Shown here one piece after another: positions 1 through 64,000 of a stretch of 64,000 nucleotides of DNA. The notes beneath the pieces are model-generated. The model was given only the letters and a program-made list of their open reading frames with translations. It ran no database searches and had not been told where the DNA came from. Position numbers and translations under genes: made by a program. Source of the DNA: Roseovarius sp. EL26 (GTDB lineage: Bacteria > Pseudomonadota > Alphaproteobacteria > Rhodobacterales > Rhodobacteraceae); assembly GCF_900327775.1 (NCBI RefSeq), contig NZ_OUMZ01000007.1, positions 186,115-250,114 of the forward strand, read 5' to 3'. The stretch's first letter is position 1; every line of letters starts with the position of its first letter.

Positions 1-1095
1 TCTGCATCGATCATCATTCAGCTTCTGACCGCCATGGTTCCAGCATTGGAACAGCTTAAGAAAGAAGGCGAGCAGGGCCGCAAGAAGATCAACCAATACA
101 CGCGCTTCGGTACTGTTGGTCTGGCCACGTTGCAATCCTACGGTCTCGCCGTCAGCATGCAATCGGGCGATCTGGTCACCAATCCGGGCTTCTTCTTTAT
201 TGCCAGCTGCATGATCACACTGGTCGGTGGCACGATGTTCCTGATGTGGCTGGGTGAGCAAATCACCGCCCGCGGCATCGGTAACGGTATTTCCCTGATC
301 ATCTTCGTTGGTATCATCGCCGAAGTGCCTGCCGCTCTGGCGCAATTCCTTGCCTCGGGTCGTTCTGGTGCGGTTAGCCCCGCCGTGATCATCAGTGTTT
401 TGGTGATGATTGTTGCTGTGATTGCCTTTGTTGTGTTCATGGAACGCAGCCTGCGCAAGATCCACATTCAATACCCCCGCCGCCAGGTGGGCATGAAGGT
501 CTATGATGGCGGCTCAAGCCACTTGCCGGTTAAAGTAAACCCAGCCGGTGTTATCCCAGCGATCTTTGCCAGCTCACTGCTACTGCTGCCGATCACCGTT
601 AGCACCTTCTCGGGCAATCAATCTGGCGGTTTCATGTCGGTTGTTCTGGCCTACTTTGGCCCCGGTCAGCCGCTCTATCTGGCGTTCTTCACGCTGATGA
701 TCGTGTTCTTCGCTTACTTCTATACCTTCAATGTGGCGTTCAAGCCTGATGATGTTGCGGATAACCTCAAAAACCAGAACGGTTTCATTCCGGGCATTCG
801 CCCAGGCAAGAAAACCGCCGAATATCTGGAATATGTGGTCAACCGGGTTCTGGTCATCGGTGCGGCCTACCTTGCGGCAGTTTGTCTCTTACCTGAAATT
901 ATGCGTAGCCAATTCCAAATTCCGTTTTACTTTGGTGGCACGTCGGTTCTTATTGTGGTCTCGGTCACAATGGATACAATCCAGCAAGTGCAATCGCACC
1001 TTCTGGCGCATCAATATGAGGGCCTGATCGAAAAATCACAATTGAGCGGCAAAGGTAAAAAGCGCGCTCGCAGAAAGGGAGCTGCTCGTCGATGA
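1..1095 (+). CDS. secY: Protein translocase subunit SecY, 5' end cut by window edge
   Basis: SecY is the pore-forming subunit of the SecYEG translocon in the inner membrane; it passes unfolded preproteins and inserts membrane proteins. The reading frame is already open at base 1, where the codons give [16 protein letters not shown], a typical early SecY segment, so the true start lies upstream and the Met at base 34 is internal. The visible 364 codons hold most of the ten membrane helices, including [12 protein letters not shown] and the cytosolic loop with [20 protein letters not shown], and a basic C-terminus. The stop overlaps the adk start by four bases (ATGA), as expected in the spc/alpha operon. 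Identity is near certain. Confidence 0.97.
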
Positions 1096-1736
1096 ACATC
1101 ATTCTTCTCGGACCACCGGGTGCCGGTAAAGGCACACAAGCACATATCTTGGTTGATGAACGCAACATGACCCAACTGTCTACTGGGGACATGTTACGCG
1201 AAGCCAAAGATAGCGGGACCGAGATGGGCAAAATTGTTGCCGATGTTATGGCGCGTGGCGATCTGGTCACCGATGAGATCGTGATCGGCCTGATCCGCGA
1301 AAAGCTACAAGGCGAAAAGGGTGGGGGCTTCATCTTTGATGGCTTCCCCCGCACGCTGCCACAGGCGGATGCTTTGGGCAAACTGCTGGAAGAATGCGGC
1401 GAAACACTCGATGCCGTGATTGAGATGCAAGTCGACGACAGCGCATTGGTCAGCCGCATCACCGCACGGTCAACCTGTGCAGGCTGTGGTGAAGTGTACA
1501 ACGACATAACCAAACCGATCCCAGCCGATGAAACCTGCACCAAATGCGGTCAGGCCAAAGGCTTTAACCGTCGCGCGGACGATAACGAGGACAGCCTCAA
1601 AAACCGCCTGATGGAATATTACAAAAAGACTTCACCACTGCTGGGCTATTACTATGCCAAAGGCATGCTGGAGTCGGTCAATGGTCTGGGCGAAATTGAC
1701 GAGGTGAAAGCCTCGATTTCTAACGCGCTTGGCTAA
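1092..1736 (+). CDS. adk: Adenylate kinase, zinc-binding lid type
   Basis: Adenylate kinase catalyses ATP + AMP = 2 ADP in the cytoplasm and balances adenylate charge. The 214-residue product has the normal full length. The P-loop GPPGAGKGT is at residues 7-15, followed by the AMP-binding region (LSTGDMLR) and DGFPRT near 83-88. The LID carries four cysteines at about 129, 132, 149 and 152 (CxxC-x16-CxxC), so this is the zinc-binding long form. The ATG overlaps the secY stop (ATGA), indicating translational coupling. The order secY-adk-rpsM is common in bacteria. A GC-rich hairpin follows shortly after the stop. Confidence 0.97.
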
Positions 1737-1744
1737 ATGATTCT

Positions 1745-1765
1745 GCGGGGTCTTGACGGCCCCGC
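1745..1765 (+). terminator. GC-rich hairpin after adk
   Basis: Six-base arms GCGGGG (1745-1750) and CCCCGC (1760-1765) flank a 9-nt loop, starting 8 nt after the adk stop. Only a short T-poor tract (GATTTCC) follows, so it could be an attenuator or RNA stabiliser rather than a full terminator; the ribosomal genes downstream may be read partly through it. Confidence 0.4.
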
Positions 1766-1785
1766 GATTTCCTCATAACCAGCGC

Positions 1786-1801
1786 TATCTCTATAGAGAT
1801 A
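1786..1801. repeat. 16-bp perfect palindrome in the rpsM leader
   Basis: TATCTCTATAGAGATA reads the same on both strands over 16 bases. It lies 139 bp before the rpsM start, inside the 203-bp gap between adk and rpsM. The same gap also holds a GCCCGA/TCGGGC hairpin (arms 1857-1862 and 1875-1880). It could be a protein operator, part of a promoter or part of a structured mRNA leader; the sequence alone does not decide. Confidence 0.5.
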
Positions 1802-1939
1802 CGATTCTTTAACCGGGTCGCCCCCGGCGAGAATCGATCACCTGAATTCAGCTGCGGCCCGATGCTTAAACGCTTCGGGCTTACGTTGTGAAAAAAGGGT
1901 CTGGTACTACGGACCCGCAACGCAAAAGGAAAATGACAC

Positions 1940-2308
1940 TTGGCACGTATCGCCGGCGTTAACATCCCGACCCACAAACGGGTCCCGATCGCCCTGACTT
2001 ATATCACTGGAATTGGCCACACTTCGGCTAAAGCCATCTGCGAAGCCGTCAACATTGACGCCTCACGTCGTGTAAATGAACTCAGCGATGCTGAAGTTCT
2101 GGCCGTTCGTGAGCACATCGACGCCACATACAACGTCGAAGGTGACCTGCGCCGCGAAACGCAGATGAACATCAAACGCCTGATGGATCTCGGCTGCTAC
2201 CGTGGCCTGCGCCACCGTCGTAACCTGCCGGTTCGCGGTCAGCGTACTCACACAAACGCACGTACACGCAAAGGCCCTGCAAAGGCCATTGCTGGCAAGA
2301 AGAAATAA
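1940..2308 (+). CDS. rpsM: 30S ribosomal protein S13
   Basis: S13 sits in the head of the small ribosomal subunit and contacts the P-site tRNA and the B1 bridges to the large subunit. The 122-residue product begins [15 protein letters not shown] and ends in the basic tail [12 protein letters not shown], both typical of S13. The start codon is TTG, the only start that gives the conserved N-terminus; an AAAAGGA ribosome site lies about 10 nt upstream, and the nearby ATG at 1933 is out of frame. rpsK follows after 13 nt with an excellent Shine-Dalgarno site, so the two are cotranscribed. A structured 203-bp leader precedes this gene. Confidence 0.97.
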
Positions 2309-2321
2309 GGAGGGCTGATCA

Positions 2322-2711
2322 ATGGCACGTGATACCAAACGCACCAAAAAGAAGGTCTCCAAGAACATCGCCACTGGCGTTGCTCACGTGAACTCTTCTT
2401 TCAACAACACCAAAATCCTGATCTCTGACGTTCAGGGCAATGCTATCGCATGGTCGTCCGCGGGCACCATGGGCTTCAAAGGGTCGCGTAAATCGACACC
2501 TTACGCCGCTCAGATGGCTGCCGAAGACGCAGGCCGCAAGGCTCAGGATCATGGCATGAAAACTCTCGAAGTCGAAGTTCAAGGCCCAGGTTCGGGTCGT
2601 GAATCAGCACTGCGTGCTCTGGCTGCAGTTGGTTTCAACATCACTTCGATCCGTGATGTGACCCCAATCGCACACAACGGCTGCCGCCCACCAAAGCGTC
2701 GTCGGGTTTAA
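2322..2711 (+). CDS. rpsK: 30S ribosomal protein S11
   Basis: S11 is a platform protein of the 30S subunit that helps form the mRNA exit channel. The 129-residue product has the usual length and the family signatures: [21 protein letters not shown] near the N-terminus, [11 protein letters not shown] in the middle and the C-terminal CRPPKRRRV. The ribosome site AAGGAGGG overlaps the rpsM stop and lies 7-8 nt before the ATG. Next comes rpoA after 116 nt, in the standard S13-S11-alpha-L17 order of the alpha operon; S4 (rpsD) is absent here, as is usual in alphaproteobacteria. Confidence 0.97.
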
Positions 2712-2827
2712 TCCGCAATTATTAGGGTGGGGCTGGGTGATTTTTCCCGGTCCCATTCCGTCAATTTGTAACCTCGGGCGTTTCCGGCATTTGGACATGG
2801 AGCCGGGAACAAGAATGGAGGGACAGC

Positions 2828-3844
2828 ATGATCCATAAGAACTGGGCAGAACTGATCAAGCCAACACAGTTGGACGTAAAACCGGGCAATGACCCGCTGC
2901 GTCAAGCTGTTGTAACGGCAGAGCCGCTGGAACGCGGTTTTGGTCTGACACTTGGCAACGCGCTGCGTCGCGTGCTTTTGTCGTCGCTGCAAGGCGCAGC
3001 CATCACAAGCATTCAGATCGATAACGTTCTGCATGAATTCTCATCCGTTGCTGGTGTACGTGAAGACGTCACCGACATGGTTCTGAACCTGAAGGGCGTT
3101 GCCCTGCGTATGGAAGTCGAAGGGCCTAAGCGCCTGTCGATCACTGCAAAAGGTCCGGGCGTTGTAACGGCTGCTGACATCACTGACAGTGCTGGCATCG
3201 AAATCCTGAACAAAGAGCACGTTATCTGTCACCTTGATGACGGCGCGGATCTGTTCATGGAACTGACCGTCAATACAGGCAAAGGCTACGTTGCCGCCGA
3301 CAAGAACAAACCAGAAGATGCGCCAATTGGCCTGATCCCGGTTGATGCGATCTATTCGCCTGTTGTTCGCGTCAGCTACGACGTTCAGCCAACACGTGAA
3401 GGTCAGGTTCTCGATTATGACAAACTGACCATGAAAGTTGAAACAGACGGCTCACTGACGCCTGACGATGCCGTGGCATTTGCTGCGCGTATTCTTCAGG
3501 ATCAATTGTCGATCTTCGTCAACTTCGAAGAGCCAGAAGCTGCCGGTCGTCAGGACGAAGACGATGGTCTCGAGTTCAACCCACTTCTGCTCAAGAAAGT
3601 GGACGAGCTGGAACTGTCTGTGCGTTCGGCCAACTGCCTCAAGAACGACAACATCGTTTACATCGGCGATCTCATCCAAAAGACCGAAGCAGAAATGCTG
3701 CGCACGCCAAACTTTGGCCGCAAGTCGCTTAACGAGATCAAAGAAGTGTTGTCCGGAATGGGCCTGCACCTCGGCATGGACGTCGAAGACTGGCCACCCG
3801 ACAACATCGAAGATCTGGCGAAAAAGTTCGAAGACGCTTTCTAA
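2828..3844 (+). CDS. rpoA: DNA-directed RNA polymerase subunit alpha
   Basis: The alpha subunit dimerises to nucleate RNA polymerase assembly, and its C-terminal domain contacts UP elements and activators. The 338-residue product starts [15 protein letters not shown], has the N-terminal dimerisation motif [21 protein letters not shown] (split here over about residues 38-58) and the C-terminal domain segments [16 protein letters not shown] and [13 protein letters not shown]. Length is normal. The ribosome site is GGAGGGA, about 8 nt before ATG. rplQ follows after a 131-bp spacer containing nested palindromes. Confidence 0.97.
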
Positions 3845-3865
3845 AGCCAGAAACGTACAAAAACC

Positions 3866-3891
3866 GCGTACAGGTTGTACAACTTGTACGC
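3866..3891. repeat. Nested GTACA palindromes between rpoA and rplQ
   Basis: Arms GCGTACA (3866-3872) and TGTACGC (3885-3891) enclose a perfect 10-bp palindrome, GTTGTACAAC (3874-3883), and an overlapping 13-base GTACAA-C-TTGTAC element (3877-3889). A further GTACAA lies at 3855-3860. Only 22 nt after the rpoA stop, it may be an RNA hairpin that tunes rplQ expression or a processing site. No poly-T tract follows, so it is not a standard terminator. Confidence 0.45.
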
Positions 3892-3975
3892 AAATTCCGG
3901 GCAATCCCGCCCCAAGGAGAGTTGGCGACACGCATCGCTGGCCAGACAAAGCAAAAAAACACTTAGGAGACTACA

Positions 3976-4392
3976 ATGCGTCACGCACGAGGCTATCGCC
4001 GCCTGAACCGGACCCACGAACACCGCAAGGCTCTGTGGGCCAACATGGCCGGCTCGCTCATCGAACATGAGCAAATCAAAACAACTTTGCCAAAAGCAAA
4101 AGAACTGCGCCCGATCATCGAAAAGCTGATCACTTTGGGTAAACGCGGCGATTTGCACGCGCGTCGTCAGGCCGCAGCACAGTTGAAAGAAGATCAATAC
4201 GTTAGCAAACTGTTTGATATTCTTGGCCCCCGCTACAAAGAGCGTCAGGGTGGCTATGTCCGCGTCTTGAAGGCCGGCTTCCGTTATGGCGACATGGCAC
4301 CAATGGCGATCATCGAATTCGTTGACCGCGACGTTGATGCCAAAGGCGCAGCTGACAAAGCCCGCGTTGCAGCAGAAGAAGCTGCTGAATAA
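3976..4392 (+). CDS. rplQ: 50S ribosomal protein L17
   Basis: L17 is a large-subunit protein near the peptide exit tunnel. The 138-residue product begins [20 protein letters not shown] and contains [18 protein letters not shown], both L17 hallmarks; the C-terminus has a slightly extended alanine/glutamate-rich tail ([14 protein letters not shown]) as in other alphaproteobacteria. The ribosome site TTAGGAGA is about 7 nt before ATG. It is the last gene of the ribosomal operon: a strong rho-independent terminator follows within about 35 nt. Confidence 0.97.
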
Positions 4393-4423
4393 TAAGAGAA
4401 TTTTTAGCTACGGCTGAGAACAG

Positions 4424-4452
4424 AACCCCTGCCTTTGGCGGGGGTTTTCTTT
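4424..4452 (+). terminator. Rho-independent terminator after rplQ
   Basis: AACCCCTGCC (4424-4433) pairs with GGCGGGGGTT (4437-4446) around a TTT loop, with one T-G pair, and is followed by TTCTTTT. It closes the ribosomal operon before the protease gene. Confidence 0.9.
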
Positions 4453-4522
4453 TGCGAGTAAGACCCTTGTATCTTTTGTCTGCAGATTTCATATCTTTCC
4501 TGCATAGAATTAAGAGGCTCTG

Positions 4523-5902
4523 ATGCTGCGACTTTGTGTTTTGTTATCCATGCTTTTGGCTCCACCTGCCTTGGCCGAAACGCAGGTGCCCAAGTCGCAG
4601 GCCGAAGTCAGTCTGAGCTTTGTGCCTGTGGTCAAGCAAGCGGCCCCCGCCGTGGTAAACATCTATGCCCGTATTATCCATCAGGGACGGCGTAGCCCGT
4701 TTCAGGGCGATCCGTTTTTTGAACATTTCTTCAAAGGTTTAAGTAATCCGCGCCCGCGTATTGAAAACTCACTCGGCTCCGGTGTTATCCTGTCTGAGGA
4801 TGGCATCGTCGTGTCCAACTACCATGTTGTTGGTATGGCCTCAGAAATCCGTGTCGTCGCTCAAGATGGCCGCGAATACGATGCCAAAGTCCTGCTGGGC
4901 GATCAGGAAAGCGACCTGGCCATTCTCAAACTAGAAGATGCAAGTAATCTACCGTACCTAGCGCTTCGCGATTCCGATGACGTGGAAGTGGGAGAGCTGG
5001 TTTTGGCCATCGGCAATCCGTTTGGGGTGGGCCAGACTGTGAGCAGCGGGATCGTCTCGGGCCTTGCCAGATCAGGCACGGCCACCGGTAACAGCCGGGG
5101 ATATTTTATCCAGACAGATGCGCCAATCAATCCAGGAAACTCTGGCGGGGCCTTGGTGGATATTGAAGGCCATCTTATTGGAATCAATACCTCAATCTTG
5201 TCGCGCTCAGGGGGGTCGAATGGCATTGGTTTCGCTATTCCCTCGGCTTTGGTTGCACAGTTCCTGTCTCAAATGCACGAAGGATATGAGGTGTTTCAGC
5301 GCCCTTGGGCGGGGGTGACAGGCCAAACTGTCACTTCAGACGTGGCTGATGGATTGGGGTTGGATCGCCCCGGTGGCTTGATCCTGTCGCAACTCCACAT
5401 GCAAAGCCCGTTTCGCGACGCCGGGTTTGAATCCGGTGATATCATTGCCGCAGTAGATGACTATTCGGTCAATACGCCGGCTGAGATGATTTACCGTATG
5501 TCGGTGGCAGGAATTGGCAAGGAATCTCTAGTTACCCGCATTCGAGATGGGCAGAGCGAGGACATCGCGGTTGCCCTGATGGCAGCACCAGAAACGCCAG
5601 ATCGGGACACGATGACAACCGGGCGCGAATCACCTGTGCCGGAGCTGGTTCTATCAACCATCAATCCAGCGGTGATTGCCGAGTATAACCTGCCGCTGAT
5701 GTCGGAAGGGGCGATTGTCGAAGATCCCGGTCCTATCGGCGCACGTTTGGGGTTGCGCCACGGGGATGTAGTCGCCGAAGTTAACGGGCGGCCAATCCTT
5801 AATAGCAATATGGCTGCCACCCTGATGCGCAAGACGCGTGAGTATCTGCGCCTTGATGTTATGCGTGGCTCGCGTCGGCTGTCTTTGCGTTATAAGCTCT
5901 GA
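4523..5902 (+). CDS. HtrA/DegP-family periplasmic serine protease (Do-like)
   Basis: A periplasmic quality-control protease of the HtrA family. The 459-residue product has an N-terminal signal peptide ending near PALA-ET (residue 19), then a trypsin-like domain with the full catalytic triad: His101 in SNYHVVG, Asp131 in ESDLAIL and Ser207 in GNSGGAL. Two PDZ-like domains follow, roughly residues 250-350 and 380-455, which normally bind exposed C-termini and gate activity. The start is ATG with AAGAGG just upstream; the gene lies after the rplQ terminator, so it has its own promoter. rarA begins 2 nt after its stop, so the pair is cotranscribed. DegP, DegQ or DegS subfamily cannot be settled by eye; two PDZ domains argue against DegS. 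Confidence 0.92.
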   Translation: MLRLCVLLSMLLAPPALAETQVPKSQAEVSLSFVPVVKQAAPAVVNIYARIIHQGRRSPFQGDPFFEHFFKGLSNPRPRIENSLGSGVILSEDGIVVSNYHVVGMASEIRVVAQDGREYDAKVLLGDQESDLAILKLEDASNLPYLALRDSDDVEVGELVLAIGNPFGVGQTVSSGIVSGLARSGTATGNSRGYFIQTDAPINPGNSGGALVDIEGHLIGINTSILSRSGGSNGIGFAIPSALVAQFLSQMHEGYEVFQRPWAGVTGQTVTSDVADGLGLDRPGGLILSQLHMQSPFRDAGFESGDIIAAVDDYSVNTPAEMIYRMSVAGIGKESLVTRIRDGQSEDIAVALMAAPETPDRDTMTTGRESPVPELVLSTINPAVIAEYNLPLMSEGAIVEDPGPIGARLGLRHGDVVAEVNGRPILNSNMAATLMRKTREYLRLDVMRGSRRLSLRYKL

Positions 5903-5904
5903 TC

Positions 5905-7215
5905 ATGTCTGACCTGTTTTCCTCATCGACTTCTGACGCGCCACAAACCGCACCCCATCCGTTGGCCGACCGGCTGCGCCCGCGCCGTTTGGCGGAGGTG
6001 ATTGGTCAGGAACAGGTTCTTGGCCCTGATGCGCCGCTTGGCGTCATGCTGGCGTCTGGCAGCCTTTCATCGCTCATATTGTGGGGCCCACCGGGAGTGG
6101 GGAAAACCACAATCGCGCGCTTATTGGCGGATGAAACAGACCTGCGTTTTGTGCAGATCAGTGCGATCTTTACTGGTGTTCCTGAGCTGCGCAAAGTTTT
6201 TGAGGAAGCTCGCTTGCGTCGATCAAACGGGCAGGGGACGCTTTTGTTTGTGGATGAAATCCATCGCTTCAATAAAGCGCAACAGGACGGTTTTTTGCCG
6301 TACATGGAGGATGGCACCATTCTTCTGGTCGGGGCAACCACGGAAAACCCCTCGTTTGAGCTCAACGCCGCTTTGCTTAGCCGGGCGCAGGTGCTGGTGT
6401 TGGAGCGGTTGGAATTGGCTGAGCTCGAACGGTTGGTGCAACGGGCGGAATCAGAATTGAGCTGTGCCTTACCATTAGATGGGCCCGCGCGCGAAGCGTT
6501 GCTGGAAATGGCCGATGGTGATGGTCGGGCTTTGCTAAATCTGATTGAACAGGTGGCGGCATGGAAAGTTGATGGAAAGCTCAACACCGATGCGTTGACC
6601 AAACGTTTGATGAAACGGGCGGCAAAGTACGACAAAGGCGGGGATGAGCATTACAATCTGATCTCAGCCTTGCACAAGTCTGTGCGCGGTTCAGACCCGG
6701 ATGCAGCGCTTTATTGGCTGGCACGCATGTTGGGCGGTGGAGAGGATCCGCGCTACCTTGCACGGCGAATCACACGAATGGCTGTCGAGGATATCGGTTT
6801 GGCCGACCCGCAGGCGCAAACGATCTGTATGCACGCTTGGGAGCTTTATGAACGTCTTGGCAGTCCCGAAGGAGAGCTGGCCTTGGCGCAAGCGGTGACT
6901 TATCTGGCCTTGGCACCTAAGTCGAATGCCACCTATGTGGCTTATAAGGCAGCAATAAATGAGGCCCGACGCACAGGTAGCGAGCCACCACCAAAGCATA
7001 TTCTGAACGCACCAACCAAGTTAATGAAAGAACAGGGCTATGGAGCCGGCTATGCCTATGATCATGATGCCGAGGATGGTTTTTCAGGACAGAATTATTT
7101 TCCCGAAACGATGAAGCGCCCCGTATATTATCACCCGGTAGAGCGTGGTTTTGAACGAGAGCTTAAAAAACGGTTAGATTTTTTCACCAAATTGCGCACT
7201 CGACGAAACCCGTAA
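5905..7215 (+). CDS. rarA: Replication-associated recombination protein A (MgsA/RarA AAA+ ATPase)
   Basis: RarA (MgsA) is a clamp-loader-like AAA+ ATPase that acts at stalled replication forks. The 436-residue product has Walker A GPPGVGKTT at residues 61-69, Walker B with FVDEIHRFNKAQQD near 113-126, sensor-1 GATTENPSFE, and the C-terminal oligomerisation domain with the family signature LPKSNATYVAYKAA-like text (here APKSNATYVAYKAA). Length matches the family. It follows the protease gene by 2 nt. No terminator is visible after the stop; a 605-bp stretch without a convincing gene follows. Confidence 0.95.
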   Translation: MSDLFSSSTSDAPQTAPHPLADRLRPRRLAEVIGQEQVLGPDAPLGVMLASGSLSSLILWGPPGVGKTTIARLLADETDLRFVQISAIFTGVPELRKVFEEARLRRSNGQGTLLFVDEIHRFNKAQQDGFLPYMEDGTILLVGATTENPSFELNAALLSRAQVLVLERLELAELERLVQRAESELSCALPLDGPAREALLEMADGDGRALLNLIEQVAAWKVDGKLNTDALTKRLMKRAAKYDKGGDEHYNLISALHKSVRGSDPDAALYWLARMLGGGEDPRYLARRITRMAVEDIGLADPQAQTICMHAWELYERLGSPEGELALAQAVTYLALAPKSNATYVAYKAAINEARRTGSEPPPKHILNAPTKLMKEQGYGAGYAYDHDAEDGFSGQNYFPETMKRPVYYHPVERGFERELKKRLDFFTKLRTRRNP

Positions 7216-7820
7216 ACCAATTTAGGTCAAGTGTTTTCTGGCGAAAACCCTTGTTACACCAATGCTTTAAGCCTTTGGTAGCGGGAAATTTTAAAAAAAC
7301 ATGATTTGATTAACTAAAGGGTAGATGTGACGGACCTTTCGTGTTTTGTTGGGTCTATGTCGTATTCAGGCTGTTCGCGGGGCTAAATGATCTACAAGAT
7401 TTGGCAGAGATCTCACATCAAGAATGAGATGCGTTCAGCAGATAACCAGGGAGTGCACATGAATCCTGCCGTAAAAAGCGAAGAAGACGATACACCATCT
7501 ATTGGCCCGTCTCGCGGTTTTGGATCATGCCAATCTTTCACAATAAATTACTACCCAATGTGTTGGGAGAGCGTGCAAGGACACATCCTTCAATGCACGC
7601 AATCTAATCTTCTTTGGCCATTCGTGAAGAATGGCCAATTTCGTTTGGCCTGAGCTTGTCAGGCTTCAATTGCCCAGGTGCTGCAAATCCCATTTGAGCA
7701 TCAGGGCCACCAACTTTAGCAGGCTGAATATTCGGCTTTGCAAAGGATAATAACGCTGTAAGGGCGCGGAGCACGGCCATCATTGGCATTTGCGACCTGC
7801 GCAGACAGAAGGAGGGACAG
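7216..7820. other. 605-bp stretch without a convincing gene, before the peptide transporter
   Basis: No open frame here resembles a known protein or has a good start. An 88-codon frame at 7387-7653 has no recognisable motif and an irregular composition. The stretch is more AT-rich in its first part. It holds a perfect hairpin (7614-7638). A binding-protein gene would normally sit in this position before DppB-type permeases; none is present. Promoter and leader of the transporter operon are presumably near the 3' end. Confidence 0.5.
7614..7638. repeat. Perfect 10-bp inverted repeat, 5-nt loop
   Basis: TTGGCCATTC (7614-7623) and GAATGGCCAA (7629-7638) surround GTGAA. A TTTCGTTT tract follows on the plus strand, so it might act as a weak terminator; alternatively it is an operator or the scar of a deleted gene. 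It lies 182 bp before the first permease. Confidence 0.55.
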
Positions 7821-8777
7821 ATGGGAGACATACTAGGGCTCGTTGGAAAGCGGCTCGGATTAGGTTTGGTCATCCTGTTGGTGATCTCGGCCATAATTTT
7901 CTTTATGATCGAGTTGCTGCCAGGAGATGTTGCACAAGCCGTGCTTGGCCAAGGTGCAACCGAGGAAAACCTTGCTGCGTTGCGTAAAGAGATGGGGTTG
8001 GATCAACCCGCGATCGTACGCTACCTTGATTGGCTCCGTGGGGCTGTTGTGTTCAATTTTGGTACATCGATTGTAACGGGTGATTCCGTTGCTGCTGCCA
8101 TCAGCGAACGATTTGCAAATACGCTGTTCCTGGCCGCTTATGCTGCCATGATCGCTATACCGATCTCGATCTTGTTGGGTGTTGTGGTGGCCTTGCTGCG
8201 CAATTCCATCTTTGACCGCGTTGCTAACGTTGTCACACTGTCGTTCATTTCATCACCTGAGTTTTTTCTCGGCTACATCCTTATTCTTTACTTTGCGGTG
8301 AAGTGGGGCATGTTCCCGGCGATTGCCAGCCTGAATGATGACATGACACTTTTGGACAAGATGTACCGGACATTCCTGCCCGCCTTGACGATGGTTCTGG
8401 TGGTCACGGCCCATATGATGCGGATGACACGCGCCGCGATTATCAACCTCTTGGCTTCGCCTTATATCGAAATGGCCCGCCTGAAAGGTGTGCCGCCATG
8501 GCGCGTCATCGTAAAGCACGCTTTGCCAAATGCTTGGGCTCCGATCATCACCGTTGTTGCGTTGAACCTTGCCTATCTGATCACTGGTGTGGTCTTGGTT
8601 GAGGTGGTCTTCGTCTACCCCGGTATCGGACAATTATTGGTAGATGCTGTTGCGAAACGCGACGTTCCCGTTGTGAACGCATGTTGCCTGATTTTCGCTG
8701 CGACCTTCATCTTGCTGAACCTTGCAGCTGACGTTGGCGCAATTCTAACCAACCCGCGTCTGCGGCATCCGAAATAA
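7821..8777 (+). CDS. ABC transporter permease, DppB/OppB-like
   Basis: Inner-membrane permease of a peptide/nickel-type (PepT family) importer. The 318-residue product has an N-terminal helix (GLGLVILLVISAIIFFMIELLPG), the family segment EEMGLDQP-like text (KEMGLDQPAIVRYLDWL) and the EAA-type cytoplasmic loop around residues 205-235 (ARLKGVPPWRVIVKHALPNA) that docks the ATPase. It ends in a typical LAADVGAILTNPRLR tail. The ribosome site AGGAGGG precedes the ATG by 6 nt. The second permease starts 12 nt downstream. The absence of a binding-protein gene just upstream is unusual for this family. Substrate is not predictable; peptides or sugars-peptide-like compounds are possible. Confidence 0.9.
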   Translation: MGDILGLVGKRLGLGLVILLVISAIIFFMIELLPGDVAQAVLGQGATEENLAALRKEMGLDQPAIVRYLDWLRGAVVFNFGTSIVTGDSVAAAISERFANTLFLAAYAAMIAIPISILLGVVVALLRNSIFDRVANVVTLSFISSPEFFLGYILILYFAVKWGMFPAIASLNDDMTLLDKMYRTFLPALTMVLVVTAHMMRMTRAAIINLLASPYIEMARLKGVPPWRVIVKHALPNAWAPIITVVALNLAYLITGVVLVEVVFVYPGIGQLLVDAVAKRDVPVVNACCLIFAATFILLNLAADVGAILTNPRLRHPK

Positions 8778-8789
8778 GGAGGGGATGAC

Positions 8790-9854
8790 ATGAGCATTTT
8801 TGTAATTGGCTACTATGCCATTCTACTCGTCGGGTCCTGCCTGGCGGCCTACTTCAACAAGCGGTCAGTCTTTCTGCTGCTGTTTTCGCTGACACTCGTT
8901 TCCTTTATCTTGGGGATCGTTGGCGGAACCGGTGCGCTGAAAATGGTTGTCATCTTTGCTGGTATTCTGGCGATGGCCGCGATGGTATCCTATGCCTTCC
9001 GCGAGTTCCTGATCATGATGGTTTCGGACAATACGGCCAAAGAGCTTCGGACAGCACCGCTGACCGCAGCCTTCGGGATGTTTATCATCTTCACCTATGC
9101 GATCGCAGGCATCTTTGCGCCGTGGATTGCACCGTTTGGTGAGGCTGAGATTATCTCGTCCGCTTTTGCTCCGGCAGATGAAAACATGCTACTGGGCGCG
9201 GACCAGCTTGGCCGGGATATGTTTAGCCGGATTGTATACGGTGCACGTAACTCTGTTGGGTTATCATTATCCGCAACTATCGCTGCGTTCATTATGGGAG
9301 CAGGGGCTGGTATGTTGGCCGCAACAAAGGGTGGATGGTTTGATCAGTTCATGGGGCGTTTCGCCGATGTGATTATGTCAATCCCATCATTGATTTTTGC
9401 TCTTTTGATGCTGTCAATCTTTGGCTCAAGCATGATCGTGATCATCATCGCCGTGGCAATCATCTATGCTCCACGTGTCTTCCGTTTGACACGTGCGGTC
9501 GCAGGGGATGTCGTGGTTATGGATTACATCGAAGCGGCCAAGCTGCGCGGTGAGGGAACAGGTTATCTGATCCGCAAAGAAATCCTGCCGAACTCGACAG
9601 CGCCACTGGTGGCGGAATTCGGACTGGAGTTCTGCTTCGTGTTCCTGCTGGTTGCTGGCCTGTCCTTCCTTGGGCTTGGTATCCAGCCGCCAACAGCCGA
9701 CTGGGGTTCAATGGTGCGTGAGAACGCAACACTGATCTCGTTTGGTGAACTTACCCCACTGATCCCTGCTGCGGCCATTGCTTTGCTGACGGTTGCGGTC
9801 AACTTCGTTGTTGACTGGATGCTGTTCCGGTCCTCAGGTCTGAAGGAGAAATAA
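8790..9854 (+). CDS. ABC transporter permease, DppC/OppC-like with extended N-terminus
   Basis: Second permease of the same importer. At 354 residues it is longer than the roughly 300 typical for DppC: the first 80 or so residues add three hydrophobic segments (IGYYAILLVGSCLAAYF, VFLLLFSLTLVSFILGIV and MVVIFAGILAMAAMVSYA) before the usual DppC core. The core shows LGADQLGRDMFSRIVYGARNS, a DppC hallmark, and the EAA loop AAKLRGEGTGYLIRKEILPN. The ribosome site AAGGAGG lies 10 nt before the ATG. It is followed by the ATPase gene after 3 nt. The extra N-terminal helices are a visible departure from the standard family plan. Confidence 0.9.
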   Translation: MSIFVIGYYAILLVGSCLAAYFNKRSVFLLLFSLTLVSFILGIVGGTGALKMVVIFAGILAMAAMVSYAFREFLIMMVSDNTAKELRTAPLTAAFGMFIIFTYAIAGIFAPWIAPFGEAEIISSAFAPADENMLLGADQLGRDMFSRIVYGARNSVGLSLSATIAAFIMGAGAGMLAATKGGWFDQFMGRFADVIMSIPSLIFALLMLSIFGSSMIVIIIAVAIIYAPRVFRLTRAVAGDVVVMDYIEAAKLRGEGTGYLIRKEILPNSTAPLVAEFGLEFCFVFLLVAGLSFLGLGIQPPTADWGSMVRENATLISFGELTPLIPAAAIALLTVAVNFVVDWMLFRSSGLKEK

Positions 9855-9857
9855 GAC

Positions 9858-11519
9858 ATGATTAAGAACAAAGACGTTCTTCTGAAAATCAGGGACCTGA
9901 AGATTCAGGGGTATTCTGATGAAACGTGGGTCGACATCATTAAAGGTGTCGATCTCACCCTCCACCGCGGCGAGGTGATGGGTCTGATCGGTGAATCCGG
10001 CGCTGGTAAGTCTACCATTGGTGCCGGTGCCATGGGCTATGCCCGTGATGGCACGCGCATCTCAGAAGGCTCGATCGAGTTTGATGGAATGGAGCTGACC
10101 ACGGCGACTGAAAACGAAAGGCGCGCTTTGCGTGGTAATCGTATCGCGTATGTGGCGCAGTCTGCTGCCGCATCGTTCAACCCGTCGCACAAAATCATCG
10201 ACCAACATACTGAAGCGCCAATTCAATACCGTATTCAAAAGCGGATGGAAGCACAGGAAGACGCGATTGACCTCTATAATCGTCTGCGTCTGCCTAACCC
10301 GGATGAAATCGGTTTCCGGTATCCTCACCAGGTATCGGGTGGTCAGCTGCAGCGTGCGATGACAGCGATGGCGATGTCGTGTCGTCCTGACCTGATCATC
10401 TTTGATGAGCCAACCACAGCGCTTGACGTGACCACGCAGATCGAGGTTCTAGCCGCGATCCGTGATATCGTTGATCAGTTCAACACTGCGGCAATCTATA
10501 TCACGCACGATTTGGCTGTTGTGGCGCAGATGGCGGACACGATCAAAGTTCTGTTGAAAGGCAATGAAGTCGAAGAAGCCTCTACTGAAGAGATGCTTAA
10601 CAACCCGAAAGAGGATTACACTAAATCCCTCTGGGCTGTGCGCAGCTTTGAAAGCCCACAACGATACCGTCCTGAAAATACAACGCCACTGATTTCGGTC
10701 AAAAACGTTGACGCGGCATACGCCAGTGGCCCGAAGATTTTGAACGATGTCTCGTTCGATATCTACGCAGGTATGACTGTCGCAGTCGTGGGTGAATCCG
10801 GTTCCGGAAAATCGACGACCGCGCGGTGTATCACGGGCCTTTTGCCCCCTCAAAAAGGTGAGGTTCTATTCAATGGTACACCGTTCCCACCGGATTATCG
10901 TAACCGGTCAAAGGATGAGCTACGTCAGTGTCAGATGATTTATCAGATGGCGGATACAGCTTTGAATCCCAAGGTGAAGATATCCGAGATCATCGGGCGA
11001 CCAGCACAGTTCTATTCTGGTCTTACCGGGGCAGCATTGAAAAACCGGGTCGACGAGATACTTGACCTGATGGAACTTGACCCATCCAAGTACTACAACC
11101 GATATCCACCAGAGCTTTCTGGCGGTCAGAAACAGCGTATTGGTATCGCCCGCGCACTTGCAGCTGAGCCGACGTTTATTGTCTGCGACGAGGTGACAAG
11201 TGCTCTGGATCAGCTGGTTGCGGAAGGTATCCTACGTCTGTTGGACCGACTGCAGGATGAACTGAACCTTGCTTATATGTTCATCACCCACGATCTGGCG
11301 ACTGTGCGTTCAATCGCTGACGAAGTGATTGTGATGCAGCATGGTAAAGTGGTTGAGCAGGGGCCTAAGGATGATATGTTCAAGCCACCGCACCACCCCT
11401 ATACCGATCTGTTGCTCAGCTCGGTTCCTGAAATGGATCCGAACTGGTTGACAACGCTTCTGGAAGAGCGCGGTGTTGATAATTTGGGTGATGCCGCTGC
11501 TGCAAAAATCAGCAGCTAA
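9858..11519 (+). CDS. Fused double ATP-binding protein of the peptide-type importer (DppD-DppF-like)
   Basis: Cytoplasmic ATPase powering the importer. The 553-residue product contains two complete nucleotide-binding domains in one chain. Domain 1 has Walker A GESGAGKST (about 43-51), signature VSGGQLQRAM and Walker B LIIFDEPTTALD; domain 2 has Walker A GESGSGKST near residue 312, signature LSGGQKQRIG and FIVCDEVTSALD, where the usual DEP is DEV. Both keep H-loops (YITHDLA, FITHDLA). Such fusions replace separate DppD and DppF. It starts 3 nt after the permease stop and is followed by a strong terminator, closing a three-gene operon that lacks a binding protein. Confidence 0.93.
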   Translation: MIKNKDVLLKIRDLKIQGYSDETWVDIIKGVDLTLHRGEVMGLIGESGAGKSTIGAGAMGYARDGTRISEGSIEFDGMELTTATENERRALRGNRIAYVAQSAAASFNPSHKIIDQHTEAPIQYRIQKRMEAQEDAIDLYNRLRLPNPDEIGFRYPHQVSGGQLQRAMTAMAMSCRPDLIIFDEPTTALDVTTQIEVLAAIRDIVDQFNTAAIYITHDLAVVAQMADTIKVLLKGNEVEEASTEEMLNNPKEDYTKSLWAVRSFESPQRYRPENTTPLISVKNVDAAYASGPKILNDVSFDIYAGMTVAVVGESGSGKSTTARCITGLLPPQKGEVLFNGTPFPPDYRNRSKDELRQCQMIYQMADTALNPKVKISEIIGRPAQFYSGLTGAALKNRVDEILDLMELDPSKYYNRYPPELSGGQKQRIGIARALAAEPTFIVCDEVTSALDQLVAEGILRLLDRLQDELNLAYMFITHDLATVRSIADEVIVMQHGKVVEQGPKDDMFKPPHHPYTDLLLSSVPEMDPNWLTTLLEERGVDNLGDAAAAKISS

Positions 11520-11542
11520 AGCTAAACACGATACTTAAAACA

Positions 11543-11577
11543 AAAACGGCGGCTCCAGTGGAGCCGCCGTTTTCTTT
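11543..11577. terminator. Strong bidirectional rho-independent terminator
   Basis: ACGGCGGCTCC (11546-11556) pairs perfectly with GGAGCCGCCGT (11560-11570) around AGT, preceded by AAAA and followed by TTTTCTTT. It ends the transporter operon on the plus strand and the small minus-strand gene coming from 11708. Confidence 0.93.
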
Positions 11578-11594
11578 ATGAGGCCAAATTCTAA

Positions 11595-11708
11595 TTAAGA
11601 TGCGGCTGATAAAACCATCGTCAGCACGATCAGGCCGTATACAACGGCCAGTGCCTGCCAAGATCCTGCACCGTTACGGATTTCGCGGTTCAATTGGTCA
11701 CGGTTCAT
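11595..11708 (-). CDS. 37-residue single-helix membrane protein
   Basis: A very short gene. Its start at 11708 has an almost perfect ribosome site, AAGGAGG, 5 nt before the ATG, and the frame ends in TAA at 11595, just before the bidirectional terminator. The 37-residue product begins MNRDQLNREIRNGAGSWQ and ends with one hydrophobic helix (ALAVVYGLIVLTMVLSAAS), so it should be an inner-membrane single-span protein with a polar cytoplasmic head. Function unknown. A longer in-frame extension to 11954 would run into carB and lacks a ribosome site, so the short form is preferred. It lies downstream of carB on the same strand. Confidence 0.7.
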   Translation of the reverse strand: MNRDQLNREIRNGAGSWQALAVVYGLIVLTMVLSAAS

Positions 11709-11864
11709 GTCGGCCTCCTTACATGAAGGGCACTGTTGATTCTGATGCCATCTGCATCGATAACTCGCAAATAATCCTTTTTTACGCATTCGCAATGACA
11801 AAATGCAGCAAAATATATGCATTTTTCGCAACGCAGCCACGCTCGTTAAGCATAGCTGCGGAGG

Positions 11865-11904
11865 CCTGAAATTAATCATTGTTTTCCAATGAGTTAATTT
11901 CAGG
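11865..11904 (-). terminator. 17-bp inverted repeat after carB
   Basis: CCTGAAATTAATCATTG (11865-11881) pairs with CAATGA-g-TTAATTTCAGG (11887-11904) around a 5-nt loop, with one bulged G at 11893. It begins 12 nt after the carB stop on the minus strand. There is no T-tract on the minus strand after it, so it may be a rho-independent-like 3' stabiliser, a processing hairpin or a protein-binding palindrome separating carB from the small gene downstream. Confidence 0.55.
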
Positions 11905-11916
11905 CGAGGCGAGTGA

Positions 11917-14900
11917 TTAACGAGTGCCCTGCAACGGTGTGACCTCGATGTCACCCTCCTGACGGGCCTTCATTGCCATTGCTGCCGCATGTGCAGCTGC
12001 AGATGTCGTATAGTAAGGCAACTTATCATAAAGCGCGACGGAACGAATTTCACGGCTGTCTTCGACGGCTTGTGCACCTTCGGTCGTATTGATAACCAAC
12101 GAAATTTGCCCATCCTTGAGCATATCAACAATGTTGGGTCGTCCCTCGTAGACTTTGTTCACGATCTGGCAGGCAATGCTATGCTGTTCCAAAAACGCAG
12201 CGGTGCCACGGGTTGCAACAATGGTAAAGCCAAGCTCGACCAGAGTTTGCGCGGTCTCAACCAGCAGATCTGTTTTATCGGAATCTTTGATCGAACAGAA
12301 TACAGCACCTTCTTCAGGTAGGAATGTACCGGCACCCATCTGCGCCTTGAGGAAGGCCCGTGGGAAGGAGACATCCCAACCCATGACCTCACCGGTAGAG
12401 CGCATCTCGGGCCCTAGTATGGTGTCAACGCCGGGGAAACGGGCAAACGGCATCACCGCCTCTTTGACCGAGAACCAAGGCATATTTGGATCAGCCAATG
12501 TCATCTGGTCAGCCATCGGCAGGGAGCCGGGTTTTGCGTCTTCTGGGTAATCGCCACGGTGTGGAAAGTCATCCAGCGTCTCACCAGCCATTAGGCGGGC
12601 CGCGATCGATGCAATTGCTGAATCTGTCGCTTTGGCCACGAAAGGCACGGTGCGGCTGGCGCGTGGGTTGACCTCGATCAGGTAAATCTCATCATCTTTG
12701 ACTGCAAACTGCACGTTCATCAGGCCGCGCACGTTCAACGCCAGAGCCAGCGCCTCGGACTGCTTTTTGATTTCTGCGATGATTTCATCGCTCAACGAAT
12801 ACGGCGGCAAAGAGCAGGCACTGTCGCCGGAGTGAACTCCAGCCTCTTCGATGTGCTGCATGATACCCGTGACATGGACCTTTTCGCCATCACACAGGGC
12901 GTCAACGTCACATTCGATAGCCCCGGACAGATAACTGTCCAGCAAAACCGGACTATCGCCAGAGACGACTACGGCCTCGTTGATGTAGCGTTCCAACTGG
13001 GCTGTATCACGAACAATTTCCATCGCACGGCCACCCAGAACGTAAGAGGGGCGGATCACCAGAGGGAAGCCAATTTCGTCTGCAATCGCAAGCGCCTGCG
13101 CATCGGTGCTGGCAAGGCCATTGTTAGGTTGTTTAAGGCCCAGTTGGTTGACCAGTGCCTGAAAACGTTCGCGGTCTTCAGCCAGATCGATCGCATCTGG
13201 CGAGGTGCCCAGAATTGGAATGCCTTCGGCCTCAAGTGCGTTGGCCAGCTTCAGCGGAGTTTGACCACCGAACTGTACGATTACACCATGCAGGGTGCCG
13301 TTTTCCAGCTCTACCCGCAGGATTTCCATCACGTGTTCAAACGTCAGCGGTTCAAAATACAGACGATCCGAGGTGTCATAATCGGTTGAAACCGTTTCCG
13401 GATTACAGTTGATCATGATGGTTTCATAACCGGCTTTGGTTAGCGAATAACAGGCGTGGCAGCAGCAATAATCAAATTCGATCCCTTGGCCGATCCGGTT
13501 TGGACCGCCGCCCAAGATGACAACCTTCTTGCGCTCGCTGGGGCGAGCTTCGCATTCTACCTCGCCCATCATTGGGGCCTCATAGGTGGAATACATATAA
13601 GGTGTTTGCGCCTCAAATTCAGCCGCACAGGTGTCGATCCGCTTGAAGACGGCAGTGACACCTGCCGCTTGGCGTGTGCGGCGTACATCCGCTTCGGTAA
13701 AGCCGGTCAGCGTTGCCAAACGTGCGTCGGTAAAGCCCAACATCTTGAGGGCGCGCAATTCGGCCTCGGTGTTGGGCAGGCCGTTGGTACGCACGCTTTC
13801 TTCTGCGTCGACGATTTCGCGAATGCGGGCCAGGAACCAAGGGTCAAACGCTGTCGCATTCTGAATTTCATCATCCGTCAGCCCATGCCGCATGGCTTGC
13901 GCAATGGTGCGCATCCGGTCCGGGGTTTGGCGGCTGATCGCTTTGATCACGGCGGCCTTATCTGGCGCACCTTCAATGATGATTTCATCAAATCCGGTCA
14001 GTCCCGTTTCCATCGACGCCAGCGCTTTTTGCAAAGATTCGTGGATCGTGCGGCCGATGGCCATGACCTCGCCCACGGATTTCATCGCGGTGGTCAGGGT
14101 TGGCTCTGAGCCTTGGAACTTTTCAAATGCAAAGCGCGGGATTTTGGTGACAACATAGTCAATTGTCGGCTCAAAGCTTGCCGGGGTGACTTTGGTGATG
14201 TCGTTGTCCAACTCATCAAGCGTATAACCAACCGCCAGCTTCGCCGCGATCTTGGCAATCGGGAACCCAGTGGCTTTGGAGGCTAGCGCGGAAGACCGAC
14301 TGACGCGTGGGTTCATTTCAATGACAACCATACGGCCATCTTCGGGATTGATTGCCCATTGTACGTTCGATCCACCCGTTTCGACGCCGATCTCGCGCAG
14401 AACAGCAATCGAGTCGTTGCGCATCGCCTGATATTCTTTGTCGGTCAGCGTGAGGGCAGGGGCCACGGTGATGGAATCGCCAGTATGCACGCCCATCGGA
14501 TCAACGTTTTCGATGGCGCAGACGATGATGGCGTTGTCGGCTTTGTCGCGCACGACCTCCATCTCGAATTCTTTCCAGCCCAGCAGGCTTTCATCAATCA
14601 GGATCTGATTGACCGGCGAGGCATCAAGCCCGGATTTGCAGTAAAATTCGTAATCGTCGCGGTTATACGCAACACCACCGCCGGTGCCGCCCAATGTGAA
14701 TGCGGGGCGAATGATTGCAGGCAGACCGATGTCGTCAAGCGCGTCCATGCATTCTTCTATGGTGTTGGCGATTGTGGCACGTGGGTTTTCGATGCCCAGA
14801 CGGTCCATCGCTTCGCGGAACAATTTGCGGTCTTCGGCCATCTCAATGGCTTCGCGGTTGGCACCGATCAGTTCGACGCCGAACTCATCCAAGACGCCCA

Positions 14901-15213
14901 AATCTGCCACCGCCAGTGCGGTGTTTAACCCGGTTTGTCCACCCATCGTGGGCAGCAATGCGTCGGGACGTTCTTTTTCGATGATCTTGGCAACTACTTC
15001 GGGCGTGATCGGCTCGATATACGTGGCATCGGCCAGCTCAGGGTCGGTCATGATTGTGGCTGGGTTCGAGTTTACCAGAATGACCCGGTAACCCTCTTCG
15101 CGCAGCGCCTTACAGGCTTGTGCGCCAGAGTAATCAAATTCACATGCCTGGCCGATGACGATTGGGCCGGCTCCGATGATCATGATGGATGAAATATCGG
15201 TTCTTTTTGGCAT
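11917..15213 (-). CDS. carB: Carbamoyl-phosphate synthase large chain
   Basis: CarB makes carbamoyl phosphate from bicarbonate, ammonia (delivered by CarA from glutamine) and two ATP, feeding pyrimidine and arginine synthesis. The 1098-residue product has the usual duplicated ATP-grasp plan: the first half opens with [20 protein letters not shown], the second (about residue 567) with [19 protein letters not shown]. Both halves have the ENFERP-type [16 protein letters not shown] and [16 protein letters not shown] motifs. A C-terminal MGS-like regulatory domain ([24 protein letters not shown]) completes it. Start ATG at 15213 has GAGGGAC 6 nt upstream. carA is not in the window, so carAB is split here. 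Confidence 0.97.
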
Positions 15214-15341
15214 GGGTCCCTCGTGTCAACAGCTGGCAAATTGAAGCGGGTTATAGACATCAAATGTCTGTGTGCAAGAGCTTGTTGGCAGCGCATCTCG
15301 CCTCACCTATGTAAGGGGAAACCACGAGGGACGCAAAACCA

Positions 15342-16004
15342 ATGAACCACCAATTAATTCAGGCGAGGCGGCATGCGTTGTTATGGCTGGAAATGATTGG
15401 CATTTTTGTGATTTCCCCAGTTATCATGGCTGTCTTTTTACCACCAAATTGGCTGTTCTCGGCGTTGTTTTTATTGATGCTTTTGGGGCTTTGGCTGCTC
15501 TACCGGACGCCGAGTTTTAGTTATAGTGATTTATATCGTGGCTTTTCGGCCATAAACTGGGCGGTGATTTTTGGCTTTTTCGCTGCGACGGCAGTGGTCT
15601 GCTATGCCGTGGTGATATATTTTGCGCCACATGCGGCCTTTGGTCTAGCGCGGCACAACTTACCACTGCTCCTTATGATTCTGCTGCTTTATCCGGTTCT
15701 TTCGGCCTTGCCACAGGAAATTGTCTATCGCGCGCTGTTCTTTGAGCGGTACAAGGCCATACTCCCATCTCCCGGTGCCGCCGTAGTGTTGAACAGCGCG
15801 TTGTTTGCACTGGCGCATCTGATGTACTGGAATATCGTTGTGACATTGATGACCTTTTGCGGCAGTCTATTGTTTGCGCATTCCTATGCGATTGGGCGCA
15901 ACTTTCCGCAGGCTGTGCTGTTACATGCCATTGGGGGGAACCTCGTTTTCATCTTTGGTCTCGGAATTTACTTCTATTCCGGCAACGTGACCCGGCCTTT
16001 CTGA
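15342..16004 (+). CDS. CPBP-family intramembrane metalloprotease-like protein
   Basis: CPBP (Abi/CAAX-protease, Rce1-like) proteins are polytopic membrane proteases. The 220-residue product has about six hydrophobic segments. Motif 2 is FALAH (residues 155-159) and motif 3 is HAIGGN (195-200), both intact. Motif 1, normally EExxxR, reads QEIVYR (125-130): the first glutamate is glutamine, so activity may be reduced or altered. The start ATG has GAGGGA about 10 nt upstream and is divergent from carB across 128 bp. It stands alone before pabB. Substrate unknown. Confidence 0.82.
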   Translation: MNHQLIQARRHALLWLEMIGIFVISPVIMAVFLPPNWLFSALFLLMLLGLWLLYRTPSFSYSDLYRGFSAINWAVIFGFFAATAVVCYAVVIYFAPHAAFGLARHNLPLLLMILLLYPVLSALPQEIVYRALFFERYKAILPSPGAAVVLNSALFALAHLMYWNIVVTLMTFCGSLLFAHSYAIGRNFPQAVLLHAIGGNLVFIFGLGIYFYSGNVTRPF

Positions 16005-16089
16005 ATATTCAGAAACCAGATACCGAAAAATGGCTGTCATTTCGCGCGCAAGCGAGTAGATACACCCATCACCAGACGGAGCGCATGGC

Positions 16090-17214
16090 GTGAAGATTCG
16101 CTTTGATCATGGCCCATCCGAGGCCCCTTGCTGTTTTTCCCAGCCAATAAAGCAGATTGTGGCGGCTGAACCCGCCGATGTGCCACATGCTTTGCAACAA
16201 CTGGATGAGGCGCGCAAGGCGGGCCATTGGTTGGCAGGTTATGCCAGTTATGAGTTGGGTTATGTGCTGGAGCCACGCCTGCATGCGCTGATGCCACAAC
16301 ATCGCCGCCTGCCTTTGCTGAACTTCGGTGTATATGAGGGGCCCAAGGCGGCTGATCCACTTGCACAAGCTGACGCAGGGTTTGCGGAATTCGCGGCAGG
16401 TTGGGATCAAGAGACCTATGCAGAAGCATTTCAAAAGGTGCATGACTATATTTGCGCGGGCGATATTTATCAGGCCAATCTGACCTTTCCGCTTGCGGTT
16501 CAGGGGCAGGGTGAGGCCGAAGCAATATATCGCGCACTTTGCGAGGTTCAGCCCGTGCGCTACGGCGCGATGATACAGGAGGCGGGCCGCCCGGATATCC
16601 TGTCGCGCTCCCCCGAGCTGTTCTTTAAAACCACACCCGATGGCCGGGTTGAAACCCGCCCTATGAAAGGTACGCAGCCGCGCAGTGAAGATGCAACTGA
16701 AGACGCGCGGCGCCGCTATTTTTTGCAAACGGATGAAAAGAACCGTGCCGAAAATCTGATGATTGTGGATTTGCTGCGCAATGATATTTCACGTATTTGC
16801 GAGGTGGGCAGTGTTGAGGTGCCGGAACTCTTTGCGATTGAAAGCTTTGAGACCGTGCATCAGATGACCTCACTTGTGGCGGGGCAGATGCATGCGGGCA
16901 CTGAACTGTCCGATATTTTCCGGGCGCTTTTCCCGTGTGGTTCAATCACCGGGGCCCCCAAGTTGCGCGCGATGGAGATCATTGCCGAGCTGGAATATCA
17001 GGCGCGCGATATCTATTGCGGTACTATCGGTTGGGCCGCACCGGATGGACATGCTGAGTTTAACGTCGCGATCCGCACCTTGATGATGGAGAACACCCAC
17101 GTCACGATGAATGTGGGCGGCGGCGTCGTCTATGACAGCACCGCCGAAAGCGAATATGAGGAAGCGTTATGGAAAACCCGCTTTGCCCGCCTTCTGACCC
17201 GAACTTCCGACTGA
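16090..17214 (+). CDS. pabB: Aminodeoxychorismate synthase component I
   Basis: PabB converts chorismate and ammonia to 4-amino-4-deoxychorismate in folate synthesis. The 374-residue product, shorter than E. coli PabB, has the chorismate-binding core: DIYQANLTFPLAV, ELFFKTTPDGRVETRPMKGT, the EKNRAENLMIVDLLRNDISR motif and FPCGSITGAPKLRAMEIIAE with a C-terminal GGGVVYDSTAESEYEE. The start is GTG (16090), the first codon that gives a sensible N-terminus; an ATG at 16085 is out of frame. Its 3' end overlaps pabC by 46 nt, so the two are tightly coupled. pabA is not in the window. Confidence 0.93.
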   Translation: MKIRFDHGPSEAPCCFSQPIKQIVAAEPADVPHALQQLDEARKAGHWLAGYASYELGYVLEPRLHALMPQHRRLPLLNFGVYEGPKAADPLAQADAGFAEFAAGWDQETYAEAFQKVHDYICAGDIYQANLTFPLAVQGQGEAEAIYRALCEVQPVRYGAMIQEAGRPDILSRSPELFFKTTPDGRVETRPMKGTQPRSEDATEDARRRYFLQTDEKNRAENLMIVDLLRNDISRICEVGSVEVPELFAIESFETVHQMTSLVAGQMHAGTELSDIFRALFPCGSITGAPKLRAMEIIAELEYQARDIYCGTIGWAAPDGHAEFNVAIRTLMMENTHVTMNVGGGVVYDSTAESEYEEALWKTRFARLLTRTSD

Positions 17215-17813
17215 TCGAAACCTTTGGGTTTGCGCCGGAGCTGGGATGTATGCGGCTGGATCTGCATCTGGAACGTTTGTCAAAATCGGCGGCGGCCTTT
17301 GGCATTGCTTTTGATCGTGATCAGGCCTGTGACATGGCTAACGCCATCACCAGCGAAGTCGCTCTTAGATGCCGCATGACACTGGACCCCTTCGGGAAAG
17401 TTGACCTGGTCACGGCGCAGATGAGCGAGACTCCTGTGGGCAAATGGACACTGGCCGTCGCACCAGAACGCCTGAAAAGCGATACGATTTGGTTGGCCTA
17501 TAAGACAACGCAAAGAACACTCTACGATCAAACGCGTGCAAATCTGCCAACCGGTGTGGACGAGTTAATATTCCTGAATGAACGCGGCGAGGTGTGCGAG
17601 GGAACCATTACAAACATCTTTATTGAGACAGCTAAGAGGGCATTAGTCACGCCGCCGTTGACCTCGGGACTGTTACCGGGGGTGCTCCGCCACTGCGAGA
17701 TCGCCTGTGGGCGCTACGCTGAGCAGATCATTACGCTGGATGATCTCAATCAGGCGCGGCAGATCTGGGTCGGTAATTCACTGCGCGGATTGATCCCATC
17801 CCGCATGGTCTGA
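17169..17813 (+). CDS. pabC: Aminotransferase class IV, probable 4-amino-4-deoxychorismate lyase
   Basis: The 214-residue product is a short class IV (BCAT-like fold) PLP protein; next to pabB it is most simply PabC, which splits aminodeoxychorismate into 4-aminobenzoate and pyruvate. Visible family features: RLDLHLERLSKSAAAFGI near the start, TQRTLYDQTR with the region of the PLP lysine (YKTTQRTLYD), LNERGEVCEGTITNIFI (EGTxxN binding the cofactor ring nitrogen region) and TSGLLPGVLR. It begins inside pabB (46-nt overlap) in a different frame. A D-amino-acid or branched-chain aminotransferase role is possible on fold alone, but context favours folate. Confidence 0.85.
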   Translation: MENPLCPPSDPNFRLIETFGFAPELGCMRLDLHLERLSKSAAAFGIAFDRDQACDMANAITSEVALRCRMTLDPFGKVDLVTAQMSETPVGKWTLAVAPERLKSDTIWLAYKTTQRTLYDQTRANLPTGVDELIFLNERGEVCEGTITNIFIETAKRALVTPPLTSGLLPGVLRHCEIACGRYAEQIITLDDLNQARQIWVGNSLRGLIPSRMV

Positions 17814-17910
17814 TCCACGATATTCAGCACCGCTTGTATGGCTTAGGGCGTTGAATTTGGCAGATACGGTGTTTTTTCGAAATTGTGCGGTGTCATCTGA
17901 CCCGCCCCCC

Positions 17911-17939
17911 TTGACTTTAGCCCCCGGCCAAGGTGTATC
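17911..17939 (+). promoter_or_regulatory. Putative sigma-70-type promoter for aspS
   Basis: TTGACT (17911-17916) and TGTATC (17934-17939) are separated by exactly 17 bp, in a C-rich context (CCCC before the -35) often seen in Rhodobacterales housekeeping promoters. The -10 matches the consensus at only 3 of 6 positions. It is 45 bp before the aspS ATG. Confidence 0.5.
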
Positions 17940-17984
17940 GACGCCGATCGGAATAGCGCCCCACGCGGGGCCGGAAAGGGCATC

Positions 17985-19760
17985 ATGCACGCATATCGCA
18001 GCCATACATGCGCAGAACTGAACAAATCCAATGTTGGACAACCTGTCCGCCTGTCAGGCTGGGTGCACCGCATTCGGGACCACGGCGGCATTCTGTTTAT
18101 CGATTTGCGCGATCATTATGGTGTAACGCAGGTTCTATGTGATCCCGATAGCCCGGCATTTGCTGACGTTGAAAACGTTCGTTCCGAATGGTGCATTCGC
18201 ATCGATGGTGAGGTCAAAGCCCGAGATGAAAGTCTGGTGAACACAAAACTGCCAACCGGCGAAGTCGAAGTGTTCGTACGCGATCTTGAGGTTTTGGGCA
18301 GTTCAGAAGAGCTTCCTCTCATCGTGTTTGGTGATCAGGAATACCCCGAGGAAACCCGCCTTCGTTATCGTTACCTTGATCTGCGCCGCGAAGTGATGCA
18401 GCGCAACATGATTATGCGATCTGATGTTGTTGCCTCAATTCGCCGCCGCATGTGGGATATCAATTTCCGCGAATATCAAACGCCGATCATCACCGCCTCC
18501 AGCCCTGAAGGTGCGCGCGACTTTCTGGTGCCCTCCCGTCTGCACCCCGGTAAGTTCTATGCGCTGCCACAGGCCCCACAGCAGTTCAAACAGCTGATCA
18601 TGGTGTCGGGCTTTGACAAGTATTTCCAAATTGCGCCGTGTTTCCGCGATGAAGATCCACGTGCTGACCGCTCGCCAACAGATTTCTATCAGCTTGATCT
18701 TGAGATGTCGTTTGTTGAGCAGCAGGACGTTTTTGACACCATTCAACCCGTGCTGGCTGGGATCTTTGAAGAATTCGGCGGTGGTCGTCCGGTTGATCAG
18801 GAATGGCCGCAAATCTCGTATCGTGATGCGGCGCTTTGGTATGGCTCTGACAAGCCTGACCTGCGCAACCCGATCAAGATGCAGGTGGTCTCGGATCATT
18901 TCCGGGGGTCGGGCTTTGCCATCTTCGCCAAGCTGCTGGAGCAAGAGGGTACTGAGATTCGCGCTATTCCGGCGCCAAAGGGCGGTTCACGCAAATTCTG
19001 CGACCGGATGAATGCTTTTGCACAAAAAGAAGGCCTGCCCGGCATGGGTTATATCTTCTGGCGTGATCAGGGTGAGGGTATGGAAGCAGCCGGACCTTTG
19101 GCTAAGAACATTGGATCAGAGCGCACCGAGGCCATTCGTCAGCAGTTAGGCCTTGGTGTCGGCGATGCGGCCTTCTTCCTGGGTGGTAAGCCTAAGGCGT
19201 TTGAGACCATCGCGGGCAAAGCCCGTAACGTCATCGGCGAAGAACTAGGTCTAACCGACAAAGATCGTTTTGCATTCGCTTGGATCGTGGATTTCCCGAT
19301 TTACGAGCAGGACGAAGAATCTGGTAAAATTGACTTCGAGCACAACCCGTTCTCGATGCCGCAGGGTGGCATGGCCGCGCTCGAGGGCAACCCGCTGGAC
19401 GTGTTGGGTTATCAATATGACCTGTCGTGCAACGGCTACGAGTTGGTCTCAGGCGCGATCCGGAACCACCGCCCCGAGATCATGTTCAAAGCCTTTGAAA
19501 TTGCGGGTTACGGTAAGGATGAGGTTGAAAAGCGTTTTGGCGGTATGGTTAACGCCTTCCAGTATGGCGCCCCTCCGCACGGTGGCTGTGCTGCAGGTAT
19601 CGATCGGATCGTGATGCTGTTGGCAGACGAGGCTAACATTCGCGAGGTTATCATGTTCCCGATGAACCAACGCGCCGAAGACCTGATGATGGCAGCCCCA
19701 TCCGAGCCGACCCCAGATCAGTTGATGGAGCTGAACCTGCGGGTTATCCCGCAGGACTGA
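17985..19760 (+). CDS. aspS: Aspartyl-tRNA synthetase
   Basis: AspRS charges tRNA-Asp (and, in many alphaproteobacteria, tRNA-Asn as the first step of transamidation). The 591-residue bacterial-type enzyme begins with an OB-fold anticodon-binding domain ([23 protein letters not shown] split near 22-45), then the class II core with motif 2 [10 protein letters not shown] near residue 223, a GAD insertion, and motif 3 [17 protein letters not shown] near 527-543. A promoter-like element lies 45 bp upstream and a strong terminator directly follows the stop. Whether the enzyme discriminates Asp from Asn cannot be told from sequence by eye. Confidence 0.96.
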
Positions 19761-19774
19761 TCACATTTGATACC

Positions 19775-19803
19775 ACCCCTGCCCGCAATGCGGGTAGGGG
19801 TTC
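19775..19803. terminator. Rho-independent terminator between aspS and the convergent response regulator
   Basis: A 12-bp stem, ACCCCTGCCCGC (19775-19786) with GCGGGTAGGGGT (19790-19801), has an AAT loop and one G-T pair. It lies 14 nt after the aspS stop and touches the stop codon of the minus-strand gene, so it can serve both. Confidence 0.8.
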
Positions 19804-20509
19804 AGAATGCGGCTTTCTGAGCCATACGTTTTTTGAGAAGCGACAGCAGATCTCTGATGATACTGTTGGGCACGTAGCCTTGCGCTGTTGCCTTTGAAAG
19901 GCTTTTGGCCGCTTTTTCCAACGATGTATCCCCTGCTGATTTCGCAATGCTACGCAAAAACTGTGTCGCATAGGCCAAAGACGATTCGTCCCGTTGTTCT
20001 TGCAACAGCTCAGCTGCGTGCGAAATGTCATCCTGATACGCGATCAGGTCTGGTTCAACCCCGCGGTCTTCAATGGCGCGCAGGCTTGCCGCCTGCGGAT
20101 TTACACCAAGGTGTGTCAGTACAGTTTGCTGGAAATAGCCTAGATTCTCCAATGGTTTATTCAAAAACCCATCAGCCCCTGCCTCTAGCGCATTATTCAA
20201 CAGGTTAGTGTCGCCGCTCATGCCGAGAAGCACATTCACCCGTGGACGTGCCGCGCTCAGATCCCTGATCAGTTCCAACCCCGATCCATCGGGCAGGCCA
20301 AGATCAATGGCTACGATTGATGGGCGGTAAACCTTAAGGTGTTTGCGGGCCGAGCACAGGCAATCGGCCCGGCGGATACGCGCACCGCTGCGCAGGCACA
20401 TCAGGCGCATGGCATCACTGGCAAAGCGACTATCTTCGACCACCAGCACCGTCAAACCCAGCAAAGGGTGATCCCGTGTTGGATTGCGACGTAACATCAG
20501 GTCTTCCAT
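19802..20509 (-). CDS. Response regulator with C-terminal helical domain
   Basis: A two-component receiver protein of 235 residues. The receiver domain (about 18-135) shows the acidic pair in VVEDSRF, the phospho-acceptor Asp in AIDLGLPDGSG, the switch Ser in GMSGDTN and the Lys in LNKPLENL. The C-terminal 100 residues are alpha-helical and lack a recognisable DNA-binding or GGDEF/HD domain (SSLAYATQFLRSIAKSAGD, SIIRDLLSLLKKRM), so output is probably by protein contact. No histidine kinase is nearby. It is convergent with aspS and divergent from mce. Confidence 0.85.
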   Translation of the reverse strand: MEDLMLRRNPTRDHPLLGLTVLVVEDSRFASDAMRLMCLRSGARIRRADCLCSARKHLKVYRPSIVAIDLGLPDGSGLELIRDLSAARPRVNVLLGMSGDTNLLNNALEAGADGFLNKPLENLGYFQQTVLTHLGVNPQAASLRAIEDRGVEPDLIAYQDDISHAAELLQEQRDESSLAYATQFLRSIAKSAGDTSLEKAAKSLSKATAQGYVPNSIIRDLLSLLKKRMAQKAAF

Positions 20510-20655
20510 TGTCCTGTCCTCCGTAAGGTTGCCCTCTCACGCTACGTTGCGATGGTGAATGATGTGTTAACTGCGGGATTGCGGCGCTCTGTCGCTTGCC
20601 AGATGGGTAAACGCCCCCCATAAGACGGTCAAACAGATGAGCAAGGAACCAGATC

Positions 20656-21060
20656 ATGATTGGACGCCTGAACCACGTTGCAATTGCCGTGCCGGATCTA
20701 GAGGCCGCCGCCGACCAATACCGGAATGCGCTGGGGGCCAGTGTTGGTGCCCCAATAGATGAACCAGATCACGGCGTCACAGTGATCTTCATCGAGCTGC
20801 CGAATACCAAGATCGAGCTACTTTACCCCTTGGGCGATGACAGCCCAATCAATGGCTTCCTTGAGAAAAACCCATCCGGCGGTATGCACCATGTGTGTTA
20901 TGAGGTCGATGATATCATCGCCGCCCGTGATCACCTGAAATCTACCGGCGCACGTGTGCTGGGAAGCGGAGAGCCTAAGATCGGTGCGCATGGCAAGCCG
21001 GTATTGTTTCTGCATCCGAAGGATTTCAACGGCTGCCTGGTTGAGCTGGAGCAGGTCTGA
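20656..21060 (+). CDS. mce: Methylmalonyl-CoA epimerase
   Basis: Interconverts (2R)- and (2S)-methylmalonyl-CoA, linking propionyl-CoA carboxylase to the B12-dependent mutase, or serving the ethylmalonyl-CoA pathway. The 134-residue product is one VOC-fold unit: metal ligands are expected at His in RLNHVAIAV, Gln/His in GGMHHVCYEV and Glu in CLVELEQV, all visible. AAGGA lies about 9 nt before ATG. The stop overlaps the start of the DUF1467 gene by one base, a pair commonly found together in Rhodobacterales. Confidence 0.93.
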   Translation: MIGRLNHVAIAVPDLEAAADQYRNALGASVGAPIDEPDHGVTVIFIELPNTKIELLYPLGDDSPINGFLEKNPSGGMHHVCYEVDDIIAARDHLKSTGARVLGSGEPKIGAHGKPVLFLHPKDFNGCLVELEQV

Positions 21061-21335
21061 TGGCGGTCACCTCTGGTATCGTTCTATATATGGTGATTTG
21101 GTTCATGACGTTCCTGACAGTCATCCCAATCCGCATTCAGACGCAAGGCGACATCGGGGATGTTGTGCCGGGTACCCATGCCGGATCACCCGAGAAACAT
21201 CACCTGAAGAAGAAGGCCTGGATCACGACCGGTATTGCTGTCGTGCTTTGGGCGATCATAGCTGGGACCATAATCTCAGGCGTGATCAGTGTGCGTGATC
21301 TGGATATATACAACCGAATGGGAGCGGCAAACTGA
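21060..21335 (+). CDS. DUF1467 family small membrane protein
   Basis: A 91-residue protein with two transmembrane helices (IVLYMVIWFMTFLTVIPIRI and AWITTGIAVVLWAIIAGTII) joined by a basic, His-rich loop (GSPEKHHLKKKAW). This is the DUF1467 plan, known from alphaproteobacteria without an assigned function. Its ATG shares one base with the mce stop, so it is cotranslated with the epimerase. Convergent with the metallophosphoesterase 44 bp downstream. Confidence 0.85.
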   Translation: MAVTSGIVLYMVIWFMTFLTVIPIRIQTQGDIGDVVPGTHAGSPEKHHLKKKAWITTGIAVVLWAIIAGTIISGVISVRDLDIYNRMGAAN

Positions 21336-21379
21336 AAGGTGCTTTAGTGGCCTCGGAATAAACAGGGCCGTTATAAAGC

Positions 21380-22048
21380 TTACCAACCCCAGATTCTCTG
21401 TCGCTTTCGTCGAAGTTTTTGCGTTTTAAGGCTGTACTCATACGGGCGGGCGGCAATCTCAAATTCACTGTTAACAGAGCAAGCATTGACGTAAGTCGTG
21501 CCGTCGCACACCAAGCTGCCCGCACTTGCATGAACATGGCCAAAACAGTGCAGTGACAGATTTAACGTGTTCAAACGCTGAGCAAGGTGTTGGCATCCTA
21601 AGGTTTGGCCCCGGCTGGATACATCTAAAATCCCGGCCGGTGGCGTATGTGTGAACAAAACATCAGTGTCGTTTGGGATCTTGGACCAAGCCGCTTTAAG
21701 TGTTTGATAATCAGCAAAAAACGCATGATTTCTGAGGTTAGGAACCCAAGATGATCCGTAGAACTTCACCCCATCGATCATGGCCTCCGCATCATGAAGA
21801 AATACTGCGTTTTTAAATGGTAGTTTCCCATTTCGGGCGAATTTTTCCAACGCTAAGTCGTGATTTCCGCCAATGCATAAGATGTGGTTGAACTGCAGCT
21901 GGCCAAACCAAGTGTCGATTCGTTCAATGGCATCCTCATCATGCTTCATCAGATGTCCAATATCACCACAGTGAACGAGAACATCGCCTTTCAGCTCGCC
22001 CAACTTTTTGTGACCGCCATGGGTGTCGCTGATGATAGTAATTTTCAT
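21380..22048 (-). CDS. Calcineurin-like metallophosphoesterase
   Basis: A 222-residue cytoplasmic phosphoesterase with the complete dimetal motif set: DTHGGH near residues 8-13, VHCGDIG, CIGGNHD, FTHTPPAG and CFGHVHA. These ligate two metals in the Ser/Thr phosphatase and YfcE/MPPED-like families; the short size and the THTPPAGILD segment fit the MPPED1/2-like branch. Substrate unknown (cyclic nucleotides or phosphodiesters possible). It is followed 33 bp upstream on the same strand by the EI24 gene, so it could be the last gene of that minus-strand group. Confidence 0.85.
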   Translation of the reverse strand: MKITIISDTHGGHKKLGELKGDVLVHCGDIGHLMKHDEDAIERIDTWFGQLQFNHILCIGGNHDLALEKFARNGKLPFKNAVFLHDAEAMIDGVKFYGSSWVPNLRNHAFFADYQTLKAAWSKIPNDTDVLFTHTPPAGILDVSSRGQTLGCQHLAQRLNTLNLSLHCFGHVHASAGSLVCDGTTYVNACSVNSEFEIAARPYEYSLKTQKLRRKRQRIWGW

Positions 22049-22081
22049 GATGTCAGCTCAACATGGTCAGGCTTTTGATGT

Positions 22082-22795
22082 CTAGGGGTGTGTCTGATCT
22101 TTTACCAGCATGTGGAAGATGTGTGTGAACGTGGCAGCCCCAAGAATGGGAATGATCAGGTTAACCAAGGGGATGGTCAACGGCATGGCCATAAGTATTC
22201 CAGCGACCCAGATCGTCAGTATATGCTTGCGGCGTAGTTGCTTGGCTCTGATACGTCCAACCCGCCGCATCGCGGTCAGTTGGAAGTACTCTGCCCCCAA
22301 CAGAAACCCGTTCAACCCCCAAAAAATGAACAACGCGAAGGGGGGAAACATTATGTACACAAAGAGCGCAACGATATTCAGCCCGACCAGAACGCCCATA
22401 AAGTTGACTGTATCTTTTATGGATTCCCAAAACGGAACCGGCGAGACTTCTGGTAAATTGGGGTAATGCCGTGCCTCGACCGCCTTGGCGACATCCTCGA
22501 GGAAAAACGACGTGATGGCGGAAGCAACAGGCACCATCAGAAAAACCGACAACCCAAGCATCAAAAACAGACTGCCCCAGCTTGCCAGATCACTGACCCA
22601 GGTTACTTCACCCAAGAGTGGCAACGCGGTTGTGTCGCCAAGAAACCACTGTATCACGGTCAGAAAGACAGCGTAAATCGCAATGAGCGTGGCAAACGTT
22701 AACCCTAGGCCGATGAATAAGGCGCGTCGAAACTTAGGGTCGTCAAACTGTCCGATGGCCTTGAAGAAGGCCGAAAAGATTACGCCGCCATCCAT
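22082..22795 (-). CDS. EI24/CysZ-like integral membrane protein
   Basis: The 237-residue product has about four to six hydrophobic segments, including RALFIGLGLTFATLIAIYAVF, GSLFLMLGLSVFLMVPVASA, and IPLVNLIIPILGAATFTHIF, and the central amphipathic stretch LEDVAKAVEARHYPNLP. This plan, with AEYFQLTAMRR near residue 168, fits the EI24 domain family to which the sulfate permease CysZ belongs. Sulfate transport is possible but not shown. Its start overlaps the end of the nitroreductase gene by 16 nt, so both belong to one operon. Confidence 0.78.
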   Translation of the reverse strand: MDGGVIFSAFFKAIGQFDDPKFRRALFIGLGLTFATLIAIYAVFLTVIQWFLGDTTALPLLGEVTWVSDLASWGSLFLMLGLSVFLMVPVASAITSFFLEDVAKAVEARHYPNLPEVSPVPFWESIKDTVNFMGVLVGLNIVALFVYIMFPPFALFIFWGLNGFLLGAEYFQLTAMRRVGRIRAKQLRRKHILTIWVAGILMAMPLTIPLVNLIIPILGAATFTHIFHMLVKDQTHP

Positions 22796-23364
22796 GCGGT
22801 GATCTCATCCAGATTGGGGCGGGGGCGTTCAGGTGGGGCGGTAGTTTCTGTGCCCAGATGAATGAAACCTGCAATGCGTTCATCCTCATTCAAGCCTAGA
22901 CCGACCTCGACAAAACCACGGTCATGCGAAGCCCAACCGCTGAGCCAGTTCGCGCCCCAGCCTGATGCCAGTGCGGCATTCAGCATGGCCAGACAAACCG
23001 CGCCAGCAGAATAGGTTTGTTCAATTGCAGGAACTTTTGCTGATGATTTTTGACATTCAACCACGGCAACAACCAGATGCGCGCTAGCGAACTGGTAGCT
23101 GGCTTTGTCGATGTCTGCACTGTCTTTGCCCAGAGCTTCACCCCGGCTGTGCACAAGATTGGACAGTCGACGCAATGCGCCCTCTTCCAGAACGATAAAA
23201 CGCCAGGGTTCCAGTTTGCCGTGATCAGGGCTGCGGGCTGCTGCCGTCAACATAGGAACCAATTGTTCTTGTGTTGGAACAGGTAAAGCTAGCGTTTTTG
23301 AGGGGCGTGACCGACGGTGCAACAAAAAATCAAGTGCAGCAGGATTTAGATCAGGCATTACCAT
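22780..23364 (-). CDS. Nitroreductase family protein (YdjA-like)
   Basis: A 194-residue FMN-dependent NAD(P)H oxidoreductase. RRSRPSK near residues 17-23 and AARSPDHGKLEPWRFIVLE bind FMN phosphate in the nitroreductase fold; the GWGANWLSGWASHDRG segment matches the compact YdjA-type branch. Physiological substrate unknown. The 3' end overlaps the EI24 gene by 16 nt. Confidence 0.85.
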   Translation of the reverse strand: MVMPDLNPAALDFLLHRRSRPSKTLALPVPTQEQLVPMLTAAARSPDHGKLEPWRFIVLEEGALRRLSNLVHSRGEALGKDSADIDKASYQFASAHLVVAVVECQKSSAKVPAIEQTYSAGAVCLAMLNAALASGWGANWLSGWASHDRGFVEVGLGLNEDERIAGFIHLGTETTAPPERPRPNLDEITAWMAA

Positions 23365-23548
23365 TCCCTTTATTCATCATAACTGCCCTACATGTCGGAG
23401 GGCTTGAGCTTGTCGTCAAGCCTCATGATGAAATTCTAGTAAATATCTTTGCTTCACATGGGAAAGTTCAATTAGTTGCTTGGCAAGTTGTATGAAGCGC
23501 GGGGCGCAATTTTAGGCTTGATCATGCATTCGATTTGATTGGCTGTAT

Positions 23549-24415
23549 ATGTATTACGTTATCTGTCAGAAAAAGAATCAACTGAGGTCTCGCGTTATAA
23601 AAGAAATATTTAGTACCCTTTCAACATTCACTTTGATGTTGGTACTATCGCTCGCAACGCCTGCTCCTCATAAAAATATTGAAAACAATGCCATCGGTTC
23701 ATCAACGAACAGCCTTTCGACAAATCAGATTGCATATGTGATCATTCAGGCAGGCTTGAAACGTGGTTGGGTCATCCGGCGCACCGGCCCGCAAACTCTG
23801 CAGGCACGCTTGGATGTGCGCGCACATATCGTTGTTATGGAGAGCCCAAGACCGTTTGACCGGGATCGCGACGGGCTTGTCATCGGCGAAGGGGCCGGAA
23901 CACTGGTGTTGGAAGAATATGAGCACGCCAAGGCGCGTGGTGCGACGATTTATGCTGAAATCGCGGGTTTCGGCACCAATTCCGATGGTAAACATGTGAC
24001 ACAACCGACAGCGGAAACGATGGAAAAAGCTCTGCGTCTGGCGTTGGAGGATGCCGGAGTTTCGCCTAACGATATCGACTTTGTTAACGGTCACGGAACC
24101 GCCACAGACCGAGGCGATGTTGCTGAATCGCAAGCAACCGCTGCTGTGTTTGGTCAGAACGTTCCATATCATACGCTCAAGGGGCATTTTGGTCAGACTC
24201 TTGGCGCGTGCGGCGTGATCGAAACCTGGCTGGGCATAGAGATGATGCGCAGCGGTTGGTTTCCGCCGATTGCCAACCTGACAAATCGTGACCCCCTTTG
24301 TGGAGAGCTGGATTATGTAACCGATCAGAGGCGGCACTTGGATGTTGATGTGATGATGCTCAACAATTTTGCATTTGGCGGCATCAACACATCGGTTATT
24401 ATAAAGAAGCCCTGA
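23549..24415 (+). pseudogene. Truncated, catalytically dead beta-ketoacyl-ACP synthase
   Basis: From about codon 93 to the end, this 288-codon frame is the C-terminal half of a FabF/FabB-type ketosynthase: SPRPFDRDRDGLVIGEGAG, NGHGTATDRGD (first catalytic His present) and NNFAFGGINTS. The N-terminal half with the active-site Cys is missing and replaced by unrelated, AT-rich sequence with a hydrophobic stretch (TLMLVLSLATPAP). The second catalytic His is lost: the segment normally reading FGHTLGACG is FGQTLGACG. Both changes preclude condensation, so this is best read as a remnant of a deletion or recombination. The fused frame remains open, so a new non-enzymatic protein cannot be excluded. 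Confidence 0.75.
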
Positions 24416-24431
24416 TCCAGTGTTTGAACGC

Positions 24432-24686
24432 TTAGTCGGATTGCTGTTCCGGCGATGGCGGGACCAGCGCATAGACCCCCTCGGGAAGGTTCAGAGCAGC
24501 CCCCAGATCACGGACTTGCGTGATTGAAAGCGTGACCTTTTGCACCTGATCGGTGCGCGGGTCGTATTGCTCTACGGTGATGCATTCTTCAAATGCGTTG
24601 ATGATCACATCCTCTTGCAGAGGACTGTTACCGTCATCAACAAGCGTCACTATGGTCGAGTCAAACTCGTGTTCAATGGAAAACAT
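24432..24686 (-). CDS. Conserved-looking hypothetical protein, 84 residues
   Basis: A small soluble acidic protein (MFSIEHEFDSTIVTLVDDG...). It has no signal peptide or membrane helix, and ends in a Pro/Gln-rich tail (VPPSPEQQSD). Composition and codon use look like a true gene, and it is compact between the decayed ketosynthase and the divergent M48 gene. I recall similar proteins in Rhodobacterales but cannot name a family. Function unknown. Confidence 0.65.
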   Translation of the reverse strand: MFSIEHEFDSTIVTLVDDGNSPLQEDVIINAFEECITVEQYDPRTDQVQKVTLSITQVRDLGAALNLPEGVYALVPPSPEQQSD

Positions 24687-24803
24687 GGTTTTATCCTAAC
24701 GGCCCGGCGTAAGTTTGCAAGCGACACCGCGTTTGTCATCAGGGGGCTGGTCTCGGACCTTGGGCATGTTACTATAGGGCGAAGAGAATTGGTGAGGATC
24801 AAC

Positions 24804-25514
24804 ATGCGTTGGATTGTTTTAGTGAGTATGATCGGCCTGACAGGCTGCGGGGCTACGGTGCAGACACAGCAACCAAGACCGACCCCACAGCAGGCGGCAA
24901 AGGCCCCGAAGGCAACAAAGCCGAACCGGGCGCAACAACAGCAATTTGTGCAAATTGTTAAGTCTGTTGAGCCGGTTGCCGAGCGCGAATGTCGCGCCCG
25001 TACCAGAGGGGCAAATTGCGACTATAAAATCGTGGTTGATGACCGACCCAACCAGCCTCCGAATGCCTTTCAGACGGTCGACAAAACGGGCCGCCCGATT
25101 CTGGCTTTCAATCTAGCGCTAATTGCGCAGGTCAGAAACAAGGATGAACTGGCGTTTGTGATGGGGCACGAGGCGGCACACCATATTCGTGGGCATCTGG
25201 GTCGGCAGCAGCAAAATGCGGCGGCAGGTGCTATTGTCGGGGCGGGAATCGCCGCGATCCTTGGCGTGAACGCCTCGGGGATTGATGCTGCAACAAACGC
25301 GGGTGCCTCGGTCGGGGCGCGTAGTTATTCCAAAAACTACGAGCTTGAAGCTGATGCCTTGGGCACGATTATTACCCATAAGGCGGGTTATAACCCGGTA
25401 CGTGGTGCACAGTTCTTTAGCCAACTGCCGGATCCGGGCAATCAATTCCTTGGAACGCACCCGCCCAACGCGCAGCGTATGGAAACGGTACGACGGGTCG
25501 CATCCCAACTGTGA
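24804..25514 (+). CDS. M48 family metalloprotease lipoprotein
   Basis: A predicted membrane-anchored zinc protease in the periplasm. Starting at ATG 24804, which has TGAGGA 5 nt upstream, the product (236 residues) opens with a lipoprotein signal, lipobox LTGC with Cys15. A Pro/Ala/Gln-rich linker follows. The zinc site HEAAH is at about 122-126, and the third ligand Glu is in YELEADALG near 178. C-terminal FLGTHPPNAQRMETVRR is the usual M48/LoiP-like tail. An upstream in-frame extension to 24540 is open but would destroy the signal peptide, so it is rejected. Related proteins (BepA, LoiP) act on outer-membrane proteins. The stop overlaps the next gene. Confidence 0.9.
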   Translation: MRWIVLVSMIGLTGCGATVQTQQPRPTPQQAAKAPKATKPNRAQQQQFVQIVKSVEPVAERECRARTRGANCDYKIVVDDRPNQPPNAFQTVDKTGRPILAFNLALIAQVRNKDELAFVMGHEAAHHIRGHLGRQQQNAAAGAIVGAGIAAILGVNASGIDAATNAGASVGARSYSKNYELEADALGTIITHKAGYNPVRGAQFFSQLPDPGNQFLGTHPPNAQRMETVRRVASQL

Positions 25515-25870
25515 TGCGACAGTTGTTGGGGGTGATCAGTGATCGCGGGTCTAAATATGCGGTGTCCGGCGGGCCAGTGGCCAGTCGGGCAGAGGTTGAT
25601 GCCTTTTTGAAAACCCTCAAACGGGATAAGAAATTTGCCAAAGCAACGCATAACACATGGGCCGTGCTTTTGACGGATGGAGGCGGATTGAAGGCTGATG
25701 ATGGCGAATCCGGTGCCGGTATGATCATCTTGCGGATGCTGGAACGCGAAGAGATCACAGATCATATCATCGTGGTCACACGCTGGTATGGTGGTAAACA
25801 TCTTGGTGGCGACCGCTTTCGCCATGTGCAGGACTGTGTCCGTGCCTATCTGCAGGACAAGGTTGCTTGA
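25514..25870 (+). CDS. YigZ/IMPACT (UPF0029) family protein
   Basis: A 118-residue protein with the IMPACT-domain pattern: NTWAVLL, DDGESGAGMIILRML (normally DDGEPxGTAG) and VVTRWYGGKHLGG. It is shorter than E. coli YigZ and lacks the second ferredoxin-like domain. The ATG at 25514 overlaps the M48 stop (TGATG); a GTG at 25511 is an alternative start. Role unknown; IMPACT relatives are linked to translation control. The 3' end overlaps the FnrL-type box that precedes the next gene. Confidence 0.8.
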   Translation: MRQLLGVISDRGSKYAVSGGPVASRAEVDAFLKTLKRDKKFAKATHNTWAVLLTDGGGLKADDGESGAGMIILRMLEREEITDHIIVVTRWYGGKHLGGDRFRHVQDCVRAYLQDKVA

Positions 25871-25880
25871 CACAGATCAA
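25867..25880 (+). promoter_or_regulatory. FnrL-type (FNR family) binding site
   Basis: TTGACACAGATCAA matches the FNR/FnrL consensus TTGAY-N4-RTCAA at every fixed position. It is centred at 25873.5, about 78 bp before the ATG of the DUF6455 gene. If used as a class II activator site (centre near -41.5), transcription would start near 25914, leaving a leader of about 38 nt. This predicts induction at low oxygen. Confidence 0.75.
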
Positions 25881-25951
25881 GGCTGCCCCCTCCATTCCGG
25901 TTACCCTGACTATGTGCGCAACCTTCTGGGCGCACCAACAGGGAGGTCATA

Positions 25952-26212
25952 ATGACTGATACAGCAAAGCTCAGACGTCATGTTGAATTGTTCGATACTA
26001 TGGCGAATACGCTAGAGATCGATTTGGAAGAACAAGTCAGGCAAGGCCAACTGACCTTCGACAGAATCGAAAGGGCGGTCCATCGCTGTACTACATGTTC
26101 AAACCCTGATGGCTGCGAGACATGGCTGGCACAGCAACTTATGCCCGCACAACACCCGCCACAAATGTGTCAGAATGCGAATCTATTTGCAGGGTTGAGA
26201 CGCGACGATTGA
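25952..26212 (+). CDS. DUF6455 family protein, FnrL-controlled
   Basis: A small cytoplasmic protein of 86 residues with four cysteines, in CTTCSNPDGC (about 49-58) and PPQMCQNANLF near the C-terminus, the arrangement seen in the DUF6455 family of alphaproteobacteria. The cysteines could hold a metal or Fe-S centre, but this is inference. GGGAGG lies just before the ATG. A perfect FnrL-type site lies upstream, so it is probably induced under oxygen limitation. The 3' end overlaps a possible minus-strand gene by 30 nt. Confidence 0.82.
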   Translation: MTDTAKLRRHVELFDTMANTLEIDLEEQVRQGQLTFDRIERAVHRCTTCSNPDGCETWLAQQLMPAQHPPQMCQNANLFAGLRRDD

Positions 26213-26470
26213 TTTGAGGTCGGGTTGGCACAAGATGGCGGGTCTCTGGCGACCGTAACGCTGGCATATGATGCCGAAAACCGCCAATAGGTAGATCAAA
26301 ATCAGCCAGAGCCCAAACTCTGATATGTGCAGCGGATCCCCCTGTTCTGATTGCTGTATGGTGAACAACGCTATTCCCCCCGCCGTAAAATAACAGAGGC
26401 GGGCAAGTTTCAAAAAGACGCCTGATTTTTTGTGCGTTAGGCAGGGGTGGGGAATAGTCTTGTCAATCAT
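26183..26470 (-). CDS. Possible two-helix membrane protein, 95 residues
   Basis: From the internal Met at 26470 the frame encodes a basic N-terminus (MIDKTIPHPCLTHKKSG), two hydrophobic segments (LARLCYFTAGGIALFTI and GLWLILIYLLAVFGIICQ) and a basic tail. The pattern is compatible with a real small inner-membrane protein. Against it: no clear ribosome site, and an overlap of 30 nt with the DUF6455 gene. The longer frame start at 26575 overlaps rimO and is less likely. Low confidence. Confidence 0.35.
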   Translation of the reverse strand: MIDKTIPHPCLTHKKSGVFLKLARLCYFTAGGIALFTIQQSEQGDPLHISEFGLWLILIYLLAVFGIICQRYGRQRPAILCQPDLKSIVASQPCK

Positions 26471-26550
26471 CCCCGCACTGAAACAGTAATTGGTAAATAG
26501 ATTCCTTACAGAAATCAATATTTTTGCCGCTGATTCCCAATTGTCACAGG

Positions 26551-27927
26551 TCAGCCCTGTTTCAGTGTTCCCCACAAGTCGTAATCGCTGGCTTCATCCA
26601 CGGTGACCGAAACAATATCGCCGACAGATATGCCCTCGGTGCCCTCGTCAATGAACAGGCAGCCATCGATTTCTGGTGCGTCAGCTTTGGTTCGGCAAGT
26701 CGCTATGCCGTCTTCGTCGACGTCGTCGACAATGACATCCATGACCGTACCGACTTTTTGCGCAAGTTTGGCCTCGGATATTGCTTGCGCTTTTTCCATG
26801 AAACGTTCCCAGCGATCTTGCTTGATCTCGGCCGAGACATGATTGAGCAGATCATTGGATCGCGCCCCATCGACGTTTTCATATTGAAAACACCCGACCC
26901 GATCAAGCTGCGCCTCATCCATCCAATCGAGCAAAGTTTGGAACTCATCCTCTGTTTCACCGGGATATCCAACAATGAAGGTCGAACGCAGGGTGATGTC
27001 AGGGCAATCCTGACGCCATGCGGCAATTTCATCCAGCGTTTTTGATGCGGCTGCCGGGCGGGCCATGCGCTTTAACGTATCGGGGTGCGCATGTTGGAAC
27101 GGGATATCCAGATAGGGCAAGATCAACCCCTCGGCCATTAGCGGGATTAAGTTGCGGACATGAGGGTAAGGATAGACATAGTGCAAGCGCACCCAAGCCC
27201 CCAACTGTCCCAGATCACGTGCCAGATCAGTGATATGGGCGCGATGATCGCGGTCTTCTGCATGCTTGATATCGACGCCATAAGCGGAGGTATCCTGACT
27301 GATGACCAACAATTCTTTCACACCGCTATCGACCAGCTTCTCGGCCTCGCGCACTACCGCATGCGCTGGGCGGCTGACCAGCCTGCCGCGCATATCAGGA
27401 ATGATGCAGAACTTGCACTTATGATTGCAACCCTCAGAAATCTTGAGATAACTATAATGGCGTGGCGTCAGTTTTACGCCGCTAGATGGCATCAAATCAA
27501 CAAATGGGTCGGGCACTGGTGGCACCGCCTGATGCACGGCATCAAGAACCTGTTCGTACTGATGTGGTCCGGTTACTGCCAATACCTTGGGGTGCGTGCC
27601 GGTGATGTATTCCGGTTCCGCTCCCAAGCATCCGGTAACAATGACCTTTCCGTTCTCGCGAACCGCCTCGCCGATGGCCTCAAGTGACTCGGCTTTGGCG
27701 GAATCCAAAAACCCACAGGTGTTCACGATTACCGCATCTGCGCCGGCGTATTCTGGCGAGATGCCATAACCTTCGGCACGTAGGCGCGTCAGGATACGTT
27801 CACTGTCGACCAGCGCTTTGGGGCACCCAAGGGATACCATGCCAATAGAGGGCTGCCCATCGCGTGGGGTTTCAGTAACCCGGGCGCGGGCCAGATCGGG
27901 GCGGAGCTGAGGCGGATTTGTACTCAT
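26551..27927 (-). CDS. rimO: Ribosomal protein S12 methylthiotransferase RimO
   Basis: RimO is a radical-SAM methylthiotransferase that modifies an Asp of ribosomal protein S12. The 458-residue product has the three-part plan: an N-terminal UPF0004 domain with Cys in [19 protein letters not shown] and VTGCLG for the second Fe-S cluster; the radical-SAM motif CNHKCKFC near residue 175; and a C-terminal TRAM-like domain. [12 protein letters not shown] distinguishes RimO from MiaB. It reads opposite to the AsmA gene, which starts about 100 bp away. Confidence 0.95.
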
Positions 27928-28026
27928 AGGGGGCCTATACCCGGTCCCATCCCGTCCGGAAAGAGGTTTCCTGTTGTTGTCGTGGCTTTGGCTCCCTACA
28001 TTTCAGACAAACAAAGGGAGAGCAGA

Positions 28027-29997
28027 ATGCGGCTTGTGGTGCGCCTGATCGGGATTTTGGTATTTGTTGTTATCGTGGCGCTTGTGTCGTTACTGTTGCT
28101 TCCGGGGGACCGTATTGCCCGTATCGCGGCAGATCAGATCAGTGGTGCAACGGGGCGTAATGTAACCCTAAGCGGCGAAACCAAAGTAAGTTTTTTCCCA
28201 GTTTTGGGTGTCAGCACTGGCGCGGTTACGGTGGCAAATGCCGATTGGTCTGATGGCCCGCCAATGTTTCAGGCCGATAGTCTGAAAATCGGCGTGACAG
28301 TGTCTGCGTTATGGGGTGGTGATATAAAAATCACCGGGCTTGAGGCGACGCGACCTCAGATCAATCTTGAACGTGCCAAAGATGGGCGGGTCAATTGGGA
28401 GTTGGGGGTTGAGGGCGTGGCGCCCTCTGGCCAATCTGGCGGTGGGGCTGAATCTGCAGAATCTGCCCCTTTGGCCCTGACACTTGACCGCGCGCTGATT
28501 AGCAACGCCAGCTTGTCTTATACTGATCACGCGACAGGCGAAGTGATCAAGATGGATCGGATGGATTTTGATTTTCGCTGGCCTGATTACGATGGTATCG
28601 CCACTTTCGAGGCGGCCTTTCATCCGCAAGGTAAGGCGGTTGAGGTGCAGGGAAACCTTGCCAAAGTGGGAGATTTCTTGGCGGGTGATATTTCGAACCT
28701 TGATTTTACTGTCACAGCACCCGGCGGCAGCATTTCATTTGCCGGGCGGGCTAGCACGGCGCCGCAACTGTCTGGACAGCTTAGTGCGGATCTGAATAAC
28801 ACGTCTGATTTTTTGCAATCATTGAGTGGGACTGGCGCTGATATTCCACGGGGGTTGGGCCAATCTTTGGCGCTGCAAACGGGGCTGACAGTCACGCAAG
28901 ACAAGCGTATCGCCCTACGTGAGACATCGTTGACACTAGATGAAAACCAACTGACGGGTGCGGCTGACCTTAACCTCTCGGGGGTAAAGCCCAACATCAA
29001 CATGCAGCTGCGCGCTGGAGCACTGGATCTGACTGGATTGAGTGCCGGTGATGAGGTTGCGTCTTCTGACAGTGGTGGCAGCGGTGGTAGTGCCGAGACG
29101 CCCTCAGGCTGGAGCAAACAGCCGATTGATGTTGGAGCTCTTGGATTGATGGAGGGTGAATTTGCCCTTGTCGCAGACAGTGTCGATCTGGGGGATTTTA
29201 AACTCGGAAGAACCCGCACCAAAATTGCCCTGACACGCTCACGACTGGTCTTTGATTTGCGGGAGTTACAGGCCTACGATGGATCCATCACTGGCGAATT
29301 TGTGATGAACAACCGCTCTGGCTTGTCGGTGGGAGGGAAAATGAATGTTACCGGCCTCAATCTGGAAACGTTCCTGAGCGATGCAATTGATGTGTCGCGT
29401 TTTTCCGGCACCGCCAAGGGCAATATTAACTTTCTTGGATCTGGTGCGTCGCTGCATGCGATTATGAACAGCTTGTCGGGAAGTGGGGCGTTTAGCACTG
29501 GCCGGGGGGTGATCAGTGGCTTTGATTTGGACAAGTTGATGCGATCTGGCAATGCAACCGGCGGTACGACAGTGTTTGATAGCATGAGCGCCAGTTTTAA
29601 TATCAACAATGGCAACTTGCAAAACAATGACCTGCTGATGAACCTGCCTTTGGCCAAGGCCGTGGGCAAAGGGCGTATTGGCTTGGGCGCACAGGATATT
29701 GATTACCTCTTTACCCCGACGCTGTTGGAAGGCGAGACGCGAAGAGGTTTTGCTATTCCGGTCAAAATTCGTGGCCCTTGGGCAAATCCACGCATCACGC
29801 CAGATTTAGAGAAAGCTATCGATCTGAACTTCAAGAAGGAAAAGAAAGAGCTCAAATCCAAAGCAGAAAAGGAAATTAACCGTGCATTGGAAAAAGAACT
29901 TGGTGTGAAAGTTGAGGAAGGTCAGTCCGCTGAGGATGCGATTAAGAAGGAAATCGAAAAGGAAATAGGAAAAGAATTGCTGAAGCTTTTTGATTGA
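28027..29997 (+). CDS. AsmA family protein
   Basis: AsmA-like proteins are inner-membrane-anchored periplasmic proteins of the bridge-like/TAM superfamily, linked to outer-membrane lipid homeostasis. Starting at ATG 28027, with AGGGAG 7 nt upstream, the product has 656 residues: one N-terminal helix (LIGILVFVVIVALVSLLLLPG), the AsmA start GRNVTLSGETKVSFFP, long beta-rich repeats, and the C-terminal domain near SGTAKGNINFLGSGASLHAIMNSLSG (split here) and LMNLPLAKAVGKGRIGLG. It ends in an unusual Lys/Glu-rich tail (KKEKKELKSKAEKEINRALE) predicted to be helical. An in-frame GTG at 27982 is an alternative start but lacks a ribosome site. Confidence 0.9.
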   Translation: MRLVVRLIGILVFVVIVALVSLLLLPGDRIARIAADQISGATGRNVTLSGETKVSFFPVLGVSTGAVTVANADWSDGPPMFQADSLKIGVTVSALWGGDIKITGLEATRPQINLERAKDGRVNWELGVEGVAPSGQSGGGAESAESAPLALTLDRALISNASLSYTDHATGEVIKMDRMDFDFRWPDYDGIATFEAAFHPQGKAVEVQGNLAKVGDFLAGDISNLDFTVTAPGGSISFAGRASTAPQLSGQLSADLNNTSDFLQSLSGTGADIPRGLGQSLALQTGLTVTQDKRIALRETSLTLDENQLTGAADLNLSGVKPNINMQLRAGALDLTGLSAGDEVASSDSGGSGGSAETPSGWSKQPIDVGALGLMEGEFALVADSVDLGDFKLGRTRTKIALTRSRLVFDLRELQAYDGSITGEFVMNNRSGLSVGGKMNVTGLNLETFLSDAIDVSRFSGTAKGNINFLGSGASLHAIMNSLSGSGAFSTGRGVISGFDLDKLMRSGNATGGTTVFDSMSASFNINNGNLQNNDLLMNLPLAKAVGKGRIGLGAQDIDYLFTPTLLEGETRRGFAIPVKIRGPWANPRITPDLEKAIDLNFKKEKKELKSKAEKEINRALEKELGVKVEEGQSAEDAIKKEIEKEIGKELLKLFD

Positions 29998-30079
29998 TCT
30001 GTATGGGGGTAATGAGCCCTAAAATGCGGTTCAACCGCCAACTGATATGATATCCGTCATCAATCCTGTATCGCCTTGG

Positions 30080-31023
30080 TCAGAAAATCCGTGAACGGCC
30101 CGATGACATATGCGCGACTTCGACTGTCTCTCCTTCGATTGCGACCTCTTTATTGTAATGAAAAATGGGCCCGCCTGTATTGATCTCTGGGCCATCAGTG
30201 GGGGGTGATTTCGCGGAAAGTGAGCTGACCATCAGTCTAGCCTGTGGGAATTTCAAATTCATGAGTTTCAAAAATGCCGGTTTCGGTGGTGACGATGTCC
30301 GATGACATCGCCGTTCCACAGTACCTCGACAGAACCACTGGTCGAACCGCCCGCCATGTTTGCCTCCAGATCAAATGACACCGTATAGCTTTCACTAGGA
30401 CCCGCGATGACGTCCTAGCTCATTTGTCGGCAGGATTCTGTTATTGTTGTACTCCAGTCGTCAGAGTTGCCAAATTGTGACGGTGTAAAGGCGCCGGTAC
30501 TTGTATCGCCAGCGAGCAGATTGTCCGCGGCTATGTCACCATAAACAACATCGTTGCCCTTTCCGGCATTGACGGTGTCCGCACCTCTGCCAGCTTCGGC
30601 AAAGTCATCGCCAGTCTCAAGTTTCAAAAGGTCGTTGCCGTCGCCGCCGTCAACAGTGTCTTAGCCGACACCTGCGTTGACAGTATCGTTGCCAGAATCC
30701 GAGAAAAGTTGATCATGCCCGCCGTTCCCCAAGACGACATCGTCGCCGCGGCCTGCGTGAATTATATCATTATAGGCCCGGCTCTGGGCATCCCCGTTCG
30801 AAACGATGGCCTCTGGATTATAGATCCAGCGCCCGTTCACAAAGCCCCACTCTTTGCCAACCATATCTCCGGCGACCAGACCGTGACCCTCACCGCTGGC
30901 GAGCGTATCGCTACCGGCGTGTCCGTTGATGTGATCTGCTGTGTTCCCTGCAGTTACGATCTCATCATCACTCAGAGAACCAACGATTTTGTTGAAGTTT
31001 TCTTCTGAGTTTTTCGCAGGCAT
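30080..31023 (-). pseudogene. Decayed RTX (hemolysin-type calcium-binding) protein gene
   Basis: The minus-strand reading from ATG 31023 encodes an RTX-repeat protein (AGRGDDVVLGNGGHDQLFSD, SGNDTVNAG) until an in-frame TAA at 30661-30663. The same frame continues beyond it with DGGDGNDLL, AGRGADTVNAGKGNDVVYGD, then a second in-frame stop (TAG, 30415-30417). After that SGSVEVLWNGDVIG is readable before a frameshift near 30300. The far end (NTGGPIFHYNKEVAIEGETV) is in another frame. Several independent lesions show it is dead. It would have been secreted by a type I system; the HlyD/ABC pair next to it is probably not its exporter, since that ABC is catalytically degenerate. Confidence 0.8.
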
Positions 31024-31217
31024 TGAAATTCCTCGGTATTGTCACTTGTCGGCTGATGCTGCCGCAGAGGGGATGACAAATGTTAATGTCAGTGCGTTTA
31101 AATGTAGTCATGCACTGAAAAATTGGAGAAAATTCTACATGTATTTGTGAATCGGTCTATATGATTGAAGGAACGAAACAGGTCGTGCTTCAGGATAGGC
31201 GTTAGCTTCTGAGAGGT

Positions 31218-32498
31218 TTATAGCTGATCTGCCTGTTTTCCTTTGGGCCATAGCGCATGCGTCCAATCCTCAAAATCCCGTGTCAGAATTAATGCACTAG
31301 CTGCTTGCCATAACGCATGATTCATCCGCTGTCGTTCAAGCGTAACGACGAGTGCGGCGTGCGTTGTTGCACCCGCTGCAGCCATACCTTCAACACGGCC
31401 ACCCAAGGCGCGCATTGTGTTTTCGTCAACATCCACTGTGACCATCTGATCGTGGAGTGATACAGATGCATGGAGTGCTGACTCTATACGACTAATTGTT
31501 CCGGTAACCCATTTCATGTCTGGGGTAAGTCCGGTTAAGGAAAGTTGGACCTCATCATCTACCTGTAACGATTCGGCGATCGCTTGCGGGACGTAAAATA
31601 TCGCGCGGTACGAAACCGCGCTGGAATTTTGCATGGTGACGATTGTGATTGGCCGTTGAAAGCTTTGACCGTTGCTCACCCTGCGCACGCGCAAGACTTT
31701 TCCAGTCGCAGGAGACTGGAGCCGTGGCGCATTCAGATAGGATTTCAACAGTGTTTGATATTGCCGGTCTTGCTTGACGTCTTGTTGGATCACTTTTGCG
31801 CGCTGCAGCAGGCCACGCTCCTGTTTTGTCGACAAAGTACGAAGCTCATAATCAAGTCGTGTGAGCTGTTTTTGCAGTCGATTTTGTTCTAATGAAAATT
31901 CAATGGCTGTGGCGGCTTTGCCTTCGACCTTGGAGGTCAGAGCGAAGGCTAGTTTGGCCCGTTGTCCAAGCATGATCAGTCGTTTACTTTGTCTATCCCG
32001 AAGATCTTGTAAGCGCTGTATCTGCAACGCGTTTTCCTGATGTGACAGCTTGCAATCTTTGAAAGCTGCCCGCATTTGTAATTGACTCTCAGCGTCCAAA
32101 CCGGCCGGAAACGTCGTCATAAGTGCGGCAATGTCTGGGGTAAGAAGACAGTGGCGTAAAGAGGACCCAACCAATACAGAGCGCCTCAGATTATCGAGCT
32201 CAAGCTGCATCAATTCGTGATCAAAGGTTGCAATGGTCTGACCCTGGGTAATAACCTCTCCAGCGGTGACAACTATCGCTTCGAGTGGAATTCTGGCAGG
32301 TAGTTGTAGATCAACCGTCTCGTCAGATGACCGAAGTTCAGCGTGATATTGATGCGCAGTCGGCGCAGATACGTGGCGCAGCAAAGTCAAGGTGACCCCT
32401 AATATACAAAGGCAGGCTAGGCAAGTTGATGCTGCCCAAAGCCATCGCCACCAACCACCTTTTTCAACTGGTATGGTATTTGGTCTGCGCACAATCAT
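31218..32498 (-). CDS. HlyD-family membrane-fusion (periplasmic adaptor) protein
   Basis: An inner-membrane-anchored adaptor that would bridge an inner-membrane exporter to an outer-membrane channel. The 426-residue product has one N-terminal helix (LWAASTCLACLCILGVTLTLL), a split biotinyl-lipoyl domain (LEAIVVTAGEVITQGQTIATF before and PATGKVLRVRRVSNGQSF after; both shown in part) and a long helical hairpin (about residues 95-260, Gln/Leu/Arg-rich) between them. A beta-barrel region follows. It starts 1 nt after the stop of the ABC-like gene, so the two are cotranslated. No TolC-like channel is in the window. In S. meliloti an HlyD-like partner (BgsB) works with the mixed-linkage beta-glucan synthase BgsA, which is the closest known analogy. 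Confidence 0.82.
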   Translation of the reverse strand: MIVRRPNTIPVEKGGWWRWLWAASTCLACLCILGVTLTLLRHVSAPTAHQYHAELRSSDETVDLQLPARIPLEAIVVTAGEVITQGQTIATFDHELMQLELDNLRRSVLVGSSLRHCLLTPDIAALMTTFPAGLDAESQLQMRAAFKDCKLSHQENALQIQRLQDLRDRQSKRLIMLGQRAKLAFALTSKVEGKAATAIEFSLEQNRLQKQLTRLDYELRTLSTKQERGLLQRAKVIQQDVKQDRQYQTLLKSYLNAPRLQSPATGKVLRVRRVSNGQSFQRPITIVTMQNSSAVSYRAIFYVPQAIAESLQVDDEVQLSLTGLTPDMKWVTGTISRIESALHASVSLHDQMVTVDVDENTMRALGGRVEGMAAAGATTHAALVVTLERQRMNHALWQAASALILTRDFEDWTHALWPKGKQADQL

Positions 32499-32499
32499 T

Positions 32500-34461
32500 C
32501 TACGCTCTCATGCTCTTTTTGCGCGGATCATAAATTTCTATTTTGACCTCGATAACCCGCATGTCTGCCTCCATGCGAGTTTCAACGCTGATGGCGTCTC
32601 GCAATACCATCGCAAGGGGGGATAAGGGTTTGATGTCAGAAGATGTATCCATTTCGTGGCGCGCCTTTTCGAGCGCTCCACTGGACATGGGTTGGTCCGT
32701 GTCAAGCATTCTTAAAATGCAATGCCCTTCAAACAGTTTGAACTCAAAGCGCAGGCTTTCTGTTGTGAGGGCAGGTGAGATCCCTTTGCATGAAAAAGCC
32801 AAAAGCTCATTGGCAACGACACAGACGTTGCGACGATTTTGATCATCGCCATCACGGCGAAATTGTGCGCGTAGCCAGCTATCTAAGCCATCTTCGCTGT
32901 CTTGGTTACGGGGGGCGATAAAACGTGTCCAGCCGACGGCGTATTGTTGGCGGATTTCGTCTGCGGTGCCAAAATCAACAACGCGCCCGCCCAACATAAC
33001 AACCATGTCATCACATAAATCAAGCAACTGTCTGTTGTCCGTGCTGATCACGAAGGTTGCGCCAAAACGTTGTTCTTGTTTGATGCGTGCAACTAGGGCA
33101 GACAATACGTGCTCCGAGGCACCATCTTCCGGGCGGTCAAAAAGATAAAGTTGCGGTCGCAAAAAAAACGCTCGGGCGAGGCCCAGCGCTTTTTGTTCGC
33201 TGTCTGCTAAAAGCCTTACATCGGGTGCTTTGCAAATATGTTGGCTGATGTCCGACGTGAAAACAAACCGTGTTAGAATCTGTTCAGCACGTTCGCGTTC
33301 GAATTCATTTCCAAAGCAACTTAGGTTTTGCAACCCTGAACCGGGCATCAAAAATGGGCGCGGGGCAAGATATGTAGCTGTTACACTGCGATCACGTATC
33401 TGGCTTTGCCATGGATATTGCTGTCCAATCCGGACAAAACCGCGGACACTCAAGTTGCTTAAATCATAAGGATTTACCAGTGCGCGCATCAACAAAGATT
33501 TACCCGAAAAGTTGTCACCGGTCAGGGCAATCACCTTGCCCGGCTCAAAATCCAGAGAGATATCAGAAAGCAAGGCGCGACCATCAGGGGCAAATGCAGA
33601 TAGGTTTCGGATCTGGACTCCATCTCCGTCAGCAGTTTCGATATCTTCTGGCGCAGGCAAAAGTGTAACGGCTGCTGCATGGTATTTTTGATCGGGGTCC
33701 GCATCTGAGCGTTGAAGGAAAAAGGCCCCGAAATGCTCAACTGACCAAAAGCTTATAAGGCCAACGGCGACGATCGCACTGTTGTTAAGAATTCCCACCG
33801 CGGCAAGCCAACTTGCGCATGCAAAGCCAATTATCGATGCAAGCCAAGAGACACCACGCAAACCAGCGTTCAGTAAGATGTGCTCTTGGTCGTGCCGGTG
33901 CGATAAATGCAAACCGATTTGGTCTCGCCCGGTAAGAACTGAAATCGCCTCTTGTGGTAAAAAATCCCAAACAGGTTCACGTGATAAAGTACGATTGCCC
34001 AACCAAACCACCAGCCAGCATAATGCGATGCCCGTGGCGAAGGGCAGGCACAGCAAGGGATGCATCACAGTCAGAATGGCCATCAGAAAAACGCCAATGA
34101 TAGCGCGCATAGTTACCGCGCTTTTCTGGCGCAGGTGACGGTACCCAGCCAGTGCCTTGGCATAGCCAATTTCAAAGATGACGAGACCAAGAAGTGGTGC
34201 TATGCCAAGCAATACCAGCAGGGGGGCCATCAGAGTTTGCCCTTGCGTTACAACGAGGGCATCGAAAAATACTGTCAATAGTATGATCGTGATGATGCAG
34301 GCTTCTGTACCAAAAGTGAAAAGAAACGCAAGCGGCTTGATCCAAGCAGGGAGTGTTCTGTCTCGCATCAAAGGGGCGGCTTGTTCTTCTGAAACGGATG
34401 TATTCGTCAGCGATTGATTGCTGCCATTATCCACCGTTTTAACATCACGTACATGCTGCAT
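32500..34461 (-). CDS. ABC-type membrane protein with degenerate ATPase and RsbW-like C-terminal region
   Basis: A 653-residue polytopic protein. Residues 40-250 hold about six hydrophobic segments; 280-510 are an ABC ATPase-like domain. Walker A is intact (GDNFSGKS, 315-322), but the Q-loop Gln is Pro (YLAPRPF), the LSGGQ signature is LADSE (418-422), the Walker B Glu is Arg (LFDRPED, 442-443) and the H-loop His is Asp (ISTDNRQ). Efficient hydrolysis is therefore unlikely, though ATP binding may remain. Residues 520-653 resemble an RsbW/GHKL anti-sigma fold (VANELLAF for the N-box, MLDTDQPM for the G1 box), again without the key Asn and Gly. It is cotranscribed with the HlyD-type gene and divergent from the first DUF3131 gene. 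Confidence 0.8.
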   Translation of the reverse strand: MQHVRDVKTVDNGSNQSLTNTSVSEEQAAPLMRDRTLPAWIKPLAFLFTFGTEACIITIILLTVFFDALVVTQGQTLMAPLLVLLGIAPLLGLVIFEIGYAKALAGYRHLRQKSAVTMRAIIGVFLMAILTVMHPLLCLPFATGIALCWLVVWLGNRTLSREPVWDFLPQEAISVLTGRDQIGLHLSHRHDQEHILLNAGLRGVSWLASIIGFACASWLAAVGILNNSAIVAVGLISFWSVEHFGAFFLQRSDADPDQKYHAAAVTLLPAPEDIETADGDGVQIRNLSAFAPDGRALLSDISLDFEPGKVIALTGDNFSGKSLLMRALVNPYDLSNLSVRGFVRIGQQYPWQSQIRDRSVTATYLAPRPFLMPGSGLQNLSCFGNEFERERAEQILTRFVFTSDISQHICKAPDVRLLADSEQKALGLARAFFLRPQLYLFDRPEDGASEHVLSALVARIKQEQRFGATFVISTDNRQLLDLCDDMVVMLGGRVVDFGTADEIRQQYAVGWTRFIAPRNQDSEDGLDSWLRAQFRRDGDDQNRRNVCVVANELLAFSCKGISPALTTESLRFEFKLFEGHCILRMLDTDQPMSSGALEKARHEMDTSSDIKPLSPLAMVLRDAISVETRMEADMRVIEVKIEIYDPRKKSMRA

Positions 34462-34601
34462 AGGAAACCCAAAAATTACTACTCAACGGGTTCGCATTAT
34501 CCCTGTAAGTCTCTAATTTTTCATTAAGATTGGCATTTACGCAATTTCAATGCTTACCGGGCAAAGTGGATAGGGACTGATGGTAATTTAGTGAGTGCAG
34601 T

Positions 34602-36290
34602 ATGCCTGTGAAACCCGGAGTGACACGTAAATCCGCGACGTTCGGCCTCACGTTGTTGATGGGGGCGGCCATCATGCTGGCGGGTGCTGCATATTCAGTG
34701 AGTTGGGCGGCGCGCAGTATTTTCCTGGCGCAAGAGGAAGAAATTATTCCGATCATTGCCGGTGGAAACCTGGATGACATTCCGGCGTTGATGCGGGGCA
34801 ACCTCCCAACTGTTACAACCAGCCTTGCTCGCGGAGAGCCTAGTCTCCAAAAGCCACCCCGCATGTGTGAAATGCCTGACAACTATTATACGACACTCGA
34901 TGTTGGGCATGATGTTCCCTCGGGATACGATAAGCGCAACAGCTATGTTCGAAAACATCGTGCTCGTCGCGGGTTCCTCAACGAGCGGGAAATACGAGCA
35001 GCAAAGGTGGCTTGGCATTATTTCGAAAAGTTCACGCAAGAAGCGACTGGGTTGGCTAATTCCGTGGGGAATTACCCCTCAACCACATTGTGGGATACAG
35101 CTTCCTATATGGCGGCGATCGTGGCGGCATACGAGTTGTGCCTGATTGAAAAGCCTGAATTTGACCGTCGTATGATTCACTTGCTGACCACCATCAAGCG
35201 ATTGGAGCTGTTTCGCCGTGAAATGCCAAACAAAGTGTATAATACGGCAACAGGTGAAAAGGTGGATTATACAAATAAGGCGGGGGAAATTGGATTTTCC
35301 GCATTGGATATCGGGCGTTTTCTTGTTTGGTTGCGGATCGTTCGCAACCGCTATCCCTATCTTGGTAACACCATAGATTCCGTGCTCTTAAAATGGGACT
35401 TTCGCAATATCATTGATGACGAGGGGCTACTTTTCGGGGCGTACGTTGATAAGGAAACCGGAGAGACGGTGTACGCGCAGGAAGGTCGGCTCGGTTATGA
35501 AGAATACGCGGCCAAAGGATTTGCCTTGTGGGGGTTTCGGCCGTTGCTGGCGCATCGTGCTGAACCGTTCCTGACAGCATCAATGTTTGGGGTGCAGGTC
35601 CCATATGATGGGCGAGATCCACGTATTTTCCATTCTCAGAACTATGTTGTGACCGAATCTTATCTGCAGGACGGGTTGGAACTCGGGTTTGATTTGCCAC
35701 ATGATGATAGCTCTCCTGATTGGCGGCATAGTGATGGTTGGCGCGCAGAGTTCGCAGATAGGATTTATCAGGTGCAGGAGAATCGTTGGCGACACACCGG
35801 TTTCATGACCGCGCGTTCAGAGCACAACGTAAAGGGCCCACCTTATTTTACGTATGACACCATTTTTTCTGATGGTTACCCATGGAACACAGTAACGCCG
35901 CGCGGTGATTATGTCCCGGATCATGCCGCCGTGGCAGCTAAGGCGGCGCTGGGCCTGTGGGCGTTGTGGGATACGGAATACACCGATGTTCTCTACGAGG
36001 CGATCATTGAACTTTATGACCCTGAAAACGGAATGTTTGAAGGGTTATATGAGCGTGGGCAAGGTCGTGTTGCAATCTATACGGCTAATAACAACGGAAT
36101 CATTCTTACTGCCTTGCTTCATAAAGTTCAGGGGAAAATTTTGACACCTTTTGTCGAGGAAACTGAGGTTTGGTATACAGCCTTCCGCGATCAAGACTTG
36201 CGGGAAAAACGTAATTATCCGGATCCACCACAAGAAAAGGACTGGCTTCCAGCCTTGCGGCATTCGGTTCAATTAAGGGACGACTACTGA
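34602..36290 (+). CDS. DUF3131 domain protein, membrane-anchored (first of two)
   Basis: A 562-residue protein with an N-terminal membrane anchor (TFGLTLLMGAAIMLAGAAYSV) and a large periplasmic DUF3131 domain from about residue 130: AAKVAWHYFEKF, NYPSTTLWDTASYMAAI, NKVYNTATGEKVDY, GFSALDIGRFLVWLRI and NNNGIILTALLHK. DUF3131 looks like an alpha/alpha-barrel of the kind used by glycan-active enzymes; activity is unproven. The second copy at 41552-42856 shares the same motifs. Its stop overlaps the next gene's ATG (TGATG). It has only a weak ribosome site. Probable role: trimming or guiding the cluster's polysaccharide in the periplasm (inference). Confidence 0.82.
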   Translation: MPVKPGVTRKSATFGLTLLMGAAIMLAGAAYSVSWAARSIFLAQEEEIIPIIAGGNLDDIPALMRGNLPTVTTSLARGEPSLQKPPRMCEMPDNYYTTLDVGHDVPSGYDKRNSYVRKHRARRGFLNEREIRAAKVAWHYFEKFTQEATGLANSVGNYPSTTLWDTASYMAAIVAAYELCLIEKPEFDRRMIHLLTTIKRLELFRREMPNKVYNTATGEKVDYTNKAGEIGFSALDIGRFLVWLRIVRNRYPYLGNTIDSVLLKWDFRNIIDDEGLLFGAYVDKETGETVYAQEGRLGYEEYAAKGFALWGFRPLLAHRAEPFLTASMFGVQVPYDGRDPRIFHSQNYVVTESYLQDGLELGFDLPHDDSSPDWRHSDGWRAEFADRIYQVQENRWRHTGFMTARSEHNVKGPPYFTYDTIFSDGYPWNTVTPRGDYVPDHAAVAAKAALGLWALWDTEYTDVLYEAIIELYDPENGMFEGLYERGQGRVAIYTANNNGIILTALLHKVQGKILTPFVEETEVWYTAFRDQDLREKRNYPDPPQEKDWLPALRHSVQLRDDY

Positions 36291-37810
36291 TGAGATATTG
36301 CATACTTCGTCTAATCTGTGGAGCCATAGGTGGTTTGTTGACATCGGTCCCACTTTCGGCGCAAAGCCAATCTCAAATTCGTGGATCGGAAAGCTTTGCG
36401 TCTGAAAATGCCATTCTTGATACCTCTGTATTGTTCGCGATTGGAGCACAGGAAGCGCGCCAAGCCATACGTGGTTCTTTCGGATGGCCCACCTTTCAGG
36501 AAGGCCTAGTCGAGGGCGTGTATTTTCGCTTTGATCCCGATGGGTATGCGCGGTTTTCACCGTCTCCCAGGTTGGATTCAGATGTCTTCGAGGTTGTCTG
36601 CCGCCCGCGCACATATTCGTGCATGGGGCGAAAGGGTGGGCTGTCGATGATGCTTACAAGCCGGGGGCAGCTACAGTTAAAATTCGAAGATGTCATGCCT
36701 GCAGACCGCTTTTTTGTTGCGAGTGGGGTGTCGGAGATCCAGGTGCCCGAGCGTATTTTGCAACCACTTGATCACCAGTTCGAGGCCTTGTTGGCAACGG
36801 GTGGTGAGTTGATTGTGCGACGCGGTGAGGACGAACTCATCAAGGCGTCCCTCGAAGGGTTTCACCCAGTTGTCACATATCTGCGATGGGTGATGTCACG
36901 GCAGGATTACACTGTTTTACCGAGGGGATGGCCAGTTCCAAATTCACTTGATGATGGGTCACAACCTGAAGTAACGAATGTGGCAAGTTGGCAATCCCCA
37001 ATGCCCCAACCACAGGTTTTGGCGGTTGACGCTTTTGGATCGGGGTCCACCAATGAGATTGTTGAGGAACTGAAGGATGCTAGTATTTCGGACGTTCGGG
37101 AGGAATTGAAGTTTCTCCGTGAACTTTTGTTGGAACGCTCAGCACAGCCCGCCAACCACATGTCAATGGATACAGCACATGTGCCAACTGAGCCTGTTTA
37201 CCCGGCCGTTGCTAGGCTAACTGATTTTGACGCTATGAGGCCATCTGAATTGGATAGCCGTTTGAAAGAACTGCAAGATGCTGCAAACGAGATACGAACT
37301 CAGATCGATAGGATTAACGGTAATGTTCGCCCCATTGAGAGCGCACGGCATGGAGCATATCCTGATCCGATAGTGCCAGCAGTGAATTCGGGAGAGATCA
37401 ATATGGGCCTGACGCAAGGCACTCAAATGGCCCAGATTGACCAGGCCAGCTCTGGTGAGGAAGTCAAAGGGGCAGATTTGTCTCATAAACTTGCTTATCT
37501 GATTGAAGAGGTCGGACTTGACTCCAAAACGGCGATTGCAGTTTTACAGACGGGTATTTCGAGTGGACCTCCCTCTGTTGTGATAAAGCAACCTCACGTT
37601 ACTGAGGGCGTAACTGAGCTGTACCAAAGTGATGTCGTTTCTGAGATCCTTAGAGAGCTAGAGGGTGATCTGGTTAATACCACCGAAAACACGGCGACGG
37701 CGGCCGTGGCGGGAAACGTGGGAGCGCAGCCCGTTAGCGAAGGAGAGTATAAATTGCTATCCAACTATTTCAAATCTGTCGTCTTTCCTGAACTCAGGCA
37801 TACCCCATAA
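36290..37810 (+). CDS. Secreted protein of unknown function, coiled-coil
   Basis: A 506-residue protein with a signal peptide (LICGAIGGLLTSVPLSAQSQ, cleavage near SAQ) and no recognised domain. The first half (about 25-190) appears globular with two cysteines (VVCRPRTYSCMG) that could form a disulfide. The second half is acidic and low-complexity with likely coiled coils (VREELKFLRELLLERS and SRLKELQDAANEIRTQIDRI) and a repetitive Val/Thr/Ala C-terminus. Its ATG overlaps the DUF3131 stop, so it is translationally coupled and probably a partner in the periplasm. I do not recognise its family. Confidence 0.75.
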   Translation: MRYCILRLICGAIGGLLTSVPLSAQSQSQIRGSESFASENAILDTSVLFAIGAQEARQAIRGSFGWPTFQEGLVEGVYFRFDPDGYARFSPSPRLDSDVFEVVCRPRTYSCMGRKGGLSMMLTSRGQLQLKFEDVMPADRFFVASGVSEIQVPERILQPLDHQFEALLATGGELIVRRGEDELIKASLEGFHPVVTYLRWVMSRQDYTVLPRGWPVPNSLDDGSQPEVTNVASWQSPMPQPQVLAVDAFGSGSTNEIVEELKDASISDVREELKFLRELLLERSAQPANHMSMDTAHVPTEPVYPAVARLTDFDAMRPSELDSRLKELQDAANEIRTQIDRINGNVRPIESARHGAYPDPIVPAVNSGEINMGLTQGTQMAQIDQASSGEEVKGADLSHKLAYLIEEVGLDSKTAIAVLQTGISSGPPSVVIKQPHVTEGVTELYQSDVVSEILRELEGDLVNTTENTATAAVAGNVGAQPVSEGEYKLLSNYFKSVVFPELRHTP

Positions 37811-37903
37811 ACGGCTATATTTGATATAAATATCTTAGGCGGGTTTGCTGTTAACCATGCCTTTGTTTGCGGGAATTTGTTTAAATTTTTAATCAACTGA
37901 TTG

Positions 37904-37950
37904 CCCTTTCCCAATATCGTTAACAAACTATTAACGTTATTGGGAAGGGG
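37904..37950 (+). promoter_or_regulatory. 20-nt inverted repeat covering the GH16 ribosome site
   Basis: Arms 37904-37923 and 37931-37950 pair over 20 positions with one T-T mismatch and one G-T pair, around a 7-nt loop (CAAACTA). The core reads CCCAATAtCGTTAA and its inverse. The right arm ends in GGGAAGGGG, which with the next G forms the only Shine-Dalgarno-like sequence for the TTG start at 37960. As RNA the hairpin would hide this site; as DNA it would be a good dimeric operator. Confidence 0.7.
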
Positions 37951-37959
37951 GCAGGGGCG

Positions 37960-38739
37960 TTGAATGTCGTTTGGGGGAAGTTTGGAGTTTGGTTTATTTT
38001 GTGTCTTACAGTCCACATTGGTGTTGGCCATGCTCAACAGAATTTTATTGATCACTTCAAAGGCCAGGTTTTAGAAAACTGGCAGATTGCTGATTACAAT
38101 TTTACACATCCTAAGTTTGATACCGATTGGCGTCGTCATCAGGTTGAGCTAGGCAATGGTATTAATTTGTCTCTGACATCTAAAGATAATGCCGAAAATC
38201 AATTCGATGGGGCGTCTATTAGACGTAAGGATAAAACGCATTTTGGACGTTATGAGGTCGTGGTCAAACCTGCGCGTGGGGCGGGGGTTATCACTGGTTT
38301 TTTTACTTACACTGGCCCATATTACGGCACTCAGCATGATGAAATTGATATCGAATTCCTTGGCAAGGATACAACGCAGATTCATTTGGCGTGGTTTGTT
38401 GATGGGGAGCTATATAACAAATTTATTGATCTGGGTTTTGATGCGGCGGATCGGCCAAGAATGTACGCTTTTGAATGGGAGGCTGACCGACTGCGGTGGT
38501 ATGCAGAAGGCAGGTTAATTTATGAACATACTTCGCAAGAAGGCCCTATTCCACAGGTGCCAGGATACTTGTACGCCAACCTTTGGGCTTCTGACCCAGT
38601 AATTTCCTCTTGGTCTGGTATCGCTGATACACGGCAGCGCTATGCTGCAAACGTGCGCCGTGTTTCCTATTTGTCCAAAACGAACTGCAAGGCAAGTAGA
38701 TTAAGGTCGTATCTGGGGCACAAGTATTGCCGGGCGTAG
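37960..38739 (+). CDS. Glycoside hydrolase family 16 beta-glucanase, secreted
   Basis: GH16 enzymes cut beta-1,3 and/or beta-1,4 glucans (lichenase, laminarinase type). The 259-residue product has a signal peptide (FGVWFILCLTVHIGVGHAQQ) and the complete catalytic motif HDEIDIEFLG (ExDxE). The start codon is TTG; GGAAGGGGG upstream is its ribosome site and lies inside an inverted repeat. The gene sits between the secreted unknown and the convergent caspase-fold gene, whose 3' end it overlaps by 39 nt. In glycan clusters such enzymes set chain length or release the product, so it implies a beta-glucan-type polymer. A C-terminal basic extension with two Cys (NCKASR, KYCRA) follows the domain. 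Confidence 0.9.
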   Translation: MNVVWGKFGVWFILCLTVHIGVGHAQQNFIDHFKGQVLENWQIADYNFTHPKFDTDWRRHQVELGNGINLSLTSKDNAENQFDGASIRRKDKTHFGRYEVVVKPARGAGVITGFFTYTGPYYGTQHDEIDIEFLGKDTTQIHLAWFVDGELYNKFIDLGFDAADRPRMYAFEWEADRLRWYAEGRLIYEHTSQEGPIPQVPGYLYANLWASDPVISSWSGIADTRQRYAANVRRVSYLSKTNCKASRLRSYLGHKYCRA

Positions 38740-39462
38740 CAATGATGATTGCACCCATGGAACCTGACGTCCACCGGTTTGTTGTACTACATCAAGCCGC
38801 ACATTGCGAAGGATCTCAATTAATGGGCGATCAGGTGTTTGCATTTGCCGGAGGAACGCGGTCGCAAAGGGGCTGAATGACCCAACCCCATCAAACGCAG
38901 GTTGCCCGGCTCCAGCCGCATAGGCCAACAGGAGGCCTGCTGGCGCAATGGTTGTTGAAGGCGCGGGATGGGATGGGATGTTTAACTCCGGCGGTGTTCT
39001 GCATGCATCAAATAAAACGATCTTTTGGCGAGGTTTGTCTGAAATTGCTCGGATGATCATCCGAAGTGGTATGGCACCATGGGAAAATTCATCTGATGAG
39101 GTGTTCAGTCTAACGTCGCGCGTCAGGAAGTAGGAAGTGGCCCCGTTTTGAAATCCGTGCCCTGCCAGGTAAACGACAACTTGCGACGCCTCTGCCGAGG
39201 CAAGACGCATGGCTGCCAAGGTGCGCAGAAGCTCATCGCGGTTGGGGTTTCGTAAATGAAAGACGCCGTAACCTAGCTCTGACAGACGCCGTGCTATGGC
39301 CTTTGCATCGCGTTCAGCATTTACCACATCGGGAACGTTGTCATATTGCTCGACACTAATGATCAAGGACATATGGCTGCGGCCAGCTTGTTCGGGTGTT
39401 GCGGTATAGGTCTGCGCCAAAATTCCGAAAATGACCCCGGTTAGTATTACCTTTAATGGCAT
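38701..39462 (-). CDS. Secreted caspase-fold (peptidase C14) protein
   Basis: A 253-residue protein with an N-terminal signal-like helix (LKVILTGVIFGILAQTYTA) and a caspase p20-like domain: ISVEQYDNVPDVVNAERDA, catalytic His in VYLAGHGFQ and catalytic Cys in VLFDACRTPP. Both dyad residues are present, so it may be an active Arg/Lys- or Asp-type protease or processor in the periplasm. Its start overlaps the OmpA-like gene by 10 nt (shared operon), and its 3' end overlaps GH16. The periplasmic location and setting argue against a defence role and for envelope or glycan-machine maturation; this is inference. Confidence 0.82.
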   Translation of the reverse strand: MPLKVILTGVIFGILAQTYTATPEQAGRSHMSLIISVEQYDNVPDVVNAERDAKAIARRLSELGYGVFHLRNPNRDELLRTLAAMRLASAEASQVVVYLAGHGFQNGATSYFLTRDVRLNTSSDEFSHGAIPLRMIIRAISDKPRQKIVLFDACRTPPELNIPSHPAPSTTIAPAGLLLAYAAGAGQPAFDGVGSFSPFATAFLRQMQTPDRPLIEILRNVRLDVVQQTGGRQVPWVQSSLLRPAILVPQIRP

Positions 39463-40037
39463 GTTTTTCCATCCCGGTGTCGGGCCATGATTTCGACACG
39501 GCGGTTAAGGGGATGTGGCCCGGGTAGCTTTGGCAAAGGTTGTTTTTCCCCTCGGGCTTCGGTGATAATCCGCTCCATTGGAATGCCCCCTTCTGCTGCA
39601 AGAAAGGCGGCAACCATGCGCGCGCGCTTTGAGGATAAGGTTTTGTTGAATATAGGCCCGCCTACGCTGTCTGTATGACCCACGAGTTTGATGCAAGCTT
39701 GTGCCATTTTCGGTGCACTCGCGACTTTAGCCAGCCTGCTCAAATGTCCCCGATATTCCGGTGTTAAGTTGCTGGAATTAAATGGGAACCGGATGAAATA
39801 CCCACGCTCTTCTGTCTCTAGAGGAGCGGCATGTTGAGGAAATCCGGCAGGGGGGAGACGCCTGACGGCGCCGAGCGACTGACTCGGAGGAGAGCAATGC
39901 GACGCAACTTCTCCGGTCAAGGCCAGATGTATAGCACAAGCATCTGCAGTCACCGGCAGCTCGACCGTTTGTTGAGCGATTGCAGATGTGGGTACGAACA
40001 GCAGGCAATTGAGTGCAGCAGAAAGGTAGACTTTCAT
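39453..40037 (-). CDS. OmpA-like peptidoglycan-associated protein (short, secreted)
   Basis: From ATG 40037, which has GGAG about 12 nt upstream, the product is 194 residues with signal peptide MKVYLSAALNCLLFVPTSAIAQ. The C-terminal OmpA domain shows FPFNSSNLTPEYRGHLSRLA and GHTDSVGGPIFNKTLSSKRAR, with the Asp and Arg that bind diaminopimelate in peptidoglycan. There is no outer-membrane barrel or lipobox, so it is a soluble periplasmic protein docked on the wall. The frame extends upstream to 40124 without a signal peptide; that start is rejected. It overlaps the caspase-fold gene by 10 nt. Confidence 0.85.
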   Translation of the reverse strand: MKVYLSAALNCLLFVPTSAIAQQTVELPVTADACAIHLALTGEVASHCSPPSQSLGAVRRLPPAGFPQHAAPLETEERGYFIRFPFNSSNLTPEYRGHLSRLAKVASAPKMAQACIKLVGHTDSVGGPIFNKTLSSKRARMVAAFLAAEGGIPMERIITEARGEKQPLPKLPGPHPLNRRVEIMARHRDGKTCH

Positions 40038-40205
40038 ATGATTAGACTTTCTCCAAATGTGATCCATAGTCTGTAAGACAGATGTAAATTTTTCCTTCAG
40101 ATCAGACTTAAAATTTGTGAACACTTTGAACGAAAGTATTACTGGCCTTCATAAACCATAAAGTTTCATGCCCTAGGCTGAGCGGGATCACGGCTAAAGG
40201 TATGT

Positions 40206-41492
40206 GTGGTGTTGTTATTCCGACGAATAGGTTCTGTTTTTCTCATCTGTGCCGGATTGATCTCGCTTTCAGGCTGCGACTATCCGCATACGGGTCTGGC
40301 TCCGGCTGTTGGGCAACCCAACACACGACCCACGCGCAACTTTACCTCCTTTAGCGCGTCACTGCGATGTATGGATGGGTTGTTGGCCAAGTTGCCACGG
40401 CGCTCTTACCTGATCTCTTCTTCTGATATCCTGGATGAGACCCGCCGACTGTCTGTCGGAGCGGATGACATGCTGATAAATGCGATCAATCAAATCAACC
40501 GCAGTAGCCAACGTTATGTCTTTTTGGATCAAGCGCGCATTTCGGGATTTGGGCAGCTGGAGATTGTGACCACACGCAAAAAAGATGAATTGAAGCCCAA
40601 TTTATATATTCGAGGCTCCATTTCGCAGGTGGATACGGATGTAGCCGAGGGCGAGATTGGCACTGTTACGGCGTCGCGGCCCAGTTCGCTGGGGGGGCTA
40701 ACGGGGGCGTCTTACAAGGGGTTCCGTAAATTGTCAGTTGTCTCGGTTGACTTACATCTGGTGCAATATCCGAGCCGCCAAATCGTGCCAGGTGCTTCGG
40801 TGGCCAACTCAATGGTAGTGGTAAAGCGGGGTTTTTCGGGAAAGGCTTCAGGCATCATTGACACGCTTACACTCACTGTCGGCTTTCCGATTTCGATTGA
40901 GCGGGTGGAAAGCCAAAGCCAAGCTGTGAGAAATTTGGTTGAGCTTGGTGTGATTGAATTGCTGGGGAAACATGCCGGAGTGCCATATTGGCAATGTCTT
41001 GACAGTTCTGCCACGAACGCGCGTAAACAAGAACAGCAAGAGCGTAGCTTTGTTTATGGTATGACTGATAATGTAGAGGTGACGACAGCCCAATCCATGC
41101 TGATAACGCTTGGGTATCTGGCTGGTACGGCAAATGGACGGTTGGATGTGGCCACAAAGCGGGCCATTAGCCGGTTCCAAGCAGACGAAAACCTGTTGCC
41201 CAACGGCATCTTAGATTTTGACCTTATGGAGCGTTTGGACGAACGTATAAGGGAGCGTAAGAAAACACGCCCTGCAGAGAGCGCCCCAACACCACAAACA
41301 ATTGATGCGACACAGGGTTTACGCGATACGGCCAAAGTTGTGGCCCCTCCGAAGCCCGTACCGGTGACAGCTCAACCCTCAAAATCTGTGAATGTTCCGG
41401 CGGGACAGTCCCCGAATTGTAATCAGGGGAAAACGTGCGAAGGCATATACAAGAATCTGTATGATTTCATCAAAGAGGATGTCGGATTTTGA
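40206..41492 (+). CDS. CsgG-like outer-membrane lipoprotein with peptidoglycan-binding domain
   Basis: A 428-residue protein with a GTG start (TAAAGG 6 nt upstream) and lipoprotein signal (LICAGLISLSGC). Residues 60-260 look like the CsgG/HfaB assembly-factor fold (GADDMLINAINQINRSSQRY, PNLYIRGSISQVDTDV, VVVKRGFSGKASGIID). Residues 290-350 are a PG_binding_1 domain (AQSMLITLGYLAGTANGRLD, AISRFQADENLLPNGILD). A Pro/Ala linker and a short Cys-containing tail (CNQGKTCEGIYKNLYDF) close it. CsgG forms an outer-membrane secretion channel; this could be the cluster's outer pore or an anchor (inference). Confidence 0.78.
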   Translation: MVLLFRRIGSVFLICAGLISLSGCDYPHTGLAPAVGQPNTRPTRNFTSFSASLRCMDGLLAKLPRRSYLISSSDILDETRRLSVGADDMLINAINQINRSSQRYVFLDQARISGFGQLEIVTTRKKDELKPNLYIRGSISQVDTDVAEGEIGTVTASRPSSLGGLTGASYKGFRKLSVVSVDLHLVQYPSRQIVPGASVANSMVVVKRGFSGKASGIIDTLTLTVGFPISIERVESQSQAVRNLVELGVIELLGKHAGVPYWQCLDSSATNARKQEQQERSFVYGMTDNVEVTTAQSMLITLGYLAGTANGRLDVATKRAISRFQADENLLPNGILDFDLMERLDERIRERKKTRPAESAPTPQTIDATQGLRDTAKVVAPPKPVPVTAQPSKSVNVPAGQSPNCNQGKTCEGIYKNLYDFIKEDVGF

Positions 41493-41551
41493 CGAATATT
41501 GGTCATTATCTAAGTGATGTGCCCTGTGCCATGGGTAGAGCATTTGAATGA

Positions 41552-42856
41552 TCACAATGGCCAAAGCGGCCCATAGGCGATGAAGTGAATGGCTTCCAGA
41601 ACTACGGCATTGGTATTGGCTGTTGTCACGGTATTGATCTCTCCTGTGGTCTCATATCGGCCTGACGCCCAGCCTCGATCTGTTTCAAGATCTTTCAACG
41701 CAGCGCGCGCCATCGCGGTATAATCTGTTCCATATAGAGCATCCCAGGCAAAGGCGGCCTTCAGGCTGATGGTGCGCAGTTCTGGATGGTGTTCTCCCTT
41801 TTCTGTCACGACGGCCCAGTTTTTACCGTTGCTGTAAACTGATGAATACAGAAAATAGGGTTCTTGGTTTATATTGTCCTCGGAAACCATCGTGATGTGG
41901 CCCGTTCTGGCGTATCTATTTTCCTGCGCCGCGTAGACACGGCTGGCCAGTGTGGCGCTTTCGCGATTGAAACCAAATTCAAGCCCCTGCATGAAAAAGG
42001 GTTCGCTCAATGTTGGTGTGATTGCACGGAATGTTCCGGCACGCCGCTGGTCGATGGGGATCTCAATGCCAGAAACCTCTTCCCATTCCATAATGGTACT
42101 GGCACTACCGGCGTTCAATGTATCCAACCCCCATAGGGCGGCGGCGCGGGCTGCATATTGTTCATAGCCAATACGGCCTTCTTGTTTGTAGACAACTGTG
42201 CCCCCTTCATGTTGTGCTCCATGTAAACGCCCTTCAAAGGCAAGTGCGCCCAACTCCCAATTTGCCAACACTGCTTGAATGCGCGGGGAAAATTGCGGAT
42301 AGCGCCGTTCCAGAACTCGTAAAGCGGCGAGCATTCGCGCGATGTCTAACGCCGACCAACCGATGCCGGTGTCTGTTGTTTTGTTCTTGTAATCTACCAT
42401 TTTCAAGCTACGCGAATGATACACTTTGTTGGGTAGAACCCCTTCGAAAAGGGGTATTTTCTCCATAGCTTCCAAGAGCTTTTCAACGCGTCGCGTGAAC
42501 TGAGCGGTGTCAATGATCCCAAGATCGCGGGCTGAAATCAATGCAAATAGATAAGATCCCTGATCCCAAAGCGTACCCGAGGGATAGCCTGATACAGAAT
42601 CGACCAACCCGCTTTCGGGTTGATAATTTTTCTCAAAGTAGCGCCAAGCCACTTTGGCGGCGTGGCGGTCAGCATCAGAAAGCGAGCGGGGAGGCTGAAC
42701 TGGTAAAGCACTGGAGTAATCTATCTGTGGGCCATCGCCGGACAACAGAAATTGTTGCATACCATCAGTACCAACGGCCAGCCCAGCGGCCAGAACCAAC
42801 CCGGACAAAAATAACCAACTGCTACGATTGCCGGAGTGGCTTGATGTTTGCGACAT
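41552..42856 (-). CDS. DUF3131 domain protein (second of two)
   Basis: A 434-residue paralogue of the protein at 34602-36290. It has an N-terminal helix (SSWLFLSGLVLAAGLAVG) and a DUF3131 domain with AAKVAWRYFEKNY, GYPSGTLWDQGSYLFALI, NKVYHSRSLKMVDY, GWSALDIARMLAALRV and TTANTNAVVLEAIHF. It lacks the extra ~60-residue N-terminal linker of its paralogue. The start overlaps the GT2 gene end by 35 nt, so it is the last gene of the five-gene minus-strand operon beginning at the acyltransferase. Periplasmic, probably acting on the glycan just made by the GT2. Confidence 0.82.
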   Translation of the reverse strand: MSQTSSHSGNRSSWLFLSGLVLAAGLAVGTDGMQQFLLSGDGPQIDYSSALPVQPPRSLSDADRHAAKVAWRYFEKNYQPESGLVDSVSGYPSGTLWDQGSYLFALISARDLGIIDTAQFTRRVEKLLEAMEKIPLFEGVLPNKVYHSRSLKMVDYKNKTTDTGIGWSALDIARMLAALRVLERRYPQFSPRIQAVLANWELGALAFEGRLHGAQHEGGTVVYKQEGRIGYEQYAARAAALWGLDTLNAGSASTIMEWEEVSGIEIPIDQRRAGTFRAITPTLSEPFFMQGLEFGFNRESATLASRVYAAQENRYARTGHITMVSEDNINQEPYFLYSSVYSNGKNWAVVTEKGEHHPELRTISLKAAFAWDALYGTDYTAMARAALKDLETDRGWASGRYETTGEINTVTTANTNAVVLEAIHFIAYGPLWPL

Positions 42857-44636
42857 GCGTCAGCTCCTCTTTCTTTTTGGGGTTTAACGTAGGGGGAGGG
42901 ACCCAGAAAGCGGCCAGAACAATTCGCCCGACGGCCAGCATGTTCCATCCCAGCCAAAATAGGTTGACCGTAAGCAACGATCGGTCATGTCCGGGCACCC
43001 CTAATTGCGTTTGAATGATACCAAAAATAGCTGCGGTACCCATTATGGTCAGTAACCAGACATTGGGCAGGATATGATGCCGCCCCTGCCCAAAAACCGG
43101 AATTTTCGGGGTGGGGGGGAAACTGGGGCGCCGTTTGCATAGTACCATCCATAAGGCTCGCAGTTGAATGGGAAGAGTGGAAAGAGCTAAGAGGCGCCCG
43201 GGTTGTACAGCATAGCCTTTACAAGCACAGACAATGGCCAATTCGCTGCATAGGATCATCGGCAGAAAATGCAGAAAAAATTCAATAGAATAAGCTTTGA
43301 CCGGGGCAATTCCTAAAACCAATGAGATGACAGGGGCGAACAATAGGACCGGTGTCCACAGCACGGTTATGTATGACCAGAAGGTCGCCGCATAATGCAA
43401 TTTGACACGCCATGGCATGCCTCGGCGCAACAGCGGATTGTCATGCAGCATGATGTCATAGGTGCCGCCGGCATACTTGAGCTTTTGTGCCGCCCAGGCT
43501 TCGACCGTCCAGGGCGAAAGCATTCTCGCTTCGACCTGAGGGTGGTACACTGAAATCCATGCGTCAGCATCCTCCTGCAGCAAGATCGAGGTGTAGATAT
43601 CTTCGCTGACGTGAAAGCGGAACGGCTCCAGTGGGACGCTGTTCAGTATCAGGGCATCTTGCTGCGGATGGTCAAGTTTGCGAGACAATTGTGCAACCGC
43701 ATCCCCCTTCCGCTTGAGCGCAGCTGAAAAGATTGCTTCACGGCGGTGGATTGACCCGGCACCACAACAAAAAGAGGCCCCGTGGCGGTTGCGTCGACGT
43801 TGGATAACATCGAAGAACAATGTCGGTTCCGATAGAAACGGGTCATGTCCGACTGTGTCTCGACCGCTGGTGCGACGTGCAAGCGGTGCCAACCAGCGCA
43901 ACCGTGGTGAAATTTTTTGTGCGATCCAATCGCACCAATGCAAACCCTCGGGAATGTCATAAAACCAGTGCGGAGTCTGAACCCAGGCCACTTTCGGATT
44001 TTTGAAGTACCCAAGGGTGTTTTGCAAAATACCAGTCTCGACCCGTGTATCTGCATCACAGATCAGGATAAAATCACCTCCTGTCTGCATCAGCGCATTT
44101 CGTAGATTTCCAGCTTTGAAACCCTCGTTGCTGTTACGTGACAGATACCCGATCTGCATGCTCTGCGCGAGCTGTGCCATAAAGGGGCGATTACCGTCAT
44201 CCAGAAGGAAGATCTTAACATTTGTATTGTCTGGCAGGGTCAGCTCACGTGCCGCCGCGATTGAGGGACGTAGAACCTCGATTTCTTCGTCGTAAGTTGT
44301 GATGTAGAGATCCACTTTGATCGGGCCCGGCCCGTCAAGCCCGGCTTCGTCCCGAGAGGCCGGTGGTGGTTTGACACGGGTGTCATCCTCTTGCCAGATG
44401 TCATAATAGAACAGTAAACTACCAAGAAAAAATAGACTTTCGGCCATGGTTACAGCGATTGAGAATGCCAAGGCATCCGGGTTGAGGGATTGTGTCCAAC
44501 GCCAGTGCAGATACCACAGCGAAATGCCCGTGGTCATGCCGGCTAGCAGATGCCAACAGTGCATGCGGCGGCGGCTCATTGGGGTAAACCTTGGCGGGCG
44601 ACGGCTCTCATACGGGGTGAAATAGGGGCTGCTCAT
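42822..44636 (-). CDS. Cellulose-synthase-like family 2 glycosyltransferase
   Basis: Inner-membrane processive glycan synthase. The 604-residue product has two N-terminal helices (about 28-80), a cytoplasmic GT-A domain with LLDDGNR (146-148), DADTRV (194-196) and SED (344-346), the FCCGAGSIHRRE acceptor-site segment, and three or more C-terminal helices (about 400-590). The usual Q(Q/R)xRW motif is replaced by QKLKY (384-388), and there is no PilZ domain, so c-di-GMP control is not visible. A role in making a beta-glucan fits with the neighbouring GH16. It is fourth in the operon acyltransferase, STAS-nucleotidyltransferase, unknown secreted, GT2, DUF3131. Confidence 0.88.
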   Translation of the reverse strand: MSSPYFTPYESRRPPRFTPMSRRRMHCWHLLAGMTTGISLWYLHWRWTQSLNPDALAFSIAVTMAESLFFLGSLLFYYDIWQEDDTRVKPPPASRDEAGLDGPGPIKVDLYITTYDEEIEVLRPSIAAARELTLPDNTNVKIFLLDDGNRPFMAQLAQSMQIGYLSRNSNEGFKAGNLRNALMQTGGDFILICDADTRVETGILQNTLGYFKNPKVAWVQTPHWFYDIPEGLHWCDWIAQKISPRLRWLAPLARRTSGRDTVGHDPFLSEPTLFFDVIQRRRNRHGASFCCGAGSIHRREAIFSAALKRKGDAVAQLSRKLDHPQQDALILNSVPLEPFRFHVSEDIYTSILLQEDADAWISVYHPQVEARMLSPWTVEAWAAQKLKYAGGTYDIMLHDNPLLRRGMPWRVKLHYAATFWSYITVLWTPVLLFAPVISLVLGIAPVKAYSIEFFLHFLPMILCSELAIVCACKGYAVQPGRLLALSTLPIQLRALWMVLCKRRPSFPPTPKIPVFGQGRHHILPNVWLLTIMGTAAIFGIIQTQLGVPGHDRSLLTVNLFWLGWNMLAVGRIVLAAFWVPPPTLNPKKKEELTHVANIKPLRQS

Positions 44637-44680
44637 ACTGTCCTTTGCGCCAATGTATAATTTACTGTGGCATGACAGGG

Positions 44681-45445
44681 TTAATTTGAGGTGTTGACTT
44701 TGCGATGATCACGAATCAGGGCATCTGCAACAGACAAAAGCGCATCCCATTCCGTTTCCCCCTGTTGCAGAGCAGGGGAGCTGGTTGAGTAGGACCAGAC
44801 CCCGGCGGACAGCTTGATCCTCAGATCACGTGTCAGCAGTACAGTTTGCGACAGACTGGCAAATACAGAGTAGCTATAATCACAATGCCCGCCGGGATCT
44901 CTAAAAGAAAAATAAATATTTAGCTCTGGCTGTCCGGGTGTGGCTGCGGTTTCCTCTTTTGACAAAACACGCAATCCTGCTTGCCGAAAACGGGTTTTCA
45001 TAGCGGCCTGCAACTCGTCGCCGAAGGTATCGGAAAACCCTGGGGGGGCTTTTAGCTTACGCACATCAAATCCAAATCCGGATATTCCACGCAAAGCCTC
45101 TATCTTTTCCGATTTCGGGAGCGTTTCGGGATTGAAGCCAAGTATGACCTCCGCAGAGTTATGCTGACAAATACGTGGGGCGTCGGGATGCTCGGCCAGA
45201 CGCCCTTGTGCCATTGCTGCCCCGTCCATCATGCCAAACAGGCGGTACATCGCGCTGCTGTCTGCAGCATCAAACAAACGGCTACTGTACCTGTGTTTTT
45301 TCAGGCAATTTGGCCCATCCGGGCAGCCCGTCCCATTTTGTTCTAGACGTTCCCACAAGATCCAGAAACGATCTTGCATCTGTGCCGTGCTAGGATTGCA
45401 GGCCCAACCAAAGATCAAAAGGCTAAGAAGAATACGGTATTTCAT
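44681..45445 (-). CDS. Secreted protein of unknown function, cysteine-containing
   Basis: A 254-residue protein with an N-terminal signal (MKYRILLSLLIFGWACNPST), cleavage possibly at STA-Q; a lipobox is not clear (GWAC). It has five or six cysteines in the mature part (CPDGPNC, RICQHN, GGHCDYSY) that could form disulfides. The C-terminal half (LNIYFSFRDPGGHCDYSYS, SLSQTVLLTRDLRIKL) is beta-rich. No family recognised. It is 3 nt from the STAS-nucleotidyltransferase gene and 44 nt from GT2, so it is a firm operon member and probably a periplasmic component of the glycan machine. Confidence 0.75.
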   Translation of the reverse strand: MKYRILLSLLIFGWACNPSTAQMQDRFWILWERLEQNGTGCPDGPNCLKKHRYSSRLFDAADSSAMYRLFGMMDGAAMAQGRLAEHPDAPRICQHNSAEVILGFNPETLPKSEKIEALRGISGFGFDVRKLKAPPGFSDTFGDELQAAMKTRFRQAGLRVLSKEETAATPGQPELNIYFSFRDPGGHCDYSYSVFASLSQTVLLTRDLRIKLSAGVWSYSTSSPALQQGETEWDALLSVADALIRDHRKVNTSN

Positions 45446-45448
45446 CGG

Positions 45449-46942
45449 CTATCCTGCCTTTATTAAGCCAAACCAACGAGGGCTATGGGTTTCAGGGTGA
45501 GCCGTTCTGACGACGTTATCTAATGGCTCTGTGTTCACAGTTCGACCGTCGGCCTTTTCAGTTTCTATCGTCCAGAAAGGGGAGGCAAAGCGGTGCGCAA
45601 TCTGGCTATAGGCCTTGATTGCCGTGCCTGGATGTAAAATTGTGCTGTGCAGTTGTGCACTGGTCTCAATTCGGCATTTTGCGCCCAAAACACAAGTGCC
45701 TTCAATTGTGGCACCAGCGCGGACAATACTCTCTGCCCCAATGTAGCATGAACCAGTGAGCTGTGCCCGATTGGAAATATCGACGTTTTCATCTACCCAG
45801 ATGCCGGGTGAAATTTGTTCACCAGTGATCTGAATGTTGGGTATTTTTCCTTGCAATCCTTGTTCTAGAACCCGGGCGTAGTCGCGTCCGCAACCCATGT
45901 CGTGCCAGTAGAAATCACCTTGATAGGTCTGAATTTTCCCACCTAGTTTCAGTACTGTCGGCAGCAAATGTTGCGCAATATCTTGATTGGGCATTTCGCT
46001 GATGGTTTCCAGAACACTGGGGGAAATGATGTAAATTCCGACGCTGGCCATGGTTGACACCGCTTTGTTCACAGGCGGTTTTTTCTGAAATGCTGCCACA
46101 CGGCCTGTGTTGTTGGTGGCGATGATGCCGTATTTTCCGGTTTCATGCCGGGCTATGGTTTTTGTCGCGATGGTGATATGCGCATCGCTGGATTTATGCT
46201 GTGCCATCATTTGTGCGAAATCCAAATCAATCAAAGCATCTCCACACATGACGATGAAATCATCCGCAAAGGCGTTGTTGTTGCGGTGCAATCTTCTCAG
46301 AGTGCTGGCTGATCCAACAGGGCTGCCCTCCCATCCATCGTCAGAATTTGACCCTTCGTTTGAAAATAATATGTTACGTTGGTGAGATGCCTGGAAATGA
46401 GCAATGATTTGCCCCCCAAGGTGACCGGGATTCAGGTAGATATCGCGGACTCCGAACCGCTCCAGATGGGTGATCAAATGTTCCAGAACAGGTTTGCCAA
46501 ACACATCAAGCATTGGTTTGGGGGTGTCCCAGCTCAGCGGTGCCATTCTGGTACCTTTACCTGCGCATAAGATGACCACACGTGTGCCAGTTAAGCTGCA
46601 CCGCCGAAATTCAGGCTGGGCCATTGTATCTTCAAGGCTGGCATAAAGTGGTAAGCTGCGGGTTAGACCATAAGCCTCGATCATGCTGCGCACTTTCGGA
46701 CGGGCCTGACAGAATCCAATACGAAGGTGTTGACTGAATGTTGCGAAAAACTCGACCAAAGCGGCCAGGCCGCAATGCGTGATACGAGCCACACCTGATA
46801 AATCTATCAAAACTCCCATACGGCCCGATCGCACGGCCTCTTGTGCTTTTTGAGACAAAAGACCTGCCGATTGTGCCGATAGGCGGCTGGCGGGCATTCG
46901 GATTATCATAACCTGCGGCAAGAGTTGCGAACTATCACGCAT
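45449..46942 (-). CDS. STAS domain fused to sugar-1-phosphate nucleotidyltransferase
   Basis: A 497-residue fusion. Residues 10-110 have the STAS fold pattern (GVLIDLSGVARITHCGLAAL), in which the switch Ser of anti-anti-sigma factors (DSSG) is replaced by THCG (55-58). Residues 120-380 are a nucleotidyltransferase: LCAGKGTRMAPLSWDTPKPM (uridylyl/mannose-1-P type), CGDALIDLDF, KYGIIATNN, YWHDMGCGRDYARVLE. A left-handed beta-helix repeat follows (about 385-450), as in GlmU/ManC/GDP-mannose-pyrophosphorylase-like enzymes. It should make an NDP-sugar (NDP-glucose or -mannose) for the GT2. The fusion is unusual; a regulatory link to the RsbW-like end of the ABC protein at 32500-34461 is inferred. 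Gap to the acyltransferase gene is 19 nt. Confidence 0.85.
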   Translation of the reverse strand: MRDSSQLLPQVMIIRMPASRLSAQSAGLLSQKAQEAVRSGRMGVLIDLSGVARITHCGLAALVEFFATFSQHLRIGFCQARPKVRSMIEAYGLTRSLPLYASLEDTMAQPEFRRCSLTGTRVVILCAGKGTRMAPLSWDTPKPMLDVFGKPVLEHLITHLERFGVRDIYLNPGHLGGQIIAHFQASHQRNILFSNEGSNSDDGWEGSPVGSASTLRRLHRNNNAFADDFIVMCGDALIDLDFAQMMAQHKSSDAHITIATKTIARHETGKYGIIATNNTGRVAAFQKKPPVNKAVSTMASVGIYIISPSVLETISEMPNQDIAQHLLPTVLKLGGKIQTYQGDFYWHDMGCGRDYARVLEQGLQGKIPNIQITGEQISPGIWVDENVDISNRAQLTGSCYIGAESIVRAGATIEGTCVLGAKCRIETSAQLHSTILHPGTAIKAYSQIAHRFASPFWTIETEKADGRTVNTEPLDNVVRTAHPETHSPRWFGLIKAG

Positions 46943-46961
46943 GAACGTTTCCTTTCCGATC

Positions 46962-48095
46962 TTATGTAGCTGTGGTGCTGGGGGCCAGATCGGGCCAAGG
47001 CAGAGGGCCTAAACCGATTGTCCAGGCCAGATGGCGCGAGTGCGATAGGGCAAAAACAAAGCTGCAGGTTAACGGCAGGGCGAGGCCGATTTTGATGCCC
47101 ACCATTTGCATTGGCGTATGGCCGGGCTGCTGTGCGAGCATTTCAGCAAAATCCAGAAAGATCGGATGGCACAGATAGATCCCAAAGGCGTAAGGGGCCA
47201 GCCGTGACAGGATTGGCGGCCAGTTACGATGCCCAAGACACATGCAAAGTCCGAACAACAACACAGGCATCAAAAAGTCGGCCCAATAGCCCGGGGTGTG
47301 ATCAAACGCCCATTTGCCGGTTTCGATTGTTTGCCATGTGGCCGAAAGCTTGCAGGCAAACAAAATTGCTCCTGTCAGCAGAATTGGAATCAGCCATTTC
47401 TGGCGTGCCTTAACAGTGCTGCCTTGCCATAGGGTCAGTAAGGCCGCGGTAGCCATGCCATACCCTGCATAGGTGATCAGTTTGACCACACGTACCAGAT
47501 ACGGCAAAATTTCATGCCCCCAATAGTGGTGATATAGATACAGATCAGCCTCGCGCTTGGTCAAGAGACATGCAAACACGGAAAATCCCAAAGCCGGGTG
47601 ACGTTGTGCGGCCCGAAAGAGTGGGTATATCAAGATCAAACCAAAAAGTGTTGGAATGAAATGCATGTGATACTTAGCAGTACCCAAGAGTAGAAAACCG
47701 GCCCAGCGTTCAGTCGAAAATAGGTGATCAATCGCAGTTGCACCGTACCCAAAATAATGTGCCTTGATCAAAGAGAAGAGCGCGTAAAACACGGTCCAAA
47801 ATGCGAATGGGACCAACAAGCGCCGGGCTTGAATGGCGATTGTCTGCCCATATGAACGCTGGTTGTGTTGCAGGGCCAACAGAAGCAAAAAGACCGAGAT
47901 CATCAGGAACAGTTCTGTCCGGGCTACATATAGCAAGGACCGTATGAACATTGGCCCGACGCGATCGGTAGCGGAAAAACCGCTAAAGGGCTGGCCGGTG
48001 ATGTCTGCCGTCGCATGCAGACCCACCATCGACAGCCCTGCCATAAGGCGCATGGAATCCAACCAGACCAAACGTTCAGCGCCGTGCGATCGCAT
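46962..48095 (-). CDS. OafA-like acyltransferase (acyltransferase 3 family)
   Basis: A 377-residue polytopic membrane protein with about ten helices, starting RLVWLDSMRLMAGLSMVGLHATADI, the acyltransferase-3 opening with the catalytic-site His (SMVGLHAT). Such enzymes O-acetylate or O-succinylate surface glycans (OafA, ExoZ, WecH). It leads the five-gene minus-strand operon, so its acyl groups probably decorate the cluster's polymer. The start ATG at 48095 faces the OmpA-like gene at 48259, divergent over 163 bp. Confidence 0.88.
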   Translation of the reverse strand: MRSHGAERLVWLDSMRLMAGLSMVGLHATADITGQPFSGFSATDRVGPMFIRSLLYVARTELFLMISVFLLLLALQHNQRSYGQTIAIQARRLLVPFAFWTVFYALFSLIKAHYFGYGATAIDHLFSTERWAGFLLLGTAKYHMHFIPTLFGLILIYPLFRAAQRHPALGFSVFACLLTKREADLYLYHHYWGHEILPYLVRVVKLITYAGYGMATAALLTLWQGSTVKARQKWLIPILLTGAILFACKLSATWQTIETGKWAFDHTPGYWADFLMPVLLFGLCMCLGHRNWPPILSRLAPYAFGIYLCHPIFLDFAEMLAQQPGHTPMQMVGIKIGLALPLTCSFVFALSHSRHLAWTIGLGPLPWPDLAPSTTAT

Positions 48096-48258
48096 ATGTA
48101 CACCTCAGAAATCGATACCAACTTGAGGTATAATTTACCAATGAATCCGAATAATTCGTGAATAAAAACAGAATGTTAATTTTATCTTTGTGCAAATTTT
48201 AACTATTAATCTCTGGTTATAGAAATACAGTTATCTGTAAGGGCGGAGGTAACAGCCC

Positions 48259-48804
48259 ATGAAAGTTTCGGCAGTATGTTTTGGTGTGTATTTATGTTCC
48301 ATAGTTCAGAGTGCGTCGGCGCAAAATCTGACGGATTGGGAATTATGCGAAGCCATTTATCGTGAATATGGCATGCGGACAGAGGCCTGTGATCAGGACC
48401 GAGAGCATACTGAGAAAAAAACAGAAAAGCCTTTGGAAAAAGCCCATCAGCTTAGCGCTGAAGTTAAAGAGAGCCATGTGTTTTTTACTCAAGGAGGGGC
48501 GACCCTTTCAGATAACGCACTACAACAGGTCGCCGGGCTGGCATCCGTGCTTGAGACGGCACCAATGCAGCGCGCATGTTTGCGCTTGGTGGGCCATTCA
48601 GACAGCAGTGGTGGGGCAGAGATCAATCAAACGCTTTCAAAACAGCGTGCAGAATCTGTTGCCGCCGCATTGCGCGCAAAGTTGCAGAATGAAGCCAGAA
48701 TCCTAGAGGTATTAGGGGTGGGTGAGACACAGTTGCTAGAGGGTTTTCCCGGCAAGTCACCTTATCATAGGCGAGTGGCTATTCTGGCGCGCGATTGTCG
48801 CTGA
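48259..48804 (+). CDS. OmpA-like peptidoglycan-associated protein (second, secreted)
   Basis: A 181-residue protein with signal peptide (MKVSAVCFGVYLCSIVQSAS, cleavage near SASA), a charged linker (EHTEKKTEKPLEKAHQL), and a C-terminal OmpA domain with HVFFTQGGATLSDNALQQVA and GHSDSSGGAEINQTLSKQRAE. The Asp and Arg expected to bind peptidoglycan are present; barrel and lipobox are absent. CGGAGG is 10 nt before ATG. It resembles the other short OmpA-like protein (39453-40037) in plan and is divergent from the acyltransferase operon. Confidence 0.85.
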   Translation: MKVSAVCFGVYLCSIVQSASAQNLTDWELCEAIYREYGMRTEACDQDREHTEKKTEKPLEKAHQLSAEVKESHVFFTQGGATLSDNALQQVAGLASVLETAPMQRACLRLVGHSDSSGGAEINQTLSKQRAESVAAALRAKLQNEARILEVLGVGETQLLEGFPGKSPYHRRVAILARDCR

Positions 48805-49698
48805 ATTCCGGGCAGGCATTGCGGTGCGCTTATTGCGTTTATTGGTGATCAATCAGGCGGCGTGATAAATCCGGATATGTGCGGCCACTTTCATCTTTTC
48901 CATTGAAAAATCGTTAATTTGTGAGCGGTTCCTGTGAGTTTGGCAAATCACGTAGCGGCAGATCTGATGCATCGGATTAAGTTGATGAAGCAGCACGTGT
49001 CGAAAGTTGACCTAATGGCGTTACAGTCCTTTGCGTCGAAGGACGTTTCTGGTTGATGGTGCAAGCGTTACTTGTGACGTTTGGCCAAAATGCTTCGATT
49101 GTTTGCGCGCCGGAAAAGGAATGAGAGCATCGACCGGCCTGCCTGGCGAAGCTTACTACCCGTAAACAGGATTACCGCGACAGGTGCCGCAAGCGCATTG
49201 GGGCAACTGTGGTCTGGGTCTGATTAGCAACAATGCCGCGAACAAGAAAACCTTGAAGTGATTCGATTTAGAACGGACACATTTACTGCCTTTAGCGATA
49301 TTGTGGCGACGGAAAGGCACTTTTGAGAGGTTAAGTTTCGTTTTATTACAATGCCTTGAGAGATATTCGCAAAACATTCACGCTATATTTTCGTAACATT
49401 GATGCCTTAGGGGCATCCTATCTATGCGTTCCAAGTCGCCCGTCCGGCAAAGAAATTTTTTATAGCAAGTTTGTTTATTATCCACAGGCAATTTGGAACG
49501 CATCATCTCTCCCTGAAGTTGGGCAGTAGTTTTGCAATTCGGCACTTCGCTGGGTTGCAAAACGCCGTTTTCAAAATTGTTGTTCCCTAAATGTATCGTT
49601 TGGCGTCTTGTGGTAATTGGCGTTAAAGATGTTGCATAAATGGGATGAGGTATGTGTGCCTTGTCATTGAGGCGTAATAACGGATCAAGCGAGACAGT
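48805..49698. other. 894-bp stretch with no convincing gene
   Basis: No frame here has a plausible start, motif or codon pattern; the two minus-strand frames (49156-49377 and 49378-49836) look random and the second overlaps the epimerase start. The composition is AT-richer than the flanks. A perfect 11-bp inverted pair occurs at ATGCGTTCCAA (49424-49434) and TTGGAACGCAT (49493-49503), 58 nt apart, and a small GATGCC/GGCATC hairpin near 49401-49417. The promoter and leader of the epimerase gene must lie toward the right end. Confidence 0.5.
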
Positions 49699-50709
49699 AT
49701 GCGAGTATTTATTACCGGGACGGCAGGTTTTATTGGGTTCCATCTGGCAAAGCTTTTGCTCGAAGATGGCTTTACTGTTCATGGTATGGACGGGATGACC
49801 GATTACTATGATGTACGGCTTAAACAGCGCCGCCATCAGATTTTACTCCAATATCCTGGCTTCAGGGCTACTGAATCCAAATTGGAAGATGTTGAGACGG
49901 TTGACCGGATTACCGACGAATTTAAACCCGAGATTATCGTGCATCTCGCGGCACAAGCCGGTGTTCGCTACAGCCTTGAGGCCCCACGCGCCTATGTTGA
50001 TGCCAATATTGTTGGTACTTTCAATATTATGGAGATCGCCCGACGCCATGAGGTCAAACACCTGCTCATGGCGTCAACATCGTCGGTTTATGGCGCCAAT
50101 ACCAACATGCCTTATGCCGAGACACACAAGGCCGACAGCCCGATGACCATCTACGCCGCCACCAAGAAAGCTGGCGAGGCGATGGGTCATTCCTATGCGC
50201 ATCTTTGGAACATCCCGACGACGATGTTTCGGTTCTTTACCGTGTATGGGCCTTGGGGCCGGCCCGACATGGCACTGTTTAAATTTGTTGATGCAATACT
50301 CGAAGGGCGTCCCATTGATATCTACAACCACGGCGAAATGTACCGTGACTTTACCTACATTACCGATCTGGTGCGTGGCATCCGCCTTCTGATCGATGCG
50401 GTCCCTGTGCGGCCCGCCACTGCAGAGGAAATCCCCGACTGGGACAGCCTTTCACCTGTTGCCCCTTACCGCGTTGTGAATATCGGCAACTCCCAAACGG
50501 TCAAGTTGATCGATTTTGTCGACGCGATTGAGGCGGAGTTGGCTGTGCCAGCCAAGCGCAACTTGATGGAGATGCAAAAGGGCGACGTACCAGCCACATG
50601 GGCCGATGCAACCTTGTTGCGAAACTTGACGGGATATGCGCCGGAAACGGACATAAAGGACGGAATTGCCAAGTTTGTGGCGTGGTTTCGCGACTATTAC
50701 CAGAAATAG
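49699..50709 (+). CDS. NAD-dependent epimerase, probable UDP-glucuronate 4-epimerase
   Basis: A 336-residue short-chain (SDR-extended) sugar epimerase. The NAD-binding Rossmann motif GTAGFIGFHLA is at 7-17, HLAAQAGVRYS is typical of UDP-glucuronate epimerases (LpsL/WbpP-like), and the catalytic Ser-Tyr-Lys set is visible in STSSVYGAN and IYAATKKAGE. GPWGRPDMALFKF and RDFTYITD are further family landmarks. It would make UDP-galacturonate from UDP-glucuronate, as needed for capsule, LPS or EPS. It is separated from the glycan cluster by an 894-bp gap, so membership is uncertain. Confidence 0.88.
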   Translation: MRVFITGTAGFIGFHLAKLLLEDGFTVHGMDGMTDYYDVRLKQRRHQILLQYPGFRATESKLEDVETVDRITDEFKPEIIVHLAAQAGVRYSLEAPRAYVDANIVGTFNIMEIARRHEVKHLLMASTSSVYGANTNMPYAETHKADSPMTIYAATKKAGEAMGHSYAHLWNIPTTMFRFFTVYGPWGRPDMALFKFVDAILEGRPIDIYNHGEMYRDFTYITDLVRGIRLLIDAVPVRPATAEEIPDWDSLSPVAPYRVVNIGNSQTVKLIDFVDAIEAELAVPAKRNLMEMQKGDVPATWADATLLRNLTGYAPETDIKDGIAKFVAWFRDYYQK

Positions 50710-50839
50710 AAGGTTGCCGGACCGACCCCAAGGGCGGTATAGCCTGTGCGGATGGCATTAAATTGCCAAGACCACCCAGCCATATGAACCCGCGCGACGG
50801 CGGCGCTCTGCGCCACTGATAGAACAGGATACCCTCACG

Positions 50840-52465
50840 GTGAAAAAACTATTGCAGACTGGCCTTGCCAATCGTCTGGATCTGACCGGCATGAAACGCA
50901 ACCCTGAAGAGCGGCTCACGGCCGCCGGTATCCGGACCGAATTACTCTCAGGGCTGACCGTTGCATTGGCGTTGGTGCCCGAGGCGGTGGCCTTCGCCTT
51001 CGTCGCCGGGGTGCACCCGCTGGTCGGCCTTTATGCGGCTTTTCTTGTGGGGCTGATCACCGCACTCTTTGGCGGTCGTCCGGGGATGATCTCAGGCGCC
51101 ACTGGCGCTTTAGCCGTGGTTATGGTGGCCTTGGTAGCCGAACACGGGGTCGAATATCTGTTTGCGACCGTTGTGCTGATGGGGATCTTGCAGGTCATCG
51201 CTGGCGTCATGCATTGGGGCAGGTTTATCCGTCTTGTGCCGCACCCTGTGATGCTGGGTTTCGTCAACGGACTGGCGATTGTGATTTTCCTGGCGCAGCT
51301 GGGACAATTCAAAGTGCCGGGTAGCATGGAAAACACTGGCCATGGGATGAGCGGCGGTGAGTGGCTCAGCGGTGGGGCGCTTACCACGATGTTGGGTCTG
51401 GTTGCGCTGACGATGGCGATTATCTGGATCATGCCACGCATCACCAAGGTTATTCCGGCACCACTGGCGGGCATCGGTGTTGTCGCCGCTTTGGTGATCG
51501 GTTTCGGACTGGATGTCCCGCGCGTGGGTGATCTGGCCTCGATCGAGGGTGGCCTGCCGATGTTCCACATCCCAATGGTGCCTTTAAACTGGGAAACCTT
51601 TGAAATCATTCTGCCCTATGCCGTAATCTTGGCGGCCATTGGTCTGATCGAAAGCCTTCTGACGCTCAACCTTGTCAGTGAAATGACCGGAAAACGCGGC
51701 GGGGCAAGTCAAGAATGTCTCGCTCAAGGCGCGGCCAATGTGGTTACCGGTTTCTTTGGTGGCATGGGCGGCTGTGCGATGATCGGTCAGTCGATGATCA
51801 ACGTGAAATCTGGCGGCCGCACGCGACTGGCGGGCACGGCTGCGGCCATCTTTCTGCTGATCTTTATCCTGTTCGCCTCGCCATTGATCGAACAAATCCC
51901 ACTGGCCGCCTTGGTCGGTGTGATGTTCATGGTGGTGATCGGGACATTCGCGTGGAACTCGCTCACTATCATGCGTAAGGTGCCACTGACCGATGCGCTG
52001 GTGATCATTCTGGTGACGGTCGTGACCGTGAAATACGATCTTGCCATCGCCGTTGTTGTCGGTGTGATCGTCTCGGCGCTTGCCTACGCCTGGAGCAACG
52101 CCACCCGCATCAACGCCGACACCGAAGAAACCGAAGACAAGAAAGTCTACCGCATTCAGGGCCCACTGTTTTTTGGCTCCGCCGAAGGGTTTTCCGAGCT
52201 GTTTGACCCCAAAGGTGACCCTGATCTGGTGATCGTAGATTTCGCAGGCAGTCGCGTGGCGGACCAATCTGCGCTTCAAGCAATTGAAGCCATCGCGCTA
52301 AAATATGAAACGGCTGGCAAGCGCATCCAATTGCGCCACCTCAGCCGCGACTGTCACGGGCTGCTGAAAAAAGCCGGCCACTTGATGGTCGACAGCGCCG
52401 ATGACCCGGACTACGAAATCGCCGTCGACTACGGCGTCAAAACCGGAATCTTAGGCGGACACTAA
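50840..52465 (+). CDS. SulP family anion transporter with STAS domain
   Basis: A 541-residue SLC26/SulP-type secondary transporter. The N-terminal membrane part has the family start TVALALVPEAVAFAFVAGV and multiple helices, with GATGALAVVMVALVAEHG in the anion-site region. A cytoplasmic STAS domain follows at about 430-540 (VIVDFAGSRVADQSALQAI). Substrate could be sulfate or bicarbonate. Start is GTG (50840); no strong ribosome site is visible. A terminator follows the stop. Confidence 0.9.
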   Translation: MKKLLQTGLANRLDLTGMKRNPEERLTAAGIRTELLSGLTVALALVPEAVAFAFVAGVHPLVGLYAAFLVGLITALFGGRPGMISGATGALAVVMVALVAEHGVEYLFATVVLMGILQVIAGVMHWGRFIRLVPHPVMLGFVNGLAIVIFLAQLGQFKVPGSMENTGHGMSGGEWLSGGALTTMLGLVALTMAIIWIMPRITKVIPAPLAGIGVVAALVIGFGLDVPRVGDLASIEGGLPMFHIPMVPLNWETFEIILPYAVILAAIGLIESLLTLNLVSEMTGKRGGASQECLAQGAANVVTGFFGGMGGCAMIGQSMINVKSGGRTRLAGTAAAIFLLIFILFASPLIEQIPLAALVGVMFMVVIGTFAWNSLTIMRKVPLTDALVIILVTVVTVKYDLAIAVVVGVIVSALAYAWSNATRINADTEETEDKKVYRIQGPLFFGSAEGFSELFDPKGDPDLVIVDFAGSRVADQSALQAIEAIALKYETAGKRIQLRHLSRDCHGLLKKAGHLMVDSADDPDYEIAVDYGVKTGILGGH

Positions 52466-52472
52466 AGCAACA

Positions 52473-52498
52473 AGGGGCGCACTTCAGCGCCTCTTTTT
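52473..52498 (+). terminator. Rho-independent terminator after the SulP gene
   Basis: GGGGCGC (52474-52480) pairs with GCGCCTC (52487-52493), with one G-T pair and a 6-nt loop, followed by TTTTT. It starts 8 nt after the SulP stop. Confidence 0.85.
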
Positions 52499-52698
52499 AC
52501 TTTTTAATAGGAACGCAGTTTACCGTTTCGAAGGGTTTTGTGTCCATTACGCGCTTTTCAAGGTCGGAAAAAACGGCATTTTCTTGTGGTACTGCCTGTT
52601 GATTAAACCAAAATACAAAGTTTCGAACGTTGACAGCGTCTCTCACTACCTGAAAGAATTGCACCACTTAAAGTACATAATAAATATGGTGATTTGTA

Positions 52699-53241
52699 AT
52701 GAGAGTTCTGCCTGTTTGTATAATATTTTGTGCGTTTGCAACAAATGCCCTTGCTGCCGAAAAATGGAAGGATAACAGAATTAAGTTCTTGTTGAGCTAT
52801 GCTGTGACAAATGATCGATCCTGTATGTACAGTAGGAAGTATTGGATAAAAACATTTAATAAAGCAGTTAAATCTTGCAATGATAAGCCGGGGATAGTCG
52901 AGAACTATAATAAAGACGGATCGATCAACTCCGCACAGTCTTCGATAATTCCAGATAAGATTGCATTTGATGGAAAATCAAGAATACTAAGCCATTTAGA
53001 TGATGGTCAAATGGCAATAAATCTAACTGTGAACTCTACAGATTTTTTGCTGGGAAAACAGAATGTATGCGCTGCGAGTGTTACATTTGATGCGTATCAC
53101 CGTGTTGGCAACAATATAGAGTTTGTTGATAATTTTGTCTACACAACCGCTTTCACTAGCCCATTATGGCATAACTACAATCGAGATATTGGAGCCACTC
53201 TAGAGGCCTTTATTCATGGTATATGTACTAATGCTGAGTAG
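52699..53241 (+). CDS. Secreted hypothetical protein in an AT-rich patch
   Basis: A 180-residue protein with signal peptide (MRVLPVCIIFCAFATNALAA) and no recognised domain. The mature part has several cysteines (RSCMYSRKYW, KSCNDKPGI, NVCAAS, GICTNAE), perhaps two disulfides, and many Asn/Lys/Ile residues. The gene and its 5' flank are clearly more AT-rich than neighbours, which suggests recent acquisition. It stands alone after the SulP terminator. Function unknown. Confidence 0.7.
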   Translation: MRVLPVCIIFCAFATNALAAEKWKDNRIKFLLSYAVTNDRSCMYSRKYWIKTFNKAVKSCNDKPGIVENYNKDGSINSAQSSIIPDKIAFDGKSRILSHLDDGQMAINLTVNSTDFLLGKQNVCAASVTFDAYHRVGNNIEFVDNFVYTTAFTSPLWHNYNRDIGATLEAFIHGICTNAE

Positions 53242-53285
53242 ATATTAGTAGGTGAATCAGCCGTGCCAATATAACTGGGATACCA

Positions 53286-53888
53286 TCATTCGGGTCGCTC
53301 CAAACTAAACGCTTCGCGCACAATAGTGTAATCCTTGTACCCCATCCGGGCGAGGGGATTGAACGTCAACACATCAAACACTCCATCCTTTAGGCAGTCA
53401 TCGCGCATATGGATGCCGGTGACTTCACCAAACACAGTGTAATTTGACTGCCCCGGCAATTTCACGATCTGCGTCAATCTGCATTCCAGCGACGCAGGGG
53501 CCGCAGCCACACGGGTGCAGGCAATTGTTTTACACTCCGCCTTCTTCAACCCGGCCAGCGCAAACTCATCCTCACCTTTGTCGTACATGCCCGAACTTTT
53601 ATTCATCGCATCACGCATCGCATATTCCACGATGTTCACACAAAACACGCCTGTCTCGCGAATATTGGCCACGCTGTCCTTGGAATTGTCCTGATCCGCC
53701 TTGGCCGAGGTCGAGGCAAACATCACCTGCGGCGGTTCATAGGCCACGGCATTGAAAAACGAATAGGGCGCCAGATTGTCATTTCCCGCGCCATCCCGTG
53801 ATGAGATCCAGCCAATCGGGCGGGGCGTCACGATGGCATTAAACGGATTATGCGGCAGGCCATGGCCGTCTTTGGGGTGATAAAACAT
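53286..53888 (-). CDS. Flavin reductase-like protein
   Basis: A 200-residue FMN-binding split-barrel protein. Starting at ATG 53888, it begins MFYHPKDGHGLPHNPFNAIV and has the flavin reductase family plan: TPRPIGWISSRDGAGNDNLAPYSFFNAVAYEPP, shown in part, and VNIVEYAMRDAMNKSS. Such proteins reduce flavin with NAD(P)H or act as oxidoreductases. The frame extends upstream to 54179 within the divergent GNAT gene and is not used. It is divergent from the GNAT gene. Confidence 0.87.
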   Translation of the reverse strand: MFYHPKDGHGLPHNPFNAIVTPRPIGWISSRDGAGNDNLAPYSFFNAVAYEPPQVMFASTSAKADQDNSKDSVANIRETGVFCVNIVEYAMRDAMNKSSGMYDKGEDEFALAGLKKAECKTIACTRVAAAPASLECRLTQIVKLPGQSNYTVFGEVTGIHMRDDCLKDGVFDVLTFNPLARMGYKDYTIVREAFSLERPE

Positions 53889-53968
53889 GGGCGCCCTTGT
53901 CAGAGTTGTTTGAACCCGGTCTACTCTCGTGTTACCCGGCGTGCCAGCGAATTTCCTGTGAGGCGCGC

Positions 53969-54454
53969 GTGTACAAGCTGACGTCAGAATCCAAAGACGA
54001 CTGGTGGGAGGTCGAAGCCCTCTATGACCTGTGCTTTGCACCGGGGCGCGAAGCGCTGTCATCTTACCGTCTGCGCGATAATATTTCCCCTGTGCCAGAA
54101 CTGAGCCTGGCCGCACGTGATGCCGATAACATTTTGGGCGGTGCAATCCGCTATTGGCCTGTTCGGGTCGGGGGAGCACATGTTCTGTTGCTTGGTCCCG
54201 TCGCCGTTCACCCCACCCGTCAGGGCGAGGGGCTGGGCGGCTTCCTGATCCGCGAAAGCCTTGAAGTGGCTCGCGATCTGGGTTGGGAACGGGTTATGCT
54301 GGTGGGCGACGCGCCTTACTACAACCGATTTGGTTTTACAAAGCTTGAGGGCGTGATCATGCCGCCCCCCACCAACCCGGAACGGGTTTTGGGCTATGAA
54401 CTGATCAAAGGTGCTTGGGACAGCGTCACGGGTGAGGTGACCCGCGCTGTTTAA
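53969..54454 (+). CDS. GNAT family N-acetyltransferase
   Basis: An acetyl-CoA-dependent acetyltransferase. The core motif GPVAVHPTRQGEGLGGFLIRE, seen in part as HPTRQGEGLGG, is motif A (R/Q-x-x-G-x-G/A) that binds the CoA pyrophosphate; DAPYYNRFGF is typical of the YhbS-like branch. The GTG at 53969 gives the usual N-terminus (VYKLTSESKDDWWEVEAL) with GTGAGG about 6 nt upstream; a TTG at 53897 would add 24 atypical residues. Product 161 residues. Substrate unknown. Confidence 0.83.
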   Translation: MYKLTSESKDDWWEVEALYDLCFAPGREALSSYRLRDNISPVPELSLAARDADNILGGAIRYWPVRVGGAHVLLLGPVAVHPTRQGEGLGGFLIRESLEVARDLGWERVMLVGDAPYYNRFGFTKLEGVIMPPPTNPERVLGYELIKGAWDSVTGEVTRAV

Positions 54455-54629
54455 GGTTTCCGCTGCGGGGAAAGATTACCAAGTGGCATTTGCGGACATT
54501 CAATCTTTGAAAGCTGAATTTACGCTACCGGGACGAAGCGGACATCCAACTTTTGGGAGAAATGGCGGTTTCTGAAAAAAAACAAAAATATGCTAGTCTT
54601 CGTTTCGAACGGAAGTGTGGGACGCAGTA

Positions 54630-55943
54630 ATGGATAGCCGACAACAGAAACGAGTTATTGTAATTGGGGCTGGTATGGCCGGTCTGATGGCAGCAGCTGT
54701 GCTCTCAGACCAATTTTCTGAGGTTATAATTATCGAAAAGGATGATCTACCGCGCACGCCTCAAGTTCGAAAAGGAGTCCCACAAGGCGCACACGTACAT
54801 ACGTTCCTTGGATATGCAGTTGAAGCCATGGAGGATTTTCTGCCAGGTATCATGACCGACCTATATGAGGCGGGCGCCGTTCAAATTCGCAGAAACAAGG
54901 ATATCTGGTTCCACGATGCGGCTGGCCCGACTCCTATTCGAGATGTAGGTATCCTTACACCGTCGGTAACTCGGCCTTTGTTGGAACACGTGACACGCAA
55001 GCGTGTTCTTGCGTTACCAAATGTATCAATCAAGGAGGCCACTCGATTCACGCAGTTTTGCACTGATGGTAATAGCGACGTTTCTGGCGTGAAAATTCAA
55101 ACAGGCGACATCGGTTCGGAAATCTTTTCGGACCTTGTCGTTGATTGCTCCGGTCGCGCGACGACTCTACCGCGTTGGCTCGTCGATCACCGTTATGGTG
55201 AAGTCGAACGTCAGGAATTGGGCATCGGCATGTCGTACACGTCCGGGTTATTCCGACCACCTCCTGATCTGGCAGATGATACTTGGGCCTGCCTTATGCT
55301 CGCAATACCGCCCAACACTCGCGCGGCCTATCTAACACCCGTCGACGGCGGACTTTGGCTAGCGACCATGTATGGCAGGGGCGGCGACATGGCGCCACGC
55401 GAGGCCGAAGGATTCGTAGAATGGACGAAAGGCCTTGCCCACCCCATCATCCACGAAAAGCTGAGCAGGGCCGTGCCGGTTTCCGATTTTCGCTCCTACA
55501 AAATCCCAAAGGGTTTTTGGCTTCGCTATGACCGAATGGAACGGTTTCCACGGGGGATAATTCCCATGGGTGAAGCGGTGACAAGCTTTAACCCAATGTA
55601 TGGGCAAGGCATAAGCTTGTCCGCGGGCCAAGCGAGGGCAATCCGTTCCGGGCTGACCGGCGGCTTGGATCGTCTGGCGCCGAGATACTTCGAAGCATCG
55701 GAGTCGCTCAATCAAGTTGGTTGGTCTGTCATGGAAACCCGTGACCTAGAACACCCAAGTACGGTTGGAGATCGTCCCGCAGATATCGAAAACCGCTGGA
55801 TGATGGGAGCGGCAATCCGAAAACTGGCTGAGACGGATGCCGAAGTTCACCGGCTAAGTGTAAATGTTATCCATTTGCTGGAACCTCCGAGTGTGCTTTC
55901 ACGAGAAGACATCGTTGAACGTGCTCAAAAACTTATCAACTAG
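54630..55943 (+). CDS. FAD-dependent oxidoreductase (hydroxylase-like)
   Basis: A 437-residue flavoprotein with an N-terminal dinucleotide-binding fold (RVIVIGAGMAGLMAAAVLS), the GIGMSYTSGLF region and a C-terminal FAD site in MGEAVTSFNPMYGQGISLSAG. This is the plan of PHBH-type monooxygenases and related geranylgeranyl-reductase-like enzymes. Substrate not predictable. An upstream GTG at 54615 is an alternative start; ATG 54630 has GGGA 8 nt upstream. No neighbour suggests a pathway; it stands alone between spacers of 175 and 169 bp. Confidence 0.85.
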   Translation: MDSRQQKRVIVIGAGMAGLMAAAVLSDQFSEVIIIEKDDLPRTPQVRKGVPQGAHVHTFLGYAVEAMEDFLPGIMTDLYEAGAVQIRRNKDIWFHDAAGPTPIRDVGILTPSVTRPLLEHVTRKRVLALPNVSIKEATRFTQFCTDGNSDVSGVKIQTGDIGSEIFSDLVVDCSGRATTLPRWLVDHRYGEVERQELGIGMSYTSGLFRPPPDLADDTWACLMLAIPPNTRAAYLTPVDGGLWLATMYGRGGDMAPREAEGFVEWTKGLAHPIIHEKLSRAVPVSDFRSYKIPKGFWLRYDRMERFPRGIIPMGEAVTSFNPMYGQGISLSAGQARAIRSGLTGGLDRLAPRYFEASESLNQVGWSVMETRDLEHPSTVGDRPADIENRWMMGAAIRKLAETDAEVHRLSVNVIHLLEPPSVLSREDIVERAQKLIN

Positions 55944-56112
55944 GAAGGCGTCTAAGGTGAACGGACGTTTGTAGGACATGCAGCATTGAACAATATGGGC
56001 TCAAGATCCGATTTCGCTGTGAGTTATACGAATGGCCGCCCCTTTATTGGAACGGTACTTATGGATGATTGGATTCTGAGCAATTGTTGGCGCTTGTTCC
56101 AGCGCACTTTGG

Positions 56113-57057
56113 TCATGGCGAGCTCCGCAAACTCCTCGGTGTGCAGTCAAACTCTGCCTTGAACGCCCGCGTCATCGCGCTGGCGTTTTCGTATCCACAG
56201 CGATAGGCCACCTCCAGGATCGGTTGTTCCGTCTCAATCACCAGCTTGCGGGCTAGGTTCAAGCGCAGCCGCCGATAGACGGTCTGCGGCGTTGTCCCCA
56301 ACTCGCTACGCACCCGTCGTTCCAGCGACTTTTGCGTACAACCAGCACGTTTTGCCAGTTGCCTCAGCGGCAGAGGGGTCTCCAGATTTTCAGTCATCAG
56401 CGCCAGTGCTCGATCCACGAATTTATCCCGTGTCGTGCGGTATTCGCTATGGGTCCCCGAAGGCCGGTTAGACATAAAGAGCTGCGAGACTTCGATGGCC
56501 AGCAACTGCCCCTGATCGCGCCCGATCAGATGCATCACCAGATCAAATGCTGCCATCGCTCCCGAACAGGTAATGCGATTTTGGTCAATGACATAACGCT
56601 CCCGCACCGTCTCGATCTCGGGAAAGGTCTCGGCAAAGCTCTCCAACTCCTCCCAGTGGATTGTCGCCCTGACCCCATCAAGCAATCCCGCACGGGCCAA
56701 CAGCCAGCTGCCGGTGTCCAGCGCAGCCATATGATCATAGCGGCTCGCGGCAGCGCGCAAATTGCTTGTCACGCTCCACCCCGTGATCTCGCGAAACCCG
56801 TAGGAGGGCATGACCAGCAGCATCGTCCCCGATGTCTCTGCCAGCGCTGCATGCGGAGTCACCTGCAATCCGCTGGAACTGGTCGTAGTGTTCCCATCCA
56901 TGGTCACATAGCGCCAGTCATAGAGATCCCGACCCGAGATCATGTTCGCCGCCCGCAGGGGTTCAATCGCGTTAGCCAGACAGTGATTGGAAAACCCATC
57001 AAACAGCAGAACATCATAGGTCTGCATCTCAACACGCATTTTTTGCCAATCTTGCAT
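56113..57057 (-). CDS. GlxA family AraC-type transcriptional regulator
   Basis: A 314-residue regulator with an N-terminal DJ-1/PfpI-like sensor domain (VLLFDGFSNHCLANAIEPLR, TGSWLLARAGLLDG) and a C-terminal AraC HTH pair (LRQLAKRAGCTQKSLERRV and VAYRCGYENASAMTRAFKAE). In Pseudomonas and relatives, CdhR and GbdR of this family control carnitine and betaine use. It is divergent from the acyl-CoA dehydrogenase gene over 78 bp, so it probably regulates the operon 57136-61203 by binding that gap. Confidence 0.9.
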   Translation of the reverse strand: MQDWQKMRVEMQTYDVLLFDGFSNHCLANAIEPLRAANMISGRDLYDWRYVTMDGNTTTSSSGLQVTPHAALAETSGTMLLVMPSYGFREITGWSVTSNLRAAASRYDHMAALDTGSWLLARAGLLDGVRATIHWEELESFAETFPEIETVRERYVIDQNRITCSGAMAAFDLVMHLIGRDQGQLLAIEVSQLFMSNRPSGTHSEYRTTRDKFVDRALALMTENLETPLPLRQLAKRAGCTQKSLERRVRSELGTTPQTVYRRLRLNLARKLVIETEQPILEVAYRCGYENASAMTRAFKAEFDCTPRSLRSSP

Positions 57058-57135
57058 GGTTTACGTCCAATTCTGCACGCTATGCTTATGCAGGATGGCC
57101 TTTGTTTGATCAACCACCCTGTTAGGAGTCCCGCC

Positions 57136-58296
57136 ATGCACTTTGGTCTGTCCGACGAACAAGAGATGATCGTCTCCACCGTTCGCAGCTTTGTTGAAAA
57201 CGAAATCTATCCCCACGAGGCCGAGGTCGAGCGCACCGGTCAAGTGCCGCATGAGCTGGGCGAAGAGATCAAGCAAAAATGCATCGATCTGGGCTTCTAT
57301 GCCTGTAACTTCCCCGAAGAGGTTGGCGGTGCAGGTCTCAGCCATGTGGATTTTACTTTGGTCGAACGTGAGTTGGGCCGTGGCTCCATGGCGCTGACCC
57401 ACTTCTTTGGCCGCCCGCAAAACATCCTGATGGCTTGTAATGACGAACAGCGCGAGCGTTACCTTCTGCCCGCTGTCCGGGGTGAGCGGATGGATGCACT
57501 GGCGATGACCGAACCGGACGCCGGTTCTGACGTGCGCGGCATGAAATGCTCTGCTGTACGTGATGGCGGCGACTGGATGATAAACGGCTCCAAGCACTTC
57601 ATCTCGGGTGCGGAGCACGCAGACTTCTTTATCGTCTTCATCGCCACTGGCGTGGATGAGACGCCCCGAGGCCCCAAAAAACGTATCACCACCTTCCTTG
57701 TTGATCGCGGTACGCCGGGGTTTGAGGTGCGTGATGGCTACAACTCTGTTAGCCACAAGGGCTACAAAAACTGCATCCTCTATTTTGATGAATGCCGTCT
57801 GCCAGATGCGCAGGTTCTGGGTGAGGTGGATGGCGGCTTTGCGGTCATGAACGAATGGCTCTATGCCACACGCATCACCGTTGCTGCGTTCTCGGTGGGC
57901 CGTGCGCGTCGCTGCTTTGACTACGCCCTGAACTACGCGGCTGAACGCAAGCAATTCGGGCAACCCATCGGGAAATTCCAAGGCGTGAGTTTCCAGATCG
58001 CCGATATGATCACCGAAATCGATGCGGCTGACTGGCTGACGCTGGCCTCAGCATGGCGTCTGGATCAAGGACTCCCTGCGAACCGTGAGATCGCCTCTGC
58101 CAAGGTTTACGCCTCCGAAACGCTGGCCAAGGTTACTGATACCACGCTGCAGATCTTTGGTGGCATGGGGCTGATGGATGATTTCCCGATTGAGCGCTTC
58201 TGGCGTGACGCCCGGGTGGAACGCATCTGGGATGGTACGTCCGAGATCCAACGCCATATCATTTCCCGTGATCTGCTGCGTCCTTTGGGGGCTTAA
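57136..58296 (+). CDS. Acyl-CoA dehydrogenase
   Basis: A 386-residue FAD-dependent acyl-CoA dehydrogenase. ATG 57136, with TAGGAG about 8 nt upstream, gives the standard start MHFGLSDEQEMIVSTVRSFV. Landmarks: MTEPDAGSDVRGM (about 126-138), IGKFQGVSFQIADM, IFGGMGLMDDFPIERFWRDA and the C-terminal WDGTSEIQRHII. A much longer upstream frame (from 56332) runs antisense through the regulator gene and is not used. Context with a CaiD-like hydratase suggests a 4-trimethylammoniobutyryl-CoA or crotonobetainyl-CoA substrate (inference). Confidence 0.93.
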   Translation: MHFGLSDEQEMIVSTVRSFVENEIYPHEAEVERTGQVPHELGEEIKQKCIDLGFYACNFPEEVGGAGLSHVDFTLVERELGRGSMALTHFFGRPQNILMACNDEQRERYLLPAVRGERMDALAMTEPDAGSDVRGMKCSAVRDGGDWMINGSKHFISGAEHADFFIVFIATGVDETPRGPKKRITTFLVDRGTPGFEVRDGYNSVSHKGYKNCILYFDECRLPDAQVLGEVDGGFAVMNEWLYATRITVAAFSVGRARRCFDYALNYAAERKQFGQPIGKFQGVSFQIADMITEIDAADWLTLASAWRLDQGLPANREIASAKVYASETLAKVTDTTLQIFGGMGLMDDFPIERFWRDARVERIWDGTSEIQRHIISRDLLRPLGA

Positions 58297-58404
58297 GATC
58301 ACACCTCTCTGGCGGTGGCACCGTGTCTGACTGCTTATTCGCTCTCAGCTAATCAGATGCTTGCCACCGCCGGAGCCCTTTGCACTCTTGCTACTTGGTC
58401 GCGC

Positions 58405-60420
58405 ATGTCAAATAATCTCAACCGACTGTTCCAACCTAAATCCATTGCCATCATCGGGGGCGGGGCCTGGTGCGAACAGGTGATCAAACAATCGGTCCTG
58501 ATGGATTATGCCGGGCAGATCTGGCCCGTTCACCCAAAGTCCGAGGAAATCTCGGGCTTTAAAGCGTTTAAATCGGTGCAGGACCTGCCCGAGGCCCCCG
58601 ATGCCGTGTTCATCGGCGTCAACCGCCACGCCACGATCCAACTGGTCGGAGAGCTCTCAGCACTGGGCTCGGGTGGGGCAATCTGTTTTGCCTCCGGGTT
58701 TTCCGAAGCCGTGGCGGAAGATGAAACTGGCGGCGATCTTCAGGCTGAACTGGTCGCAGTTGCGGGTGATATGCCCATCCTTGGACCCAACTGTTATGGC
58801 TTTGTAAACGCCCTCGATGGCGCGTTGCTTTGGCCTGATCAGCACGGTTGCCAACGGGTGGAAAAGGGCGTCGCCATTCTGACGCAAAGCTCGAACATTT
58901 CGATCAACCTGACCATGCAGCAACGCGGTTTACCGATCGCTTATATGGTCACTTGTGGAAACATGGCGCAGACCACGCAGGCGCAGATCGCGTCAGCTCT
59001 GATTGACGACCCACGTGTCACCGCCGTCGGCCTGCACATCGAAGGTTTCAAAGACCTCCGTGATTGGGAAGCACTGGCACAGAAAGCCCATGCAAAAGGC
59101 GTGCCACTGGTGGCGATCAAGGTTGGCGTATCCGAACAGGCACAACAGGCCACCGTTTCGCATACCGCCTCATTGGCAGGCAGTGACGCTGGCGCACAGG
59201 CCTTCCTTGACCGCCTCGGCATTCCACGCCTCCGCGCTTTGCCGGACATGCTGGAAACCCTCAAGCTTTTGCACTGCTATGGCCCGCTGCCCGATGGCAA
59301 CATCGCCTCGATCAGTTGCTCGGGTGGGGAGGCCAGTCTGATCGCCGACATGTCTGTGGGCACCGGGCTCGAATTTCCAAAGCTCACTGACCGTCAGAAA
59401 ACTGCCCTGCGAGCGGCACTCGGCCCGATGGTGGCGTTGAACAATCCGCTTGATTACCACACTTATATTTGGCGTGATCAGGATGCGATGGCTCGGGCTT
59501 GGTCTGGCATGACCGGCGATGACGTCTCGATGACTTTCTCCATCGTGGATTACCCCACGACCGACCCGATTGACTGGACCTGCGCCACCCACGCGGCCCT
59601 GAAAGTGCGCGCAGACACTGGCGCGCGTTTCGGTGTCGTTGCCAGTTTACCAGAACTGATGCCACAAGACGTGGCCGCCCAACTGATGGACGGCGGCGTT
59701 GTCCCCATTATGGGGTTGCGAGAGGCGCTGTCAGCGACCAGAGCGGCCTCTAACATTGGCGCGCCATCCACCGAGCCCGTCTGTATCCCGGGTGAGATTG
59801 GCGAGGTCTCACTGGTCAGTGAAGCCGAGTCCAAAGCGGTGCTGGCCGCCCACGGCCTGCCCACCCCGCAAAACCGCTCGGTCCGGGGCGCGGACGAAGC
59901 TGCGCAAGCTGCGCAAGAGCTGCGCCCACCCTTTGCCATCAAGGGCGCCGGACTGGCGCATAAATCAGAGCACGCTGCTGTGCGCCTTGAGGTCATGCCA
60001 GAAGATGTGGTCGCAACCGCCAAGGACATCGGCACCGACGAGATCCTGATCGAGGAGATGATCACAGGTACCGTGGCCGAACTGCTGGTCGGTGTGGTCC
60101 GTGACCCGGCGCATGGCTATGTCCTGACCCTTGGGGCGGGGGGCGTGCTGACCGAAATCCTGCGCGACACCACCTCGTTGCTGTTGCCCGCCTCGACCGA
60201 AGACATTCGCGCGGCGCTGGGAAAACTTAATATCGCCCCGCTTCTGGCAGGTTATCGCGGCAAACCCGGTGCCGACATAAACGCCACCGTAAACGCTGTG
60301 GAATCGGTGCAGGCCTACGTGCTTGCCAACACCGACACCGTCAGCGAAGTTGAAATCAACCCGCTTCTGTGCACCCCCGACCGGGCGGTTGCCGTAGATG
60401 CGCTTATCCGAAAGGCCTGA
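58405..60420 (+). CDS. ADP-forming acyl-CoA synthetase (acetate-CoA ligase family)
   Basis: A 671-residue single-chain nucleoside-diphosphate-forming CoA ligase. From ATG 58405 it begins MSNNLNRLFQPKSIAIIGGG, a CoA-binding domain, followed by ligase domains with the phosphorylated His (His253) in VSHTASLAGSD, and a C-terminal ATP-grasp domain (about 460-670) with PFAIKGAGLAHKSEHAAVRLE seen in part, and SEVEINPLL. The upstream in-frame extension to 58315 is not needed. Between an acyl-CoA dehydrogenase and a CaiD-like hydratase it probably activates a trimethylammonium or other short acid to its CoA ester. caiD follows after 3 nt. Confidence 0.9.
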   Translation: MSNNLNRLFQPKSIAIIGGGAWCEQVIKQSVLMDYAGQIWPVHPKSEEISGFKAFKSVQDLPEAPDAVFIGVNRHATIQLVGELSALGSGGAICFASGFSEAVAEDETGGDLQAELVAVAGDMPILGPNCYGFVNALDGALLWPDQHGCQRVEKGVAILTQSSNISINLTMQQRGLPIAYMVTCGNMAQTTQAQIASALIDDPRVTAVGLHIEGFKDLRDWEALAQKAHAKGVPLVAIKVGVSEQAQQATVSHTASLAGSDAGAQAFLDRLGIPRLRALPDMLETLKLLHCYGPLPDGNIASISCSGGEASLIADMSVGTGLEFPKLTDRQKTALRAALGPMVALNNPLDYHTYIWRDQDAMARAWSGMTGDDVSMTFSIVDYPTTDPIDWTCATHAALKVRADTGARFGVVASLPELMPQDVAAQLMDGGVVPIMGLREALSATRAASNIGAPSTEPVCIPGEIGEVSLVSEAESKAVLAAHGLPTPQNRSVRGADEAAQAAQELRPPFAIKGAGLAHKSEHAAVRLEVMPEDVVATAKDIGTDEILIEEMITGTVAELLVGVVRDPAHGYVLTLGAGGVLTEILRDTTSLLLPASTEDIRAALGKLNIAPLLAGYRGKPGADINATVNAVESVQAYVLANTDTVSEVEINPLLCTPDRAVAVDALIRKA

Positions 60421-60423
60421 AAG

Positions 60424-61203
60424 ATGAACCCGATTAAAACCCGCCGCGAAGGTGCCATTCTTGAGGTGACACTGGACCGCCCCAAGGCCAATGCCATCGA
60501 TCTGGAAACCAGCAAGATCATGGGCGACGTCTTTCTTGAATTCCGTGATGATCCGGAACTGCGCGTCGCCATCCTGACCGGCGGTGGTGAAAAATTCTTC
60601 TGCCCCGGCTGGGACCTGAAAGCCGCTGCTGACGGCGACGCAGTCGACGGCGATTACGGCGTCGGCGGCTTTGGCGGCTTGCAGGAAATGCGCGACATGA
60701 ACAAGCCAGTGATCGCGGCTGTGAACGGCATCGCCTGTGGCGGTGGTTTGGAACTGGCGATCTCGGCCGACATCATCCTTGCCGCAGAACACGCCACCTT
60801 TGCCCTGCCTGAAATCCGTTCCGGCACCGTGGCCGATGCCGCCAGCGTGAAGCTGCCGAAACGTATCCCATACCACATCGCGATGGAGCTGTTGCTCACC
60901 GGCCGCTGGTTCGACGTTCAAGAGGCCAACCGTTGGGGTCTCGTCAATGAAATTCTGCCCGCCGACCAACTGATGGACCGCGCGTGGGAGCTCGCCCGTC
61001 TGCTCGCCTCCGGCCCACCGCTGGTTTATGCCGCGATCAAAGAGGTGGTGCGTGACGCCGAAGATGCCAAATTCCAGGATGCGATGAACCGCATCACCAA
61101 AAGCCAATTGCCATCGGTCGAAAAACTCTACCGGTCCGAGGATCAACTTGAAGGCGCCCGTGCCTTCGCCGAAAAACGCGATCCGGTCTGGAAAGGTAAG
61201 TAA
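60424..61203 (+). CDS. caiD: Enoyl-CoA hydratase, probable crotonobetainyl-CoA hydratase (carnitinyl-CoA dehydratase)
   Basis: A 259-residue crotonase. It aligns by eye along the whole length with E. coli CaiD: ILEVTLDRPKANAID, EFRDDPELRVAILTGGGEKF, GWDLKAAA, KPVIAAVNGIACGGGLELA, and the C-terminal AFAEKRDPVWKGK. CaiD hydrates crotonobetainyl-CoA to carnitinyl-CoA. A visible difference is VADAASVKLPK where E. coli has VPDSGGVLRLPK. It is the last gene of the operon, 3 nt after the ligase, and ends at a bidirectional terminator. Confidence 0.87.
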   Translation: MNPIKTRREGAILEVTLDRPKANAIDLETSKIMGDVFLEFRDDPELRVAILTGGGEKFFCPGWDLKAAADGDAVDGDYGVGGFGGLQEMRDMNKPVIAAVNGIACGGGLELAISADIILAAEHATFALPEIRSGTVADAASVKLPKRIPYHIAMELLLTGRWFDVQEANRWGLVNEILPADQLMDRAWELARLLASGPPLVYAAIKEVVRDAEDAKFQDAMNRITKSQLPSVEKLYRSEDQLEGARAFAEKRDPVWKGK

Positions 61204-61207
61204 GATC

Positions 61208-61241
61208 AATGCCCTGTGCCTAACCCAAGGCGCAGGGCATT
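61208..61241. terminator. Bidirectional terminator hairpin
   Basis: A 14-bp stem, AATGCCCTGTGCCT (61208-61221) with AGGCGCAGGGCATT (61228-61241), one G-T pair and loop AACCCA, followed by ATTT on the plus strand. It separates the carnitine-type operon from the minus-strand kinase gene and overlaps the latter's stop. Confidence 0.85.
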
Positions 61242-62286
61242 ATTTGCGCAAGATGCGATCTGTCAGGTTCAGGCGCTGCGAAATGATCGGCTTCAGATCC
61301 TCGGCTAGCGCTGGCTCTGATGAACAAAGCTGCTCCAACTCGTCCAACCGGTTGGTGGCGATCAGTTGCAGTGCATCCATGCGCAAAGATCCATCCGCTG
61401 CGCGCGGTAACCTTAAAACCGGTTGCACAGATTCGGGGGCCGGGGAGGGCAGCAGCTTCTCAAGGTCTGATCCGGTCAGTGCTGTTTCCACAAACACATA
61501 AAGTCCCACACCCTTGGCCGGAAGCGCATAGGTGCACAGGGCAATATCGCTGATCTGGGGCAGGGGTCGCAACGCTTTGTCCAGCGCGGGACCATCACGT
61601 TCAATCCGGTCTTCGGTGCCTTCTCCATCTGACCAATTCATCAGCTTGCGGGTAATGAAGTTGTAAAGTTTCTTGCCCGTCGCCATCCAGATCCGCGCTG
61701 GTAGCGCCTTTTGCGCCAGCATCCGATGCTCTGACGCTGTCAACAACTCCGGCGCATAGGCGCGCTTTTGCTTCAGCAAATGTCGTAGATCCTCGCGCGC
61801 CAGGACCCGTAGGAATTTGCTTCCCTTGCGGTGCACCGAAGCGAGTTGAAAATCAATCACCGCCGCACGGCCCTCATGCGTCATCAGCCAGTTTTGCGGC
61901 TTGGCAATGTCATTATGGGCAACCCCCGCCCGTCGCATCTCGCGCAGCAGGCGCTTGGCATCTTTGTAAAACGCGGGGTCTGTGGGCTTGGCTAATTGTA
62001 ATGGCGTGCCCTGCGTCCAGCTGCGCAAGAGCCCCACCTTATCAACCCGCACCAAAACTGGTGTGCCCTCAATCCCTTGAACCGCTTGCAGTCCGCGGAT
62101 TTCCTTGCGCGCCAGAAACCACGCTACCGGCTTGGCATATAACGGCACGCCGTCCAGCTTGCGCAGTACAACCGGGAAATTTTCAACACCTTCCAGCGTC
62201 CCAGAGATCGTCTCAGAGAAAATATCGCGCTTATGGACCGTTTCAGCCAGAAAGGTCCGATCTGCAAAATCGCCATTGGGGGTCAT
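61240..62286 (-). CDS. Atypical protein kinase-like protein with AMP_C-like C-terminal region
   Basis: A 348-residue protein. The first 200 residues look like a small Ser/Thr or RIO-type kinase: catalytic loop HNDIAKPQN near 124-132 and metal-binding VIDFQLA near 145-151. ARKEIRGLQAVQGI may hold the ATP lysine. The C-terminal part (about 250-330, ISDIALCTYALPAKGVGLYV, LRLPRAADGSLRMDALQL) resembles the C-terminal lid of AMP-forming acyl-CoA synthetases, a fusion I do not know from named proteins. ATG 62286 overlaps the GT11 stop (ATGA); the TTG at 62298 is less likely. It forms an operon with two glycosyltransferase genes, so it may phosphorylate LPS or a sugar (WaaP/KdkA-like). Confidence 0.75.
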   Translation of the reverse strand: MTPNGDFADRTFLAETVHKRDIFSETISGTLEGVENFPVVLRKLDGVPLYAKPVAWFLARKEIRGLQAVQGIEGTPVLVRVDKVGLLRSWTQGTPLQLAKPTDPAFYKDAKRLLREMRRAGVAHNDIAKPQNWLMTHEGRAAVIDFQLASVHRKGSKFLRVLAREDLRHLLKQKRAYAPELLTASEHRMLAQKALPARIWMATGKKLYNFITRKLMNWSDGEGTEDRIERDGPALDKALRPLPQISDIALCTYALPAKGVGLYVFVETALTGSDLEKLLPSPAPESVQPVLRLPRAADGSLRMDALQLIATNRLDELEQLCSSEPALAEDLKPIISQRLNLTDRILRK

Positions 62287-63131
62287 ATGCGTATCCAATT
62301 GTCCGGGCAGATATCAGGATTACTGAGTTTTTCTTTGGAAAACCAGTTCTTTGGCGCGGCCACCAGTTTATCAGGATCGGGATTCAGCCATGCCCCCCAC
62401 CATGAAAAGGTCGAATTGGCAATCACATGGTGCGCGCACAGTGACATCAACTGCATATCGAAATGGCCACGGGTTTCGTCATTGAGATCCACAATCACCC
62501 GCTCAAAGCCCAGGTTCATGTTTTCCGCCGCCCAGACAGGGTCATTCGAGAACACAAAGCAAGTCAGATCCTTGCCCAGCATCTTGGAAAGCGCTGCCAA
62601 AGCCGCGACATAATACTCTTCCGTGCAAGCCTGAAAACTGCCCGAGGCCATGTAATCCCCACGCCGCACATGTACTGACACCGGGATTTTCGCGGCCTTG
62701 ATCTGCTCGGCCATTGCGACATTTGCCGTGTCCAACTGTGTGGTGAACTGGAGATCTTTGCGGAACGCCTCGGCGCTATCACCAAAATATCGGGGCGATT
62801 GCCAATATCCATGCAGATAGCTTTTATCGCCTAGGTCAAAGAACTCTGGATTAAAGCCCAACTCTTGCTCGCGGCAAAATTTGGGATCTTTTCCGAACTT
62901 TCGCCATAGCCCGTAGCGTAGGAAACCATCGTGTTTGGCCGGGGGAAGGGCAGAGACTGGCGTTATTCGCGCGCCGGAAAAATGCGCAAAGCAATTCCCG
63001 CGATCTTCGCTGCCCGCAATATACCGCGAATCCAACGCCAGATCACAGCCCAGATGATCGGCCAAAGCCCGCCCTGCGGTATATTGAAAGAGCTGGTTTC
63101 CGGCCCCGCCCAAAAGTCTGGAAATGATCAT
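62283..63131 (-). CDS. GT11 family alpha-1,2-fucosyltransferase-like glycosyltransferase
   Basis: A 282-residue GDP-sugar-dependent glycosyltransferase of family 11. N-terminal GGAGNQLFQYTAGRALA is the GT11 signature (motif near the GDP-fucose site); HVRRGDYM (about 153-160) is the HxRRxDY donor motif, and VIANSTFSWWGAWLN is motif III. It transfers fucose or another deoxysugar to a surface glycan. It overlaps the kinase gene by 4 nt and follows the GT25 gene by 11 nt. Confidence 0.88.
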   Translation of the reverse strand: MIISRLLGGAGNQLFQYTAGRALADHLGCDLALDSRYIAGSEDRGNCFAHFSGARITPVSALPPAKHDGFLRYGLWRKFGKDPKFCREQELGFNPEFFDLGDKSYLHGYWQSPRYFGDSAEAFRKDLQFTTQLDTANVAMAEQIKAAKIPVSVHVRRGDYMASGSFQACTEEYYVAALAALSKMLGKDLTCFVFSNDPVWAAENMNLGFERVIVDLNDETRGHFDMQLMSLCAHHVIANSTFSWWGAWLNPDPDKLVAAPKNWFSKEKLSNPDICPDNWIRI

Positions 63132-63142
63132 TGTTTCAGGTC

Positions 63143-63907
63143 TTACTTGCGTGTTTCAGTTGCAGCAGAGGAGAGCGTCTTGCTGTCACGTGAATAACGC
63201 TCAATCTTGCGGCGGTAAACCGTGCGCGACACTTCCCGCTTTAATCGCTCGGGAACCGAATACTTTCCACCCTGAATGGTCGACCCATCCAGCCGCTCGG
63301 AAATCGCAGCAACGCCTGACGGATAAATCACTGCCACCGGCTGCCCGGTGAACCAATGGCTTTGCACATATGTATCAATAGGGCGGTCAAACACCTGTGC
63401 CTTTTTTACCAACCGTTTTGCGGCGGCATGTGTGATTAATTGAGCGGTCGCCCGCACCGGCGAAACACGCGGTACGCTCAGGCAAAGATCCCCATCGGTT
63501 TCCAGCACATCTTCATGCCCTTTGATCGGACGAGTTTGAAACTGGATGTAGCCAAAGTGATCACTGTACTTTTGCGCCAAGGCAAGCGCCTTGCCAAACA
63601 CATCCGGATCCAAGGAGGCATCATCCTCAAACACCACACCAGCATCCAGATCACGATCCACAATCGCTTGCCAGATTGACCGATGGCTTAAAAAACAGCC
63701 GACCTCCCCGGTTTTCAATCCAAAAGGGTAACTCGGCTCAAACTGGTTAGGGCGATAGGCCTCGGTAATTTCTGCCTCGGACAATTTCGCCCCATCCACG
63801 GCATCCCAGATCTCACCCTCCACGCCGCAATTATTCAGCACCTCATGGGCGTTCGCGCGCCGTTTTTCGGCGCGCGCAAGGTGTAAGACAAAGGCGTGGA
63901 GTTGCAT
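63143..63907 (-). CDS. Glycosyltransferase family 25 (LPS/lipooligosaccharide)
   Basis: A 254-residue family 25 glycosyltransferase. MQLHAFVLHLARAEKRRANA is the family opening, GEVGCFLSHRSIWQAI and VVFEDDASLD contain the DxD-type metal and donor site (FEDDA). The C-terminal half includes ATAQLITHAAAKRLV, also typical. It probably adds a hexose to LPS core or a capsule. It heads a three-gene minus-strand operon with the GT11 and kinase-like genes. Confidence 0.88.
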   Translation of the reverse strand: MQLHAFVLHLARAEKRRANAHEVLNNCGVEGEIWDAVDGAKLSEAEITEAYRPNQFEPSYPFGLKTGEVGCFLSHRSIWQAIVDRDLDAGVVFEDDASLDPDVFGKALALAQKYSDHFGYIQFQTRPIKGHEDVLETDGDLCLSVPRVSPVRATAQLITHAAAKRLVKKAQVFDRPIDTYVQSHWFTGQPVAVIYPSGVAAISERLDGSTIQGGKYSVPERLKREVSRTVYRRKIERYSRDSKTLSSAATETRK

Positions 63908-63910
63908 GGA

Positions 63911-64000
63911 TTAGCCAGCCTCACTCCAGCCTGAGACAGATTTCACTTCGATAAAATCTTCGATGCCCCATTTGCCGCCTTCGCGCCCGTTACCGGACTG
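63911..64000 (-). CDS. Aldehyde dehydrogenase family, C-terminal fragment at the window edge
   Basis: The last 29 codons and TAA stop of a gene whose body lies beyond base 64000. The readable end, SGNGREGGKWGIEDFIEVKS (with five to ten further residues on either side), matches the conserved C-terminal GxGREGG...GIExxxExK pattern of NAD(P)-dependent aldehyde dehydrogenases. It precedes the GT25 gene by 3 bp on the same strand. Substrate cannot be judged from the fragment. Confidence 0.72.
   Translation of the reverse strand, partial: QSGNGREGGKWGIEDFIEVKSVSGWSEAG

Follow-up and report, generated by a model that had tools for sequence, protein, structure and literature searches.

The question raised by the gene cluster at positions 31218..48804 of a 64,000-nt stretch of Roseovarius sp. 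EL26 DNA (GCF_900327775.1, contig NZ_OUMZ01000007.1, positions 186,115-250,114 of the forward strand; hereafter the window) is what kind of glycan system it encodes and how that system is controlled. It had been described, from its letters alone, as a candidate for an undescribed machine for glycan synthesis and export. Domain scans bore out the parts list of that prediction, the CsgG label apart, at the following window coordinates.

30520..31023, minus: broken RTX protein remnant (120-aa frame at 30661-31023, another RTX match at 30520-30615; Pfam HemolysinCabind), adjoining the HlyD gene
31218..32498, minus: HlyD-type periplasmic adaptor (Pfam HlyD_3) with one N-terminal TM-like segment, residues 19-41
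32500..34461, minus: ABC-like membrane protein (Pfam ABC_tran), Walker A present, hydrolysis residues gone
32503..32928, minus: C-terminal tail of the ABC-like protein, RsbW/SpoIIAB fold, N-box gone
34602..36290, plus: DUF3131a, membrane-anchored (alpha/alpha)6 enzyme (Pfam DUF3131, E 4e-116); candidate active-site Glu E294, E352 and E407
36290..37810, plus: unkA, secreted, no Pfam family
37960..38739, plus: GH16 (Pfam), lichenase-like, optional
38701..39462, minus: secreted caspase-fold peptidase (C14, E 3e-30), His102/Cys154 present, optional
39453..40124, minus: OmpA1, OmpA-domain protein (Pfam)
40206..41492, plus: CsgG-like lipoprotein with a peptidoglycan-binding domain (Pfam PG_binding_1), CsgG-like part N-terminal, optional
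41552..42856, minus: DUF3131b, membrane-anchored (Pfam DUF3131, E 1e-134); E226, E285 and E326 align with E294, E352 and E407 of DUF3131a
42822..44636, minus: cellulose-synthase-like synthase of family GT2, PilZ absent, QxxRW replaced by QxxKY
44681..45445, minus: unkB, secreted, no Pfam family
45449..46942, minus: fusion of STAS, sugar-1-phosphate nucleotidyltransferase and hexapeptide parts (Pfam)
46628..46918, minus: STAS domain of that fusion, THCG where standalone STAS proteins show DS[ST]G
46962..48095, minus: membrane acyltransferase (Pfam Acyl_transf_3)
48259..48804, plus: OmpA2, second OmpA-domain protein (Pfam)

A Pfam family scored above cut-off in 12 of the 14 cluster proteins, the exceptions being unkA and unkB; against solved structures, unkA matched coiled coils only (best E 0.1). 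Strands and gaps divide the genes into six to seven transcription units, rather than the five first proposed: (ABC, HlyD) on the minus strand; (DUF3131a, unkA) on the plus strand, with or without GH16 on the same strand; (OmpA1, caspase), minus; CsgG-like, plus; (acyltransferase, STAS-nucleotidyltransferase, unkB, GT2, DUF3131b), minus; and OmpA2, plus. The description of a CsgG-like lipoprotein held for its peptidoglycan-binding domain but not for a Pfam CsgG match, which the window protein lacks and which 3 of 10 family members show (best E 8e-5). When 149 genomes were searched with this protein, 136 matched, of which 131 scored no better than E 1.7e-10, and the positions listed for these weak matches lie in the peptidoglycan-binding part; the five full-length matches alone are counted as CsgG-like.

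Recurrence of the cluster

Locus typing covered 80 loci out of at least 564 confirmed relatives, all close to the window's DUF3131a, and all locus counts below refer to these 80. DUF3131a is present in 80/80 by construction, because it was the query. Cluster genes recur in 7/80 (CsgG-like) up to 63/80 (acyltransferase) loci, while the flank controls AsmA, epimerase and 49378-49836 occur in 0/80 and the flank control SulP in 1/80. Co-occurrence across Rhodobacterales, the test that the original prediction had set for itself, was thus borne out by locus and genome searches. Weak secondary matches to the ABC tail in eight genomes (E 2e-7 to 1e-12) were left out of the co-occurrence count, and genome G109 thereby drops out of it; the six of these matches that were examined are RTX-linked paralogs. 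Fisher values treat the genomes as independent. A chance neighbourhood of unrelated envelope genes might be suspected from the optional parts and the variable gene order, but is contradicted by the co-occurrence and the flank controls and appears extremely improbable.

Because having ABC or unkA is what makes a locus type 1 or type 1b, the presence of unkA in 55/55 of them (55/80 overall) is partly definitional. Among type-1 loci with full flanks, ABC accompanies DUF3131a in 35/36 and GT2 is absent within 10 kb in 8/36. The fused STAS is missing from 15 of the 44 type-1 loci, 9 of the 15 being more than 19 kb long. Optional parts in type 1 are the caspase/OmpA1 pair (5/44), the CsgG-like protein (7/44) and GH16 (8/44), and the OmpA2 family is found in 16/44; caspase and OmpA1 occur together in all 16 loci that have either one. 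With the caspase/OmpA1 pair, the CsgG-like protein and GH16 dispensable in this way, the wall-anchored trans-envelope complex of the original prediction is at most a putative one. Type-1b loci, 8 of 11 from Amylibacter, contain a standalone STAS/kinase pair plus the RsbW-tailed ABC protein. Type-2 loci carry a SpoIIE phosphatase (23/25), a STAS protein (24/25) and a HATPase_c_2 kinase (23/25; profile or phmmer), and the presence of all three in one locus was checked with Pfam in L121, L107, L110 and L148. More widely, DUF3131 genes have cellulose-synthase-like neighbours in records of Rhodobacterales, Pantoea, Nostoc and the Vibrio type, and some of these records are plasmids.

The synthase, the DUF3131 pair and the polymer

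The best NCBIfam model for the GT2 protein is cellulose synthase TIGR03030 (E 4e-53; 180.7 bits, below the cut-off of 699.1). The residues D, DxD and ED, as in beta-glucan synthases, are kept in 64/64 GT2s, which upholds its assignment to the beta-glucan-synthase type. Since QxxRW reads QxxKY in 63 of the 64, the exception being a Nostoc protein, we infer rather than observe that the product is a glucan. A Pfam scan found no PilZ domain in the window GT2, and neither BcsB, BcsC nor GH94 families were found among the frames scanned in the window. Nor was there a beta-barrel porin or polysaccharide-export family among 20 frames at 28-52 kb, which leaves the "export" half of the predicted function unsupported.

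Pfam lists DUF3131 as a family of unknown function. In its predicted structure, DUF3131a has a GH189-like fold, the (alpha/alpha)6 of the cyclisation domain; in Foldseek, 8wy1 ranked 11th, with other beta-1,2-glucanases higher. The significant sequence match between DUF3131 and GH189 is confined to the N-terminal ~90-100 residues. A low-confidence extension of that alignment places E407 opposite the GH189 nucleophile, with E294 and E352 not opposite the other two Glu, and the catalytic parts alone gave a non-significant match (0.1%, E 0.5) in which the SE motifs again lie opposite each other. E294 and E407 are conserved in 157/158 and 156/158 DUF3131 sequences, respectively; E294 is related to the GH189 acid/base E1356 by motif only, and E407 to the nucleophile E1442 by the low-confidence alignment. 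The GH189 His pair H1536/H1537 is not kept (N496 in 151/158, N or T at 497), and we therefore file DUF3131 as a sister group of GH189, not a member. From these comparisons of sequence and predicted fold, the two DUF3131 proteins probably remodel sugar chains and belong to an enzyme class that is still uncharacterised.

Two other readings of the polymer were weighed. The cluster could make a mixed-linkage beta-1,3-1,4-glucan exopolysaccharide as BgsA does, with GH16 as a trimmer and the DUF3131 proteins acting as hydrolases in the way of BcsZ. The best matches of GH16 are lichenases (3o5s, E 3e-40; 1gbg, E 6e-39), so that the predicted glucanase is confirmed as lichenase-like by its closeness to 1,3-1,4-beta-glucanases; GH16 is also the last gene in three Vibrio-type operons, L148, L150 and L165 (Pfam on L148), and the GT2 lacks PilZ, as does BgsA (PMC5567048). 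These points favour a reading that we nonetheless consider somewhat unlikely. Alternatively, the glucan might be related to GH189/OpgC-type products and be held in the cell rather than outside it. The fold of DUF3131a, the OpgC-domain gene that the Pantoea cousin carries, the naming of OpgC in a report on a Klebsiella locus (PMC12974863) and the failure to find any outer-membrane porin family in the 20 scanned frames are consistent with such a product, but the lichenase-like GH16 and linked RTX proteins suit an extracellular polymer better and the GT2 is cellulose-synthase-like; we regard this reading, too, as possible though rather unlikely. Mutual exclusion between cyclic-glucan-synthase genomes and system genomes was considered and set aside: frames of 2811-2974 aa matching DUF3131 occur in 10 genomes, none shared with the 14 system genomes, and because 0.9 would be expected by chance this gives no support on its own to the GH189-type reading.

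The ABC/HlyD pair and the partner-switch parts

The catalytic Glu (0/51), LSGG (0/50) and, with one exception, the H-loop His (1/51) are absent from window-type ABC proteins; in a comparison set of 24 other ABC ATPases, the catalytic Glu pattern was found in 21 and the LSGGQ pattern in 18. With these losses, the ABC-like protein gives no support to export. Intact paralogs of it, which also carry the RsbW-fold tail, have an RTX gene on one side and HlyD on the other in 6/6 loci examined, and the RTX remnant adjoining the window HlyD resembles the RTX proteins of L168-L173 at its N-terminus. Because the HlyD/ABC pair is thus kin to an RTX-protein secretion pair, it is no evidence for HlyD as a BgsB-like partner, and we rejected this part of the original prediction. 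The same kinship would fit a pair that secretes an RTX or other protein, adjoins the glycan genes by accident and has its tail as a private regulator. Such a pair, however, would not be expected to lack the hydrolysis residues and yet accompany DUF3131a in 35/36 of the type-1 loci with full flanks, and we judge this explanation improbable.

The tail of the window ABC protein retains the RsbW fold but has no N-box; by the strict pattern, the N-box is present in 1/51 tails versus 30/30 standalone kinases (30 of 31 rows, one dropped by length), and a loose ExxxN occurs somewhere in 15/51 tails. Its proposed counterpart has changed as well. The window STAS reads THCG, DS[ST]G is found in 0/30 fused STAS domains, and Thr occupies the phospho-position in 1/30 (every one of the 30 rows could be read, and L078, with 119 bits, is doubtful; the standalone STAS proteins compared score 40-70 bits and measure <150 aa, or <130 aa in later loci). 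The switch parts of the window cluster therefore seem, from these motifs, to have lost their on/off chemistry. We do not take the tail for a fusion of the operon's own kinase, because type-1b loci hold both and RTX-linked paralogs are tailed as well; its role may be confined to the ABC protein. The nearby SulP transporter (50840-52465), which has a STAS domain, was rejected as the tail's partner, as it adjoins the system in 1/80 loci.

Proposed mechanism and known systems

Tentatively, and with a probability that we place just short of even, the cluster is a synthase-dependent glucan system with chain remodelling by DUF3131 and, in the window lineage, a frozen STAS/RsbW dock. The nucleotidyltransferase would supply NDP-sugar, and GT2 would drive a beta-glucan chain into the periplasm. 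There the DUF3131 pair would cut chains and join them again, by cyclisation, branching or transfer in the manner of GH189, instead of merely hydrolysing them, and the acyltransferase would decorate the product. Synthesis in type-2, Vibrio and Pantoea kin would be gated by a phosphorylatable STAS protein, as SypA/SypE gates Syp. In the window lineage the switch would be frozen, with a STAS lacking that phospho-site and an RsbW-fold tail lacking its N-box, and the two could act as a constitutive dock keeping the nucleotidyltransferase attached to the membrane complex. Accessory envelope and turnover functions may fall to caspase/OmpA1, the CsgG-like protein and GH16. This cluster of marine bacteria thus suggests that glucan can be made and controlled in a way not yet described, since switch cousins with intact-looking parts occur in other bacteria.

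A bolder version, which we think distinctly unlikely as a whole, casts DUF3131 as a new retaining beta-glucan transglycosylase family that forms, with a cellulose-synthase-like GT2, a split relative of cyclic-glucan synthase, gated by a partner switch in alpha- and gammaproteobacteria and perhaps cyanobacteria; in one Rhodobacterales lineage the switch would have become a permanent scaffold made of dead parts, in which the STAS of the sugar-nucleotide enzyme docks the anti-sigma-kinase fold of an ABC protein that is itself dead. If DUF3131 is a GH189-like transglycosylase, some annotated cellulose synthase genes mark systems for remodelled, perhaps cyclic or branched, glucans, and a pair that lost its phospho-site and its N-box together would be a clear example of signalling proteins recruited to a structural role.

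As to novelty, searches of open PMC papers listed none that describes this set of parts, but "undescribed" needs qualifying: cousins on Pantoea and Paracoccus plasmids have been annotated gene by gene, and a cousin-like Klebsiella locus, block 3b, has been listed (PMC12974863). By the authors' gene list, that locus resembles the cluster in its cellulose synthase, three DUF3131 proteins, OpgC, hybrid kinase, and anti-sigma factor with antagonist; unlike it, block 3b is reported, in the portion of the paper seen, as an accessory-gene block with no mechanism given.

Among characterised systems, the BcsA cellulose synthase (with BcsB and BcsZ) shares the D, DxD and ED residues, the gating-loop F, T and K and an (alpha/alpha)6 partner enzyme, but the window GT2 has QxxKY and no PilZ, and its partner enzyme is closer to GH189 than to GH8. 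The mixed-linkage glucan synthase BgsA of S. meliloti is likewise a GT2 without PilZ; the window differs in its DUF3131 pair and partner-switch parts, and in an HlyD that is kin to an RTX secretion pair. GH189 cyclic-glucan synthase resembles DUF3131a in fold and N-terminal sequence, and the Pantoea cousin has an OpgC gene. In contrast to GH189, DUF3131 proteins are separate and membrane-anchored, two or three per locus, lack the His pair, have catalytic Glu that are candidates and accompany a cellulose-synthase-like GT2. The SypA/SypE partner switch of Vibrio fischeri, which reportedly controls Syp polysaccharide, resembles type-2 and Vibrio-type loci in placing STAS and kinase/phosphatase genes beside polysaccharide genes. 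The polysaccharide genes themselves are different, and in the window lineage the STAS lacks that phospho-site and is fused to a nucleotidyltransferase, and the kinase fold is the tail of an ABC protein.

Gene content of the cluster and its relatives in Rhodobacterales

The fourteen genes assigned to the cluster at 31218..48804 in the original prediction are all present where it placed them, and Pfam recognises 12 of the 14 above family cut-off. The Pfam scan gave no family above cut-off for the secreted proteins unkA and unkB. For the CsgG-like lipoprotein, the predicted gene stands, but its CsgG part was not recognised by Pfam in the window copy. The proposed five transcription units are replaced here by six or seven. 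Features referred to individually below are as follows.

30520-31023: broken RTX remnant
36290..37810, + strand: unkA, secreted protein
40206..41492, + strand: CsgG-like lipoprotein with peptidoglycan-binding domain
42822..44636, - strand: GT2, cellulose-synthase-like synthase
44681..45445, - strand: unkB, secreted protein
50840-52465: SulP-type transporter, itself carrying a STAS domain, immediately outside the cluster

Loci were collected around relatives of DUF3131a, one of two membrane-anchored DUF3131 proteins in the window. A scan of named genomes left 80 loci among the matches listed, from Rhodobacterales nearly throughout, and these were typed by gene content, with presence of the ABC-like membrane protein (ABC) or of unkA defining types 1 and 1b. 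The window locus is type 1. This class comprises 44 loci, and in the 36 with full flanks we found ABC (itself part of the definition) in 35, HlyD in 33, GT2 in 28, an acyltransferase in 27 and DUF3131b in 26. A fused STAS protein (STAS, nucleotidyltransferase and hexapeptide) is encoded in 29 of the 44; none of the 44 has a standalone STAS or kinase gene, and a SpoIIE-like gene occurs in 2. Type 1b consists of 11 loci, 8 of them from Amylibacter. All 11 carry caspase, OmpA1, standalone STAS, kinase, DUF3131a and HlyD genes along with the type-defining unkA and ABC, and in all 11 both GT2 and a SpoIIE-like frame are absent within the flanks. The 25 type-2 loci hold DUF3131a, DUF3131b and the acyltransferase without exception and GT2 in 24, together with the components of a partner switch: SpoIIE-like phosphatase (23), STAS (24) and kinase (23). 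Caspase and OmpA1 genes occur jointly in every locus holding either one (16/16), and 14/14 caspase sequences keep both the His and the Cys.

Several other arrangements were seen. In L158-L161 a very large GT2-like frame of 1126-1175 aa adjoins a DUF3131-containing protein of 796-857 aa. L151-L153, from genomes of ~2-2.5 Mb, combine a STAS-like frame, GT2 and two b-type DUF3131 genes, with an additional PAP2-type phosphatase gene in L153. L154, L155 and L109 belong to one genome, Jiella mangrovi, in which the system genes are split between two contigs; two acyltransferases and two DUF3131 genes lie on one, and a GT2 adjoining an 838-aa DUF3131 frame lies on the other.

Co-occurrence across the order

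Of 149 genomes of the order, 32 gave a DUF3131 match, and 13 of these have full-length, high-scoring copies; addition of one genome (G109) whose copy is cut by a contig end gives 14 system genomes. Co-occurrence of the parts in Rhodobacterales, set as a check in the original prediction, is observed: every genome with unkA (11/149), a strong match to the RsbW/SpoIIAB-fold tail of ABC (10/149) or a full-length CsgG-like protein (5/149) falls within these 14, with Fisher values of 3e-14, 9e-13 and 4e-6, respectively, for genomes treated as independent and uncorrected for kinship. Six same-genus genomes were also searched, and DUF3131 or unkA was matched in 0/6.

The synthase and the ABC/HlyD pair

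The best NCBIfam model for the window GT2 is cellulose synthase, at 180.7 bits vs a cut-off of 699.1 and thus far under it, and the six solved structures it matches best are all of the BcsA type (E 1e-61 to 2e-49). The D, DxD and ED motifs are kept in 64/64 GT2s compared, and the gating-loop F, T and K in 63/64. PMC6821405 and PMC5567048 were the reference for QxxRW and PilZ; in place of QxxRW, 63/64 GT2s carry QxxKY, the exception being a Nostoc protein with QRLRW. The GH16 of the window is lichenase-like by sequence comparison. Judged from sequence, the polymer is likely a beta-glucan. In the GT2 tree the window protein groups as sister with its Phaeobacter italicus counterpart; a 100/100 branch has all of the 31 type-1 GT2s on the same side.

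In 6/6 loci examined (L168-L173), an intact ABC paralog that also bears the tail is flanked by an RTX gene and HlyD; the RTX gene encodes 766-817 aa in five and is split in L170. In the window, the RTX remnant adjoins HlyD and belongs to the same family as the RTX proteins next to the intact pairs. The RTX flanks of the intact paralogs and the remnant in the window make it most plausible that ABC/HlyD in type-1 loci derives from an RTX secretion pair as a degenerate copy, retained for a different task. Long kin of the paralog-linked RTX protein are encoded in 9/25 type-2 loci, and also adjoin the Vibrio-type operons described below.

The motif-intact transporters of L168-L173, with their RsbW-like tail, would form a secretion pair whose ATPase bears a kinase-like domain. 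A SulP-type transporter like that outside the window cluster also lies beside HlyD in L061, with no linkage otherwise.

Relatives beyond Rhodobacterales

Searches restricted to open PMC papers turned up no account of DUF3131 function or of an operon type of this kind. Plasmid records with a DUF3131 match number 26, including Pantoea (8), Sulfitobacter (7), Paracoccus (2), Salmonella (2), Vibrio (1) and Nostoc (1).

Vibrio-type operons are represented by three genomes (L148, L149, L150) and a plasmid of Vibrio sp. THAF190c (L165). Their order, with Pfam run on L148, is REC-SpoIIE, STAS, nucleotidyltransferase, kinase, GT2, three DUF3131 genes and an unknown; GH16 ends the operon in 3/4 stretches. 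A Pantoea agglomerans plasmid encodes kinase, STAS, SpoIIE, OpgC, a cellulose synthase subunit, three DUF3131 proteins and a hybrid kinase, and the type-2 gene set recurs on a plasmid of Paracoccus seriniphilus. The Nostoc plasmid L166 has three DUF3131 frames, the cellulose-synthase-type GT2 with QRLRW, STAS and a SpoIIE frame; a kinase match was not found in the stretch. For block 3b of Klebsiella pneumoniae, the gene kinds listed by the authors (PMC12974863) are the same as in these loci. Thus a partner switch is often a companion of the GT2/DUF3131 pair.
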